NCBI RefSeq assembly: GCF_020382885.2
Contig: NC_058497.1
Coordinates: 17,414,330 to 17,478,329 of the forward strand
Direction of reading: 5' to 3'
Length of the DNA stretch: 64,000 bases
Origin: Scatophagus argus
Lineage: Eukaryota > Chordata > Actinopteri > Scatophagidae
The translations under genes were made by a program, and so were the position numbers. The first letter of the stretch is position 1. Each line of letters begins with the position of its first letter. Of this stretch, positions 1 to 64,000 are shown one piece after another. The notes below the pieces were generated by a model that was not told the origin of the DNA, did not search any database, and saw nothing but the letters and a program-made list of their open reading frames with translations.

Positions 1-165
1 GGTTTTGGTGGGACAATAGAACAGAAAAGTCTATGTTGGTAAGGCCATCCACTTGTGATCTGGGAATAAGTGTCTACCTTGGAGTCATAGAACTGATGCA
101 GCATTGGCACAAAACAAAACAAATATACTCAGCAATTTCGCCCCAATTTCAATATTATCTTCCAG
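1..165 (+). other. 3' end of intron 5 of receptor 1
   Basis: This is non-coding sequence before the last exon of receptor 1, ending in a TATCTTCCAG acceptor. The reading frame happens to stay open back to position 33, but no cysteine-linker coding sequence appears there, so I treat it as intron. Confidence 0.75.
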
Positions 166-1079
166 ATTCTATCACCTGTGTGCGATGCCGCTCTGAGTTC
201 TGGTCAAATGAGAGAAGAGATGCCTGTGTAAAGAAGGAGGCAGAGTTTCTATCATATGAAGAGATTATGGGAGCACTGCTCACTGCTGCCTCCCTATTTG
301 GAACATGTATGACTGTTGCTGTGGCATTCATTTTCTTCAAATTCAGGCAGACTCCTGTTGTCAGGGCCAACAACTCTGAGCTGAGCTTCCTGCTGCTCTT
401 CTCCTTGACTCTGTGTTTCCTGTGTTCCCTGACCTTCATTGGTCGGCCCTCTGAGTGGTCCTGCATGCTGCGACACACTGCATTTGGGATCACCTTTGTC
501 CTCTGTATCTCTTGTGTTCTGGGGAAAACAATAGTGGTGTTGATGGCCTTCAGGGCCACACTTCCAGGTAGTAATGTGATGAAATGGTTTGGGCCTGCAC
601 AGCAGAAACTCAGTGTTCTGGGTTTCACTGTCATACAAGTTGTCATATGTGTCCTCTGGTTAACAATTTCTCCTCCTTTTCCCTTTAAGAATTTTAAGAC
701 GTTCAAGAACAAAATCATCTTAGAGTGCGCTCTGGGCTCAGCTGTAGGCTTTTGGGCTGTGCTTGGGTACATCGGACTTCTGGCCATGTTATGTTTTATT
801 CTTGCTTTTCTGGCTCGTAAACTGCCTGATAACTTCAATGAAGCTAAGTTTATCACCTTTAGCATGCTGATATTCTGTGCAGTATGGGTCACTTTTATCC
901 CAGCGTATGTCAGCTCTCCTGGGAAGTTCAGTGTTGCTGTGGAGATATTTGCTATTCTGGCTTCAAGTTTTGGGCTGCTGATTTGTATTTTTATTCCAAA
1001 ATGTTATATTATCTTACTGAAACCAGAGAAGAATACAAAAAAGAATATGATGTGGAAGGGGGCACCAAAATCTTCTTGA
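166..1079 (+). CDS. OlfC/V2R-like receptor 1, last exon only (cut by window edge)
   Basis: This is the sixth and last exon of a class C chemoreceptor whose first five exons lie left of the window. It starts after a polypyrimidine tract and AG at 164-165 with the split Asp codon seen in all paralogs (DSITCVRC), gives the last three cysteines of the nine-cysteine linker, then seven membrane helices and a short basic tail ([10 protein letters not shown]). Family marks are the [13 protein letters not shown] stretch of helix 2 and the PKCY motif at the end of helix 7, the class C PKxY signature. The first intracellular loop reads KFRQTP and the second extracellular loop FKTFKNK. The exon is open to its TGA. 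Tail and 3' flank are closest to receptor 2, which suggests a recent tandem duplicate. A polyadenylation signal follows at 1207. Confidence 0.93.
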
Positions 1080-1206
1080 ACGGCAAGAGAATAATATGGT
1101 GGCAAAAGCATTCTCATGCACATAACCATATCAATCCTTATGCATTTAGATTTGATTCAAGATTATCTTTAAAAACTTAATACAGTTTGTAAAATTATAA
1201 TCAAAA

Positions 1207-1212
1207 AATAAA
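1207..1212 (+). promoter_or_regulatory. polyadenylation signal of receptor 1
   Basis: An AATAAA hexamer lies 128 nt after the stop codon. The same context occurs at the same place behind receptor 2. Confidence 0.6.
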
Positions 1213-1693
1213 ATATCTTGTATCTTGTTCTGTTCTGTTTATTGTCTTCTGAGGAGTTCAACCATGACAACTTCCCCCTTCTTCTTAACAAAAAAAAATC
1301 ACTCTGACTGAGGAAAAACAAAGAAAACAAAATATTATTCAGAAACACTATATGTTCAGCAAAACAACCTGAGCTTTGAAACTTATTAGAAAAATTCACT
1401 CATAAACTGGGGCAAATAACGGGAAGAATTCTCAAGAAAACGACAAGGCTGTGGCCAAAACAAAGGCTGAGCTGAACATCCACAGACAAAACACACTGGC
1501 ACAAGACAAGAGAAACGCAGACTATTTGAACACATGGATGTAATGGGAAACAGGTGGACACAATCGGGTAATCAGGGAAGACAATCAGACTGGTGACACA
1601 TGAGGAAGGGTAAGAAACGAGAAAAGTGAGGAGAGTTACTCTTCAAAATAAAACAGGAAATGACGAGACAAGACAAGGCCTCACCGTGGTGTG

Positions 1694-1738
1694 ACATCAG
1701 AATCAGAATTCCTTTATTTATCCCTGAAGGGAAATTCT
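1694..1738 (-). repeat. LINE/SINE 3' tail, Rex1-like
   Basis: Read on the minus strand this gives AATTTCCCTTCAGGGAT followed by AATAAAGGAATTCTG, close to the 3' terminus shared by Rex1-type LINEs and partner SINEs of fish. Only the tail is recognisable. Similar tails occur at 47836 and 60231. The family assignment is from memory. Confidence 0.4.
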
Positions 1739-2540
1739 TACATGGAGAAGTACAAAGTTCATATCCATTCAGCTTTTTCTCGAGACTTCTAGACAGACCT
1801 CTAGAGAACAAGTTGTTTGTTAAATCAAACATCATGTCATATGCTGAGATTAAAACAACAGAGAGGCCTGTATGTCTTCACAGAAGCCTGAAGCCAGGGT
1901 TTTACAACCCTTTGTTTGAATGAGCGTCAAAACCTCACTCTTCATACCCAGATGTGAGGTTTTGTTCAAATTCAACCTCTGCCCTCTCCTTGGGCAAGAG
2001 CCATCGGGATTCCGGGGTTCTCCACAACATCCATGAATTTTTTAGGTTACAATCTTCAAAAAGGTTAAATTCCATGCAGGCAAAGAGGTCCCTTCTCTTT
2101 AGCTTTTTAGCTTAGACAAAAACATCTTTGATTTGAATTTTGGTTTTGTTTTGACTTTTATGCCTTAAGTTCAATAATGAGAAGTTGGCTTTTTTTTTGC
2201 CAAATTATGTAAATTTTAACATTTCATGAGATGTGTCATTTGTTGCACTGCACCCAAGTGGCCCCAGAACTAAAAGGCCAAATAAATTTAATTTTCTATT
2301 CTTTACATCACATCCATCAAGAATTGACTTTTCATTGTTTAAATTGTTTCAATTGCAATTATAAGCTCAAGTATTCACTGCACATTCTTAATATTAATAT
2401 ATTAACTTACAATTTTGTCCCCCAAACAAAAAAATACATATCTGACAAAATTAAACAGTTAAGATATTCAAAATAGGTTAATGCCCCAAACTCTTTTCTG
2501 TTTGGGCACATCCCTCTTTTCAACCCACCTGGTTTGTCCA

Positions 2541-2595
2541 CAGAGAAAAAACATCATTGTTCAGTATTTATGTTTTGTACTCCAAAACATATAAA
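2541..2595 (+). promoter_or_regulatory. core promoter of receptor 2 (type I)
   Basis: A CAGAGAAAAA-ACATCATTGTTC box lies about 40 nt above TATAAA at 2590-2595, and the TATA start is 78 nt before the chosen ATG. Box and spacing recur before receptors 3, 9, 10 and 12, with weaker forms before 6, 7 and 11. Promoter function is inferred from conservation and position. Confidence 0.6.
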
Positions 2596-2667
2596 CACCA
2601 GTGTAGGCTTTTGGTTTGCATTAAAGTAGATGAGATGCCACCCAGTGGTTTGGCTCTCTTAGTTGGG

Positions 2668-5600
2668 ATGATATCCACACAGATGTGGCAAGAGCAGGGT
2701 TGGGCACTCTTACACCTGTTGTTGGTGGTGTTTTTCTCTCATGCTGAGCCGGTGTGCAGGCGAAGAGGGGAACCCGAAAACCCCCAGCTATCTAAGGATG
2801 GAGACATTATGTTAGGAGGAATTTTCTCTTTCCACAGCATCTGGAAAGATAGACAACACACCTACATGGACAAACCGCTGCCACTGCAATGCACCAGGTA
2901 AATTGTATCTTTTTAATATAAATCTATGTGAATATGAAATAAATAACTGAAATGTCCTGCTACATATTTTACATTGTACAAAACATAAAAATAGGTAAAA
3001 AAAAAAAAAAAAAAGGTGATGAAATTAATTAGAGAAATAAGAAACATATTGTGGATCAACCCCTTTCATGTACTGTGCTATTGTTTCTATTAAAAAAACA
3101 CAATGTGAAATTCCAACTTTTTTAATCTGTTGGCATGAAGTTTGAATTTCAGAGGGTTCCAGTTTGCCCAGGCTATGCTCTTTGCCATTGAGGAAATAAA
3201 TAACAGCACAAGTTTATTGCCTGGCATCTCTTTGGGCTATAAACTTTATGACGCCTGTGGTTCCATTGCCAGAGGTGTGAGGGTCACATTGTCCTTGATT
3301 AATGGTAATGATGTGGTAGCTGCTCCCATTGAGGCAGCATGTACCAGGTCTTCCCAAGTGCCGGCTATTATAGGAGGCACCTCTTCCTCTCCTTGCGTGG
3401 CCATAGCTACTCTCATTGGATCGTTTCATATCCCAGTGGTGAGTAAAATTGTTAAAAATCAAATTAAATTTGATTTAAACACTATTCTCTAATTTTTGAG
3501 CTGGTCATAGCAATGGCAGATTTGAAACAATTCTAGTATGCTGTGTAAATGCTTTACCTTTTATATCTTTTCTGCTTTGTTTGTTTTTTTTCTTTTAGAT
3601 CAGCCACTTTGCTACTTGTGCTTGTCTCAGTGATAAAACCAAGTACCCATCCTTCCTCAGAACAATACCCAGTGACTACTACCAGAGCAGAGCTTTGGCC
3701 CAGCTGGTCAAGCACTTTGGTTGGACTTGGATTGGAGCTATTAGAACAAATGATGATTATGGCAATAAGGGCATGGCCACATTTACAGAAACTGCCCAGC
3801 AGCTGGGCATCTGCCTGGAGTACTCTGTGTCTTTCATTCGAGTAGATCCACCAGACAAAATACAAAAGATAATTGAAATTATCAAGACTTCCACTTCCAA
3901 AGTGATTGTTGCTTTCCTCTCTCACTTGGATATGGATTTGCTGATACACGAGTTGTCTCTACACAACCTGACAGGGTACCAGTGGGTAGGCACTGAGGCC
4001 TGGATATTTGATTCCCAAACTGCAGCCATGGACAAGCATCACATCCTGGATGGTGCCATAGGCCTGTCCATCCCCAAAGCACATGTCAGTGGCATGAGAG
4101 AGTTCATGTTGGATGTGAAGCCACTCAATTTTTCTGGCTATGAATTGTTTACAGAGTTTTGGGAGACTTTATTTAGCTGTAAATTCAAGTCATTAGCAGA
4201 GAATCAGAGTGAGTGTACTGGGCATGAAGATCTGACTCAGATCCAAAACAGCTTCATTGATATGTCACTCATGCCTCTCTTTTACAATGTCTATAAAGGA
4301 GTGTATGCTGTGGCCCACGCACTTCATGGTGTTCTTAACTGTAATAAAAAATGTGACAAAAAGGTGCAGCTAAATCCATTCACTGTGAGTTGAACAAGTT
4401 TATTTATAGTTTAAATAATTTATAATGAAGTACAATAGATAATAATTTAAATAATTTAAAATATTTGTCAGGTTATGATCCAGATTCATACATGTATTTT
4501 CTTCATAGATCTTAGAAAACATAAAAATGATTCAGTTCAAAACAAAGGAAGGAGATGAGGTTTATTTTAATGAGAATGGAGACCCAGCAGCAAAGTATGA
4601 AATTATAAACTGGCAGCCAACAGAAAATGGCATTGTGGACTTTGTCACAGTTGGTCTTTATGATGCATCTTTGCCAGCAGATCAACAGCTGAATCTGCAA
4701 AATAAGTCTTTAATTTGGGCACAGAACTCAGAACAGGTAAACTACCATGTGATCACTGTAATTGTTAACAATTTTTTTTGAATTTTTGAAATGCTGTTGA
4801 ATGTTACTCCATCACAACATTTTGTTTTGGTTAAAAAAGTTGAACACCCATATAATATTTCTTGCTGTTATTTTGTTCACGCAGGTGCCTTTGTCAGTTT
4901 GCAGTGACAAATGTCCTCCAGGAACTCGCAAGGTTTTGCAGAAAGGAAAGCCTGTCTGCTGCTATGACTGTATAAGATGTGCAGAGGGAGAAATAAGCAA
5001 CATTAAAGGTAAAGTAATATTTAATGAAAGACAAACAATAATCCAAACATTGTTATCCTTGCATGCAAATTTTAGTTTTTAGTTTAGTTTTCTTTTGTTT
5101 GTTTGTTTTGTTTTTATTTTTTTGGTCTTTTTAGTATAGCAATAGTCATTCCAAGACAGAGTTCTAACAGTTGTCGTGGTCAACACTGAGAACTGGCATA
5201 GTTTTCTAATATGACTCAAAATACATACATACATATATACACACATAAGTTCCACAGGTAATATGCAGTATTTATATTGTTCTTTTAAAATACTAGATAG
5301 GTTGTTATTACAAATTAAAGCAATGAACAAAAATGAATCAAGATGACCTATACTTTGTATTGACATTCAACTCATGCTAATAGCATATAGCTTTTATAAC
5401 ACAAAAAATGACAAATTTAGTGAGTAAGTTGTAATACCTGCATTAATATTTATATATATATATATTTCAGATTCTATCACCTGTGTGAGATGTGATCCTG
5501 ACTTCTGGTCAAATGAGAGAAGAGATGCCTGTGCAAAGAAGGAGACAGAGTTTCTATCATATGAAGAGGTCATGGGAGCACTGCTCACTGCTGCCTCACT

Positions 5601-6384
5601 GTTTGGAACATGTATGACTGCTGTTGTGATATTGATTTTCTTCAGATACAGGCAGACTCCTATTGTCAGGGCCAACAACTCTGAGCTGAGCTTCCTGCTG
5701 CTCTTCTCCTTGACTCTGTGTTTCCTGTGTTCCCTGACCTTCATCGGTCGGCCCTCTGAGTGGTCCTGCATGCTGCGACACACTGCATTTGGGATCACCT
5801 TTGTCCTCTGTATGTCTTGTGTTCTGGGGAAAACAATAGTGGTGTTGATGGCCTTCAGGGCCACACTTCCAGGTAGTAAAGTGATGAAATGGTTTGGGCC
5901 TGCACAGCAGAAACTCAGTGTTCTGGGTTTCACTGTCATACAAGTTGTCATATGTGTCCTCTGGTTAACAATTTCACCTCCTTTTCCCTTTAAGAATTTT
6001 AAGACCTTCAAGGACAAAATCATCTTAGAGTGCGCTCTGGGCTCAGCTGTAGGCTTTTGGGCTGTGCTTGGATACATCGGACTTCTGGCCATGTTATGTT
6101 TTATTCTTGCTTTTCTTGCTCGTAAACTGCCTGATAATTTCAATGAAGCTAAGTTTATCACCTTTAGCATGCTGATATTCTGTGCTGTATGGATCACTTT
6201 TATCCCAGCGTATGTCAGCTCTCCTGGGAAGTTCAGTGTTGCTGTGGAGATATTTGCTATTCTGGCTTCAAGTTTTGGGCTGCTGATTTGTATTTTTATT
6301 CCAAAATGTTATATCATCTTAATGAAACCAGAGAAGAATACGAAAAAGAACATGATGGGGAAGGGGGCACCAAAATCTTCTTGA
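2668..6384 (+). CDS. OlfC/V2R-like class C chemoreceptor 2 (complete, 6 exons)
   Basis: Exons are 2668-2897, 3153-3438, 3599-4384, 4509-4736, 4885-5008 and 5471-6384, all with GT-AG borders, giving 855 aa. Exon 1 encodes a signal peptide ending near FFSHA. Exons 2-4 form the Venus-flytrap domain with the EINNST glycosylation sequon; amino-acid-contact positions are Ser155, Thr178, Asp198, Tyr226 and Glu305 (alignment to CaSR/mGluR1 from memory). Exon 5 and the start of exon 6 give the nine-cysteine linker; exon 6 gives seven helices with PKCY. It is four residues shorter than most paralogs: one lost in EPVC after the signal peptide and three in exon 3 at [10 protein letters not shown]. An in-frame ATG 33 nt upstream (2635) is possible, but the M-x-STQ start is the one shared by all copies. 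Helix 7 ends IILMKPEK, where the others have IILLKPEK. Confidence 0.92.
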
Positions 6385-6516
6385 AGGGAAGGGAATAATA
6401 TGGTGGCAAAAGCATTCTCACGCACATAACCATATCAATCACAAATATTATGCATTTAGATTTGATTCAAGATTATCTTTAAAAACTTAATGCAGTTTGT
6501 AAAATTATAATCAAAG

Positions 6517-6522
6517 AATAAA
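6517..6522 (+). promoter_or_regulatory. polyadenylation signal of receptor 2
   Basis: An AATAAA hexamer lies 133 nt after the stop, in the same sequence context as the one behind receptor 1. Confidence 0.6.
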
Positions 6523-6889
6523 ATCCTTTGTTTCACAGGCTAAACTTTTGTTCTGTTCTGTTTATTGTCTTCTGAGGAGTTCAACCATGACAACTTCCCC
6601 CTTCTTCTTAAAGGTTTTGTAGCAGTGATGAGTCAGATTTTTCATGGTTTACGTGGCTGTCCATGGCTTAAAAATTACACAATACACACACTGATTGGTC
6701 TCCCACTAAAGTTTTCAGCTGGGGCCCTTTTTGTCACTCAGCTTGTCTCCTTGCCCCCTGAACCCTTGTCACCTGCTTCTTCCAACTTAGCATGGAAGAA
6801 GGAGGTTATTAACCTGACATTCTGTCAAGTATCTGTTTAAGTATCAAGATCTGCCTGATGTGTTAGATTAGTTAGATTAAAACCCTTTC

Positions 6890-7385
6890 GCTGCCCCCAC
6901 ATAAGCCCTAATAATGTGCTATTGACTTATTCCCTGGAGCACATCTGCCAGCTAGTTGTCTTTTTAACCTCTCCAAAAATGAACAGGAGTCTATGGAGAG
7001 GCATATAGCGGCAGGGATCTTCTGTCCTGCCTTCTTTACATTGGTGTCGCATTTTTCTTTGTGGCCAAAAAAAGACAAGATGTTACGTCCATGCATTGAC
7101 TTTCAGGACTTGAATAGCATCATTGTTAAAAGAAAATAACCACCTCTGCTAATAAGTACAGCATTTGAGCCTTTTCAGGGAGTGATCATATTCACTAAAC
7201 TCGACTTATGTAACGCATACCATCTAGTCCGAGAGAGTGACGAATGGAAAACAGCTTTCAACACCCAGCTAGACATTTTGAACACCTGGTAATGCTATTT
7301 GGACTAAGGAACGCTCATGAACAATGTGCTCCAAGACATCCTCAGCAGGGTCGCTTTTGTCTGTTTAGATTATTTTAGATTATAG
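6890..7385 (+). mobile_element. Ty3/Gypsy LTR retrotransposon fossil, reverse transcriptase part
   Basis: Short stretches resemble the Gypsy reverse transcriptase of fish ([40 protein letters not shown]). The element is a broken internal fragment with several breaks and no LTRs that I can see, so it looks old. It lies in the same direction as the receptor genes. Confidence 0.7.
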
Positions 7386-7874
7386 AAAATCCTGGAGTGT
7401 CAGATTCAGACTCAGGAAGGACTCAGATACAGATACTCAGATACAAGGGTACATAACGAACTGGCACGGAATTAAGACCGATACTGGCACGAAGACGAAC
7501 AAAGATAGTCAGGAAGACAATGACACGTGTCACAGGTAACAGACAAAGTGAAACAAGAAACTCAGAGCAAAGACATGTCTACGAGGCATGAGATGTGTCA
7601 TTTGTGGCCCCAGAACTAAAAGGCCAAATAACTTTAATTTTCTCATCTTTACATCACATTCATCAATGATTTTTCATTGTTTAAATTTCAATTATAAGCT
7701 CAAGTATTCACTGCACATTCTTAATATTAACATAATATCTTACTATTTTGTCCACCAAACAAAAAAAATCTATGTCTGACAAAACTAAACAGTTAAGATA
7801 TTCAAAATAGGTTAATGCCCCAAACTCTTTTCTGTTTGGGCACATCCCTCTTTTCAACCCACCTGGTATGTCCA

Positions 7875-7930
7875 CAGAGAAAAAAACATCAATGTTCAGT
7901 ATTTATGTCTTGTACTCCAAAACATATAAA
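7875..7930 (+). promoter_or_regulatory. core promoter of receptor 3 (type I)
   Basis: It has a CAGAGAAAAAAACATC box 40 nt above TATAAA at 7925-7930, 78 nt before the ATG. It is nearly identical to the promoter of receptor 2 and belongs to the same duplicated 5' block. Confidence 0.6.
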
Positions 7931-8002
7931 CACCAGTGTAGGCTTTTGGTTTGCATTAAAGTAGATGAGATGCCACCCAGTGGTTTTGCTCTCTTAGTTG
8001 GG

Positions 8003-11000
8003 ATGATATCCACACAGATGTGGCAAGAGCAGGGTTGGGCACTCTTACACCTGTTGTTGGTGGTGTTTTTCTCTCATGCTGAGGAGCCGGTGTGCAGGCG
8101 AAGAGGGGAACCCGAAAACCCCCAGCTATCTAAGGATGGAGACATTATGTTAGGAGGAATTTTCTCTTTCCACAGCAAGTGGACAGACAGACAGCACACC
8201 TACATGGACAAACCGCTGCCGCTACAATGCACCAGGTAAATTGCACTGTAAATCCATTCTAAGATTTCAGGTATCTACAGAGGAAGTGTGTATAGATACA
8301 AAATAGGTACAAAAAATGTTACTGAACTGAACTAGTCGTGCGGATTAACACCATCAAATGTTTTAATTTATACTCCCATTGTTTCTATGTCAAGTTTGAT
8401 TGCCTTTAAACTATCTACAAGAAAAAGAAAAACTGACTATTCTTAAAGGATAATCTTGTTGAATAAATCAATAAAATGCTTTAATTTGCTATGTTACTGT
8501 CTGCATCAAGTTTGAATTTCAGAGGGTTCCAATATGCCCAGGCTATGCTCTTTGCCATAGAGGAGATTAATAACAGCACAGATCTACTACCTGGCATATC
8601 TTTGGGTTATAAGATCCATGATGCCTGTGCCTCTATTGCCAGTGGTGTGAGGGTCTCACTGGCCTTGATTAATGGCAATGAAGTGGCATCTGCAACTACT
8701 CAGGCAGCATGTACCAGACCTGCCCAAGTGCAGGCTATTATGGGAGAGACCTCATCCTCTCCTTGCATGGCTATAGCTACTGTCATCGGACCCTTTCATA
8801 TTCCAATGGTGGGTAAAATTGATAAATGTTAAATTATATTTGTATATTTATTCTGTTTTTATTAATGCTTGTCATTAAAAAAGTTTTAAAAGAAGTTTAG
8901 TGTGTTATGTAAATCCTTAATATCTTTTGTAAGGATATCATTATGCTTTTTTCTTTCAGATGAGCCACTTTGCGACGTGTGCTTGTCTCAGTGATAAAAC
9001 CAAGTACCCATCCTTCCTCAGAACAATACCCAGTGACTACTACCAGAGCAGAGCCCTGGCCCAGTTGGTCAAGCACTTTGGCTGGACTTGGGTTGGAGCT
9101 ATTAGAACAAATGATGACTATGGCAATCAGGGCATGGCCACGTTTATAAAAACTGCCCAGCAGCTGGGCATCTGTCTGGAGTACTCTGTGTCTGTCTTTA
9201 GAACAGATCCACCAGACAAAATACAAAAGATTGTTGACATTATCAAGTCATCCACTTCCAAGGTGATTGTTGCTTTCCTCTCACCCACAGAGTTGTATTT
9301 GATAATACATGAGTTGTCTCAATACAACATGACAGGGTACCAGTGGGTAGGCACTGAGGCCTGGATCTTTGATTCCCAAACTGCAGCCATGGATAAGCAC
9401 CACATTCTGGATGGTGCCATAGGCCTGTCCATCCCCAAAGCACATGTCAGTGGCATGAGAGAGTTCATGTTGGATGTGAAGCCACTCAATTCGTCGAGGA
9501 ATGAACTGTTTACAGAGTTTTGGGAGACTTTATTTAGCTGCAAGTTCAAGCAGTCAAAGCCATCAGCAGAGAATCAGAGTGAGTGTACTGGACATGAAGA
9601 TGTGACTGGAGTTAAAAACAGCTTCACTGACATGTCACTCATGCCTATCTTTTACAATGTCTATAAAGGAGTGTATGCTGTGGCCCACGCACTTCATAAT
9701 ATTCTTAACTGTAATAGAAAATGTGACAAAAAGGTGCAGCTAGATTCATTCACTGTGAGTTGAACACAAAACATTTATAGTTTTTCCACTGACTTGTATT
9801 AACAAAGAAAATGGTATAAATTTTAAAAAATATATATCATAGTATATTATGCTGTGGAGAAAACATGCCTACAAATTGTTTGTCAGTTAATGATCTACAC
9901 AGATATCGCATATCTTTTTAGATTCTAGACCACATTAAAAAAAGTCATTTCAAAACAAAGGAAGGAGATGAGGTTTACTTCGATGAGAATGGAGACCCAG
10001 CAGCAAAGTATGAAATTATAAACTGGCAGCCAACAGAAAATGGCATCGTGGACTTTGTTACAGTTGGTCTTTATGATGCATCTTTACCAGCAGACCAACA
10101 ACTGAATCTGCAAAATAAGTCTTTAATTTGGGCCCAAAACTCACAACAGGTAAACTACCATCAATTGTTAATGATAGTCTGTATGAACTTTTTTTTTTAT
10201 CATATAAACTATATTTTTATTGTTACTGCATCATAATGTTTGATTTTGATTAAATGTTAATTACAGATGCTGGTAAAAACAGTGCTTTGTCAAAGTGAAT
10301 GTGCATACAGTTTGTCTCACTGTCATGTTGTTTACGCAGGTGCCTTTGTCAGTTTGCAGTACGAAATGTCCCCAAGGAACTCGCAAAGTTCTGCGGAAGG
10401 GAAAGCCTATCTGCTGCTATGACTGCATCAGATGTGCAGAGGGAGAAATTAGCAACATTACAGGTGTAGTAATATGTCATGCAAGACATAAAAAAAGTTA
10501 TGTTTACATGCAAACTTTGAAAAAGTCTGTACAGCAACCCAGAAGTCAAATCATTCATCAAAAATCAGCCTATCACACACTATATATCCTAAACAAATAA
10601 TGATATTTAAACCTGTAAAATCTTCAGAAATGTATGCTCAGTCTAACGAAAGTATATTAAGGTAAAGCTTCAATGGGAATTATGTATGTAACACTATGGT
10701 ACTTCATTGTTCATATAAAGAGTGGGACAGTCTGTGTTGTTTTCTGCACATACTGGCTCCCCAGCTGGTCATATCCATAGTAGAGTGCTGAAAATTATTT
10801 CTCCACGTAAAACAAAAAAAAAAAAAAAAAAAAAAAGAAAAGAAAAATGTGCTTTCCTTTGGAAATTAAATGACAAAAGTCATTCAATCCAATGAGCTGA
10901 GGAGCATCTCAAACATCAAATTCTTTGTCTGATTTCAAGAGATTCATTCGTGATTTATTTAATCTTGTGAGATTATTGTAACTCGTGGTATTCAGGGATG

Positions 11001-12334
11001 AGCCAAAGAAACATTTATCGCACCTTCACCTATCAAAATGCAGCAAATACTAGAAGACAAGATCACAGCAACTCTGACCTGTCTTTGTTGGTTGTCAGTC
11101 AGTTTAAAAATTTATTTTAAGTTTTTACTGATTACCTTAAAAGCACTTCAAGGTTTAGCATTGTCTTACATTGATAGATTGCTTCCCTTATGAGCCTAAG
11201 CACAGTCTCAGAACCTCAGTCCTAAACATTTAATTCTGATTAAGGGCAGTGTAACTTTATTTTGAAAACTGCCTAAATAAAGTTTATGATTATATGATTA
11301 TCCACTTCTTATCTGGTAAGTCAGTCTTGCAATCACACAAAAAATGCATGTATAACATAGGCAAAAAACAAGACAAACCTACTGAGCAAATTTAACACCA
11401 GCTTCAAAATTATTTTTCAGACTCTATCACTTGTGTGCAATGCCACCCTGACTTCTGGTCAAATGAGAGAAGAGATGCCTGTATAAAGAAGGAAGAAGAG
11501 TGTCTCTCATATGAAGAAATTATGGGAGCACTGCTCACTGCTGCGTCTCTATTTGGAACATGCATGACTGCTGTTGTCATTGTCATTTTCTTCACACACA
11601 GGACGACTCCTATTGTCAGGGCCAACAACTCTGAGCTGAGCTTCCTGCTGCTCTTCTCCTTGACTCTGTGTTTCCTGTGTTCCCTGACCTTCATCGGTCG
11701 GCCCTCTGAGTGGTCCTGCATGCTGCGACACACAGCATTTGGGATCACCTTTGTCCTCTGTATCTCTTGTGTTCTGGGGAAAACAATAGTGGTGTTGATG
11801 GCCTTCAGGGCCACACTTCCAGGTAGTAATGTGATGAAATGGTTTGGGCCTGCACAGCAGAAACTCAGTGTTCTGGGTTTCACTTTTGTACAAGTTGTCA
11901 TATGTGTCCTCTGGTTAACAATTTCTCCTCCGTTTCCACTGAAAAATTTCAAAGAATCCAACCATAAAATCATCTTAGAGTGCGCTCTGGGCTCAGTTGT
12001 AGGCTTTTGGGCTGTGCTTGGATACATCGGACTTCTGGCCATGTTATGTTTTTTTCTCGCTTTTCTGGCTCGTAAACTGCCTGATAACTTCAATGAAGCC
12101 AAATTTATCACCTTTAGCATGCTGATATTCTGTGCAGTGTGGATCACTTTTATCCCAGCGTATGTCAGCTCTCCTGGGAAGTTCAGTGTTGCTGTGGAGA
12201 TATTTGCAATTCTGGCTTCAAGTTTTGGACTGCTGATTTGTATTTTTATTCCAAAATGTTATATTATCTTACTGAAACCGGAGAAGAATACGAAAAGGAA
12301 CATAATGGGGAAAGGGGCACCAAAAGCATTATGA
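8003..12334 (+). CDS. OlfC/V2R-like class C chemoreceptor 3 (complete, 6 exons)
   Basis: Exons are 8003-8235, 8523-8808, 8960-9754, 9922-10149, 10340-10463 and 11421-12334, giving 859 aa. The order is signal peptide (ends near SHA), Venus-flytrap domain, nine-cysteine linker, seven helices, PKCY and a short basic tail. Contact residues are Ser156, Thr179, Asp199, Tyr227 and Glu306 (GTEAW). Exon 1 and its promoter are close to receptor 2, but exon 3 carries the SPTELY patch of receptors 6 and 7, and the extracellular loop FKESNHK resembles receptors 10 and 11, so the gene looks mosaic. The linker reads [10 protein letters not shown] where others have [10 protein letters not shown]. The first intracellular loop is THRTTP. 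Exon 3 starts with an ATG codon (MSHFATC), which is only the splice-site codon and not a start. An upstream in-frame ATG exists at 7970. Confidence 0.92.
10464..11420 (+). other. long intron 5 of receptor 3
   Basis: This 957-base intron holds a run of 23 A at 10814-10836, possibly the tail of an old retroposed insertion on the + strand. I recognise no body in front of it, and no coding sequence. Confidence 0.6.
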
Positions 12335-12387
12335 AAACTTAAAATATGTTGGGTAACACTTTCTGGTATCATGGTAAGTTTTTACAC

Positions 12388-12393
12388 AATAAA
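12388..12393 (+). promoter_or_regulatory. polyadenylation signal of receptor 3
   Basis: An AATAAA hexamer in the context ACAATAAATTG lies 54 nt after the stop. Receptors 4 and 8 have a similar AATAAATTG. A second AATAAA lies at 12639. Confidence 0.55.
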
Positions 12394-13814
12394 TTGCTTA
12401 GCAGACTGTGAAGTTGACATCCATCTTCATTTCATTTAGACTTGCCTTGTACTGCTTTGAAATTTTTCAGTGGTATAGAGTATAATTTTATGTATGACAT
12501 AACATATTGAAATGACAGAATTTAATGCAATGTTATACACAGAGATCTCAAGGAATACACAAATAAACTTGCAGTCCTAATCTAGAATACTTTGTCAAAT
12601 CCCTTAATGTTAATACAGTTTATAAACCATGATCAACTAATAAAATCAGAATTTTCATATATTTTTTGTTCGTTAATTTTAAATTAACTTCAGTTCAATT
12701 TTGATCAGATCAGAAAACCCTTCAAAGCATGTTATAAAACTAATTGGCCTGGCCTGAAAAGCAGAACAGAGTAGAGCTATACCATCGTCAAGGCTGCTCC
12801 TTTTGGTTCTGTTAATTGCGACAGGAGACTGTTTGTGGAGTGTAAGGTACAGGTTAAAGATAGCAGCTTTGTCATTGGAGGCATCTTTTGATTTCTCATG
12901 GGGGAAGATTATGTTAATTTTAAGATTTCAGACAGTTCCAGAAGTATGGAAAATCAGTTTCACTGCCATCAGCCATAATAGACTCAGCAAAATAAATAAA
13001 TGTGTGCTACCTGCTCATCTTCAAACATCAGACGGACAGAAAGTTAGCAATTAGCTGGTGAACACAGAAAAGCATTTCACGGCTAAACAGTTAATGGAGG
13101 CCACAACAGACCTAAAACTTAGATCAGTATTGAACTGGCCTTCAGACTCCAAACAAATGCTGATATTGCTCTGTGTCTCCTTGATGTGTAAACAAGCAGA
13201 CACACATCAAGATAACATAATCAAACTAAAAAATAAGATTAAAGAAAAAAAGATTAAAGATCAATAATTTTTAAATAGCAAGGGGCTGAAAACTGTAGCC
13301 AGAGCAGAAGTGACAAAAAGTGTAATTCCTTGAATGGCCACTTGAGGCTGGCTCCAAGTGTGAGTCATTTGCCTTAAATAAACATGTTTACAGCCTGGAA
13401 CAAAAAGCAGTTTTGGTGTCAACAGATATTTTCTCTATTCTTGACATATCTTCACTATGCTCACTTCACTATGTAATTCAACATCAGTCCAAGGCTCTGA
13501 TGTGACTGATGAATGCCGGCATCAGTACCAATTTAAGTTAGCCTAAAGGCTGAACTGAACATGAACATACAGACAGACACAACCTTAGTGCCTGCTGTTG
13601 CTCACCAGGTCACAGCTGAGCAGCTGGATGGCAAGGTATTCTGGTTGTTTGGGACAAATAAGGCTGCGGTCACATTTGTGTGATTAAACTGAAGAATACA
13701 AATGATCCTGCGATCAAAACTTGTGTGAATGACAATGTGCAAATGTGCTTCACTTTCTTGATAGCTTGAGCTAGGCAGATGTGTTTCAGTAACTTCATTT
13801 GACTCCATCTGAGT

Positions 13815-13835
13815 CCCCCCCCCCCCCCCCCCCCC
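13815..13835 (+). repeat. poly-C run (21 C)
   Basis: This is an uninterrupted run of 21 C, hence 21 G on the other strand, about 220 nt before the ATG of receptor 4. Run lengths of this kind are prone to assembly error. Confidence 0.9.
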
Positions 13836-13860
13836 TTTGCCCATTTTTGGATGAGAAGTG

Positions 13861-13980
13861 AGGCAGAGTCAGGCACTGCCAAGATGGCAGCAGCTGGATC
13901 CGCCCACGCCGAGCTTCAAAGTGAACATCTATATCTGACGTTGCAGTGATTCCACTCTCTATCGTACAGATTATGATAAA
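13861..13980 (+). promoter_or_regulatory. promoter of receptor 4 (type II)
   Basis: It holds GCAGAGTCAGGCACTGCC followed by AAGATGGC (a YY1-like core), then CTGACGTTGCAGTG and GATAAATA at 13975, 79 nt before the ATG. The same order occurs before receptors 5 and 8, and none of it before the other genes. Function is inferred from conservation. Confidence 0.6.
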
Positions 13981-14053
13981 TACCCGTGCAAACCTTTCAT
14001 TACCTCTGAGGGAATCTGTAATGCCACCCAGTGGTTTACCTCTCTCAGCCTGT

Positions 14054-17000
14054 ATGATGTCCACGCAGAGGTGGCCAGAGCAGGGTTGGGCACTCTTGCA
14101 GCTGTTGTTAGCAGCATCTGTCTCTCAGGCTGAGGAGCCGGTGTGCAGTCGGAGAGGTGATCTGGTCAATCCCCAGCTATCTAAGGATGGAGACATTATG
14201 CTGGGGGGAATCTTCACTTTCCATGGCAGCTGGATAAACAGACAAGAAACGTACCTGTACAAACCACTGCCACTACAATGCACCAGGTAAATTAAAGCAT
14301 AGATATATATTTAGATCTGCAATGTCTCAGAGAAAGCAACATGGTATAAAATTAAAATAGTAATAAAATAGAACTGACTAGGAAAATGTTTTGTTTGTTT
14401 GTTTGTTTCTTGTAACATGCAATACCACAAAATGCATTTAGTTACAATGTTAATGTTTCCATTTGAAGAATAAACTTGTTTTGATTTCAACAAATATAAC
14501 TGTCCTCGTCAAGTTTGAATTTCAGAGGGTTCCAGTACGCCCAGGCTATGCTTTTTGCCATAGAGGAGATTAATAACAGCACAGTTCTGCTGCCTGGCAT
14601 CTCTTTGGGATATAAAGTCTACGATTTCTGTAGCTCTGTTGTCAGAGGAGTGAGGGTTGCACTGGCCTCAGTGAATAGTAATGAAATGGTATTTGCGCCC
14701 TCTGAGGAACCATGTACTCGACCTGCCGAAGTGCAGGCTCTTTTGGGAGTGACCTCTTCCTCTCCTTGCATGGCTATAGCTACGGTCATTGGACCCTTTC
14801 ATATCCCACTGGTGAGTAAAAATTATAACAATGAATTTATAAGATTTGAGGCAAAATACAATTCTGTAATTCTTGTAGTGAATCATAGCAAATGGTGTTT
14901 TAAAACAACTGTAGTTTTATATGTAAATCTGTGATATACATATTCATCCTTGGATGTAATTTTGTTTTCTTTTAGATCAGCCACTTTGCTACTTGTGCTT
15001 GTCTCAGTGATAAAACCAAGTACCCATCCTTCCTCAGAACAATACCCAGTGACTACTACCAGAGCAGAGCCCTGGCCCAGTTGGTCAAGCACTTTGGTTG
15101 GACTTGGGTTGGAGCTATTAGAACAAATGATGATTATGGCAATAAGGGCATGGCCACATTTACAGAAACTGCCCAGCAGCTGGGCATCTGTATGGAGTAC
15201 TCTGTGCCCTTCTTTAGAACAGATCCACCAGACAAAATACAAAAGATCGTTGATATTATCAAGGCCTCCACTTCCAAAGTGATTGTTGGTTTTCTTGCCA
15301 ACATGGACATGGATGTGCTCATACATGTGTTATCTCAACACAACCTGACTGGATACCAGTGGGTAGGCAGTGAGGGCTGGATTGTTGATTCCCAAACTGC
15401 AGCCATGAATAGACATCACATTCTGGATGGTGCCATAGGCCTGTCCATCCCCAAAGCACATGTCAGTGGCATGCGAGAGTTCATGTTGAATGTGAAGCCA
15501 CTCAATTCATCTAGTAATGAATTGTTTGCACAATTTTGGGAGAAATTATTTAGCTGTAAGTTCAAGCAATTAAAGACATCAGCAGAGAATCAGAGTGAGT
15601 GTACTGGACATGAAGATTTGACTGGAGTGCAAAACAGCTTCACTGACATGTCGCTCATGCCTATCTTTTACAATGTCTATAAAGGAGTTTATGCTGTGGC
15701 CCACGCACTTCACACTGTTCTCAACTGTAATAAAACATGTGACAAAAAGGTGCAGCTAGATCCATTAATGGTGAGTTGAACACACCAGACTTACTTTCTT
15801 ATAACAGTAACAAAGAAATGTTTTTGGGAACAAGAGCATGCTGGCAGTAGAATTAAAATATGTCAGCTAATGATCTACACTGGCGTACATCCTTTTAGAT
15901 TTTACAGCACATAAGAAAGACTCGCTTCACAACAAAGGAAGGAGATGAGGTTTACTTTGATGAGAATGGAGACCCAGCAGCAAAGTATGAAATTATAAAC
16001 TGGCAGCCAAGAGAAAATGGCATCGTGGACTTTGTCACAGTTGGTCTTTATGATGCGTCTTTACCTGCAGATCAACAGCTGAATCTGCAAAATAAGTCTT
16101 TAATTTGGGCACAGAACTCACATCAGGTGAAGTATCATGTGGTCTCTGCAACTGGTAAAAAATTTGAATTGTTACAAGTTATTTAATATTGTGACTATAT
16201 TGTCACTTTTGGTCTCAGTGTCACTGAAGTAACAGTACATGTGTTCAATAACAACACCTTGTCAAAGCGAGTGCATACATAATTTGTCTCACTGTCATTT
16301 TCTTTATGCAGGTGCCTTTGTCAGTCTGCAGTGAGAAATGTCCCCCAGGAACTCGCAAGGTTCTGCAGAAAGGAAAGCCTGTCTGCTGCTATGACTGTAT
16401 AAGATGTGCGGAGGGAGAAATAAGCAACATTACAGGTGTAGTAATACCTAATGTAAGACACAACAGTCATATTCACATGCCTTTCAAATGTAAAAAACGA
16501 TTTTTCATGTAAATTTGAAAGCAACATTATTTGTGGAGTTCTTGTAGGTTGTGATTGTGTACATTAGTATGTGACATATCCCAAACACAAAGATCAGTCT
16601 GAAGTTAGGCACATGAATTTATGCAGTCATGGAAATGAATATAAAGATCATAGCCCTAATGTGAACATGTACGTACATTTAGATCAAGTTTGATGTCATA
16701 GTTTATAGGAGCAATGAGAAAATTCTTGGCATCATTCTCATACTTCTGGTTTAACATCCACGGCAGGAGAAAGGAGGGGTAGTTGTAGTGTGTCAGCATT
16801 GTCAGAAGTGTGTTATTTGATATACCCTTAACGATTAATTATAAAATAAAATTTTCAGGTAAAGATAAAAATCATTGATGATGATATCTTGTAGCTGTCA
16901 ACTCAAAAAGAAAAGATATACATGTCTTAAGCAACACCTGCTTTTATGTTTTTTTCAGATTCTATCACCTGTGTGCGATGCCACCCTGAGTTCTGGTCAA

Positions 17001-17872
17001 ATGAGAGAAGAGATGCCTGTGTAAAGAAGGAGGCAGAGTTTTTATCATATGAAGAGGTCATGGGAGCACTGCTCACTGCTGCCTCCCTGTTTGGAACTTG
17101 TATGACTGTTGTTGTAGCATTCATTTTCTTCAGATACAGGACGACTCCTGTTGTCAGGGCCAACAACTCTGAGCTGAGCTTCCTGCTGCTCTTCTCCTTG
17201 ACTCTGTGTTTCCTGTGTTCTCTGACCTTCATCGGCCAGCCCTCTGAGTGGTCCTGCATGCTGCGACACACTGCATTTGGCATCACCTTTGTCCTCTGTA
17301 TCTCTTGTGTTCTGGGGAAAACAATAGTGGTGTTGATGGCCTTCAGGGCCACACTTCCAGGTAGTAATGTGATGAAATGGTTTGGGCCTGCACAACAGAA
17401 ACTCAGTGTTCTGGGTTTCACTCTTATACAAGTTGTCATATGTGTCCTCTGGTTAACAATTTCTCCTCCTTTTCCCTTTAATAATTTTAAGACGTTCAAG
17501 GACAAAATCATCTTAGAGTGCGCTCTGGGCTCAGCTGTAGGCTTTTGGGCTGTGCTTGGGTACATCGGACTTCTGGCCATGTTGTGTTTTATTCTCGCTT
17601 TTCTGGCTCGTAAACTGCCTGACAATTTCAACGAAGCCAAATTTATCACCTTTAGCATGCTGATATTCTGTGCAGTATGGGTCACTTTTATCCCAGCGTA
17701 TGTCAGCTCTCCTGGGAAGTTCAGTGTTGCTGTGGAGATATTTGCTATTCTGGCTTCAAGTTTTGGACTGCTGATTTGTATTTTTATTCCAAAATGTTAT
17801 ATCATCTTACTGAAACCGGAGAAGAATACAAAAAAGAATATGATGGGGAAGGGGGCACCAAAACCATTGTGA
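14054..17872 (+). CDS. OlfC/V2R-like class C chemoreceptor 4 (complete, 6 exons)
   Basis: Exons are 14054-14286, 14526-14811, 14976-15770, 15899-16126, 16312-16435 and 16959-17872, giving 859 aa. Residues 1-26 ([10 protein letters not shown] through SVSQA) are the signal peptide; 27-514 the Venus-flytrap domain; about 515-575 the nine-cysteine linker; about 590-835 seven helices ending in PKCY. Ser156, Thr179, Asp199, Tyr227 and Glu306 keep the amino-acid pocket pattern of CaSR and mGluR1. Variable patches read ANMDMD, GSEGWIV and, in the first intracellular loop, RYRTTP. It shares its promoter type and the KPL tail with receptors 5 and 8, and the [10 protein letters not shown] segment with receptor 8. 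An in-frame upstream ATG at 14021 is possible. Confidence 0.93.
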
Positions 17873-17926
17873 AAACTTAAACTCATGTGGTGGCAAAGAC
17901 ATTGCAGTACACTATATTCTTTTCTT

Positions 17927-17932
17927 AATAAA
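17927..17932 (+). promoter_or_regulatory. polyadenylation signal of receptor 4
   Basis: An AATAAA hexamer (TTAATAAATTG) lies 55 nt after the stop, at the same spacing as behind receptor 3. Confidence 0.55.
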
Positions 17933-18099
17933 TTGTTCGCCAGACTGTCAAGTTGACATCCATCTTTATTTCACTGAAGACTCACATTGCAGTAATGTTT
18001 CCACTGTATATAATTTCATTTGTGATGCAGCATATTACGATGAAATCATTTGACAAATGTAACATGCAATCATACTGATCATCTTTTAATGGTAAATTT

Positions 18100-18200
18100 T
18101 CACACATCTGCGTGTGGCCTGACCATTGGCAGACAATTGGGATTCAGTGTCTTGCTTTAAGACACTTAAAACCTTTTCACACCGGACCACAAGCCCAGTA
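18100..18200. repeat. dispersed repeat shared by 3' flanks, copy 1
   Basis: It contains TGACCATTGGCAGACAATTG and CAGTGTCTTGCTTTAAGACA. Related copies lie at 42960-43075 and 49170-49270, behind receptors 8 and 9, at a similar distance from the stop codon. It looks like an old interspersed element duplicated together with the genes. Confidence 0.55.
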
Positions 18201-18840
18201 GCACTGACCAATATTTGGCTTTTGACACTGGACGAAGAACCCTGTAACACTGACTAATATTTAACATTTGTGTTCATATGGAAAGGATCCAAACAGCATT
18301 CATTCCTCGGTCAAATAAATCTTCTGTCATGTGTATTTATTGGCTCCAGCGTCTTGAACTTCTGGATGTTGGTGCGTATAGTTTTTCATTCATCTCTAGC
18401 GATGGCAAAGCTGTCTATTGGCAACAGGAAAGGTCTCAACCATCTATTCTTAGGCCAGTTTGCCCATGTAAATCAACTTTGATCACTTTTCCTTGTTAAT
18501 GAAGGTGTTTAAAGTTGATAATTGACCAAACTTTTGGTCATATCTTTGAAATAATCCCATGGTCAGCACCCCAAGTAATGGATGAACATGTAGAACGCAA
18601 TTTGTGTGGATAAACTAAAAATGTTAGCTTTACAGTGAGTTTGAAATCAACACCTTCTCCTTCCCTCAAGCGTAAGCGTGAATAATATGATATGTCTGTG
18701 AACACAGCACTAGCTTAGCCTGTAACCTCTATTAGATTAGTAGCTTTGAGCGAGACGGCTCTTTTTCAGTATCTCAACTTCATTCAACTTCTCTGAACCA
18801 CCTCTTCACCTTTCTGGCCTTGATTGGATTAGCCAGAAGT

Positions 18841-18975
18841 TAGGCGGAGTCAGGCACTGCCAAGATGGACGTAGGTGGAACCGTCCACATCGAGATCTAC
18901 AAGGACTCTTCAGAAACCTGTGAGTGACGTTACAGTGGCTCCGTCCCCTATTTGTAACACAGTGATAAATATAAG
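18841..18975 (+). promoter_or_regulatory. promoter of receptor 5 (type II)
   Basis: It holds GGCGGAGTCAGGCACTGCC, AAGATGGA, GTGACGTTACAGTG and GATAAATA at 18964, 78 nt before the ATG, in the same order as before receptors 4 and 8. Confidence 0.6.
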
Positions 18976-19041
18976 TGCAAGCCTTTCATTACTTTGAGGG
19001 AACCTGTAAGGCCAGCCAGTGGTTTAACTCTTTCAGTCATT

Positions 19042-22000
19042 ATGATGTCCTCACTGAGTTGGCTGGAGCAGGGTTGGGCTCTCATACAACTGTTGCTGGT
19101 GGTGTCTATCTCCCAGGCCGAGGAGAAGGTGTGCAGGCAGATAGGGGATCCAGAGAATGCGCAGCTATCTAAGGATGGTGATATTATGTTGGGCGGAATC
19201 TTCTCTTTCCACAGCAGCTGGATAAACAGACAGGTTACCTACATGCACAAACCACTACCATTACAATGCACTAGGTAATTTAATTATTATTACTACCATA
19301 AAAAACATTTATTTAGAAAATGTTCTTGAACAGAGTATTAAAATTTGTTCCAGTACAATACCATTAAATGCATTTAGTTCGTATGATGCTGTGTGTGTTT
19401 CAACAAAACCTGGTTGTAATTTCAACATTTCAACTGTCCTTATCAAGTTTGAATTTCAGAGGGTTCCAGTTTGCCCAGGCTATGCTTTTTGCCATAGAAG
19501 AAATTAATAACAGCACAGACCTGCTGCCTGGCATCTCTTTGGGATATAAAATTCATGATATCTGTGGCTCTATTGCAAGAGGTGTGAGGGTCACACTGGC
19601 CTTGGCAAATGGTGATCAAGTGGGATCTGCACCCAGTGAGGCACCATGTACTCGACCTGCCCAAGTGCAGGCCATTATGGCAGCAATCTCTTCCTCTCCT
19701 TGCATGGCAATAGCTACTGTCATTGGATCTTTTCATATACCATTGGTGGGTAGGAATGGAAAAAAGAAATGACATTTGTGAAAAATAATCCTTCTTCCGT
19801 AAAAAAGGTTTTACAAAAATTGTAGTGCGTTATGAAAATCTGTAATATACATTTTTGGCTGAGGATATCTATTTTCTTCTTTTAGATCAGCCACTTTGCT
19901 ACTTGTGCTTGTCTCAGTGATAAAACCAAGTACCCATCCTTCCTCAGAACAATACCCAGTGACTACTACCAGAGCAGAGCCCTGGCCCAGTTGGTCAAGC
20001 ACTTTGGTTGGACTTGGATTGGAGCAATTAGAACAAATGATGATTATGGCAATAATGGCATGGCCACGTTTACAGAAGCCGCCCAGCAGCTGGGCATCTG
20101 TCTGGAGTACTCTGTGTCTTTCTTTAGAACAGATCCACCAGACAAAATACAAAAGATAATTGACATTATTAAGGCCTCCACTTCCAATGTGATTGTTGCT
20201 TTTCTCACCAGCATGGACATGGATGTGCTCATAGATGTGTTATCTCAACACAACCTGACTGGATACCAGTGGGTAGGCAGTGAGGGCTGGATTGTTGATT
20301 CCCAAACTGTAGCCATGAATAGACATCACATTCTGGATGGTGCCATAGGCCTGTCCATCCCCGAAGCACATGTCAGTGGCATGAGAGAGTTCATGTTGGA
20401 TGTGAAGCCACTCAGTTCATCAAGTAATGAATTGTTTGCACAATTTTGGGAGAAATTATTTAGATGTAAGTTCAAACGTTCAAATTCATCAGCAGAGAAT
20501 CAGAGTGAGTGTACTGGACAAGAAGATGTGACTGGAGTGCAAAACAGCTTCACTGATATGTCGCTCATGCCTATCTTTTACAATGTCTATAAAGGAGTTT
20601 ATGCTGTGGCCCACGCACTTCATGCCATTCTCAACTGTAATAAAACATGTGACAAAAATATGCTGCTGGATCCACTAACAGTGAGTTGATGACCATATAT
20701 TTATAGGTTTTACATTCAGGAAGAATGACAAAAAGTGGAGTAAATTTTGGAGAAATGTTGTAGTCTATCATTCATGCTGTTGAGACAACAGATCTAAAAA
20801 TATGTCAGCTAAAGATCTACACTGATGTATTTTCTTTCAGATTTTACAGCACATAAGAAAGATTCAGTTCAAAACAAAGGAAGGAGATGAAGTTTACTTT
20901 GATGAGAATGGAGACCCAGCAGCAAAGTATGAAATTATAAACTGGCAGCCAACAGAAAATGGCATTGTGGACTTTGTTACAGTTGGTTTTTATGATGCGT
21001 CTTTGTCAGCAGATAAACAGCTGAATCTGCAAAATAAATCTTTAATTTGGGCACAGAACTCACATCAGGTAAACTATGATGTGGTCACTGCAAATGCTAG
21101 ATACAATCTATTTGAATTCTTACAGTGTAAGTTACTGAATATTACATTTAGTGTATTGTCACTTTTAGTCTTGATGTCTTTCAAGTAACAATAGATGCAT
21201 GCAATGACAACACCTTTTCAAAATGAATACTCATATATTTTGTTCATGCAGGTGCCTTTGTCAGTTTGCAACAAGAAATGTCCCCCAGGAACTCGCAAGG
21301 TTCTGCAGAAAGGAAAGCCTGTCTGCTGCTATGACTGTATAAGATGTGCAGAGGGAGAAATAAGCAACATTACAGGTGAAGGAACATTTCATTCAAGAGA
21401 AAACAAAAATTTAGAAACTGCCATGTTCACAGTGTATAAAAAATGGCAGATTTTTATTTAATTTCAAAAGCAATTTCTATGGGTAGCAAGTATACATTTT
21501 TTTTCAGGAAAAGGAAAATCTGTATCATTCCATGAAAAATCAGTACCCAAATAAATAGTGATACATCAACCTGAAATCAGGTGCATACATTTATGCATTC
21601 ATGGAAATGCATAGCAAGGATAATGATTTCTGTTATTTTTCCAGATTCTATCACCTGTGTGCGATGCCACCCTGACTTCTGGTCAAATGAGAGAAGAGAT
21701 GCCTGTGTAAAGAAGGAGGCAGAGTTTCTATCATATGAAGAGGTCATGGGAGCACTGCTCACTGCTGCCTCACTGTTTGGAACATGTATGACTGCTGTTG
21801 TAGCTTTCATTTTCTTCACACACAGGACGACTCCTGTTGTCAGGGCCAACAACTCTGAGCTGAGCTTCCTGCTGCTCTTCTCCTTGACTCTGTGTTTCCT
21901 GTGTTCCCTGACCTTCATCGGTCGGCCCTCTGAGTGGTCCTGCATGCTGCGACACACTGCATTTGGGATCACCTTTGTCCTCTGTATCTCTTGTGTTCTG

Positions 22001-22558
22001 GGGAAAACAATAGTGGTGTTGATGGCCTTCAGGGCCACACTTCCAGGTAGTAATGTGATGAAATGGTTTGGGCCTGCACAGCAGAGACTCAGTGTTCTGG
22101 GTTTCACTGTCATACAAGTTGTCATATGTGTCCTCTGGTTAACAATTTCTCCTCCTTTTCCCTTTAATAATTTTAAGACGTTCAAGGACAAAATCATCTT
22201 AGAGTGCGCTCTGGGCTCAGTTGTAGGCTTTTGGGCTGTGCTTGGGTACATCGGACTTCTGGCCATGTTGTGTTTTATTCTCGCTTTTCTGGCTCGGAAA
22301 CTGCCTGATAATTTCAATGAAGCCAAATTTATCACCTTTAGCATGCTGATATTCTGTGCAGTATGGATCACTTTTATCCCAGCGTATGTCAGCTCTCCTG
22401 GGAAGTTCAGTGTTGCTGTGGAGATATTTGCTATTCTTGCTTCAAGTTTTGGGCTGCTGATTTGTATTTTTATTCCAAAATGTTATATTATCTTACTGAA
22501 ACCAGAGAAGAATACAAAAAAGAATATGATGGGAAAGAGGGCACCAAAACCATTGTGA
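19042..22558 (+). CDS. OlfC/V2R-like class C chemoreceptor 5 (complete, 6 exons)
   Basis: Exons are 19042-19274, 19460-19745, 19886-20680, 20841-21068, 21252-21375 and 21645-22558, giving 859 aa. It is the most compact of genes 2-9, with all introns under 270 bases. The domain order and the pocket residues Ser156, Thr179, Asp199, Tyr227 and Glu306 match the family. The signal peptide differs from its neighbours ([10 protein letters not shown]). Pocket-lip sequence is MAAISSSPC where most have TSSSPC, with the key middle Ser kept. Patches read [12 protein letters not shown] and GSEGWIV, close to receptor 4. The loop after helix 1 is THRTTP. Exon 1 ends in TAG before GTAATT; the T-A-G is read out of frame, so it is not a stop. 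There is no upstream in-frame ATG at the usual place, which supports the chosen start. No AATAAA lies near the stop; GATAAA at 22643 may serve. Confidence 0.92.
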
Positions 22559-25500
22559 GAAGTCCAAACAAATACACAAGCCCATTATCTAACTCCTTAG
22601 TGATTTCATAACATTTAATGATGTTTATGAAATTGCAGTAAAATGATAAAATCCATAGTTTCACACACCACCTTTGGCTTAATTTGTTTGGTTTCCCTTA
22701 GATTTCTGAGATTTCAGCTTTGATAATTTCCCACTGCTGTTGAATGTGTATAAATCTGCCATGACTTCTACGGCTGATTGGACTGGCCTGAAGAGCAAAG
22801 CAGGACAATGCTATTTTAGAGGTGGCTCCAATTTGTGTTATATATCCTGATAGTTTGAATGGAGCTTAGGATGCAGTACATATCAAAAGTTTTCTCCCCC
22901 TTTGATGTTTCCTCTTTTTATTGCTGTTATAAATGGATTTGTGGTCAAAAGAATTTGACTTTCTTGACAAAAATCAAAATGAAAACATATTTCTTAAGAT
23001 GTGATATAAAATGCATAAATATTCACCCCCTTGCACATTTGGCTGCACTCACAGCACTAAGCCTGTGTGAATAGGTCAGAGTCAGGCTTGCATGTCTGAA
23101 CACTGTAATTTTACTCTATTCTTGTTTGCAAAATTACTCAAGCTCTGTCAGGTTGCACAGGGATCAGGTCTGAATAGACCTTTTCGTGTCCAGCCCCAAA
23201 ATCTATAGTGGATTCATATCTGTGGAATTGACTCGGCCACTCCATAACATTCATCCTGTTGTCTTTAAACCATTTCTGTGTGGCTTTCAGTGTAAACTTC
23301 AGATCATTCTCTTGCTGTAAAATAAATCCTCTCAAGTCGTAGTTCTCTTGCAGATTGATTCAGATTATCCTCCAAGACCTCCCTATATTTGGTTACGTTC
23401 ATTTTACCCTCTGTCTTTACAAGCCTTCCAGGGTCTGCTGCTGAGAAGCATCCCCACAGCATGATGCTGCCGCCATCATGCTTCACAAGGGGGGTGGTAT
23501 GTTTGTGGTGATGAACGACATTTGGTGTCCACCAAATGTAACCTGTATTCTGATGGCCCAAAAGTTCAATTCTGGTTTAATCAGACCAAAGAATCTTTTT
23601 CAAGTTGACCTTGGAGTCTCCCTATGCTTTTGGGTGAACCCTGGTCGAGTATTAAGATGAGCTTTCTTCCAAGTTTTGACTTAACAAGTAAGTCTCTCCC
23701 ACCTCAGCTGCGGAAGGTTTTCACTCCTTCAAAGTAGTCACAGGTGTCTTGGTGGCCTCCCTCCCTTCTTGCATGGTCACTCACTTTGTGAGGACAGCCT
23801 GGTCTAGACAGATTTACACATATACCTTCTTCTTTCACTCAGTCACTTGAGACACATTTACTGCACTCAGGTGATCAGCATATCACTAATTGTGAGACAG
23901 TAGTTGGCTGGACCTTTGCTGAATTAGGTCAGTCACTTTAAAGTGGGTGAATATTTATGCAATCACTTATTTTACATTATATATTTTTAATTAATAATTG
24001 CCATTACTTTGTAGAAATATGTTTTCACTTTGACATTAAAGGGTTTTTTATTTTGTAAATTTTGATCACAAAGGCCAGTTGACCTGTCAAACAGAACATT
24101 AAATATCAGATCCTGACCAAAGTGGAAACTATATTCCATAGCACCAGTTGCTGGTGTAGTTGTACATGCAAGAATGAATAGGTGCAACTTTAAAAGAAGA
24201 TCATTTTTAACTTACATTATCTTAAATAAAGGTAAAATAAGGTTAAGGGTTCAACTCAGAAGGTGATTTGAAACACTATTCCAGTTTCATCTGGTGTTGT
24301 GTGAGGCACGGGAGAAAGTGCAACAGCAAATTAGTTTTCCGCAACATGTTCCTGCAATTGTTTCACAATAACAGCGTTGTTAAGAAATGAAGGGTTTTAA
24401 TTCGAAACAGATACAGGAAGTTTCAACAAGGTAATGCGATAACTTTAAGAGTACAAACTGGAGCAGATCACAACTAGCGTACTAAGACATGACCAAATAT
24501 ACTTAACAAAACTAGGGCATTAGAAATAAAGGCCAAATATTAACAGCCATTTTATGTTTTAAAAATTGTGTATTTGATTGGGTTTCTTCTCCATTGCCTA
24601 AACCTGCCTGATGAGCAAGCTGATGTGGTTGGGCTTGCAGAGTTGGCTAACACCTACTTGCGAATCAGCTTGGTATTTCAGCGACAGGACAATCCAACTT
24701 TGGCTGGAGTCAGTGGACCAACCATGTTCATTTAACAGACACTGTATCTTACCTTTTCTTCTGTTTATATTTATGGCCCTCGATCAAACTTGTCATGTTT
24801 CTCACAGTCACACTCTGTGGATTGACAGACTGTGATAGAATTGAAATAAAACATTCTTTGGCATGCGATGTCAAAAGAGAGAGAAAATGTTCCCTTAAAT
24901 TGCTTGTGAATCATCTGTTTGTAGGTGTTTTCTTAAGTTGCAGAGTTCCCAGGGCCATCATAGACATTAGCAAACCAAATGTAACAACCCACTGCACTCA
25001 ACTTACCCAATACAAACTGTCAAATAGACAACTATGTCAGTTAGTTGGTAAACATAGTAAAGCATCTAGCAGCTAAACCATTTGTGCCTACATTCATCAA
25101 CTAGGTACAAAAATGATAATGAAAGAATTGAAATGAAAAGATGATCTTGCTTTGTGAGTGCTTGGTTTATAAATGAGCTGACATTTCTCACACAATAGCC
25201 ATATCCTCTTCATAAAATGAAAGTGTTGCATTCATTGCTTTTTATACTGCCTCCATCTGTCCCTCAAAACAAATAAGTCAGTCACAATGTTACCGCATTT
25301 TTGCATGATTGATATGTTTGTGGGCATTTTAGTGAGTCCAGTCAGTCTAAATCTCTCAACTTTACATCACTGTTTAGAATAGATATTAGAATTCCAGTAT
25401 AAATTTTGCCAACATAATGTTCAGGTGTTAATGTAAAGAAATGTATCTAGTGTTAGTGAATAAAACAGCTAATCTCCAATCACAGTCATGTATACGAGGC

Positions 25501-25795
25501 AACAAGTACTAGCCAGTCCCAGCATAGTAATTTTACCCAGTAACATCACAGCAAAGTAGTTCTAGCCAATAAGAACCTAGTATGGTGGGACTGGACGAGA
25601 CACTTCTAGAGAAAAAAAATAACATGCTATAGGTTTTGTGGAGCCAAGGGGCAGAGTAAGGGAGTCACGTGAAAACAGTCGATTGATTGTCTGTTCTCAC
25701 CCAGGTACAAACAGATGCTCCATATTTAAAATAGATTATGGCCCAAAACTTTTTTCCTGTTTAGGCACCTCCCTTTTCTCAGCCCACCTTGCATG
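22559..25795. other. spacer between receptors 5 and 6
   Basis: This is the longest spacer (3.4 kb from stop to next ATG). It contains a broken Tc1-like element at 22938-24072. From 24073 to 25795 I recognise no gene or element. The part near 25000-25220 resembles the far 5' flanks of receptors 4 and 10. Confidence 0.55.
22938..24072 (-). mobile_element. Tc1/mariner-type DNA transposon, broken
   Basis: The left end TTTGTGGTCAAAA and the inner GTGAAAACATATTT-like and GCATAAATATTCACCC blocks match the right end in inverted orientation (right end closes at 24072), so both inverted terminal repeats of roughly 100 bases remain. Between them, on the minus strand, lies a Tc1 transposase remnant: NTGYIWWTPN, VKHDGGSIMLWGCFSA, then after a frameshift near 23330 KWFKDNRMNVMEWPSQ. 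The N-terminal half is hard to follow and the DDE region is not in one frame, so it cannot make an active transposase. Confidence 0.8.
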
Positions 25796-25858
25796 TCCAC
25801 AGAGAAAAAAATATCACTTTTCAATGATCTTTTGTGAAGCTGTTGCACAATATATAAA
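25796..25858 (+). promoter_or_regulatory. core promoter of receptor 6 (type I)
   Basis: CCACAGAGAAAAAAATATCA lies 43 nt above TATAAA at 25853-25858, 78 nt before the ATG. It is a variant of the type I box. Confidence 0.55.
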
Positions 25859-25930
25859 TATAAGTGTGCACTTCTGAATTACATTAAGGTACATGTGATG
25901 TCTCTCAGTGGTTTATCTCTCTTCGACAGC

Positions 25931-28900
25931 ATGATGTCCGCACAGAAGTGGCAAGAGCAGGGTTGGGCACTCTTACAGCTGTTGTTGGTGGTGTTTTTCT
26001 CTCATGCTGAGGAGCCGGTGTGCAGGCGACGAGGGGATCCCGAGAACCCCCAGTTATCTAAGGATGGGGACATTATGCTGGGGGGAATCTACAATTTCCA
26101 CAGTACGTGGCGAGACAGACAGGGTACCTACCAGCATAAACCACTACCACTACAATGCACCAGGTAAATAATACTGCACCGCTCCAAATTAGTTTTCAAA
26201 TATCCAAGAGTACAAGAGTCCAGCTACAAAACAGGTAGAAAAAATATTATTCAGCTCTCTATTGAAGTTTGAAATATCCTTTGATTTTATAAATGCATTC
26301 ATACTTTCATGTTGTTGGCTCTATTTTAAGGTCAAACTGGTTTCAGTTTTAACCATTTATAACTGTCCTCATCAAGTCTGAATTTCAGAGGGTTCCAGTA
26401 TACCCAGGCAATGCTCTTTGCCATAGAGGAGATAAACAACAGCACAGACCTGTTGCCTGGCATCTCTCTAGGCTATAAGATCTATGATGCTTGCAGCTCA
26501 GTTGCTAGAAGTGTGATGGTCTCCCTCTCCTTAGTGACTGGTGATGAAGTAGCATTTGCACTCTCTGATGAACAATGTACTAGACCTGCCAATGTGCAGG
26601 CGATCATTTTAGGTATAGCTTCCTCTCCTTGCATGGCTACAGCTACTATCATTGGACCCTTTCATATCCCACTGGTGAGTAAAAATAAAGTTGTATTTTT
26701 GAAGGAATTATTATTCTGGATGTCTTCTGTTTGGTCATTGCACAGGGCATTATTTCATATGTTATTCTCAGGACAAAATTCCTTCCTCTCTTTTAGATCA
26801 GCCAGGTTGCTACTTGTGCTTGTCTCAGTGATAAAACCAAGTACTCATCCTTCCTCAGAACAATACCCAGTGACTACTACCAGAGCAGAGCTTTGGCCCA
26901 ATTGGTCAAGCACTTCGGTTGGACTTGGATTGGAGCCATTAGAACAAATGATGATTATGGCAATAAGGGCATGGCTACATTTGTAAAAACTGCCCAGCAG
27001 CTGGGCATTTGTGTGGAGTACTCTGTGTCTTTCTTTAGAACAGATCCACTAGACAAAATACAAAAGATAATTGAAAATATCAAGTCATCCACTTCCAAGG
27101 TGATTGTTGCTTTCCTCTCCCCCACAGAGTTGTACGTGATAATACATGAGTTGTCTCAGCAAAATCTGACAGGGTACCAGTGGGTAGGCACTGAGGCCTG
27201 GATTTTTGATTTTCAAACTGCAGCCATGGATAAGCATCACATTCTGGATGGTGCCATAGGCCTGTCCATCCCCAAAGCACATGTCAGTGGCATGAGAGAG
27301 TTCATGTTGGATGTGAAGCCACTCAATTCATCTGGCTATGAATTGTTTACAGAGTTTTGGGAGACTTTATTTAGCTGTAAGTTCAAGCAGTCAAATACAT
27401 TAGCAGCAAATCAGAGAGAATGTACTGGACACGAAGATGTGAGTGGGGTGGAAAACAGCTTCACTGATATGTCGCTCATGCCTCTCTTTTACAATGTTTA
27501 TAAAGGAGTGTATGCGGTGGCCCACGCACTTCACAACATTCTCAGTTGTAATAAAACATGTAACAACAAGGTGCAGCTAGATCCATTAACGGTAAGTTGA
27601 ACAGCAGATACTGGAATTATACTTTACTTTCACATTTAGTCTCATTAAATCAGTCACATGAAGAAAATACTTTAAATTATGAAAATAAAGCACAGTCTTT
27701 CATAATCTTGAGAGAACAGATATCAAAGTATTTTTCAGGAAATGATCAAGCCTATTTTCTTAGATTTTGGAGCACATAAGAAAGATTCAGTTCAAAACAA
27801 AGGAAGGAGATGAGGTTTACTTTAATGAGAATGGAGACCCAGCAGCAAAGTATGAAATTATAAACTGGCAGCCAACCAAAAGTGGCGTTGTGGATTTTGT
27901 CACAGTTGGACTTCACGATACATCTTTACCTGCAGGCCAACAGCTGATTCTGCAAAATAAGTCCTTGATATGGGCACAGAACTCCCAACAGGTAAACTAC
28001 CATCTGATCACTGTAATTCTTAATGACAGTCTATTTGAATTGTAATAATTGTTTATGTTATTAATTATTGAGACCGTGTCATTTTACTAGAAGCTGTATT
28101 AGACAAAATTTCTCAAAGTGAATGCACATACAATTTTTCTAATTGTGATTTTGTTCATGCAGGTGCCTTTGTCAGTTTGCAGCGACAAATGTTCCCCAGG
28201 AACTCGCAAGGTTCTGCAAAAAGGAAAGCCTGTCTGCTGCTATGACTGTATAAGATGTGCAGAAGGAGAAATAAGCAATACTACAGGTGTAGCAATATTT
28301 CATGCAAAAATCTAGAAGATGTTGCAATCACATACCTTATTCTAATTAATTAAGACTAATTAATTACATACCTACCTTTATTTTCAGAAATCTTGAGTCA
28401 CATCTATATGAGGTGAAAGGAGGGGTTGTGGCACAATCCGTATGAGTAATAATATATATCTAAAGTAAAGTAAAATATCTAAAATGTACATATACTTAAA
28501 AAGATCTCACATTGATGTGCCTATTTTAAGATTAAGTATAATAAACAAACCATAAACCAACATTACATCAAAACTGAATACATTAAACATAGATATAAAA
28601 CACTGACTGTGACCTTTTGTAATTAGTCATGGAATCACTGTCACCTATAGGCAGCAATTACGTTTGTGAGTATGTATGTGTGGTCTGTGCATCCCTTGAA
28701 TGCTTTAAGCCAAGAAACAAAATATTAGGGAGGCTGGCGTACATAAGGCATTAACCACATCAGTACAGTTAATTATGATGATGTATGATTTTATATGTAC
28801 TCTCATAAATTGATATATTGATATTGCAATGATACTGTTTTTGATACTGAAACGGTGTGATACTGATTTATGTTTTTGTTTTTTTGACAGATTCCATCAC

Positions 28901-29807
28901 CTGTATGAGATGTGACCCTGAGTTCTGGTCAAATGAGAGAAGAGATGCCTGTGTAAAGAAGGAGGCAGAGTTTCTATCATATGAAGAGGTCATGGGAGCA
29001 CTGCTCACTGCTGCCTCCCTATTTGGAACATGTATGACTGCAGTTGTGGCTTTCATTTTCTTCACATACAGGCAGACTCCCATTGTGAGGGCCAACAACT
29101 CTGAGCTGAGCTTCCTGCTGCTCTTCTCATTAAAACTGTGTTTCCTGTGTTCTCTGACCTTCATCGGTCGGCCCTCTGAGTGGTCCTGCATGCTGCGACA
29201 CACTGCATTTGGGATCACCTTTGTCCTCTGTATCTCTTGTGTTCTGGGGAAAACAATAGTGGTGTTGATGGCCTTCAGGGCCACACTTCCAGGTAGTAAT
29301 GTGATGAAATGGTTTGGTCCTGCACAGCAGAAACTCAGTGTTCTGGGTTTCACTCTTATACAAGTTGTCATATGTGTCCTCTGGTTAACAATTTCTCCTC
29401 CTTTTCCCTTTAAGAATATCAAGAATTTCAAGGACAAAATCATCTTAGAGTGCGCTCTGGGCTCAGCTGTAGGCTTTTGGGCTGTGCTTGGGTACATCGG
29501 ACTTCTGGCCATGTTGTGTTTTATTCTCGCTTTTCTGGCTCGGAAACTGCCTGATAATTTCAATGAAGCCAAATTTATCACCTTTAGCATGCTGATATTC
29601 TGTGCAGTATGGATCACTTTTATCCCAGCGTATGTCAGCTCTCCTGGAAAGTTCAGTGTTGCTGTGGAGATATTTGCTATTCTGGCTTCAAGTTTTGGAC
29701 TGCTGATTTGTATTTTTTTTCCAAAATGTTATATCATCTTACTGAAACCAGAGAAGAATACGAAAAAGAATATGATGGGAAAGGGGCAATCAACATCAAC
29801 ATTTTGA
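25931..29807 (+). CDS. OlfC/V2R-like class C chemoreceptor 6 (complete, 6 exons)
   Basis: Exons are 25931-26163, 26389-26674, 26797-27591, 27764-27991, 28163-28286 and 28891-29807, giving 860 aa. Signal peptide [10 protein letters not shown] to FFSHA, Venus-flytrap domain, nine-cysteine linker and seven helices are all present. Pocket residues Ser156, Thr179, Asp199, Tyr227 and Glu306 are kept although the lip is GIASSPC and exon 3 opens ISQVATC instead of ISHFATC. The patch is [16 protein letters not shown]. Helix 2 reads [13 protein letters not shown], with a Lys where all other copies have Thr; a charge inside this helix is unusual and may affect folding. The tail is GKGQSTSTF and helix 7 ends FFPKCY, both shared only with receptor 7. 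From late exon 3 to early intron 5 the gene is nearly identical to receptor 7. An in-frame upstream ATG at 25898 is possible. Confidence 0.91.
28287..28890 (+). other. intron 5 of receptor 6
   Basis: This 604-base intron has no coding sequence. Its first 350 bases are nearly the same as those of receptor 7 intron 5; after that receptor 7 carries extra sequence. Confidence 0.6.
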
Positions 29808-30500
29808 AAACATAAAATCATATGGTGGCAAAAGCACTCTAGTGCCATCATAAAATACTGTCAAGTAGGTATCTATCTTTATTTTTGCGAAGACTTTAAC
29901 TGTACAACTATAGTATTTGTCCAATATATATAAAATTTAATTTGCGACATAGTCTGTTGACATGACATTACACAGTAATATACAATACAAAGTAATTTAC
30001 AATCAACATCCATCTCTCTCTTTGGCTCTCAATTATGTATTTCCTTTTTGTAGGATAATCCAGGGTATTCCATTACCCTGGATTAGACCCTAATTGTAAA
30101 GTGACTCTAAAGTGATGCAAACCCAGACATCACTGTAGAGGCAAATCAGGGCCCAAAGTTTCATTAATTTGAAAAACAAAAAAAACCTTGAAACTGAAAG
30201 TTGAATTTTGGATTTTGAACTTAAAACTTACAAAATATAACATTGCACTCGAACTAAAAATAGGTATAGAATGTTTTTTTTTTTTTCAATTAAAAAATTA
30301 GTCTTATTCAGTTCTGAAATTATTTTGAATAAATTATTTATTTTCAATTTTAACTTTCATATGTATTTCAGTAATTGAGGTGTTGTGTTTTTCAGTTGCA
30401 GATTTTGTGTTTGCAGATTTACATCTTTTTTTTACAGTTTCAAATCGCATTTTATCAGTTTTAGATCTTTTTTTCACTTTCAAGTCTCATTTTTATTATG

Positions 30501-30651
30501 AGTTCAGTGTTGCTGTGGAAATATTTGTTATTCTGGCTTCAAATTTTGAACTGCTGATTTGTTTTTTTATTCCAAAATGTAATATTATCTTACTGAAACC
30601 ACAGAAGAATATGAAAAAGAATATGATTGGAAAGGGACACCAAAACCATTG
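30501..30651 (+). pseudogene. decayed tail of an OlfC exon 6
   Basis: The sequence from AGTTCAGTGTTGCTGTGG onward matches the end of exon 6, from just before helix 7 to the stop region: [33 protein letters not shown]. It differs from every intact copy at several residues (PKCN for PKCY) and a one-base deletion near GKGHQ shifts the frame past the usual stop. No other exon of this copy is visible. The downstream bases (GAAAACTTAAAATTATATGG) still resemble a receptor 3' flank, so this is a remnant of a lost thirteenth gene or of an unequal exchange. Confidence 0.8.
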
Positions 30652-30904
30652 TGAAAACTTAAAATTATATGGTGGCTAAGTCATTCTAGCTACTTTCTAA
30701 ATTTTACATAATAATTTCTCATGTAGAGCAAAATACATATTAATTCATTCAGTCTTCATTTTATTTTATTACTTCCCTTGTTCTACTGTAGAACTTGTTG
30801 TAGAACTTTTCTGTGTATAATTTAATTCATGATATAGTATATTGGCATGACAGATTGTAATACAATTACAATATTAAAATAGATTTTTGACTTCAAAAGG
30901 CCTG

Positions 30905-31145
30905 TTCATCGCCATACAACCTGACAGAGCTTGAGCAGTTTTGCAAAGAGCAATAGAGTAAAATTGCAGTGTCCAGATGTGCAAGCCTGACTGAAATCTG
31001 TTTTCACTTTGACATTAAGGGTTTTGGGGTTTTTTTTTTTCTTGTTGTTGTTGTAATTTATTTTGTCAACAAAGCCAAACTTATATTAAACATGATTCTA
31101 TTTATAAAAGGGGAAATCACTCAAGGGCATGAATACTTTTTATAG
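30905..31145 (+). mobile_element. second Tc1-type remnant, internally deleted
   Basis: Bases 30915-31000 match the reverse complement of 23075-23155 in the Tc1 element behind receptor 5, and then the sequence jumps to a GTTTTCACTTTGACATTAAG block that matches that element's terminal repeat. It lies in the opposite direction to the first copy and retains little of the transposase. Confidence 0.6.
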
Positions 31146-31785
31146 GTACGTTATTTATTAATTAATTATAAAAAAATCTTCATTACTGTTTCTACTACCA
31201 TATAAAGATCTCTGGTAACAGTTTGTGGATCTAAAAGTGTATGTGTGCACAAAAGTTGGAAATGGCATGCACCACAAAATATTCAGATTTATGGAAATTT
31301 GCATACATGAATCAGCCTCATATCCCATCATCCCTACATGCTTTTCCCTCACCCTTTCTCCCTTTTGTAAGATAAAATTAGGTCTTTCATGTCCATGGCT
31401 GATGTCTTGACCTTCATTTATATCCTTTGTTTCATCCTGACCTGATGACTGTTCTTCAAATGATTTAGAATGTTTCAGCTAGAAAATCTTTATTTAAACT
31501 AGATCCATATTATACCTTTTGCATTTTGAATAAGTGGTAACAGAAGCATCTCATTTTTCATTAGAGATGACATGCAGACAAGTTCTTATGTATTGCAAAT
31601 ACAAATATGGTGATGAAAAACCCATAGTGGCAAATTGTGATATTGGACTAGATAAATAAAATTTGACTTGACTTATCACTTTTCACAATTAATGCTCATA
31701 TTTGGCGAGATGTTAAGGTACGATATTTAAAATAAGCTAAGGCCCAAAGCTTTTTTATGTTTGAGCACCTCCTTCTCCTCCACCT

Positions 31786-31835
31786 AAAATATCACTTTTC
31801 AATTATTTGTTTTATGCTGCTACACAATGTATAAA
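31786..31835 (+). promoter_or_regulatory. core promoter of receptor 7 (type I, weak box)
   Basis: AAATATCACTTTTCAATTAT lies about 43 nt above TATAAA at 31830-31835, which is 78 nt before the ATG. The upstream box resembles that of receptor 6. Confidence 0.5.
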
Positions 31836-31907
31836 TATCAGTGTACACCCTTGAATTATATTAAGGCATGTGTGATGCCGCTCTGTGCATTAGCTCTCTG
31901 AGACAGC

Positions 31908-32661
31908 ATGACGTCCACACAGAGGAGGCCAGAGAAGGGTTGGGCAGTCTTACTGCTTTTGTTGGTGGTATCATTCTCTAAGGCTGAGGAGACGGTGTGC
32001 AGGCAGAGAGGGGATCCAGAAAATCCCCAACTGTCAAAGGATGGGGACATCATGCTGGGGGGAATCTTCTCTTTCCACAACAAGTGGATAAACAAACAGG
32101 ATACCTACATGCACAAACCACTGCCACTGCAATGCACAAGGTAAACCATCTTTATAGGCTCCAAATATCTAAGAGTAAGTGACTACAGATACAAAACATT
32201 TCCAAAACCAAACTCTCAAAGTGAGTATTAAAATAAATAAGAAATAGAATTTATTGTGCATATAAGTACCATCAAATATTTAATTTACTGTTTCATTGTT
32301 TCTTCAATTTAACAATTTAAAACTGTCTGCATCAAGTTTGAATTTCAGAGGGTTCCAGTACGCCCAGGCTATGCTCTTTGCAATAGAGGAGATTAATAAC
32401 AGTACAGAACTGTTGCCTGGTATTTCTTTGGGCTACAAGATGTATGATGACTGTATCTTCATTGCTAGAGGTGTGAGGGTTGCACTGGCCTTGGCTAATG
32501 GCAATGAAATAGTATTTACACCTTCAGAGGCACCATGTACCAGAACTGACCAAGTTCAGGCCATTATCGGAGGGACCTCTTCCTCTCCTTGCATGGCTAT
32601 TTCTACTGTCATCGGACCCTTTCATATACCACTGGTGCGTAAGATATTAATGAAAATATAC

Positions 32662-32741
<80 letters not shown>

Positions 32742-35700
32742 GTAATAATAATAATAATAATCATTATTATTATTATTATTATTATTATTCCCTACTTCTT
32801 TAAGTTGTTTATCAAAAAAATGTGCTTTAAAATAATTTCTGTTAAACTGTGAAAATGTCACAGACATATTTATCTTGTGATTTGATAACTTTTTTTTTTT
32901 TTTTTTTGTTTAGGTCAGCCACATTGCTACTTGTGCTTGTCTCAGTGATAAAACCAAGTACCCATCCTTCCTCAGAACAATACCCAGTGACTACTACCAG
33001 AGCAAAGCCCTGGCCCAGTTGGTCAAGCACTTTGGTTGGACTTGGGTTGGAGCTATTAGAACAAATGATGATTATGGCAATAATGGCATGGCTATATTTA
33101 CAAATACTGCTTTGCAACTAGGCATATGTCTGGAGTACTCTGTATCTGTCTTTAGAACAGATCCACCAGACAAAATACAAAAGATAGTCAACATCATCAA
33201 AGCTTCCACTTCCAAGGTGATTGTTGCTTTCCTCTCCCCCCCAGAGTTGTATGTGATAATACATGAGTTGTCTCAGCAAAATCTGACAGAGTACCAGTGG
33301 GTAGGCAGTGAGGGCTGGATTGTTGATTCCCAAACTGCAGCCATGGATAAGCATCACATTCTGGATGGTGCCATAGGCCTGTCCATCCCCAAAGCACATG
33401 TCAGTGGCATGAGAGAGTTCATGTTGGATGTGAAACCACTCAAATTGTCTGGCTATGAATTGTTTACAGAGTTTTGGGAGACTTTATTTAGCTGCAAGTT
33501 CAAGCAGTCAAATTCATCAGCAGAGAATCAGAGAGAATGTACTGGACATGAAGACGTGAGTGGAGTGGAAAACAGCTTCACTGATATGTCGCTCATGCCT
33601 CTCTTTTACAATATTTATAAAGGAGTGTATGCGGTGGCCCACGCACTTCACAACATTCTCAGTTGTAATAAAACATGTAACAACAAGGTGCAGCTAGATC
33701 CATTAACGGTAAGTTGAACAGCAGATACTGGAATTATACTTTACTTTCACATTTAGTCTCATTAAATCAGTCACATGAAGAAAATACTTTAAATTCTGAA
33801 AATAAATCGCAGTCTTTCATAATCTTAAGACAACAGATATCAAAGTATTTTTCAGGAAATGATCAAGCCTATTTTCTTAGATTTTACAGCACATAAGAAA
33901 GATTCATTTCAAAACAAAGGAAGGAGATGAGGTTTACTTTAATGAGAATGGAGACCCAGCAGCAAAGTATGAAATTATAAACTGGCAGCCAACCAAAAGT
34001 GGCGTTGTGGATTTTGTCACAGTTGGACTTCACGATACATCTTTACCTGCAGGCCAACAGCTGATTCTGCAAAATAAGTCCTTGATATGGGCACAGAACT
34101 CCCAACAGGTAAACTACCATCTGATCACTGTAATTCTTAATGACAGTCTATTTGAATTGTAATAATTGTTTATGTTATTAATTATTGAGACCGTGTCATT
34201 TTACTAGAAGCTGTATTAGACAAAATTTCTCAAAGTGAATGCACATACAATTTTTCTAATTGTGATTTTGTTCATGCAGGTGCCTTTGTCAGTTTGCAGC
34301 GACAAATGTTCCCCAGGAACTCGCAAGGTTCTGCAAAAAGGAAAGCCTGTCTGCTGCTATGACTGTATAAGATGTGCAGAAGGAGAAATAAGCAATACTA
34401 CAGGTGTAGTAATATTTCATGCAAAAATCTAGAAGATGTAGAAGATGTTGCAATCACATACCTTATTCTAATTAATTAAGACTAATTAATTACATACCTA
34501 CCTTTATTTTCAGAAATCTTGGGTCACATCTATATGAGGTGAAAGGAGGGGTTGTGGCACAATCCGTATGAGTAATAATATATATATCTAAAGTAAAGTA
34601 AAATATCTAAAATGTATATATATGTATAGTTATATCTTAAATTAAATAATTAATTAAAAAGTTCTCACATTGAAGTGTCTATTTTAAGTTTAAGTATAAC
34701 AAACAAACCAAAAACCAACATTACATCAAAATTCAATACATCAAACAAAGATATAAAACACTGACTGTGACTGTGTGATTTTGTCATTAGTCATGAAATA
34801 ACTGTCACCTATTGGCAGCAATTATGTAAATCGAATATATCATTTTTGTTATGAATAAATAAAAATGAAAGATTAATCAATACTGCATCATTATACGTAC
34901 AATGTCTTTTATTTGCAAGAAACTAATGATACATGATGATGTAGGCATCATAAGATAAAAACAATAAAAAAAATGGATAAAGACCAAATCACGAAATTAG
35001 TTGAGTAGAGTTGCTTTATGAATATGAATAAAGGCTGTGTGCAAATGTACCAAAACTGCAAATCTCTTTAAATATTAAATATTTTTTATTTCAGCTGCGC
35101 TGTAAGCACAGGTGATATTTTTTTTTCCTGCTGCTTTAGATTGGTCAGATGTTATTCTTCACACAGAGGTGTTTAATTTGCAGTCAGTGTTGTCTCCTTT
35201 TTTGTGGTCCAAATGGTGTTCCAAATTTTCATTCATTCATTATTTGTAGCTATGTGGATGATACACAAATGTACGTCCCACTAACAACTACGGAAGAGGA
35301 CCATTTTTGTCAGTTGTTATCTTGTCAATAAAAATAAAGTGCATGCACATAATTTAGTAACTTAATTATTGCATTTGTGAAAATTTTATTTTTATAACTT
35401 AGAATGCAAATATCAATTGTAAATTTCAAAAACTTATTTAGCAAACAACAAGTTTTTTACTGTAATTTACCTTAAAATGCAGTAAATGCCTCAGGTGTTT
35501 TTTTGTACAGCTATTTACAACTATTGACAACACAATCAGCTGTCACAATAAAATGCACCACAAGTTATTTATAAAACTTAAAACTTATTTATATTATTTC
35601 CAGAACTCGCACCAAACGTGACGTGACATGTTCAAGAAAAAGCATTGTGTATATTGTTTATCGTAACTTGGGATTTACTTGACATATTGCAAAATTTAAA

Positions 35701-36958
35701 AACTTGTATATAGTCTGAAGTCCCCACTTTTCTCAGCGAGGTTGTGTCTTTCAGCTATGCCATCTTAAATTAGTTATGCGACAAAGATGTGGTGGCGTGT
35801 CCCTGTACTGCATAGGGTTAAACTCTGTTGTCTCAGTCCGTTGGTCACTACTTGTATTTACCAGCATACATGTACCAGCACAACATATGTTTGTTCTATT
35901 TTATATTATTTTATCTTTTCTGAGCTGAATTGTCTCATTTGTAATGAACATGTAATGTCTGCTTAGTAGGCATAAAAATGCAACAAGGTAAATGTACTTG
36001 TCAGGCATAACACCTGCTTTTATGTTTTTGTTTTCTGTCAGATTCTGTCACCTGTATGAGATGTGACCCTGAGTTCTGGTCAAATGAGAGAAGAGATGCC
36101 TGTGTAAAGAAGGAGGCAGAGTTTCTATCATATGAAGAGATTATGGGAGCACTGCTCACTGCTGCCTCCCTATTTGGAACTTGCACGACTGCAGTTGTGG
36201 CATTCATTTTCTTCAGATACAGGGAGACTCCTATTGTCAGGGCCAACAACTCTGAACTGAGCTTCCTGCTGCTCTTCTCCTTGACTCTGTGTTTCCTGTG
36301 TTCTCTGACCTTCATCGGTCGGCCCTCTGAGTGGTCCTGCATGCTGCGACACACTGCATTTGGGATCACCTTTGTCCTCTGTATGTCTTGTGTTCTGGGG
36401 AAAACAATCGTCGTGTTGATGGCCTTCAGGGCCACACTTCCAGGTAGTAATGTGATGAAATGGTTTGGGCCTGCACAGCAGAGACTCAGTGTTCTGGGTT
36501 TCACTCTTATACAAGTTGTCATATGTGTCTTCTGGTTAACAATTTCTCCTCCTTTTCCATTTAAGAATTTTAAGAATTTCAAGGACAAAATCATCTTAGA
36601 GTGCGCTCTGGGCTCAGCTGTAGGCTTTTGGGCTGTACTTGGGTACATCGGACTTCTGGCCATGTTGTGTTTTACTCTTGCTTTTCTGGCTCGTAAACTG
36701 CCTGATAATTTCAATGAAGCCAAATTTATCACCTTTAGCATGCTGATATTCTGTGCAGTATGGATCACTTTTATCCCAGCGTATGTCAGTTCCCCGGGGA
36801 AGTTCAGTGTTGCTGTGGAGATATTTGCTATTCTGGCTTCAAGTTTTGGACTGCTGATTTGTATTTTTTTTCCAAAATGTTATATTATCTTACTAAAACC
36901 AGAGAAGAATACGAAAAAGAATATGATGGGAAAGGGGCAATCAACATCAACATTTTGA
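31908..36958 (+). CDS. OlfC/V2R-like class C chemoreceptor 7 (complete, 6 exons)
   Basis: Exons are 31908-32140, 32349-32634, 32914-33708, 33881-34108, 34280-34403 and 36042-36958, giving 860 aa. All family domains and pocket residues Ser156, Thr179, Asp199, Tyr227 and Glu306 (GSEGW) are present. Variable patches are [16 protein letters not shown] and LTEYQW, where all others have TGYQW. Exon 2 ends before GTGCGT, a weaker donor than the usual GTGAGT. Introns 3 and 4 have exactly the lengths of those in receptor 6 (172 and 171) and nearly the same sequence. Intron 5 is the longest in the window (1,638 bases). An upstream ATG at the place used by paralogs opens an eight-codon frame ending in TGA just before the true start, so the ATG at 31908 is the only workable start here. 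Confidence 0.92.
32662..32789 (+). repeat. (TAA)n microsatellite followed by (ATT)n, intron 2 of receptor 7
   Basis: About 100 bases of TAA repeats, with one interruption, are followed by about 27 bases of ATT repeats. The two are complementary, so the tract can fold back on itself. Confidence 0.95.
34404..36041 (+). other. long intron 5 of receptor 7
   Basis: The first 430 bases match receptor 6 intron 5. Roughly 34830-36000 is additional sequence, AT-rich, with a LINE reverse-transcriptase scrap at 35208-35330. No receptor exon is hidden in it. Confidence 0.6.
35208..35330 (+). mobile_element. LINE reverse-transcriptase fragment
   Basis: The translation [19 protein letters not shown] resembles the FHCYADDTQLY catalytic motif of L2/Rex/CR1-type LINE reverse transcriptases, with Ala replaced by Val. 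Only about 40 residues can be followed, so this is a short dead fragment and the clade is uncertain. Confidence 0.6.
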
Positions 36959-37406
36959 AAACATAAAATCATATGGTGGCAAAAGCACTCTAGTGCCATC
37001 ATAAAAAAACTGTCATGTAGACATCTATCTTTATTTCTGTAAAGACTTTAACTGTACAACTATAGTATTTGTTCAGTATATATATAATATAATTTGTGAC
37101 ATAGTCTGTTGACATGACATTACACAATAGTGTATAATACAAAGTAATTTACAATCAACATCCATTTCTCTCTTTGTCTCTCTATTATGTATTTCCTTTT
37201 TGTAGGATGACAACTGATTAGGCTGAGTGGCCCAGAGCTGAACAGAGATAAACCATTGTTAAAGCTGCTCCTTATGGTTCTCCTCAGAGGGCCGGCAAAC
37301 TCAGGGTACCAGTTGTAACGTTCAGTACAACCAGCTGATCAGATCCAAGATGGTGACCTTTTTTATTAAATTTTGCATGCGGAAGGATTATTATGTTATG
37401 ATTATG

Positions 37407-37454
37407 TTACAGTTAGGGTTTAATCCATTACCCTGGATTAGACCCTAACTGTAA
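37407..37454. repeat. inverted repeat, 20-bp arms
   Basis: TTACAGTTAGGGT and TAATCCA are mirrored by TGGATTA and ACCCTAACTGTAA around a short TTACCC centre. It may be the end of a fold-back element. The homologous spot behind receptor 6 (30057-30084) keeps a different, shorter hairpin. Confidence 0.7.
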
Positions 37455-37710
37455 AGTGATGCAAACCCAGACATCACTGTGAAGGCAAATCAGGGACCAA
37501 AGTTTCATTAATTTGAAAAAAAAAAATACTTGAAATTGAAAGTTGAAATTTGAACTTATTGTTGAAATACAACAATGTACTCGAACTAAAAATAGGTATA
37601 GGAAAAGTTGTTTTTTTAAAAAATACTTTTTATTCAGTTCTGAAATTATTTTGAATAAATTATTTATTTTCACTTTTCACTTTCATATTTTAATAACTGA
37701 GGTGTTGTGT

Positions 37711-38070
37711 GGGCGGCACGGTGGTGCTGTGGTTAGGACTGTCGCCTCATACCAAGTGGGTTCCAGGTTCGAATCCCAGTCTGGGCCCTTCTATGTGGAG
37801 TTTGCATGTTCTCCCTGTGCCTGCGTGGGTTTTCTCCGGGTACTCCGGCTTCCTCCCACAATACCAAAAACATGCACATTAGGTTAATTGGCTACTCTAA
37901 ATTGCCCCTAGGTGTGAGTGTGAGAGTGTGTGGTTGTCTGTCTTTGTGTGTTGGCCCTGCGATTGACTGGCGACCAGTCCAGGGTGTACCTCGCCTCTCG
38001 CCTGTAGTCAGCTGGGATAGGCTCCAGCTCCCCCGCGACCCTGAGGGATAAGCGGTATAGAAAATGGATG
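37711..38070 (+). mobile_element. tRNA-headed SINE with 12-bp target-site duplication
   Basis: This is a 360-bp insertion flanked by GAGGTGTTGTGT at 37699-37710 and 38071-38082. The head has a pol III B-box (GGTTCGAATCC). The body has the GTTTGCATGTTCTCC and GGGATAGGCTCCAGC blocks of a SINE abundant in fish, and the tail is AAAATGGATG. The homologous flank of receptor 6 has the site without the insertion. Confidence 0.85.
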
Positions 38071-38130
38071 GAGGTGTTGTGTTTTTCAGATGCAGATTTT
38101 GTGTTTTCAGATTTACATCTTTTTTTCACT

Positions 38131-38158
38131 GTCACATTGAAGTCAACTTCAATGTGAC
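38131..38158. repeat. short palindrome
   Basis: GTCACATTGAAGT is followed by CA and its exact complement ACTTCAATGTGAC. It sits where the flank of receptor 7 stops matching that of receptor 6. Confidence 0.85.
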
Positions 38159-38660
38159 TTAAATAATTAAAAGGGACTTCAGCAACTTCATGACTCACAA
38201 ACCAAGGCATGTGTATCCCGGCAACATTCATCACTCACGAGAAGTGAGTATGTAGTAAGTAGATGCAAAGCATTTACTAAAAGTTAATCAATCTATAAGT
38301 TTATAAGGTCTAATATATGCAGTTGTCTGTTGATTATAAAGATGTTATTTGCACCTTTTTATAAGGCAATTTAATCACTGTAGTTACTGTAGTAGGTGCA
38401 CCGCTTATCCATCAGGGTCACAGGACGGCTGGAGCCTATTCCCGCAAGACAAACATTTACTTTTGTAAACTTACTTGCTTTCCATGTGAACCTTTTTATC
38501 ACACAACATATGATGTGAAAACAACAATAGCCTAGCTTATCAGCCTTAGCTAGCTTGGTAGCTTTGAGTTAGGTGGCTGTGGTTCAGTGTTACTTGGCAT
38601 CTCTGAACTTCTCTCACCCATGTGCCACCCCTTTGCCCATTTTTGGATTAGCCAAAAGTT

Positions 38661-38789
38661 AGGTGGAGTCAGACAATGCAAAGATGGCAAGGGCTGGAAC
38701 CGCCCACACTGAGCTTCACAATGGCTCTTCAGAAACCTCAGGATGTCATCATAGTGCGTCCCTCCACTATTTTCTGATGGTATGATAAA
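38661..38789 (+). promoter_or_regulatory. promoter of receptor 8 (type II)
   Basis: AGGTGGAGTCAGACAATGC, AAGATGGC and GATAAATA (at 38784, 78 nt before the ATG) occur in the order seen before receptors 4 and 5. The TGACGT part has drifted to TGTCATCATAGTG. Confidence 0.6.
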
Positions 38790-38861
38790 TACCAGTGCAA
38801 ACATTTCATTACCATTAAGGTACTTATCATGCCACTCAGTAGTTTAGCTCTCTCAGACTGT

Positions 38862-41800
38862 ATGACATCCACACAGAGATGGCCAGAGCAGAGTTGGGCA
38901 CTTTTACAACTGTTATTAGTGGTGTCTTTCTCTCAGGCTAAAGACCAAGTGTGCAGGCGAAGAGGGGATCCAGAAAATCCGCAGCTATCAAAAGATGGAG
39001 ACATTATGTTGGGGGGAGTCTTTTCTTTCCACAGCAGCTGGAAAGAGAGAAAGGATACCTACATGCACAAACCACTGCCACTGCAATGCACCAGGTAAAG
39101 TATATTTAGATTTCAAATATCAAAGAGAAAGTGAGTAAAGTTATAAAACCGGTACAAAAAAATTGATCACAATACTAAAATCATTGAACTTTTTTATCAC
39201 ATTTTATGTGCAATACCATCAAATAACTTAACTGTCCTCATCAAGTCTGAATTTCAGAGGGTTCCAGTATGCCCAGGCTATGCTCTTTGCAATAGAGGAA
39301 ATTAATAACAGCACAGACTTGCTGCCTGGTATCTCTTTGGGATATAAGCTCTTTGACGTCTGTGGCTCTATCGCCAGAGGAGTGAAGGTTGCACTGGCCT
39401 CAGCTAATGGTAATGACATGGCATTTGCATCCTCTGAAGAACCATGTAATCAGCCTGTCCAAGTGCAGGCTCTTTTGGGAGTGACCTCTTCTTCCCCTTG
39501 CATGGCAATAGCTACTGTCATAGGACCTTTTCATATTCCACTGGTGGGTAAGAAAGGAAAAAAGAAATTACATATTTGAAAAATAATCCTTTTTCTGTAA
39601 AAAAGGTTTTACAAAAATAGTGTGTTATGTAAATCTGTAATATACATTTTAAGCTGAGAATATCTTTTTTGTTTTTCTTTTAGATCAGCCACTTTGCTAC
39701 TTGTGCTTGCCTCAGTGATAAAACCAAGTACCCATCCTTCCTCAGAACAATACCCAGTGACTACTACCAGAGCAGAGCTCTGGCCCAGTTGGTTAAGCAC
39801 TTCGGTTGGACTTGGGTTGGAGCTGTTAGAACAAATGATGATTATGGCAATAATGGCATGGCCACATTTACAGAAGCTGCCCAGCAGCTGGGCATCTGTC
39901 TGGAGTACTCTGTGTCTGTCTTTAGAACAGATCCACCAGACAAAATACAGAAGATAATTGATATTATCAAGACTTCCACTTCCAAGGTGATCGTTGCTTT
40001 CCTCTCCCACATGGACATGGATGTCCTTATACATGAGTTGTCTCCTCACAACATGACAGGGTACCAGTGGGTAGGCAGTGAAGGCTGGATCTTGGATTCA
40101 CAAATTGCAGCCATGGATAAACATCACATTCTGGATGGTGCCATAGGCCTGTCCATCCCCAAAGCACAAGTCAGTGGCATGAGAGAGTTCATCTTGAATG
40201 TGAAGCCACTCAGTTCATCAAGAAATGAATTGTTTGCAGGGTTTTGGGAGAAATTATTTAACTGTAAGTTTAAGCATTCAAATTCATCAGCAGAGAATCA
40301 GAGTCAGTGTACTGGACATGAAGATGTGACTGGGCTGCAGAACAGCTTCACTGATATGTCGCTCATGCCTATCTTTTACAATGTCTATAAAGGAGTGTAT
40401 GCTGTGGCCCACGCACTTCACAGTGTTCTCGGATGTAATAAAACATGCAACAAAAAGGTGCAGCTAGATCCATTCACGGTGAGTTGAACATCATAGACGT
40501 ACATACTAAGTTTTTATATTAACAAATAAAATGATTACATTTTTTAAAAGGTTGCAGACTGTCTATCATGCTGTTGAGACAATAACCCTAAAATATGCCA
40601 GCTAACAATCTGGGATGATTCAAATCTTAGGTTTTACAACACATAAGAAATATTCACTTCAAAACAAAGGAAGGAGATGAGGTTTACTTTGATGAGAATG
40701 GAGACCCAGTAGCAAAGTATGAAATTATAAACTGGCAGCCAAGAGAAAATGGCTTCGTGGACTTTGTCACAGTTGGGTTTCATGATGCGTCTTTACCTGC
40801 AGACCAACAGCTGAATCTGCAAAATAAGTCTTTAATTTGGGCGCAAAACTCACAAGAGGTAAACTATCATGTGATCACTGTAATTGGAAAATACATTTTA
40901 TTTGAACTGTGATGAATATATATCTATAAATATATGTAAAAACTATTATTGTGACTGTATTGTCAATTTTGGAGTCAGCGTCTGCAAAGTAAAATGCTTG
41001 CAGAGGTAGCACCTTGACAAAGTGAATACATGTCTTTTCATGCAGGTGCCTTTGTCAGTTTGCAACAAGAAATGTCCCCCAGGAACTCGCAAGGTTCTGC
41101 AGAAAGGAAAGCCTGTCTGCTGCTATGACTGCATAAGATGTGCAAAGGGAGAAATAAGCAACATCACAGGTGTAGTAATATTTAATGCAAGACAAAGCAA
41201 AAATTAATTCATAGTTTTATCATCTCAAAATGCATTTGTGGAGTTCTGACAGGTTTCACATAATGATTATGTAATGATTAAAGTGATCTCAGAATCTATA
41301 TAATTCAGACATCAAATCATCACATTTTCTAAATAGATAGTGATACATGAGGTTTAAATTACCTACATAAATTTAGACAGTCATGGAAATCACATCAAGG
41401 TTAAAGCCCTAGTGTCAATATTTTTTGTCACACAAGTGTATTTAGATTGACAGTGATGTTAATGTTGATAAAAATTTATCAACAGTGAAAAGTTTAATGC
41501 TTTGAACTCGTTGAATCTCAGACTTCTATGTTCACATTCATTGGACTTGTAAGATGTTGGGGAAATGTATAATGTATGTATGACCTTAAATGATGAGGTC
41601 AGTCAAATTACAAAGAGACCAACAATATAAAGTAAATGCAGTAAATGGACTGAGAGTGAATGAAATTGTGTTTGTGTTACAGCAGTCAAAACTGACTTTC
41701 AAAAAACAGAAAAGTGCATGTTTTGTTGAGAAAAATAATAATAAGGCTTTATCTATATTTTGAAAATATATACCTAATATAAATATATATATCTGTCTCA

Positions 41801-42815
41801 CAGGAATACAAAAGACGTAACATGGACATAAAAAAATACAGGTTCAATGAGTATGTCTAATGTCTACATTAATATTTATGTTGGTTTTTTTTTTTCAGAT
41901 TCCATCACCTGTGTGCGATGCCACCATGAGTTCTGGTCAAATGAGGAGAGACATGCCTGTGTAAAGAAGGAAGCAGAGTTTCTATCATATGAAGAGATTA
42001 TGGGAGCACTGCTCACTGCTGCCTCCCTATTTGGAACATGTATGACTGCTGTTGTAGCTTTCATTTTCTTCAGAAACAGACAGACTCCTATTGTCAGGGC
42101 CAACAACTCTGAGCTGAGCTTCCTGCTGCTCTTCTCCTTGACTCTGTGTTTCCTGTGTTCCCTGACCTTCATTGGTCGGCCCTCTGAGTGGTCCTGCATG
42201 CTGCGACACACTGCATTTGGCATCACCTTTGTCCTCTGTATCTCTTGTGTTCTGGGGAAAACAATAGTGGTGTTGATGGCCTTCAGGGCCACACTTCCAG
42301 GTAGTAATGTGATGAAATGGTTTGGGCCTGCACAGCAGAAACTCAGTGTTCTGGGTTTCACTTTCGTACAAGTTGTCATATGTGTCCTCTGGTTAACAAT
42401 TTCTCCTCCTTTTCCCTTTAAGAATTTTGAGACGTTCAAGGACAAAATCATCTTAGAGTGCGCTCTGGGCTCAGCTGTAGGCTTTTGGGCTGTGCTTGGG
42501 TACATCGGACTTCTGGCCATGTTGTGTTTTATTCTTGCTTTTCTGGCTCGTAAACTGCCTGATAATTTCAATGAAGCCAAATTTATAACCTTTAGCATGC
42601 TGATATTCTGTGCAGTATGGATCACTTTTATCCCAGCGTATGTCAGCTCTCCTGGGAAGTTCAGTGTTGCTGTGGAGATATTTGCAATTCTGGCTTCAAG
42701 TTTTGGACTGCTGATTTGTATTTTTATTCCAAAATGTTATATTATCTTACTGAAACCAGAGAAGAATACGAAAAAGAATATGATGGGAAAGGGGGCATCA
42801 TCAAAACCATTGTGA
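38862..42815 (+). CDS. OlfC/V2R-like class C chemoreceptor 8 (complete, 6 exons)
   Basis: Exons are 38862-39094, 39258-39543, 39684-40478, 40631-40858, 41046-41169 and 41899-42815, giving 860 aa. Signal peptide [10 protein letters not shown] to SFSQA, Venus-flytrap domain, nine-cysteine linker and seven helices are complete, and the pocket residues Ser156, Thr179, Asp199, Tyr227 and Glu306 are kept. Distinct residues are [21 protein letters not shown], the exon 4 start VLQHIRN (Val for Ile), CAKGE in the linker (Lys for Glu) and EERHACVKK. The loop after helix 1 is RNRQTP and the tail GASSKPL. It groups with receptors 4 and 5 by promoter type and with receptor 4 by [10 protein letters not shown]. 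An upstream in-frame ATG lies at 38829. Confidence 0.92.
41170..41898 (+). other. intron 5 of receptor 8
   Basis: This 729-base AT-rich intron has no coding sequence or element that I recognise. It ends in a T-rich tract and CAG. Confidence 0.6.
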
Positions 42816-42841
42816 AAGACGTTACAGCACAAGTTTTACCT

Positions 42842-42847
42842 AATAAA
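42842..42847 (+). promoter_or_regulatory. polyadenylation signal of receptor 8
   Basis: AATAAA in CTAATAAATTG lies 27 nt after the stop and aligns with the signal of receptor 4. Confidence 0.5.
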
Positions 42848-42959
42848 TTGTTAACCAGACTGTCCTGTTGACATCTGTCTTCTTTTTATTGGAGACTTGC
42901 TCTTGTAACATAGCATGTAAGATGAAAGCATTCATCAAATATAATATACCATCATATCA

Positions 42960-43075
42960 GTCATTTATCAATGATAAATTTTCACACACCACCAGGTATT
43001 GACCTGACCATTGGCAAAGAATTGAGGTTCAGTGTCTTGCTGAAAGACACGTAAACCCTTTTCGCTCTCAGTGGC
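42960..43075. repeat. dispersed repeat shared by 3' flanks, copy 2
   Basis: TGACCATTGGCAAAGAATTG and CAGTGTCTTGCTGAAAGACA match the copies behind receptors 4 and 9. Confidence 0.55.
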
Positions 43076-44393
43076 AAAGGGTACAATTGGCATTCATTCT
43101 TTTGCTCAAGTGACTCAGCAGTTGTCATGTATTGATTGGCCCTCAAGACATTCCTGAAATATCATGATAATGAGAATTGGACTGATGTGAGGACACAGTA
43201 GCTTGACCTTTGACCACCGAACTGTCAGTCTCGAGTCCAAGTTGACATCTGAACTAAGTTTTACAAAATTTCATGAATATATTCCTTGCATTCACAAAGA
43301 ATAGAGATGTAGAATACAGGCATAGCAATATGCATCTTTCTTTGTGCAACCCTCCAAATATGGTCACTTTTGGCTCCAAAAATCAAGATGATGGTGGCTG
43401 TAATGCCAAACCAGTCCCAAGACAAGTGTATCATGGTATCATGGTATGGTATCATGGACATCATGGTAGATTCATTCTTTATTTCATATACAGTCTATGG
43501 TTAAAATCACAATAAAATGCCCAAGTCCTGTCCTCCCTCATGCCCAGGTATATAAAAATATAAAATACATTTATGAATATATATATGTTTTAACTCATGT
43601 CTTGTGGAGACGGTGTATTGAGCCTTAGGCCCTGGGGCCATGAGCCTTAAGCTCCAGCTACAACTCTTATGTGCGCCTGTTGCGCATCTTATAATAAGTG
43701 GCTGCAGTTGGACATCTGACTTTTCAGAGGTCATAACATACTTGAGTTTGTCTATTAAAGAAATCACATCAGTATTTTAAGGCAAACCAAGTGATTAAAA
43801 ATAGAGACACATATGACAAGACACAGCAATTCAGGTAAACCACATAAGCACGCAAGGTGGACTAAAAAGCACAGAATTCTACTAAAAACATGCAAAGTAC
43901 CTTGTTACCCTTTTATTTCAACCAAACCAGAGTCTGTGGAAAAACAAACAAAGATGCCCCTGAATCTGAAGTGTGTTATACGATGAATTAAAGACAAATG
44001 AGCTAAATTTAGTTCAGAAAAAGGGAAATATGATGTCATGATGTCCTTAGTTGAGGTACAAAGTGGCACTACGAGATAAGATGGGCCAAGGCTAGCTGAT
44101 TAACATGCGGTAGTTTGCATTACTTTTATTTTTTTCCCCAGGAATGTCTATTAAATTCCATCTTTAAAGATTCCCCGTCCAAAATAAATAATTGAAATAA
44201 ATTTATCCTGCAAATCCTGATATATTTATTATTTGGAGAAAAAAAAAATATTTTGTCTATTATTTTGTGACATATAAATTGTACCACCATAATGTTCCAA
44301 TAGTAACATATGGAAGAAAAACATACAGCTAACTATTGGTTCTTTATTTTCTGTTTGGTTATCTTCCTTGTCTTACCCACCCCAATGGTCCTA

Positions 44394-44447
44394 AGAGATC
44401 AAACATCACTGTTCCATTATTTTTATGCTGCAGCAAAAATGTATAAA
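44394..44447 (+). promoter_or_regulatory. core promoter of receptor 9 (type I)
   Basis: AGAGATC-AAACATCACTGTTCC lies 41 nt above TATAAATA at 44442, 79 nt before the ATG. It is nearly the same as the promoter of receptor 12. Confidence 0.6.
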
Positions 44448-44520
44448 TACCAGCCACAAGCTTTTGATTTACATGAACATACTTCTGAGAGCACCCAGTG
44501 GTTTGGCTCTCCCAGACTGT

Positions 44521-47500
44521 ATGATGTCCACACACAAGTGGCCAGAGCAGGGTTGGGCTCTCTTGCAGCTGCTGTTGGTGGCATCTGTTTCTCAGGCCGA
44601 GGAGTCGGTGTGCAGGCGAAGAGGAGATCAAGAAAATCCCCAGCTATCTAAAGATGGAGACATTATTCTGGGAGGAATCTTCTCTTTTCACAGCAGCTGG
44701 AAAGATATACAGGACACCTACATGCACAAACCACTGCCACTGCAATGCACCAGGTAAATTATACAAATTTAACAGAAATCTATTTAAATTTGAAAGAAAA
44801 TAACAGAAACATCCTATTATATATATTTTAAATTCATTATGGAAGATGCATACGAGACAGGTTAAGAAAAGGTGTTCAAAATGATTACCTAAATAAGAAA
44901 CATATTATATTGTGTATCAACTGCTTTCAATTACTGTGCAACAAAAAAATATAGCTTTTTATATGTGTTGGCATGAAGTTTGAATTTCAGAGGGTTCCAG
45001 TTTGCCCAGGCTATGCTCTTTGCCATTGAGGAAATTAATAACAGCACAAGTTTATTGCCTGGCATCTCTTTGGGCTATAAACTCTATGATGCCTGTGGCT
45101 CCATTGCCAGAGGTGTGAGGGTCTCACTGGCCTTGATTAATGGTAATGAAGTGGTAGCTGCTCCCTCTCAGACAGCATGTACCAGACCTGCCCAAGTGCC
45201 GGCTATTATGGGAGAAACCTCATCCTCTCCTTGCATGGCCATAGCTACTGTCATCGGACCTTTCGATATCCCACTGGTGAGTAAGATTTTTAAAAATCAA
45301 GTTAAATTTCTATAAAAAAATATCCTGTAATTCTTCAGCTGCTCATAGCAAAGGGGTTGTAAAAATATGATGTGCTGTGCAAATGCTTTATGTTGTATAC
45401 TTTTACACTCTTTCTATACTTTTCCCTGGGTCCTTGTTTTTTATTTTTTTTATTGTTGTTGTTTGTTTTGTTTTGTCTTGTTTTTTTTTTTGTTTTTTTT
45501 TTACCTCAGATCAGCCACTTTGCAACTTGTGCTTGTCTCAGTGATAAAACCAAGTACCCATCCTTCCTCAGAACAATACCCAGTGACTACTACCAGAGCA
45601 GAGCTTTGGCCCAGTTGGTCAAGCACTTTGGTTGGACTTGGGTTGGAGCGATTAGAACAAATGATGATTATGGCAATAATGGCATGGCCACATTTACAGA
45701 AGCTGCCCAGCAGCTGGGTGTATGTCTGGAGTACTCTGTGCCTTTCTTTAGAACAGATACACTAGACAAAATACAAAAGATCATAGACATTATCAAAGCT
45801 TCCACTTCCAAGGTGATTGTTGCGTTCCTCTCCCACATGGACATGGATGTCCTTATACATGAGTTGTCTCAACACAACCTGACAGGGTATCAGTGGGTAG
45901 GCAGTGAAGGCTGGATCTTGGATTCCCAAACTGCAGCCATGGACAAGCATCACATTCTGGATGGTGCCATAGGCCTGTCCATCCCCAAAGCACATGTCAG
46001 TGGCATGAGAGAGTTCATGTTGGATGTGAAACCACTCAATTCATCTAGTAATGAATTGTTTACAGAGTTTTGGGAGACTTTATTCAGCTGTAAGTTCAAG
46101 AAATCAACATCATTGGCGGAGAATCAGAGTCAATGTACTGGACATGAAGACTTGAATGGTGTGCATAACAGCTTCACTGATATGTCACTCATGCCTATCT
46201 TCAATAATGTCTATAAAGGAGTGTATGCTGTGGCCCACGCACTTCATAGTATTCTCAGCTGTAATAAAACATGTAACAACCAGGGACAACTAGATCCATT
46301 TAAGGTGAGTTGAACACCAATGACTTAAATTACAGTTTCTACATGAAAAGTTCAATGTTAGTTGCAATCTGCAACCTCACCTCCAGAAGTCCTACACACT
46401 GAAGCCTCTTTAAAAAAGTTAATTTATTTTTTGAAACAAATGGTCTCTCATACTGTTGAGACAATAAAAGCGATTTTAAGAAAGTGATCTACATTGATCG
46501 TACTTTATACCTTTGTAGATTTTGCAGCACATAAGAAATATTCACTTCAAAACAAAGGAAGGAGATGAGGTTTATTTTAATGAGAATGGAGACCCAGCAG
46601 CAAAGTATGAAATTATAAACTGGCAGCCAACAAAAAGTGGCGTTGTGGACTTTGTTACAGTTGGTCTTCACGATTCATCGTTAACTGCAGACAAACAGCT
46701 GAATCTTCAAAATAAGTCTTTAATTTGGGCACAGAACTCAAAACAGGTAAGCCACAATTTGATCACTATAGTTATTAATGACAATCTATTTGAATTTTTA
46801 TAACTGCATAAGTTATTAGGTATTTTTATTATATCATCGGTGTTTACTTGCCATCCTTGCACTTATAATGGATGTTTGCAAAGACAACACCTTTGTCATA
46901 GTGAATGAAAATAGATTTTTCAATGAATGTCATTTTGTTCATACAGGTGCCTTTGTCAGTTTGCAGTGAGAAATGTTTGCCAGGAACTCGCAAGGTTCTG
47001 CAGAAAGGAAAGCCTGTCTGCTGCTATGACTGTATAAGATGTGCAGAGGGAGAAATAAGCAATATCACAGGTATAATAACATTCAAAACAATTGTTGTGC
47101 ATCTTAGGTCTGGGGTTCCACCACTGTCCTGCCCTGAGGCTGCACACCTCCAGCCTCTCGTTCCCTTGTTCTCCAACCTCCAGGCCATTTGCCCAAGATC
47201 TCTAACTCTTTATGCCTTCCTTTGTCTAACCAAAAGTCCAAAACCCTGAAAGACGAATTAATTTATTATTTTAAATGAGAAAAGAAGCAAATCCTTACAT
47301 TTAAGAAGCTGAACCCAGCAATTATCACTGAAAAGTTCTCAAAATGTATTCAAATGCTTAGTACTTTCAAATACTTTCTCAACTACTTTTCTTCAGATGG
47401 AATACTTTATTCATCAATAAATCGAAAAGATATTGTCAGCTGTATCATATGTAAGCAATCCTGTTTTCAGTGAACACACCTGAAATAAACAGGCAGACAA

Positions 47501-48955
47501 CTAAAAATTTGCAGAATACAGAGAGATGTAGAACCTCGTGCATGTACCACCATCTTGATTGTTGTATGTAAATTAATGCTGCAATGATACTATCTGTAAA
47601 AAGATAAGAATTAACTGAAGGGTCCCTCAAATTACTAAAAGATCAAAAGTATTTTCTCATCTCCTCGTCAGTTTTTGAGCATTCAAATAATTTTGGTATT
47701 TTAGTGTATGAAACAGTGGGAAGTGACATTTGAAAAATCATCACACTTTTTAAGAAACAAAAAGTTATAGTGTTTATAGTTATTAAGAAATAAAATAAAT
47801 GAGTCAAAAAATAATATATTTTATACTGTACTTTGACTTTATGCTCAATAAAGTATCTATCTATCTATGTTTTACTTAACAGCTCCAAAACATTCATGAT
47901 GGCAACATCTAATGAAGTTATCCATTTATTATCTAGCAATCCGTAATTTTTGTTTCACAGGAATAGACAAGATACAACATGGACACAAAAAGACTGATTC
48001 ATTGTGCATGTCGAAACCCTGCATTTTGCTTTTTTTTTCAGATTCTATCGCCTGTGTGAGATGTGACCCTGACTTCTGGTCAAATGAGAGAAGAGATGCC
48101 TGTGTAAAGAAGGATGCAGAGTTTCTATCTTATGAAGAGGTTATGGGAGCACTGCTCACTGCAGCCTCCCTGTTTGGAACATGTATGACTGCTCTGGTAG
48201 CTTTCATTTTCTTCAAACATAGGAAAACTCCGATTGTCAGGGCCAACAATTCTGAGCTGAGCTTCCTGCTGCTCTTCTCCTTGACTCTGTGTTTCCTGTG
48301 TTCTTTGACCTTCATCGGTCGGCCCTCTGAGTGGTCCTGCATGCTGCGACACACTGCTTTTGGGATCACCTTTGTCCTCTGTATGTCTTGTGTTCTGGGG
48401 AAAACAATAGTGGTGTTGATGGCCTTCAGGGCCACACTTCCAGGTAGTAATGTGATGAAATGGTTTGGGCCTACACAGCAGAAACTCAGTGTTCTGGGTT
48501 TCACTGTTGTACAAGTTGTCATATGTGTGCTCTGGTTAACAATTTCTCCTCCTTTTCCCTTTAAGAATTTTAAGGAGTTCAAGGACAAAATCATCTTAGA
48601 GTGCGCTCTGGGCTCAGCTGTAGGCTTTTGGGCTGTGCTTGGGTACATCGGACTTCTGGCCATGTTGTGTTTTATTCTTGCTTTTCTGGCTCGGAAACTG
48701 CCTGATAATTTCAATGAAGCCAAATTTATCACCTTTAGCATGCTGATATTCTGTGCAGTATGGATCACTTTTATCCCAGCGTATGTCAGCTCTCCTGGGA
48801 AGTTCAGTGTTGCTGTGGAGATATTTGCAATTCTGGCTTCAAGTTTTGGACTGCTGATTTGCATTTTTATTCCAAAATGTTATATCATCTTACTGAAACC
48901 AGAGAAGAATACAAAAAGGAATATGATGGGGAAAGGGGCACCAAAAGCATTTTGA
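44521..48955 (+). CDS. OlfC/V2R-like class C chemoreceptor 9 (complete, 6 exons)
   Basis: Exons are 44521-44753, 44991-45276, 45510-46304, 46519-46746, 46947-47070 and 48042-48955, giving 859 aa. All domains and pocket residues Ser156, Thr179, Asp199, Tyr227 and Glu306 are present. Distinct residues are GPFDIPL (Asp for His just before the exon 2-3 join), [30 protein letters not shown] in the linker, DSIACVRC (Ala for Thr) and GPTQQ after helix 3. The loop after helix 1 is KHRKTP. Exon 2 is close to receptor 2 ([18 protein letters not shown]). The acceptor of exon 3 follows an unusually long T-rich tract (about 45,440-45,505). There is no upstream ATG at the usual place, which supports the MMSTHKW start. 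Confidence 0.92.
47071..48041 (+). other. long intron 5 of receptor 9
   Basis: This 971-base intron holds a Rex1-like tail with TATC repeats at 47836-47868. The open frame at its start (to 47249) runs on from exon 5 without family features and is not coding. Confidence 0.6.
47836..47868 (+). repeat. Rex1-like 3' tail with TATC repeats
   Basis: CTCAATAAAGTATCTATC followed by TATC units is the characteristic 3' terminus of Rex1/Babar-type LINEs of fish. Only the tail is visible. Confidence 0.45.
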
Positions 48956-49169
48956 AAACTTAAAATATTATCGTGGCAAAGGCATTACAGTACATTGAAA
49001 TTTTAACATGATAAATTGTTGACCAGACTCTCAAGTTGACATCTATCTTTTGCTGGAGACTTGCATTCTAGTAATGTAATTTTTTGCACTATAAAGCTCT
49101 TTACTTGTAACATAGTATGTCAAGATGAAAGCAAATAATAAATTTAATACAGTCACATCAATCATTTAT

Positions 49170-49270
49170 TAATGCCACATTCTCACACATCTGCAAAGTA
49201 TTGACTTGACCATAGGCGGACAACTGGGGTTCAGTGTCCTGCTCAAAAGCACTTAAACCCTTTTCACACC
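49170..49270. repeat. dispersed repeat shared by 3' flanks, copy 3
   Basis: TGACCATAGGCGGACAACTG and CAGTGTCCTGCTCAAAAGCA match the copies behind receptors 4 and 8. Confidence 0.55.
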
Positions 49271-51010
49271 GTGCAAAAAAACTCCACTAACAACCACTAA
49301 CATCTGGGTTTTGTGTTCAGTAGGAAAGTGCAGCAGCAATGGAAATAGATTCACAATTTTTTACGCTCAACCCACATCGTAACAAATGACCTTTTCTCGA
49401 ACAATGTCTCAATGCATGATGAAGTTCTGGGCATTAGTATTACTACTTGTCCATCCATCTCTGGTGAAGCAGTGGTCAAACATTATTCAGTAAACTTTGA
49501 GTTTAAAAGAAAGGCTGAAGTAAAAGATATTTTTAAAAAAGAAACTACCGTAACATTGTCATTGGCCTCCATTTAGCTTCCTACTGTTCCCTGTTTTCCA
49601 ACGAGTTAGTAATGTTGAAATTGACACAGCAGAAAAAAAGGGGAAAATTCATCTCCTAGCAATGAGAAAGTCAATTGTGTGTTTTTGTGGTTTTAGCCAC
49701 ATTACAAATACCCGCATATACACGCTGAGTTTGGTGTAAAAATGACATTAGACATGTGGACAGGAAGAGCCAAGTAATGAACTTGAACTGTATGAACACT
49801 GGACAGCCTGCTCTACTACTTGAGCTAAGAACAAACAAATATACATGTCTATTATATAATTCCTTACTGATGTCATCACATTTAATGCAGTTTGTAAAAT
49901 TGTTTCAAAATCATCCTTGGTTTACTTGCTCAGTTTCCTCTGGTCTCCTGGGGCTTGAGTCCTGATTGGTCCAACCTGAGGACTGGAGTAGGGCAATACT
50001 ATTTTAGGGGCTGCTATCACATGTAATTAATACATTTCAGACCATTCCAGAAGTTTGAAAATGAAACATATATATATATATATTTTTGAAGCAAATGACA
50101 TTTAAATGGCTTCAGCTTCAATCCATAGCTATGGAGACCTAAGCAAGGACCAATGCAAGTCAGTCCAGGATTTCATGCACTGCTCATACCCATTTGGTAA
50201 TGACTGTTGTCTGTTTGTTGTCTTTGTCATCAACTGGGAACCCGTCAATAACCAGACTGTTGCTCAGGTTTTGAAAACATAGTAGTTACCCCAAGAGCAT
50301 CAAAACACTCTTCAGTCTTGCTTTAGGCATAGCTGGTGAGTAAATCTTTGCTGTTGTAGAATCTCTCACTAGTAGCAATGATGGCACTTGGTGCACTTTG
50401 GTCAGGTGAACTTGATCTCTTGTCAGGATAAGCCTCAACTTAAACGCATGCTCTTTTTGGCATCCTCTTGTCCATGATGCCACAAGTTCAAGACTGATGA
50501 AACCTTTCACTTGAGACTGAATGGCAACATCATGAAACTTCATCTGAACCACTCTTTGGAGGACAGCGTTCCATACCGGGGCTTATGTGCACAACCCAGT
50601 TAATCATATTCCAATTTTGTGTTGTTATATTTATTCCATTCCCAAAAGCTGCATTTAGAATGTAGGTTTTGCTTCAGCTTGCCTTATCGTCTTCATAGGC
50701 ATTCGAACAGAGTTATATTCTCAGGGATTACTGTTTGCTAGTGGTTTGGTTATCTGGATTTAGCATCCCTAGTGTTGCTTCTGACTGTAAATCAGTCGAG
50801 GTCTTTGCACTTCAGTTGGGATCTACAATGAAATACAGTTCTTTCTGAAGTGGACGTTCTCCCCATATTAAAAACATGGATGGAAAACATTCTAGTTTCT
50901 TTGTTAACATGCTTCTTTGCTTTTGAGCCACCTGTGCCTGTTTGACTGCTTATCTGACTACCTGTACCTTAACCTGCCTACTTGTCAACCTGAGTCTGTT
51001 TATTTGGATC

Positions 51011-51047
51011 TAACCCCAACCCTAACCCTAGCCCTAACACTAACCCG
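51011..51047 (-). repeat. short telomere-like tract
   Basis: Several CCCTAA-like units, some degenerate (CCCCAA, CCCTAG, CACTAA), lie in a row. They read TTAGGG on the minus strand, the vertebrate telomere repeat. Confidence 0.75.
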
Positions 51048-51837
51048 TCAAACATTGCACTGCCCCGATGTGCCTTGACTATATGCCTTTTTTACATTCC
51101 TACTCCTGCTACCTCACCCTCATCTAACTGACATTTTCTTGTCCCTCAGTAGCCTTAAAGTTATGATCATGATCCTTGTACAAGATGGCACTGTACACTG
51201 TCCTTCCCTTAAATGCAAGCACAATTCAACCTTAACTTACAGTTGTGGGTTATAAACCACAATTTGTTGTTCTGACTCACCTTTCCCACTAACCAGAACA
51301 GAACAGGCTGCTCTTAGCAAAAAAGCAAATAAAAACAAACAAAGAAAGCCTGTATCTACATTTCCCAGAAAAAATAGTTAACAATTTAAAAAGCAAGCAA
51401 TTGGCAATTAGTTGGTAGAAAGCTAAAATGAGAGTGAATATCCGACTTGCATTCATCAAATTGACCCAAACACATGTCCAAATAAATAATCTTGCTCCTT
51501 GTCTGCTTAATGTGTAAAAACTGGCATGTAATTACCAATATAATGACCATATCAACTTTATAAGGTTAACATCCAGACATTTCCCAAATGCCCCAAATAT
51601 TAAAAAAGAAGAAATTCTAGTCAGTCACAAGTGATGATTGAGAGGGATTATTTTTATGTGAGTTTTTACATTACGTTTACACAATCCTGCAAACCTTTGA
51701 TGTAAATGGAGAAAACCATTTTTATAGCACAAATGAATATTTCAGTTACACATAGAATAAAGATGTTTACAATAGACAAGACACTTATCTATTTCTGTTT
51801 GGGAACCACACTCCTCTTGCCCCACCCTCCAAGCCCA

Positions 51838-51898
51838 GAGAGATCAAACATCATTGTTCAATCAATTATTTTTTTACGCTGCTCCAAAAATGTATAAA
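51838..51898 (+). promoter_or_regulatory. core promoter of receptor 10 (type I, short leader)
   Basis: AGAGAGATC-AAACATCATTGTTCA lies about 46 nt above TATAAA at 51893-51898. The TATA start is only 59 nt before the ATG, about 20 nt closer than in other genes, because of a deletion in the leader. Confidence 0.6.
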
Positions 51899-51951
51899 TT
51901 CCAGTGCAAGCTTTTGATTCATCACACAGTAGTTTAGTTTTCTTAGATGAT

Positions 51952-52803
51952 ATGATGTCCACTGAGAGGTGGCCAGAGCAGAGTTGGGCACTCTTACAAC
52001 TGTTGTTGGTGGCATCTTTCTCTCAGGCTGAGGAGGTGGTGTGCAGGCAGAGAGGGGATCCAGAAAATCCCCAGCTATCTAAACATGGAGACATTATGTT
52101 GGGGGGAATCTTCTCCTTCCACAGCAAGTGGACAGACAGACAAGATACCTACATGCACAAACCACTGCCACTGCAATGCACCAGGTAAATTATACCATAG
52201 ACATCTAATTAGATTTAAAATAGCTGTGAAGAAGTGAGTAGATAAAAAAGAGGTATCAGACTGAGTTCAAATGTGTTGTGTCTGTAAATACTATCAAATG
52301 TTTTAATTTACTGTAGTATTGTTTCTGTGTTGAGGAGAAATTGTTTATTAATGTCAAGATTTATAATTTTCTGCATCAAGTTTAAATTTCAGAGGGTTCC
52401 AGTTTGCTCAGGCTATGCTCTTTGCCATAGAGGAAATTAATAACAGCACAGATCTACTGCCTGGCATCTATCTGGGGTACAAGATCTATGATGCCTGTGC
52501 CACCATTGCCAGAGGTGTGAGAGTTGCACTGTCCTTGATTAATGGTAATGAAATGGTATTTGCTCCCTCTGAGGCATGCACCAGATCTTCCCAAGTGCAG
52601 GCTATTATGGGAGAAACCTCGTCCTCTCCTTGTATGGCTATAGCTACTGTCATCGGACCTTTCCATATCCCAATGGTGGGTTAAGATTGGTAAATACTTG
52701 TGAAAAATATATTTTTGGTTATTATTGTTTTATTTTTTATTTTATTCTGTAATTCTGCCAACTGGTCAAGGGTCAAAAGATCTGTAGTGTGGTGTGAAAA
52801 TAT

Positions 52804-52839
<36 letters not shown>

Positions 52840-55452
52840 CTGTATAATCTTGGGATATGATTTTTTTTTTTCTTTTAGATCAGCCACTTTGCTACTTGTG
52901 CTTGTCTCAGTGATAAAACCAAGTACCCATCCTTCCTCAGAACAATACCCAGTGACTACTACCAGAGCAGAGCCCTGGCCCAGCTGGTCAAGCACTTTGG
53001 TTGGACTTGGGTTGGAGCGATAAGAACAAATGATGATTATGGCAATAATGGCATGGCCACATTCATAGAAACTGCCCAGCAGCTGGGCATCTGTCTGGAG
53101 TACTCTGTGTCTGTCTTTAGAACAGATCCACCAGACAAAATACAAAAGATAATTGACGTTATCAGAGCTTCCACTTCCAAGGTGATTGTTGCTTTCCTCT
53201 CCCACAAGGACATGGATGTACTAATACATGAGTTGTCTTACCACAATTTGACAGGGTACCAGTGGGTAGGCAGTGAGAGCTGGATCTCTGATTCCCAAAC
53301 TGCAGCCATGGACAAGCATCACATTCTGGATGGTGCCATAGGCCTGTCCATCCCCAAAGCACATGTCAGTGGCATGAGAGAGTTCATGTTGGATGTGAAG
53401 CCACTCAACTCATCTAGTAATGAATTGTTTACAGAGTTTTGGGAGACTTTATTTAGCTGTAAGTTCAAACAGTCAAAGCCATTAGCAGCAAACCAGACTG
53501 AGTGTACTGGACATGAAGATGTGGCTGAGTTGCACCACAGCTTCACTTATATGTCGCTCATGCCTATCTTTTACAATGTCTATAAAGGAGTGTATGCTGT
53601 GGCCCACGCACTTCATACCATTCTGAGCTGTAATCAAACATGTAACAAAGAGGTGCAGCCAGATCCGTTTATGGTAAGTTGAATATGATAGTCTTAAATT
53701 ATAGTTTATATATGAAGTCACATTTCCAAAGAAAATCATTTAAATTTTGACAAAAGAAATTGATTTTTTCTGTCATTCTGCTCAGACATCAGACCTTTAT
53801 GTTACCCGTGTCTGTCACATTATTATTTACACTGACACAAATCTTCTTAGATTTTACAGCACATAAGAAAGATTCGGTTCAGAACAAAGGAAGGAGATGA
53901 GGTCTACTTTAATGAGAATGGAGACCCAGCAGCAAAGTATGAAATTATAAACTGGCAGCCAACTGAAAATGGCATTGTGGACTTTGTTACAGTTGGCTTT
54001 CATGATTCATCATCGCCTGCCGACCAACAGCTGAATCTTCAAAATAAGTCTTTAATTTGGGCACAGAACTCACAAGAGGTAAAATACCTTGTGATTACTG
54101 TAGTTGTTAACTGCTTTTTTCTTTAATTTGAATTTAATGTTACTCCACGATATACTTATGTTTTGGTTAAAAATAGTTTAAGATGCTTGCAAGAACAACA
54201 CCGTCAAAGTGGCCCACACAGTTTTTTAACTGTCATTTTGTTCATGCAGGTGCCTTTGTCAGTTTGCAGTGAGAAATGTCCCCCTGGAACTCGTAAGGTT
54301 CTGCAAAAAGGAAAGCCTGTCTGCTGCTATGACTGTATAAGATGTGCAGAGGGAGAAATAAGCAACATTACAGGTGTAGTTAATTGAATGAATCACATGC
54401 AAAGTCATGAAGTTATGCTCACATACAAATTTTAGAAACTGGTATAATTATCTGTCAGTACTGTAACGAAAAAATAAGCAACACAAAGAGAAAAAAGGAC
54501 AATTATTCTGAGCAAGGAACACCTGTTTTAATATTATATTTCAGATTCTAACAATTGTGTGCGATGCCACCCTGACTTCTGGTCAAATGAGAGAAGAGAT
54601 GCCTGTGAAAAGAAGGAGGAAGAGTTTCTATCATATGAAGAGGTTATGGGAGCATTACTGACTGCTGCCTCCCTATTTGGAACATGCATGACTGCTGTTG
54701 TAGCTTTCATTTTCTTCAGAAACAGGCAGACTCCTATTGTCAGGGCCAACAACTCTGAGCTGAGCTTCCTGCTGCTCTTCTCCTTGACTCTGTGTTTCCT
54801 GTGTTCTCTGACCTTCATCGGTCGGCCCTCTGAGTGGTCCTGCATGCTGCGACACACTGCATTTGGGATCACCTTTGTCCTCTGTATCTCTTGTGTTCTG
54901 GGGAAAACAATAGTGGTGTTGATGGCCTTCAGGGCCACACTTCCAGGTAGTAATGTGATGAAATGGTTTGGTCCTGCACAGCAGAGACTCAGTGTTCTGG
55001 GTTTCACTGTCATACAAGTTGTCATATGTGTCCTCTGGTTAACAATTTCTCCTCCTTTTCCACTGAGAAATCTTAAGGAGTCCAAGCATAAAATCATCTT
55101 AGAGTGCGCTCTGGGCTCAGCTGTAGGCTTTTGGGCTGTGCTTGGGTACATCGGACTTCTGGCCATGTTGTGTTTTATTCTTGCTTTTCTGGCTCGTAAA
55201 CTGCCTGATAATTTCAATGAAGCCAAATTTATAACCTTTAGCATGCTGATATTCTGTGCAGTATGGATCACTTTTATCCCAGCGTATGTCAGCTCTCCTG
55301 GGAAGTTCAGTGTTGCTGTGGAGATATTTGCTATTCTGGCTTCAAGTTTTGGGCTGCTGATTTGTATTTTTATTCCAAAATGTTATATTATCTTACTGAA
55401 ACCAGAGAAGAATACGAAAAAGAATATGATGGGGAAGGGGGCACCAAAATAG
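51952..55452 (+). CDS. OlfC/V2R-like class C chemoreceptor 10 (complete, 6 exons)
   Basis: Exons are 51952-52184, 52393-52675, 52879-53673, 53851-54078, 54250-54373 and 54545-55452, giving 856 aa. It has the full domain set; pocket residues sit one position lower than in the 859-aa genes (Ser155, Thr178, Asp198, Tyr226, Glu305) because exon 2 has lost one codon at PSEACTR. Distinct residues are [21 protein letters not shown] (creating a possible NNC sequon), CEKKEEEF, and [10 protein letters not shown] in the second extracellular loop. The tail stops early at GAPK with TAG, removing two residues relative to receptors 1-5; the stop is followed by GTAAGG, a donor-like sequence with no evident use. 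Intron 3's end and exon 4 are nearly identical to receptor 11. Introns 4 and 5 are both 171 bases. Confidence 0.91.
52805..52845 (+). repeat. (TA)n microsatellite in intron 2 of receptor 10
   Basis: A run of TA units with one G interruption lies 35-75 nt before the acceptor of exon 3. Receptor 12 has a shorter TA run in the same place. Confidence 0.85.
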
Positions 55453-57426
55453 GTAAGGAAACTTTAAAATGATGGTGGCATTTAGTGCCATTATTACTTT
55501 TTTTTAAAAAATAATAATTAGTAGACAAGTAGACATTTTATATTGTAGATGTATTACTGAGATACATACAGTGACATACTGACAGAATTGAATACAGTGT
55601 AATATATTGTCATACGAGATCTAAAATTGTAATGTGATAATAATAAGAATTAAAAAAAAACTAAGCAATTGTAGCTTAATTTTCTTGGTGCCTTTGGTCT
55701 CCTGAGGCTTTAGTTTTTTTCCCTCCTTGTTGTAGAACTTGTACAAAGCACTGCCATGAGCAGTACTATTTGAGACAATGCAAGTTAACATAGTGCTACC
55801 ATGCAGACAATATATGTTCTGCATACTGCACATTTTTCTAAAATACAGCACTACTATTAAGAAAAAGTTAAAAAGTCACCACACATTTAGCTTCTATGTC
55901 TTCTCTGTATCTACACTAAAGTACACTTGGGACCCAGAGTCCAGAATTTCTTGCCAAGCTACTGCTGAGATACATTTTCTCTGTTGGGGGTTTTCCAAAG
56001 ACTTGCTTGCTTGGATTGACATTGTTTGACTTGGTACATCAGCCTAGCATGGCAAGGTTTTCCATCTCCATTACAACAGGGCTACCCACTTGATGGTGTG
56101 TCTTTCACTAATGATGCACTTGTTCTGAGTCCATAGCATTTAAAAGCAGTTGGCTGATCTAGACTGATTGGTCATCAGCTGTGAAATGACAGATAAACAC
56201 ACTTCATTATAGTTGCTGTGAGTTTTTTTCCATCATGTCATACGGCAGGTAAAAGAAGTGATTAAAATTAGTGCTAAAATGAGAACGAATACTGGACTTT
56301 ATCAGGTGGACACAAATATGTTGTTGTTTCTGCTTACTCTTACCCACCTTACTCCGACTGGTTGCCTTCATTGTTTTGGTTAGGTTAGGTTTATGCATGA
56401 CTGTGAGTTGAATGTTTAAGTCAAGTCTAGAGCTTTTTCTTATGTGTAGCAGTGGAAAAACATTGTTTTTATTAATTGAATTCAGATCTTTTTTCTCAAA
56501 TTACTTCTACATATATAAAATAATTATTTTACATGATTTTCTGCTTAAGTCCTACATAGGATCAAAATTGATCAGAAGTCCATTTTACAAGGCCACAGGT
56601 CATTGTTCTCATATGACATTGCAGATTCAGTTATTTAACACTTGGACCAACCTGAATCAACCCACCAAATACATCGGTCATAGATGAGCAATGTGCAAAC
56701 ACCAGATCTGTGGTCAGAATGCCTGCTTGCTGCTTCGGTTCACTGACTGATGAGGCTTTATCCTTCACCAGAAAGCAAAAAAAATGCTTCAGAAATCCAA
56801 AAGTGAGTCCAAAATGCAATGGACCTGTACACAAATTCATTTGAAGAACTTTATGGTGGTCTCCAAAAATGTGTCAACGCAGTGTAAGTCCTGGTCACAG
56901 GAAATGCCCAACACATAAGATACTCATGGATGGATGCTGTTTCTTGTTGTCCCATTTGCCAGAATCGAGCTGTCTCCACTGGTGGGACAAGATAAAGGTT
57001 GCAATATGACTCTTTGGGAAAAATATAGCCACATCATCCATCACATTTTGATGGATAAGTAAGACTTTGACAGACTTCAGTGGAACAGTTGGCTTTTTTT
57101 CCATGCAGGTTCAATTCAGCAAGATATTACAATCATGGTTTTTATATATCTTTAATAAAACTTCACTGTTGTGGGGCATTCAAGTCAGTTTAATAAGTCT
57201 AATTTTCTCATCTCCTTCATGATGTGATTTAACTGAAATTATGAATTCAATGGCAATTTACACCAAAGTAATTATTTAATGTTAATGTAAAAACAGGAAA
57301 CCTTTTGTATAGTACACATGAGTGTTTGTTTGCGAAAACATATAATTTAGATATTTCGAATAAACTAAGGCACAAAACTCTTTTTGTGTTTAGGCTCCTC
57401 CCTCTTCTCAATACACTGGTATGTCC
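55453..57426. other. spacer between receptors 10 and 11
   Basis: This is AT-rich sequence without a recognisable gene. Short open frames on both strands (for example 56631-56840 and 56895-57104) lack family features. No AATAAA is evident near the stop of receptor 10. Confidence 0.5.
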
Positions 57427-57485
57427 ATAGAAATCAAGCATTGCGGTAATATCGTCATTGTTCATGCTGCTCTGAAATGTATAAA
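57427..57485 (+). promoter_or_regulatory. core promoter of receptor 11 (type I, altered box)
   Basis: TAGAAATCAAGCATTGCGG, then TCATTGTTC, lies above TATAAATA at 57480, 80 nt before the ATG. The box is stretched relative to receptors 9 and 12. Confidence 0.5.
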
Positions 57486-57559
57486 TATCAGCATTAGCTT
57501 CTGATTTAGATTAAGGTAGACTTAGGCTTGTGGTGAGTGGTTTAGGTGTCTTAGTCGGT

Positions 57560-60500
57560 ATGACATCCACACAGAGATGGCCAGAGAAGAGTTGGGCATT
57601 CTTACACCTACTGTTGGTGGCATCTCTTTCTCGAGCTGAGGATCCGGTGTGCAAGTGGAGAGGGGATCCAGAGAATCCCCAACTATCTAAGGATGGAGAA
57701 ATTATACTGGGGGGTCTTTTCTCTTTCCATAGCACATGGAAAGAGAGACAGGAATCCTACATGCACAAACCACTGCCACTGCAATGTGTCAGGTAAATTA
57801 AATAATAAAAATCTAGTTCTATCTAAATTATCAAACCAGAAGTCAACAGACAGAAAAAAGGTGATCATACTGAGCATTAAAGTAAGACATATATCTTGTT
57901 ATGTGTATTGTTATGCGTATGTGTATACAATTTAATTGTGTTCATTTACGAAGCTATTGTTTACATTTTGAGGACAAAATTTTTTGCAATTTCAGCTATT
58001 TTCTAACTGTTGATATTAAGTTTGCATTTCAGAGAGTTCCAGTTTGCCCAGGCTATGCTGTTTGCAATAGAAGAGATTAATAACAGCACGGACCTGCTGC
58101 CTGGAGTCTCTCTGGGCTATAAGCTCTATGATGTGTGTGGCTCGATTGCCAGAGGTGTCAGGGTTGCACTGGCCTTGGCTACGGGTAATGAAGCGATATA
58201 TGCACCGTCCGAGGCAGCATGTACCAGACCTGCCCAAGTGCAGGCCTTAATGGGGGAGACTTCTTCCTCTCCTTGCATGGCAATAGCTACTGTCATAGGA
58301 CCCTTTTATATACCAATGGTGGGTAAGAGAAAAAGAAAACGTATTTGTGAAAAACAATTATTAGTGAGTAGTTCTTCCAGTTGGTCATGGAAAAATGTTT
58401 ATGATTGTTTTTTTAAATTTGTTTGTTTGGTGTGTTTTGTAAATCTTTTATTTCTTCATCTGGGGATATGATTTCTTTCTTTTAGATCAGCCACTTTGCG
58501 ACGTGTGCTTGTCTCAGTGATAAAACCAAGTACCCATCCTTCCTCAGAACAATACCCAGTGACTACTACCAGAGCAGAGCCCTGGCCCAGCTGGTCAAGC
58601 ACTTTGGTTGGACTTGGGTTGGAGCTATTAGAACAAATGATGATTATGGCAATAATGGCATGGCCATATTCACAGAAGCTGCCCAGCAGCTGGGCATCTG
58701 TCTGGAGTACTCTGTGTCTGTTTTTAGAACCGACCCACCAGACAATATACAAAAGGCAATTGACATTATCAAGGCTTCCACTTCAAAGGTGATTGTTGCT
58801 TTCCTCTCCCACTTGGATATGGATATGGTAATTCATGAGTTCTCTCACCACAACCTGACAGGGTACCAGTGGGTAGGCAGTGAGAGCTGGATCTTTGATT
58901 CCCAAACTGCAGCCATGGATAAGCAACACATCCTGGATGGTGCCATAGGCCTGTCCATCCCCAAAGCACATGTCAGCGGCATGAGGGAGTTCATGTTGGA
59001 TGTGAAGCCACTCAACTCATCTAGTAATGAATTGTTTACAGAGTTTTGGGAGAAATTATTTAGCTGTAAGTTCAAGAATTCAAATTCATCAGCAGAGAAT
59101 CAGAGCGAGTGCACTGGAAAAGAAAAACTGACTGGAGTGCAAAACAGCTTTACTGATATGTCGCTCATGCCTATCTTTAACAATGTCTATAAAGGAGTTT
59201 ATGCTGTGGCCCATGCACTTCATGCCATTCTCAATTGTAATAAAACATGTAACACAAAGGTGCAGCTAGATCCATTCACTGTGAGTTGAACAACAATACA
59301 TAAACTATCATTTTTACACGAAAACATACCTACAAAATATTTGTTAGATAATTATTCTGTCATTCTGCTTAGACATCGGACCTTTATGTTACCCATGTCT
59401 GTCACATTATTATTTACACTGACACAAATCTTCTTAGATTTTACAGCACATAAGAAAGATTCGGTTCAGAACAAAGGAAGGAGATGAGGTCTACTTTAAT
59501 GAGAATGGAGACCCAGCAGCAAAGTATGAAATTATAAACTGGCAGCCAACAGAAAATGGCATTGTGGACTTTGTCACAGTTGGCTTTCATGATTCATCAT
59601 TGCCTGTCGACCAACAGCTGAATCTGCAAAATAAGTCTTTAATTTGGGCACAGAACTCCCAACAGGTAAAGTACCATAAAATTACAGCAATTGTTTTGAT
59701 GTAATAATTGCTAATTAGTAATAATTGTTACTTTATTATAATGCTTGATTTGGACACATCAAAATATAAATCCTTGCAATGACAGCCTCTTAGCAAAAAA
59801 AAAAAAAGAAATTGCACATTTATTTTTTGTCATAATTTTGTTCATGCAGGTGCCTTTGTCAGTCTGCAGTGAGAAATGTCCCCCAGGAACTCGCAAGGTT
59901 CTGCAGAAAGGAAAGCCTGTCTGCTGCTATGACTGTATAAGATGTGCAGAGGGAGAAATAAGCAACATTACAGGTATTGCAATAATTAGTCCAAGACAGA
60001 AGTTCAAAAGTTGTTGTGTTGTTAAGTCAACATTGAGAATTGGCATAGTTTTCTAATCTGACCTAAAATACATGGAAATTCCTACAAGAAATACATGATA
60101 ATTTTTCTCAAACTACTAGAATGGTTGTTATTACTAAATAAAACAATGAACAAAAATGAATAAAAATACCTATATTTTGTACTGACATTCAGCTCATGCT
60201 AATAGCATGTACCTATTAAATGCAGAGAAGTAATTTCCCAGCTTGGGATTAATAAAGTAACTTAAAATTTAATAAAATTAAAATTAAATTATATAATTAT
60301 ACATATATTATCTGGTAACCATGTAGGTTCTCTTTTGTAGGCACTGGAAATATTTAAGATTGATGCACAAAAAAGACAAATTTAGTGAGTGAGTTGTAAT
60401 ACCTGCATTAACATTATTTTTTTCAGATTCTATCACCTGTGTGAGATGTGACCCTGACTTCTGGTCAGATGAAAGGAGACATGCCTGTGTAAAGAAGGAG

Positions 60501-61340
60501 GCAGAGTTTCTATCATATGAAGAGATTATGGGAGCACTGCTCACTGCTGCCTCCCTGTTCGGAACTTGCATGACTGCTCTGGTAGCTTTCATTTTCTTCG
60601 CACACAGGACGACTCCTATTGTCAGGGCCAACAACTCTGAGCTGAGCTTCCTGCTGCTCTTCTCCTTGACTCTGTGTTTCCTGTGTTCCCTGACCTTCAT
60701 CGGTCGGCCCTCTGAGTGGTCCTGCATGCTGCGACACACAGCATTTGGCATCACCTTTGTCCTCTGTATCTCTTGTGTTCTGGGGAAAACAATAGTGGTG
60801 TTGATGGCCTTCAGGGCCACACTTCCAGGTAGTAATGTGATGAAATGGTTTGGGCCTGCACAGCAGAAACTCAGTGTTCTGGGTTTCACTGTCATACAAG
60901 TTGTCATATGTGTCCTCTGGTTAACAATTTCTCCTCCTTTTCCCTTCAAAAATTTCGAGGAGTCCAAGCATAAAATCATCTTAGAGTGCGCTCTGGGCTC
61001 AGCTGTAGGCTTTTGGGCTGTGCTTGGGTACATCGGACTTCTGGCCATGTTGTGTTTTATTCTTGCTTTTCTGGCTCGGAAACTGCCTGACAATTTCAAT
61101 GAAGCCAAATTTATCACCTTTAGCATGCTGATATTCTGTGCAGTATGGATCACTTTTATCCCAGCGTATGTCAGCTCTCCTGGGAAGTTCAGTGTTGCTG
61201 TGGAGATATTTGCAATTCTGGCTTCAAGTTTTGGACTGCTGATTTGTATTTTTATTCCAAAATGTTATATTATCTTACTAAAACCAGAGAAGAATACAAA
61301 AAAGAATATGATGGGCAAGGTGGCATCAACATCATTCTGA
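57560..61340 (+). CDS. OlfC/V2R-like class C chemoreceptor 11 (complete, 6 exons)
   Basis: Exons are 57560-57792, 58033-58318, 58486-59280, 59438-59665, 59850-59973 and 60427-61340, giving 859 aa. Signal peptide [10 protein letters not shown] to SLSRA, Venus-flytrap domain, linker and seven helices are complete, with Ser156, Thr179, Asp199, Tyr227 and Glu306. Distinct residues are REFQFAQ at the start of exon 2 (RGFQ elsewhere), [47 protein letters not shown] after helix 1, [10 protein letters not shown] in the second extracellular loop and the tail GKVASTSF. Exon 4 and the preceding intron end are nearly identical to receptor 10, while intron 5 resembles that of receptor 2, so different parts of the gene have different nearest relatives. 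Confidence 0.92.
60231..60262 (+). repeat. Rex1-like 3' tail in intron 5 of receptor 11
   Basis: TAATTTCCCAGCTTGGGATT followed by AATAAAGTAA is similar to the tails at 1694 (minus strand) and 47836. It is followed by AAATTTAATAAAATT repeats. Confidence 0.4.
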
Positions 61341-62469
61341 AAACTGTAACCACTGTACCACATGCTATCCAATATATGTTATATGGATATTCATATACAC
61401 ACACACGTGTGTAAAAACTGTGATCACAGAATAAAATCCATTTGTTTGGTATTCTGAGGCTGGAATTCAACCACCATAAATTTCTTTTTTCTGTTGAATG
61501 TGTGTTTAATGCTCTGTAGTGAGCTCTAGAGTTCATCCAGTTTCGAGGCTGATTCTGAGGCTCTTGATTATGCTGGGGAAGAAAGATCCCGTGTCATGAC
61601 TCAACACACCCAGCTGAGCTGACTCAAGAAAGCAACTGTGTTACTGGGGGCATTTTTATCATTTCACACTGAGCAGGATTTCGCAGTTAACAATGAACAT
61701 GTTTCAGACAATTTCAGAGGTACAAAAATGCAACACTACGTGATATTACATCTATCTCTTTTAGGGATAGACTAAGTTTATTTTTTATAGTATTTGAGAC
61801 ATTTATTGAAATATATAATATTTCATTCTATGTTTCGCCACTGCAGCCTGTCTGTCTTGCTCTTTTTTTGGTGTAACAGTGCAACATACTATCATGGTGG
61901 TTTATCAAATATTCATGAAATACAGTCTATAGGTTTTCAGGAACATGGACACAAATGTTTATTTCTTTCATGATGCTAAGCCCAACTGTCTTCCATGCCT
62001 GCACCACATTTCTTTCACTGATCGATAGACTACATTTATGAACTGTTTCAGGGTTTGAATCCCATCTGTGGTTAGGTTTAGGCAACAGTGATACTTTGAT
62101 TAAGGTCAGGAAAATATGTTTTTTAATTTAGAGGCTTGTCTTTGCTCAGAAAAGACAGAAATTTGAATTCAGAAGGTTTACAATAAACTAAAATGAAACA
62201 ATAAAGAACATGTCATACTTTACAAACTTGCTACTTGCATACATTTCCCAGCCGAAATTATGGGGGTCTATTAGACTGTCACCTTGCTAGCTGGCTAGCT
62301 AGTAGTTATTAATATGATATTCATTTTTGAATGTTTTAAACTAAAATTCCTGTCATTCCTGTCCTTTTGTACAGCATAACTATGCTTATGTTAAAACATA
62401 TTCATTTAAAAAAATAAAAATAAACTAATACCCAATACCCTCCCTGATCTCATCTACTTTGAAGGTCCA
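61341..62469. other. spacer between receptors 11 and 12
   Basis: This is a 1.1-kb AT-rich spacer. A short AC run lies at about 61396-61406. I recognise no gene, mobile element or flank duplication in the rest. Confidence 0.5.
61430..61435 (+). promoter_or_regulatory. polyadenylation signal of receptor 11
   Basis: AATAAA in CAGAATAAAATCC lies 90 nt after the stop; the context resembles that behind receptor 2 (AGAATAAAATCC). Confidence 0.55.
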
Positions 62470-62524
62470 CAGAGATCAAACATCACTGTTCCATTTGTTT
62501 TTGTGCTGCTGCAAAATGGATAAA
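62470..62524 (+). promoter_or_regulatory. core promoter of receptor 12 (type I box, GATAAA)
   Basis: AGAGATC-AAACATCACTGTTCC, nearly identical to receptor 9, lies 40 nt above GATAAATA at 62519, 82 nt before the ATG. It joins the type I upstream box to the GATAAA form seen in type II promoters. Confidence 0.6.
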
Positions 62525-62600
62525 TACCTGCTCAAGTTTTTTGATTTACTTGAATGTACCTGTGATAGCACCTAGTGGTTTAGTTCTTTCAGACAGTACG

Positions 62601-64000
62601 ATGTCCACGCACAGGTGGCCAGAGCAGGGTTGGGCACTCTTACAACTGTTTTTGGTGGCATCTTTCTCTCAGGCTGAGCAGCCAGTGTGCAGAAGAAGAG
62701 GGGATCCAGAATATCCGCAGCTATCTAAAGATGGGGACATTATGTTGGGGGGAATCTTCTCTTTCCACAGCAGCTGGAAAGACAGACAGGACACCTACAT
62801 GCACAAACCACTGCCACTGCAATGCACCAGGTAAATTATACCAATTTAATACAGATCTTTTTGAATTTAAAATATCTAGTAGGAAGAGAATATGCACACA
62901 AAACAGGGAAAAAGGTTTTCAAACTGATTACTGAAATAAGAAACATGCTATGTTGTGTATCAAATGCTTTCATTTGGAGTGCTATTGTTTCTATTTTAAA
63001 AAATATGGGTTGAAATTCCAACTTTTCATATCTGTCGACATGAAGTTTGAATTTCAGAGGGTTCCAGTACGCCCAGGCTATGCTCTTTGCAATAGAAGAG
63101 ATTAATAACAGCACACGTTTATTGCCTGGCATCTCTTTGGGCTATAAGATCTATGATGCCTGTGGCTCCATCGTCAGAGGTGTGAGGGTCACACTGTCCA
63201 TGGCTAATGGTAATGAAATGGTATATTCATCCTCTGAGAAAGCATGTACTAGAACTGTCCAAGTGCAGGCCATTATGGGAGAAACCTCTTCCTCTCCTTG
63301 CATGGCCATAGCTACTGTCATCGGACCCTTTCACATCCCACTGGTGAGTAAGAGTTTTAAGAATCAAATTAAATTTGTGAAAACATTTTATTCTGTAATT
63401 CTTCACGTGGTCATAGCAAAAGATGGTTAAAAAGAATTGCAGTGCGCTGTGCAAATGCTTATTTATTTATTTGTTTACTTTTATTCTTTTTCCTTGGCTA
63501 CCTATTATTTTTGTCATTTAGATCAGCCACTTGTGTACAAATATTATACATATATATATAATCTTGGGATATAATTGATTTTTTTTCTTTTAGATCAGCC
63601 ACTTTGCTACTTGTGCTTGTCTCAGTGATAAAACCAAGTACCCATCCTTCCTCAGAACAATACCCAGTGACTATTACCAGAGCAGAGCCCTGGCCCAGCT
63701 GGTCAAGCACTTTGGTTGGACTTGGGTTGGAGCCATTAGAACAAATGATGATTATGGCAATAAGGGCATGGCCACATTTACAGAAGCTGCCCAGCAGCTG
63801 GGCATCTGTCTGGAGTACTCTGTGTCTTTCTTTAGAACAGATCCACCAGACAAAATACAAAAGATAATTGACATTATCAAGGCTTCCACTTCCAAGGTGA
63901 TTGTCACTTTTCTCTCCTACATGGACATGGATGTGCTCATACATGAGTTGTCTCACCACAACCTGACTGGATACCAGTGGGTAGGCAGTGAAGGCTGGAT
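62601..64000 (+). CDS. OlfC/V2R-like class C chemoreceptor 12, 5' part (cut by window edge)
   Basis: Exons 62601-62830 and 63058-63343 are complete, and exon 3 starts at 63594 and runs off the window at GSEGW. The signal peptide is MSTHRWPEQ to SFSQA, with a single Met where most copies have two, so exon 1 is three bases shorter. The EINNST sequon and the pocket residues equivalent to Ser156, Thr179, Asp199, Tyr227 and Glu306 are present. The variable patch is [16 protein letters not shown]. It shares its promoter box with receptor 9. Intron 2 carries a second copy of the exon 3 acceptor at 63516-63533. Exons 4-6 lie beyond the window, so completeness cannot be judged. Confidence 0.9.
63516..63533 (+). 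other. duplicate (decoy) exon 3 acceptor in receptor 12
   Basis: ATTTAG is followed by ATCAGCCACTTG, copying the acceptor and first 11 bases of exon 3 exactly 72 nt upstream of the real junction. If used, it stays in frame with exon 3 but meets a TGA after 18 codons, so it would give a dead transcript. Confidence 0.7.

Follow-up and report, generated by a model that had tools for sequence, protein, structure and literature searches.

The choice of one chemoreceptor gene among many is an open question. For the OlfC (V2R-like) array analyzed here we ask: do neighbouring receptors carry one kind of promoter or two, and if two, how did they arise? The array is a natural comparison: its receptors are closely similar and have a TATA-to-ATG core in common, and the upper promoters are of two unrelated kinds. 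The stretch of DNA analyzed (64 kb; 'the window') contains ten complete tandem genes (R2-R11), each of six coding exons, together with the 3' end of R1 and the 5' end of R12, and eleven first exons (R2-R12) were located. The class C receptor domains fall on separate exons: in Pfam scans of the last exon of R11, exon 3 of R9 and exon 1 of R12, the first matched 7tm_3 (3.4e-86), the second matched ANF_receptor (9.1e-41) and the third gave no match, and the remaining genes are alike by tblastn. None of the 60 exon pieces of the ten complete genes contains a stop codon, so that all are open. Teleost OlfC or V2R-like arrays consist of tandem genes on a single strand, with six exons and class C receptor domains, and the present array has all three features in common with them. 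A search of titles, abstract beginnings and passages of some papers found no description of OlfC core promoters.

A common segment from TATA to ATG

We refer to R2, R3, R6, R7 and R9-R12 as type A and to R4, R5 and R8 as type B, based on the sequence above TATA. An earlier note on this DNA had placed TATAAA or GATAAA 78-82 nt before the ATG in ten of the eleven genes and 59 nt before it in R10, and these positions are confirmed in all eleven first exons: the distance from the start of [TG]ATAAA to the first ATG is, from R2 to R12 in order, 78, 78, 79, 78, 78, 78, 78, 79, 59, 80 and 82 nt, the short distance in R10 following the loss of about 20 nt in between. On the + strand of the window the same motif is found in a random 7-nt range with a frequency of 0.0115, to which the eleven placements cannot be compared as independent trials because the genes are duplicates.

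The segment between TATA and ATG has a mean pairwise identity of 0.687 within type A (28 pairs), 0.802 within type B (3 pairs) and 0.664 between the types (24 pairs), compared with 0.46-0.48 for shuffled sequences. Judged by these identities, it is one homologous segment in all eleven genes, and the constant TATA-ATG distance is inherited for that reason. The fixed distance reflects shared ancestry and is by itself no sign of a spacing rule.

Two unrelated sequences above TATA

Type A genes have about 100-120 nt above TATA in common, including a AACATCACTGTTC box (coordinates are those of the window; all features lie on the + strand). R2 (2550..2898) carries the box at 2550-2562 with one mismatch, TATAAACA at 2590, the first ATG at 2668 and the end of the first exon at 2898; the corresponding positions in R3 (7885..8236) are 7885-7897 (one mismatch), 7925 (again TATAAACA), 8003 and 8236. 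The cores of R6 (25810..25860) and R7 (31788..31837) have boxes with two mismatches at 25810-25822 and 31788-31800, TATAAATA at 25853 and 31830, and first ATGs at 25931 and 31908, respectively. The R9 promoter (44341..44449) includes an upper conserved block at about 44341-44372, an exact box at 44402-44414 and TATAAATA at 44442, with the first ATG at 44521. The core of R10 (51847..51900) contains a box with one mismatch (51847-51859) and TATAAATT at 51893, followed by the first ATG at 51952, and that of R12 (62479..62526) an exact box (62479-62491) and GATAAATA at 62519, followed by the ATG at 62601. R11 has a drifted core (57451..57487), with TATAAATA at 57480 and the first ATG at 57560; its nearest match to the box (57451-57463) has three mismatches and lies 29 nt above TATA, and the aligned place is degenerate. 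The box, or a drifted form of it, had been reported about 40 nt above TATA in eight genes, and this holds for seven: it begins 40-46 nt above TATA in R2, R3, R6, R7, R9, R10 and R12, R11 being the drifted case.

Type B genes have in common a GC-richer segment of 220-270 nt above TATA (GC content 0.49-0.51 at -220..-85, versus 0.32-0.39 in type A). In R4 the segment spans 13747..13970 (profile match 2.4e-62) and contains AGAGTCAGGCACTGCC at 13865-13880 and AAGATGGC, with GATAAATA at 13975 and the first ATG at 14054. In R5 it spans 18690..18957 (1.7e-86), with GGAGTCAGGCACTGCC at 18846-18861 and AAGATGGA, then GATAAATA at 18964 and the first ATG at 19042, and in R8 38508..38778 (1.3e-85), with GGAGTCAGACAATGCA at 38665-38680 and AAGATGGC, then GATAAATA at 38784 and the first ATG at 38862; each of these three matches is to a profile that includes the gene itself.

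Over the 100 nt above TATA, mean pairwise identity is 0.665 within type A and 0.630 within type B, and between the types it is 0.444, the level of shuffled sequences (0.449). This bears out the earlier distinction of two promoter types, as unrelated upstream sequences on a common TATA-to-ATG segment, and rules out a single promoter type that has merely drifted. Chance likeness is also ruled out, since the alignments extend over 100-270 nt and are not confined to the boxes. A type A profile recovered the eight type A promoters, the next best hit having an E-value of only 1.2, and type B profiles recovered R4, R5 and R8, with next best hits at E 0.71 (4.9 bits) or, for a second profile, E 1.9 (1.9 bits). 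On alignment, homology between the types breaks at TATA itself and is lost sharply there.

The five window matches to AACATCACTGTTC with at most one mismatch are all promoter boxes (R2, R3, R9, R10 and R12); the seven with two mismatches include the boxes of R6 and R7, the other five falling elsewhere. Specificity of the box is thus limited to 0-1 mismatch, and at up to three mismatches there are 50 matches versus 33.9 expected. The best matches in R4, R5 and R8 have five mismatches, which is the commonest value of random 100-nt stretches (1181 of 3000). The three boxes said to be common to R4, R5 and R8 hold in part. GGAGTCAGGCACTGCC is found with one, zero and three mismatches in R4, R5 and R8, respectively, and nowhere else in the window at up to three mismatches (0.26 matches expected; three matches reached in 1 of 100 shuffles). 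For AAGATGGC, however, R4 and R8 have exact copies and R5 reads AAGATGGA, and GATAAATA is present in all three but also in R12, whose type A box is exact. GATAAA, carried by R12 within GATAAATA, was ruled out as a mark of type B on the same ground.

Factor consensuses were also scanned. The simple forms that we take to represent EBF (CCCNNGGG) and homeodomain (TAATTA, TAATKA) sites occur at -230..-60 in none of the eleven promoters, where degenerate sites may be present. A CRE half site (TGACGT) is found in R4 and R5, AAGATGGC in R4 and R8, and an E-box (CANNTG) in seven of the eleven promoters versus a fraction of 0.66 of random stretches. None of the consensuses scanned is present in every type A gene, and none separates the two types convincingly.

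Introns provide a yardstick for conservation. In type A (seven complete genes, with R12 omitted and columns dropped where at least half of the rows had gaps), 20-nt windows in blocks at about -183..-152, -127..-108, -96..-55 and -29..-5 lie above all 521 intron windows, which overlap and are hence non-independent. In type B, with three sequences, the region -223..-144 exceeds all 339 intron windows at a window size of 80 nt; with 20- and 40-nt windows the upper island peaks at 0.90 and 0.79, below the intron maxima of 0.933 and 0.808, and the stretch adjoining TATA (-143..-84) is inside the intron range. The type B identity over 100 nt is likewise little higher than that of intron 1 (0.583). 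Conservation beyond introns is thus clear for type A and moderate for type B and, together with the open exon pieces, makes both types probable working promoters. Type A, in particular, yields short and testable candidate elements, namely the upper block, the AACATCACTGTTC box and TATA.

Origin of the two types

R4, R5 and R8 fall together in the best tree of five of seven overlapping coding partitions, with support from 23/47 to 80/88, and in the other two the grouping is not rejected (p-AU 0.314 and 0.349); the exon 3 and last-exon trees hold ten genes, R12 being absent. These trees make a lineage of the three genes plausible, with modest support. We consider it probable that one ancestral core promoter (TATA, the stretch of about 80 nt and the ATG) was passed to all eleven genes by tandem duplication, and that the DNA just above TATA was swapped once for unrelated sequence, either in the common ancestor of the three type B genes or, as the tree has no root, in that of the other eight. 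Duplication would then have spread the new upstream version. Each type would have retained a short upstream block, probably bound by activators about 40-140 nt above TATA, with transcription predicted to start about 25-30 nt below TATA.

The genes are open, and both of the unrelated upper promoters are to some degree more conserved than introns. This might also point to two regulatory programs, as the earlier note inferred, in which different factors would bind the type A box and the type B island and so assign the receptors to different neuron sets. Promoter type, however, coincides with the plausible R4/R5/R8 lineage, and common descent therefore explains the pattern without different expression. 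Also, a difference in promoter sequence does not by itself imply a difference in expression: a study of mouse V1R genes, whose groups mostly differ in promoter sequence, discusses competition as a model of mutually exclusive choice (PMC1955453). We regard two programs as rather unlikely.

The exon trees also disagree, which implies mixed exon histories and makes it possible that promoter type was transferred between genes by gene conversion, independently of coding lineage. Exon 3 joins R4 and R5 as sisters at 100/99. In the exon 2 tree R4 is instead paired with R8, and a pairing of R4 and R5 is weakly rejected (p-AU 0.0447). When R1 is included, the transmembrane-exon tree sets R8 apart from R4 and R5, exon 1 scatters the three genes, and exon 3 places R11 beside R4 and R5 before R8. 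Nevertheless, a single R4/R5/R8 group is not rejected in any of the seven partitions, and transfer by conversion seems improbable to us.

The single replacement can be combined with a more specific source for the type B sequence, namely a transposable element (a dispersed fish repeat) whose insertion at the TATA of an ancestral gene supplied the upstream elements, or displaced and replaced them. The sharp loss of homology at TATA, the higher GC content of type B and an inverted pair of 10 nt (9 of 10 matching) just outside both ends of the R8 segment are consistent with such a remnant, and the type B segment is presumably similar to a common repeat of teleost genomes. The inverted pair, however, is found in R8 only (the best in R4 and R5 are 7 and 8 of 10), and a pair of the same quality occurs in 25 of 600 random segments of 271 nt. 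No further copy was detected in the window, where the best non-promoter hit scored 1.9 bits versus 0.9-4.1 bits on five mononucleotide-shuffled windows, and neither a tRNA nor any Rfam family at gathering score was found there. A type A promoter pushed upstream by an insertion was rejected for R4, R5 and R8 (best E 0.22, 3.2 bits), a search that a decayed copy would escape. A repeat origin is thus a tentative reading, to which we give somewhat less than even credence. A bolder version, that modular exchange exactly at TATA, perhaps by mobile-element capture, gave one OlfC lineage a new upstream switch with the core kept, so that closely similar receptors lying side by side would be controlled by different factors in separate neurons, strikes us as a long shot.

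Several further searches gave little. A repeat string had one match, in R5 (0.00 expected), which is non-independent since the string was composed with R5 already known. The flanks of 20 matching viral stretches are without likeness to the type B segment, several of them being one and the same coding-like stretch, and bacterial DNA gave a single match, at about chance level (about 0.5 expected by estimate). The transmembrane exon, used as bait in viral contigs, gave 19 pattern matches, none of them confirmed and hence no relative, and a literature search with repeat strings returned no paper.

Two of these 20 viral stretches, L018 and L019, whose flanks are identical, carry CTCCGTCCACC at 34 nt ahead of the match. 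This resembles R5, but with the wrong spacing, and we therefore regard it as coincidence.

Comparison with known chemoreceptor promoters

In the mouse odorant-receptor promoters described in one study (PMC3247230), O/E-like and homeodomain sites are present. The OlfC array is similar in having short proximal promoters in a large chemoreceptor family; it differs in that a simple EBF or homeodomain consensus is found in 0 of 11 promoters at -230..-60, and a TATA-like box at a set place in 11 of 11.

The array also resembles mouse V1R genes in one respect. There, upstream homology is found inside a paralogue group and is generally absent across groups, and co-clustered groups may have unrelated promoters (H/I and E/F), although A/B and J/K do share them (PMC1955453). 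The OlfC array likewise has upstream homology within a type and none across types. The conserved upstream regions are, however, about 0.5-1 kb in mouse V1R versus 100-270 nt here, and start sites were RACE-mapped for most V1R subfamilies (PMC1955453), whereas those of the OlfC genes are predicted from sequence. Also, the V1R groups in that account are deep coding subfamilies (PMC1955453), whereas the two OlfC types sit on closely related paralogues with a common TATA-to-ATG segment.

A shared core below two unrelated upper promoters

The array consists of tandem teleost OlfC (V2R-like) receptor genes, all on one strand, and the window covers ten complete genes of six exons each (R2 to R11), together with the 3' end of R1 and the 5' end of R12. 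The one last exon scanned against Pfam (R11) matches 7tm_3 and the one exon 3 scanned (R9) matches ANF_receptor; R12 exon 1 is without a Pfam match. A check of 60 exon pieces from R2-R11 revealed no stop codon. In the R6-R7 spacer, a piece of the last (transmembrane) exon (30500-30634; 80% identical, bait residues 254-298) looks like the relic of a receptor gene.

As the earlier note had described, the first ATG follows the start of TATAAA or GATAAA (the TATA) by 78-82 nt in 10 of 11 genes and by 59 nt in R10, a gene with about 20 nt missing from this stretch of the alignment. The alignment reveals that the whole TATA-to-ATG stretch is a single homologous segment across the array; the spacing is therefore inherited, and the eleven distances are related copies, not independent cases. 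Selection may also keep the spacing, if the start site matters. An in-frame ATG lies 33 nt before the first ATG, with no intervening stop, in R2, R3, R4, R6 and R8 (5 of 11 genes), and could give an N-terminus 11 residues longer. R7 also has an ATG at -33, followed by a stop, and R9 has another in-frame ATG 48 nt upstream.

Above the TATA, the genes form two unrelated sets: type A (R2, R3, R6, R7 and R9-R12) and the GC-richer type B (R4, R5 and R8; GC at -220..-85 of 0.49-0.51 versus 0.32-0.39 in type A). Over the first 100 nt above the TATA, identity is 0.665 within type A (28 pairs), 0.630 within type B (3 pairs) and 0.444 between them (24 pairs) versus 0.449 for shuffled DNA; from TATA to ATG, mean A-B identity is 0.664 versus 0.481 when shuffled. 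Type A homology fades on average past about 120 nt above the TATA (0.498 versus 0.482 shuffled), certain pairs such as R2-R3 and R2-R11 being homologous further up, and type B homology extends as far as roughly -309 for R4 and -355 for R5 and R8.

The type A box, AACATCACTGTTC, had been placed about 40 nt above the TATA in eight genes, in some drifted; it is clear in seven of the eight, at 40-46 nt, and drifted in R11. All five matches in the window with at most one mismatch lie within promoters. Another seven matches have two mismatches: the R6 box, the R7 box and five at other places. Three details of the motifs proposed for type B differ from the earlier note: GATAAATA also occurs in R12, a type A gene; R5 reads AAGATGGA where AAGATGGC had been reported; and GGAGTCAGGCACTGCC, said to be common to all three genes, has three mismatches in R8. 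Type A also has a second conserved block above the box, CTGTTTGGGCAC..TCCC (44341-44372 in R9 and aligned places elsewhere), mostly absent from R12 and not mentioned in the earlier note.

Constraint relative to introns

Promoter windows were compared with introns of the same genes, using seven complete genes for type A; the intron windows overlap, so that the fractions are not probabilities. Four type A blocks, at about -183..-152 (CTGTTTGGGCAC..TCCC), -127..-108 (the box), -96..-55 (the TATA with the sequence below it) and -29..-5, all hold 20-nt windows exceeding 521/521 intron windows. In type B, the 80-nt window -223..-144 exceeds 339/339 intron windows, the island peaks in 20- and 40-nt windows (0.90 and 0.79) are under the intron maxima (0.933 and 0.808), and conservation at -143..-84, adjoining the TATA, is inside the intron range; mean type B identity across the first 100 nt above the TATA (0.630) is slightly over that of intron 1 (0.583). 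On these window and identity comparisons, sequence constraint is well supported for the type A upper promoter and only moderately supported for type B.

Origin of the type B promoter

In five of seven overlapping partitions, the best tree places R4, R5 and R8 in one group. Support is 80/88 for the 80 nt above the ATG, 56/42 for intron 1, 61/83 for exon 2, 73/87 for exon 1 to exon 2 and 23/47 for the last exon; neither of the other two partitions rejects the grouping (p-AU 0.314 for exon 1, 0.349 for exon 3). In exon 2, R4 pairs with R8, and a pairing of R4 and R5 is weakly rejected (0.0447); exon 3 makes R4 and R5 sisters (100/99). These differences suggest that the paralogues underwent gene conversion or have mixed histories. 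An earlier tree run agrees on the grouping for 88 nt above the ATG (97), scatters the three genes in exon 1, joins R11 to R4 and R5 ahead of R8 in exon 3, and separates R8 from R4 and R5 in the last exon with R1 included. The simplest account would be a single change above the TATA in a common ancestor, with duplication then spreading the changed upper promoter and some gene conversion in exons alongside; the tree is unrooted and does not order the two types by age. The spacers after R6 (29959-30438) and R7 (37111-38132) share pieces of 80-93% identity, although the genes that follow, R7 and R8, differ in promoter type.

Capture of a repeat is an attractive candidate source of the type B segment, which we take to be similar to a dispersed teleost repeat, but profile searches found no further copies elsewhere in the window. 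The segment lies between the arms of a 10-nt inverted pair in R8 and in neither R4 nor R5, and an equally good pair occurs in 25 of 600 random segments. A displaced type A promoter upstream of R4, R5 or R8 was not recovered by profile search (best E 0.22), and a scan of the window found no tRNA or Rfam families. Pattern scans in viral and bacterial sequence collections either came up empty or returned matches judged to be chance.

The two-type pattern is real and was carefully read, and its main feature is ordinary descent inside a gene array. That the array carries two regulatory programs, as had been proposed, is a plausible hypothesis.

Known chemoreceptor promoters

Odorant-receptor promoters carry O/E and homeodomain sites, according to PMC3247230; simple consensuses for these matched 0/11 OlfC promoters. 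Promoters of the present kind were not described in a methods passage of PMC5966872 or in passages of PMC9525060. Titles and abstract openings yielded no work on OlfC core promoters, which is weak evidence of absence since subscription literature is mostly uncovered. According to PMC1955453, mouse V1R promoters are conserved within subfamilies and generally not across them, and co-clustered subfamilies can carry unrelated promoters. The OlfC array appears to present the same kind of pattern, but on closer paralogues.
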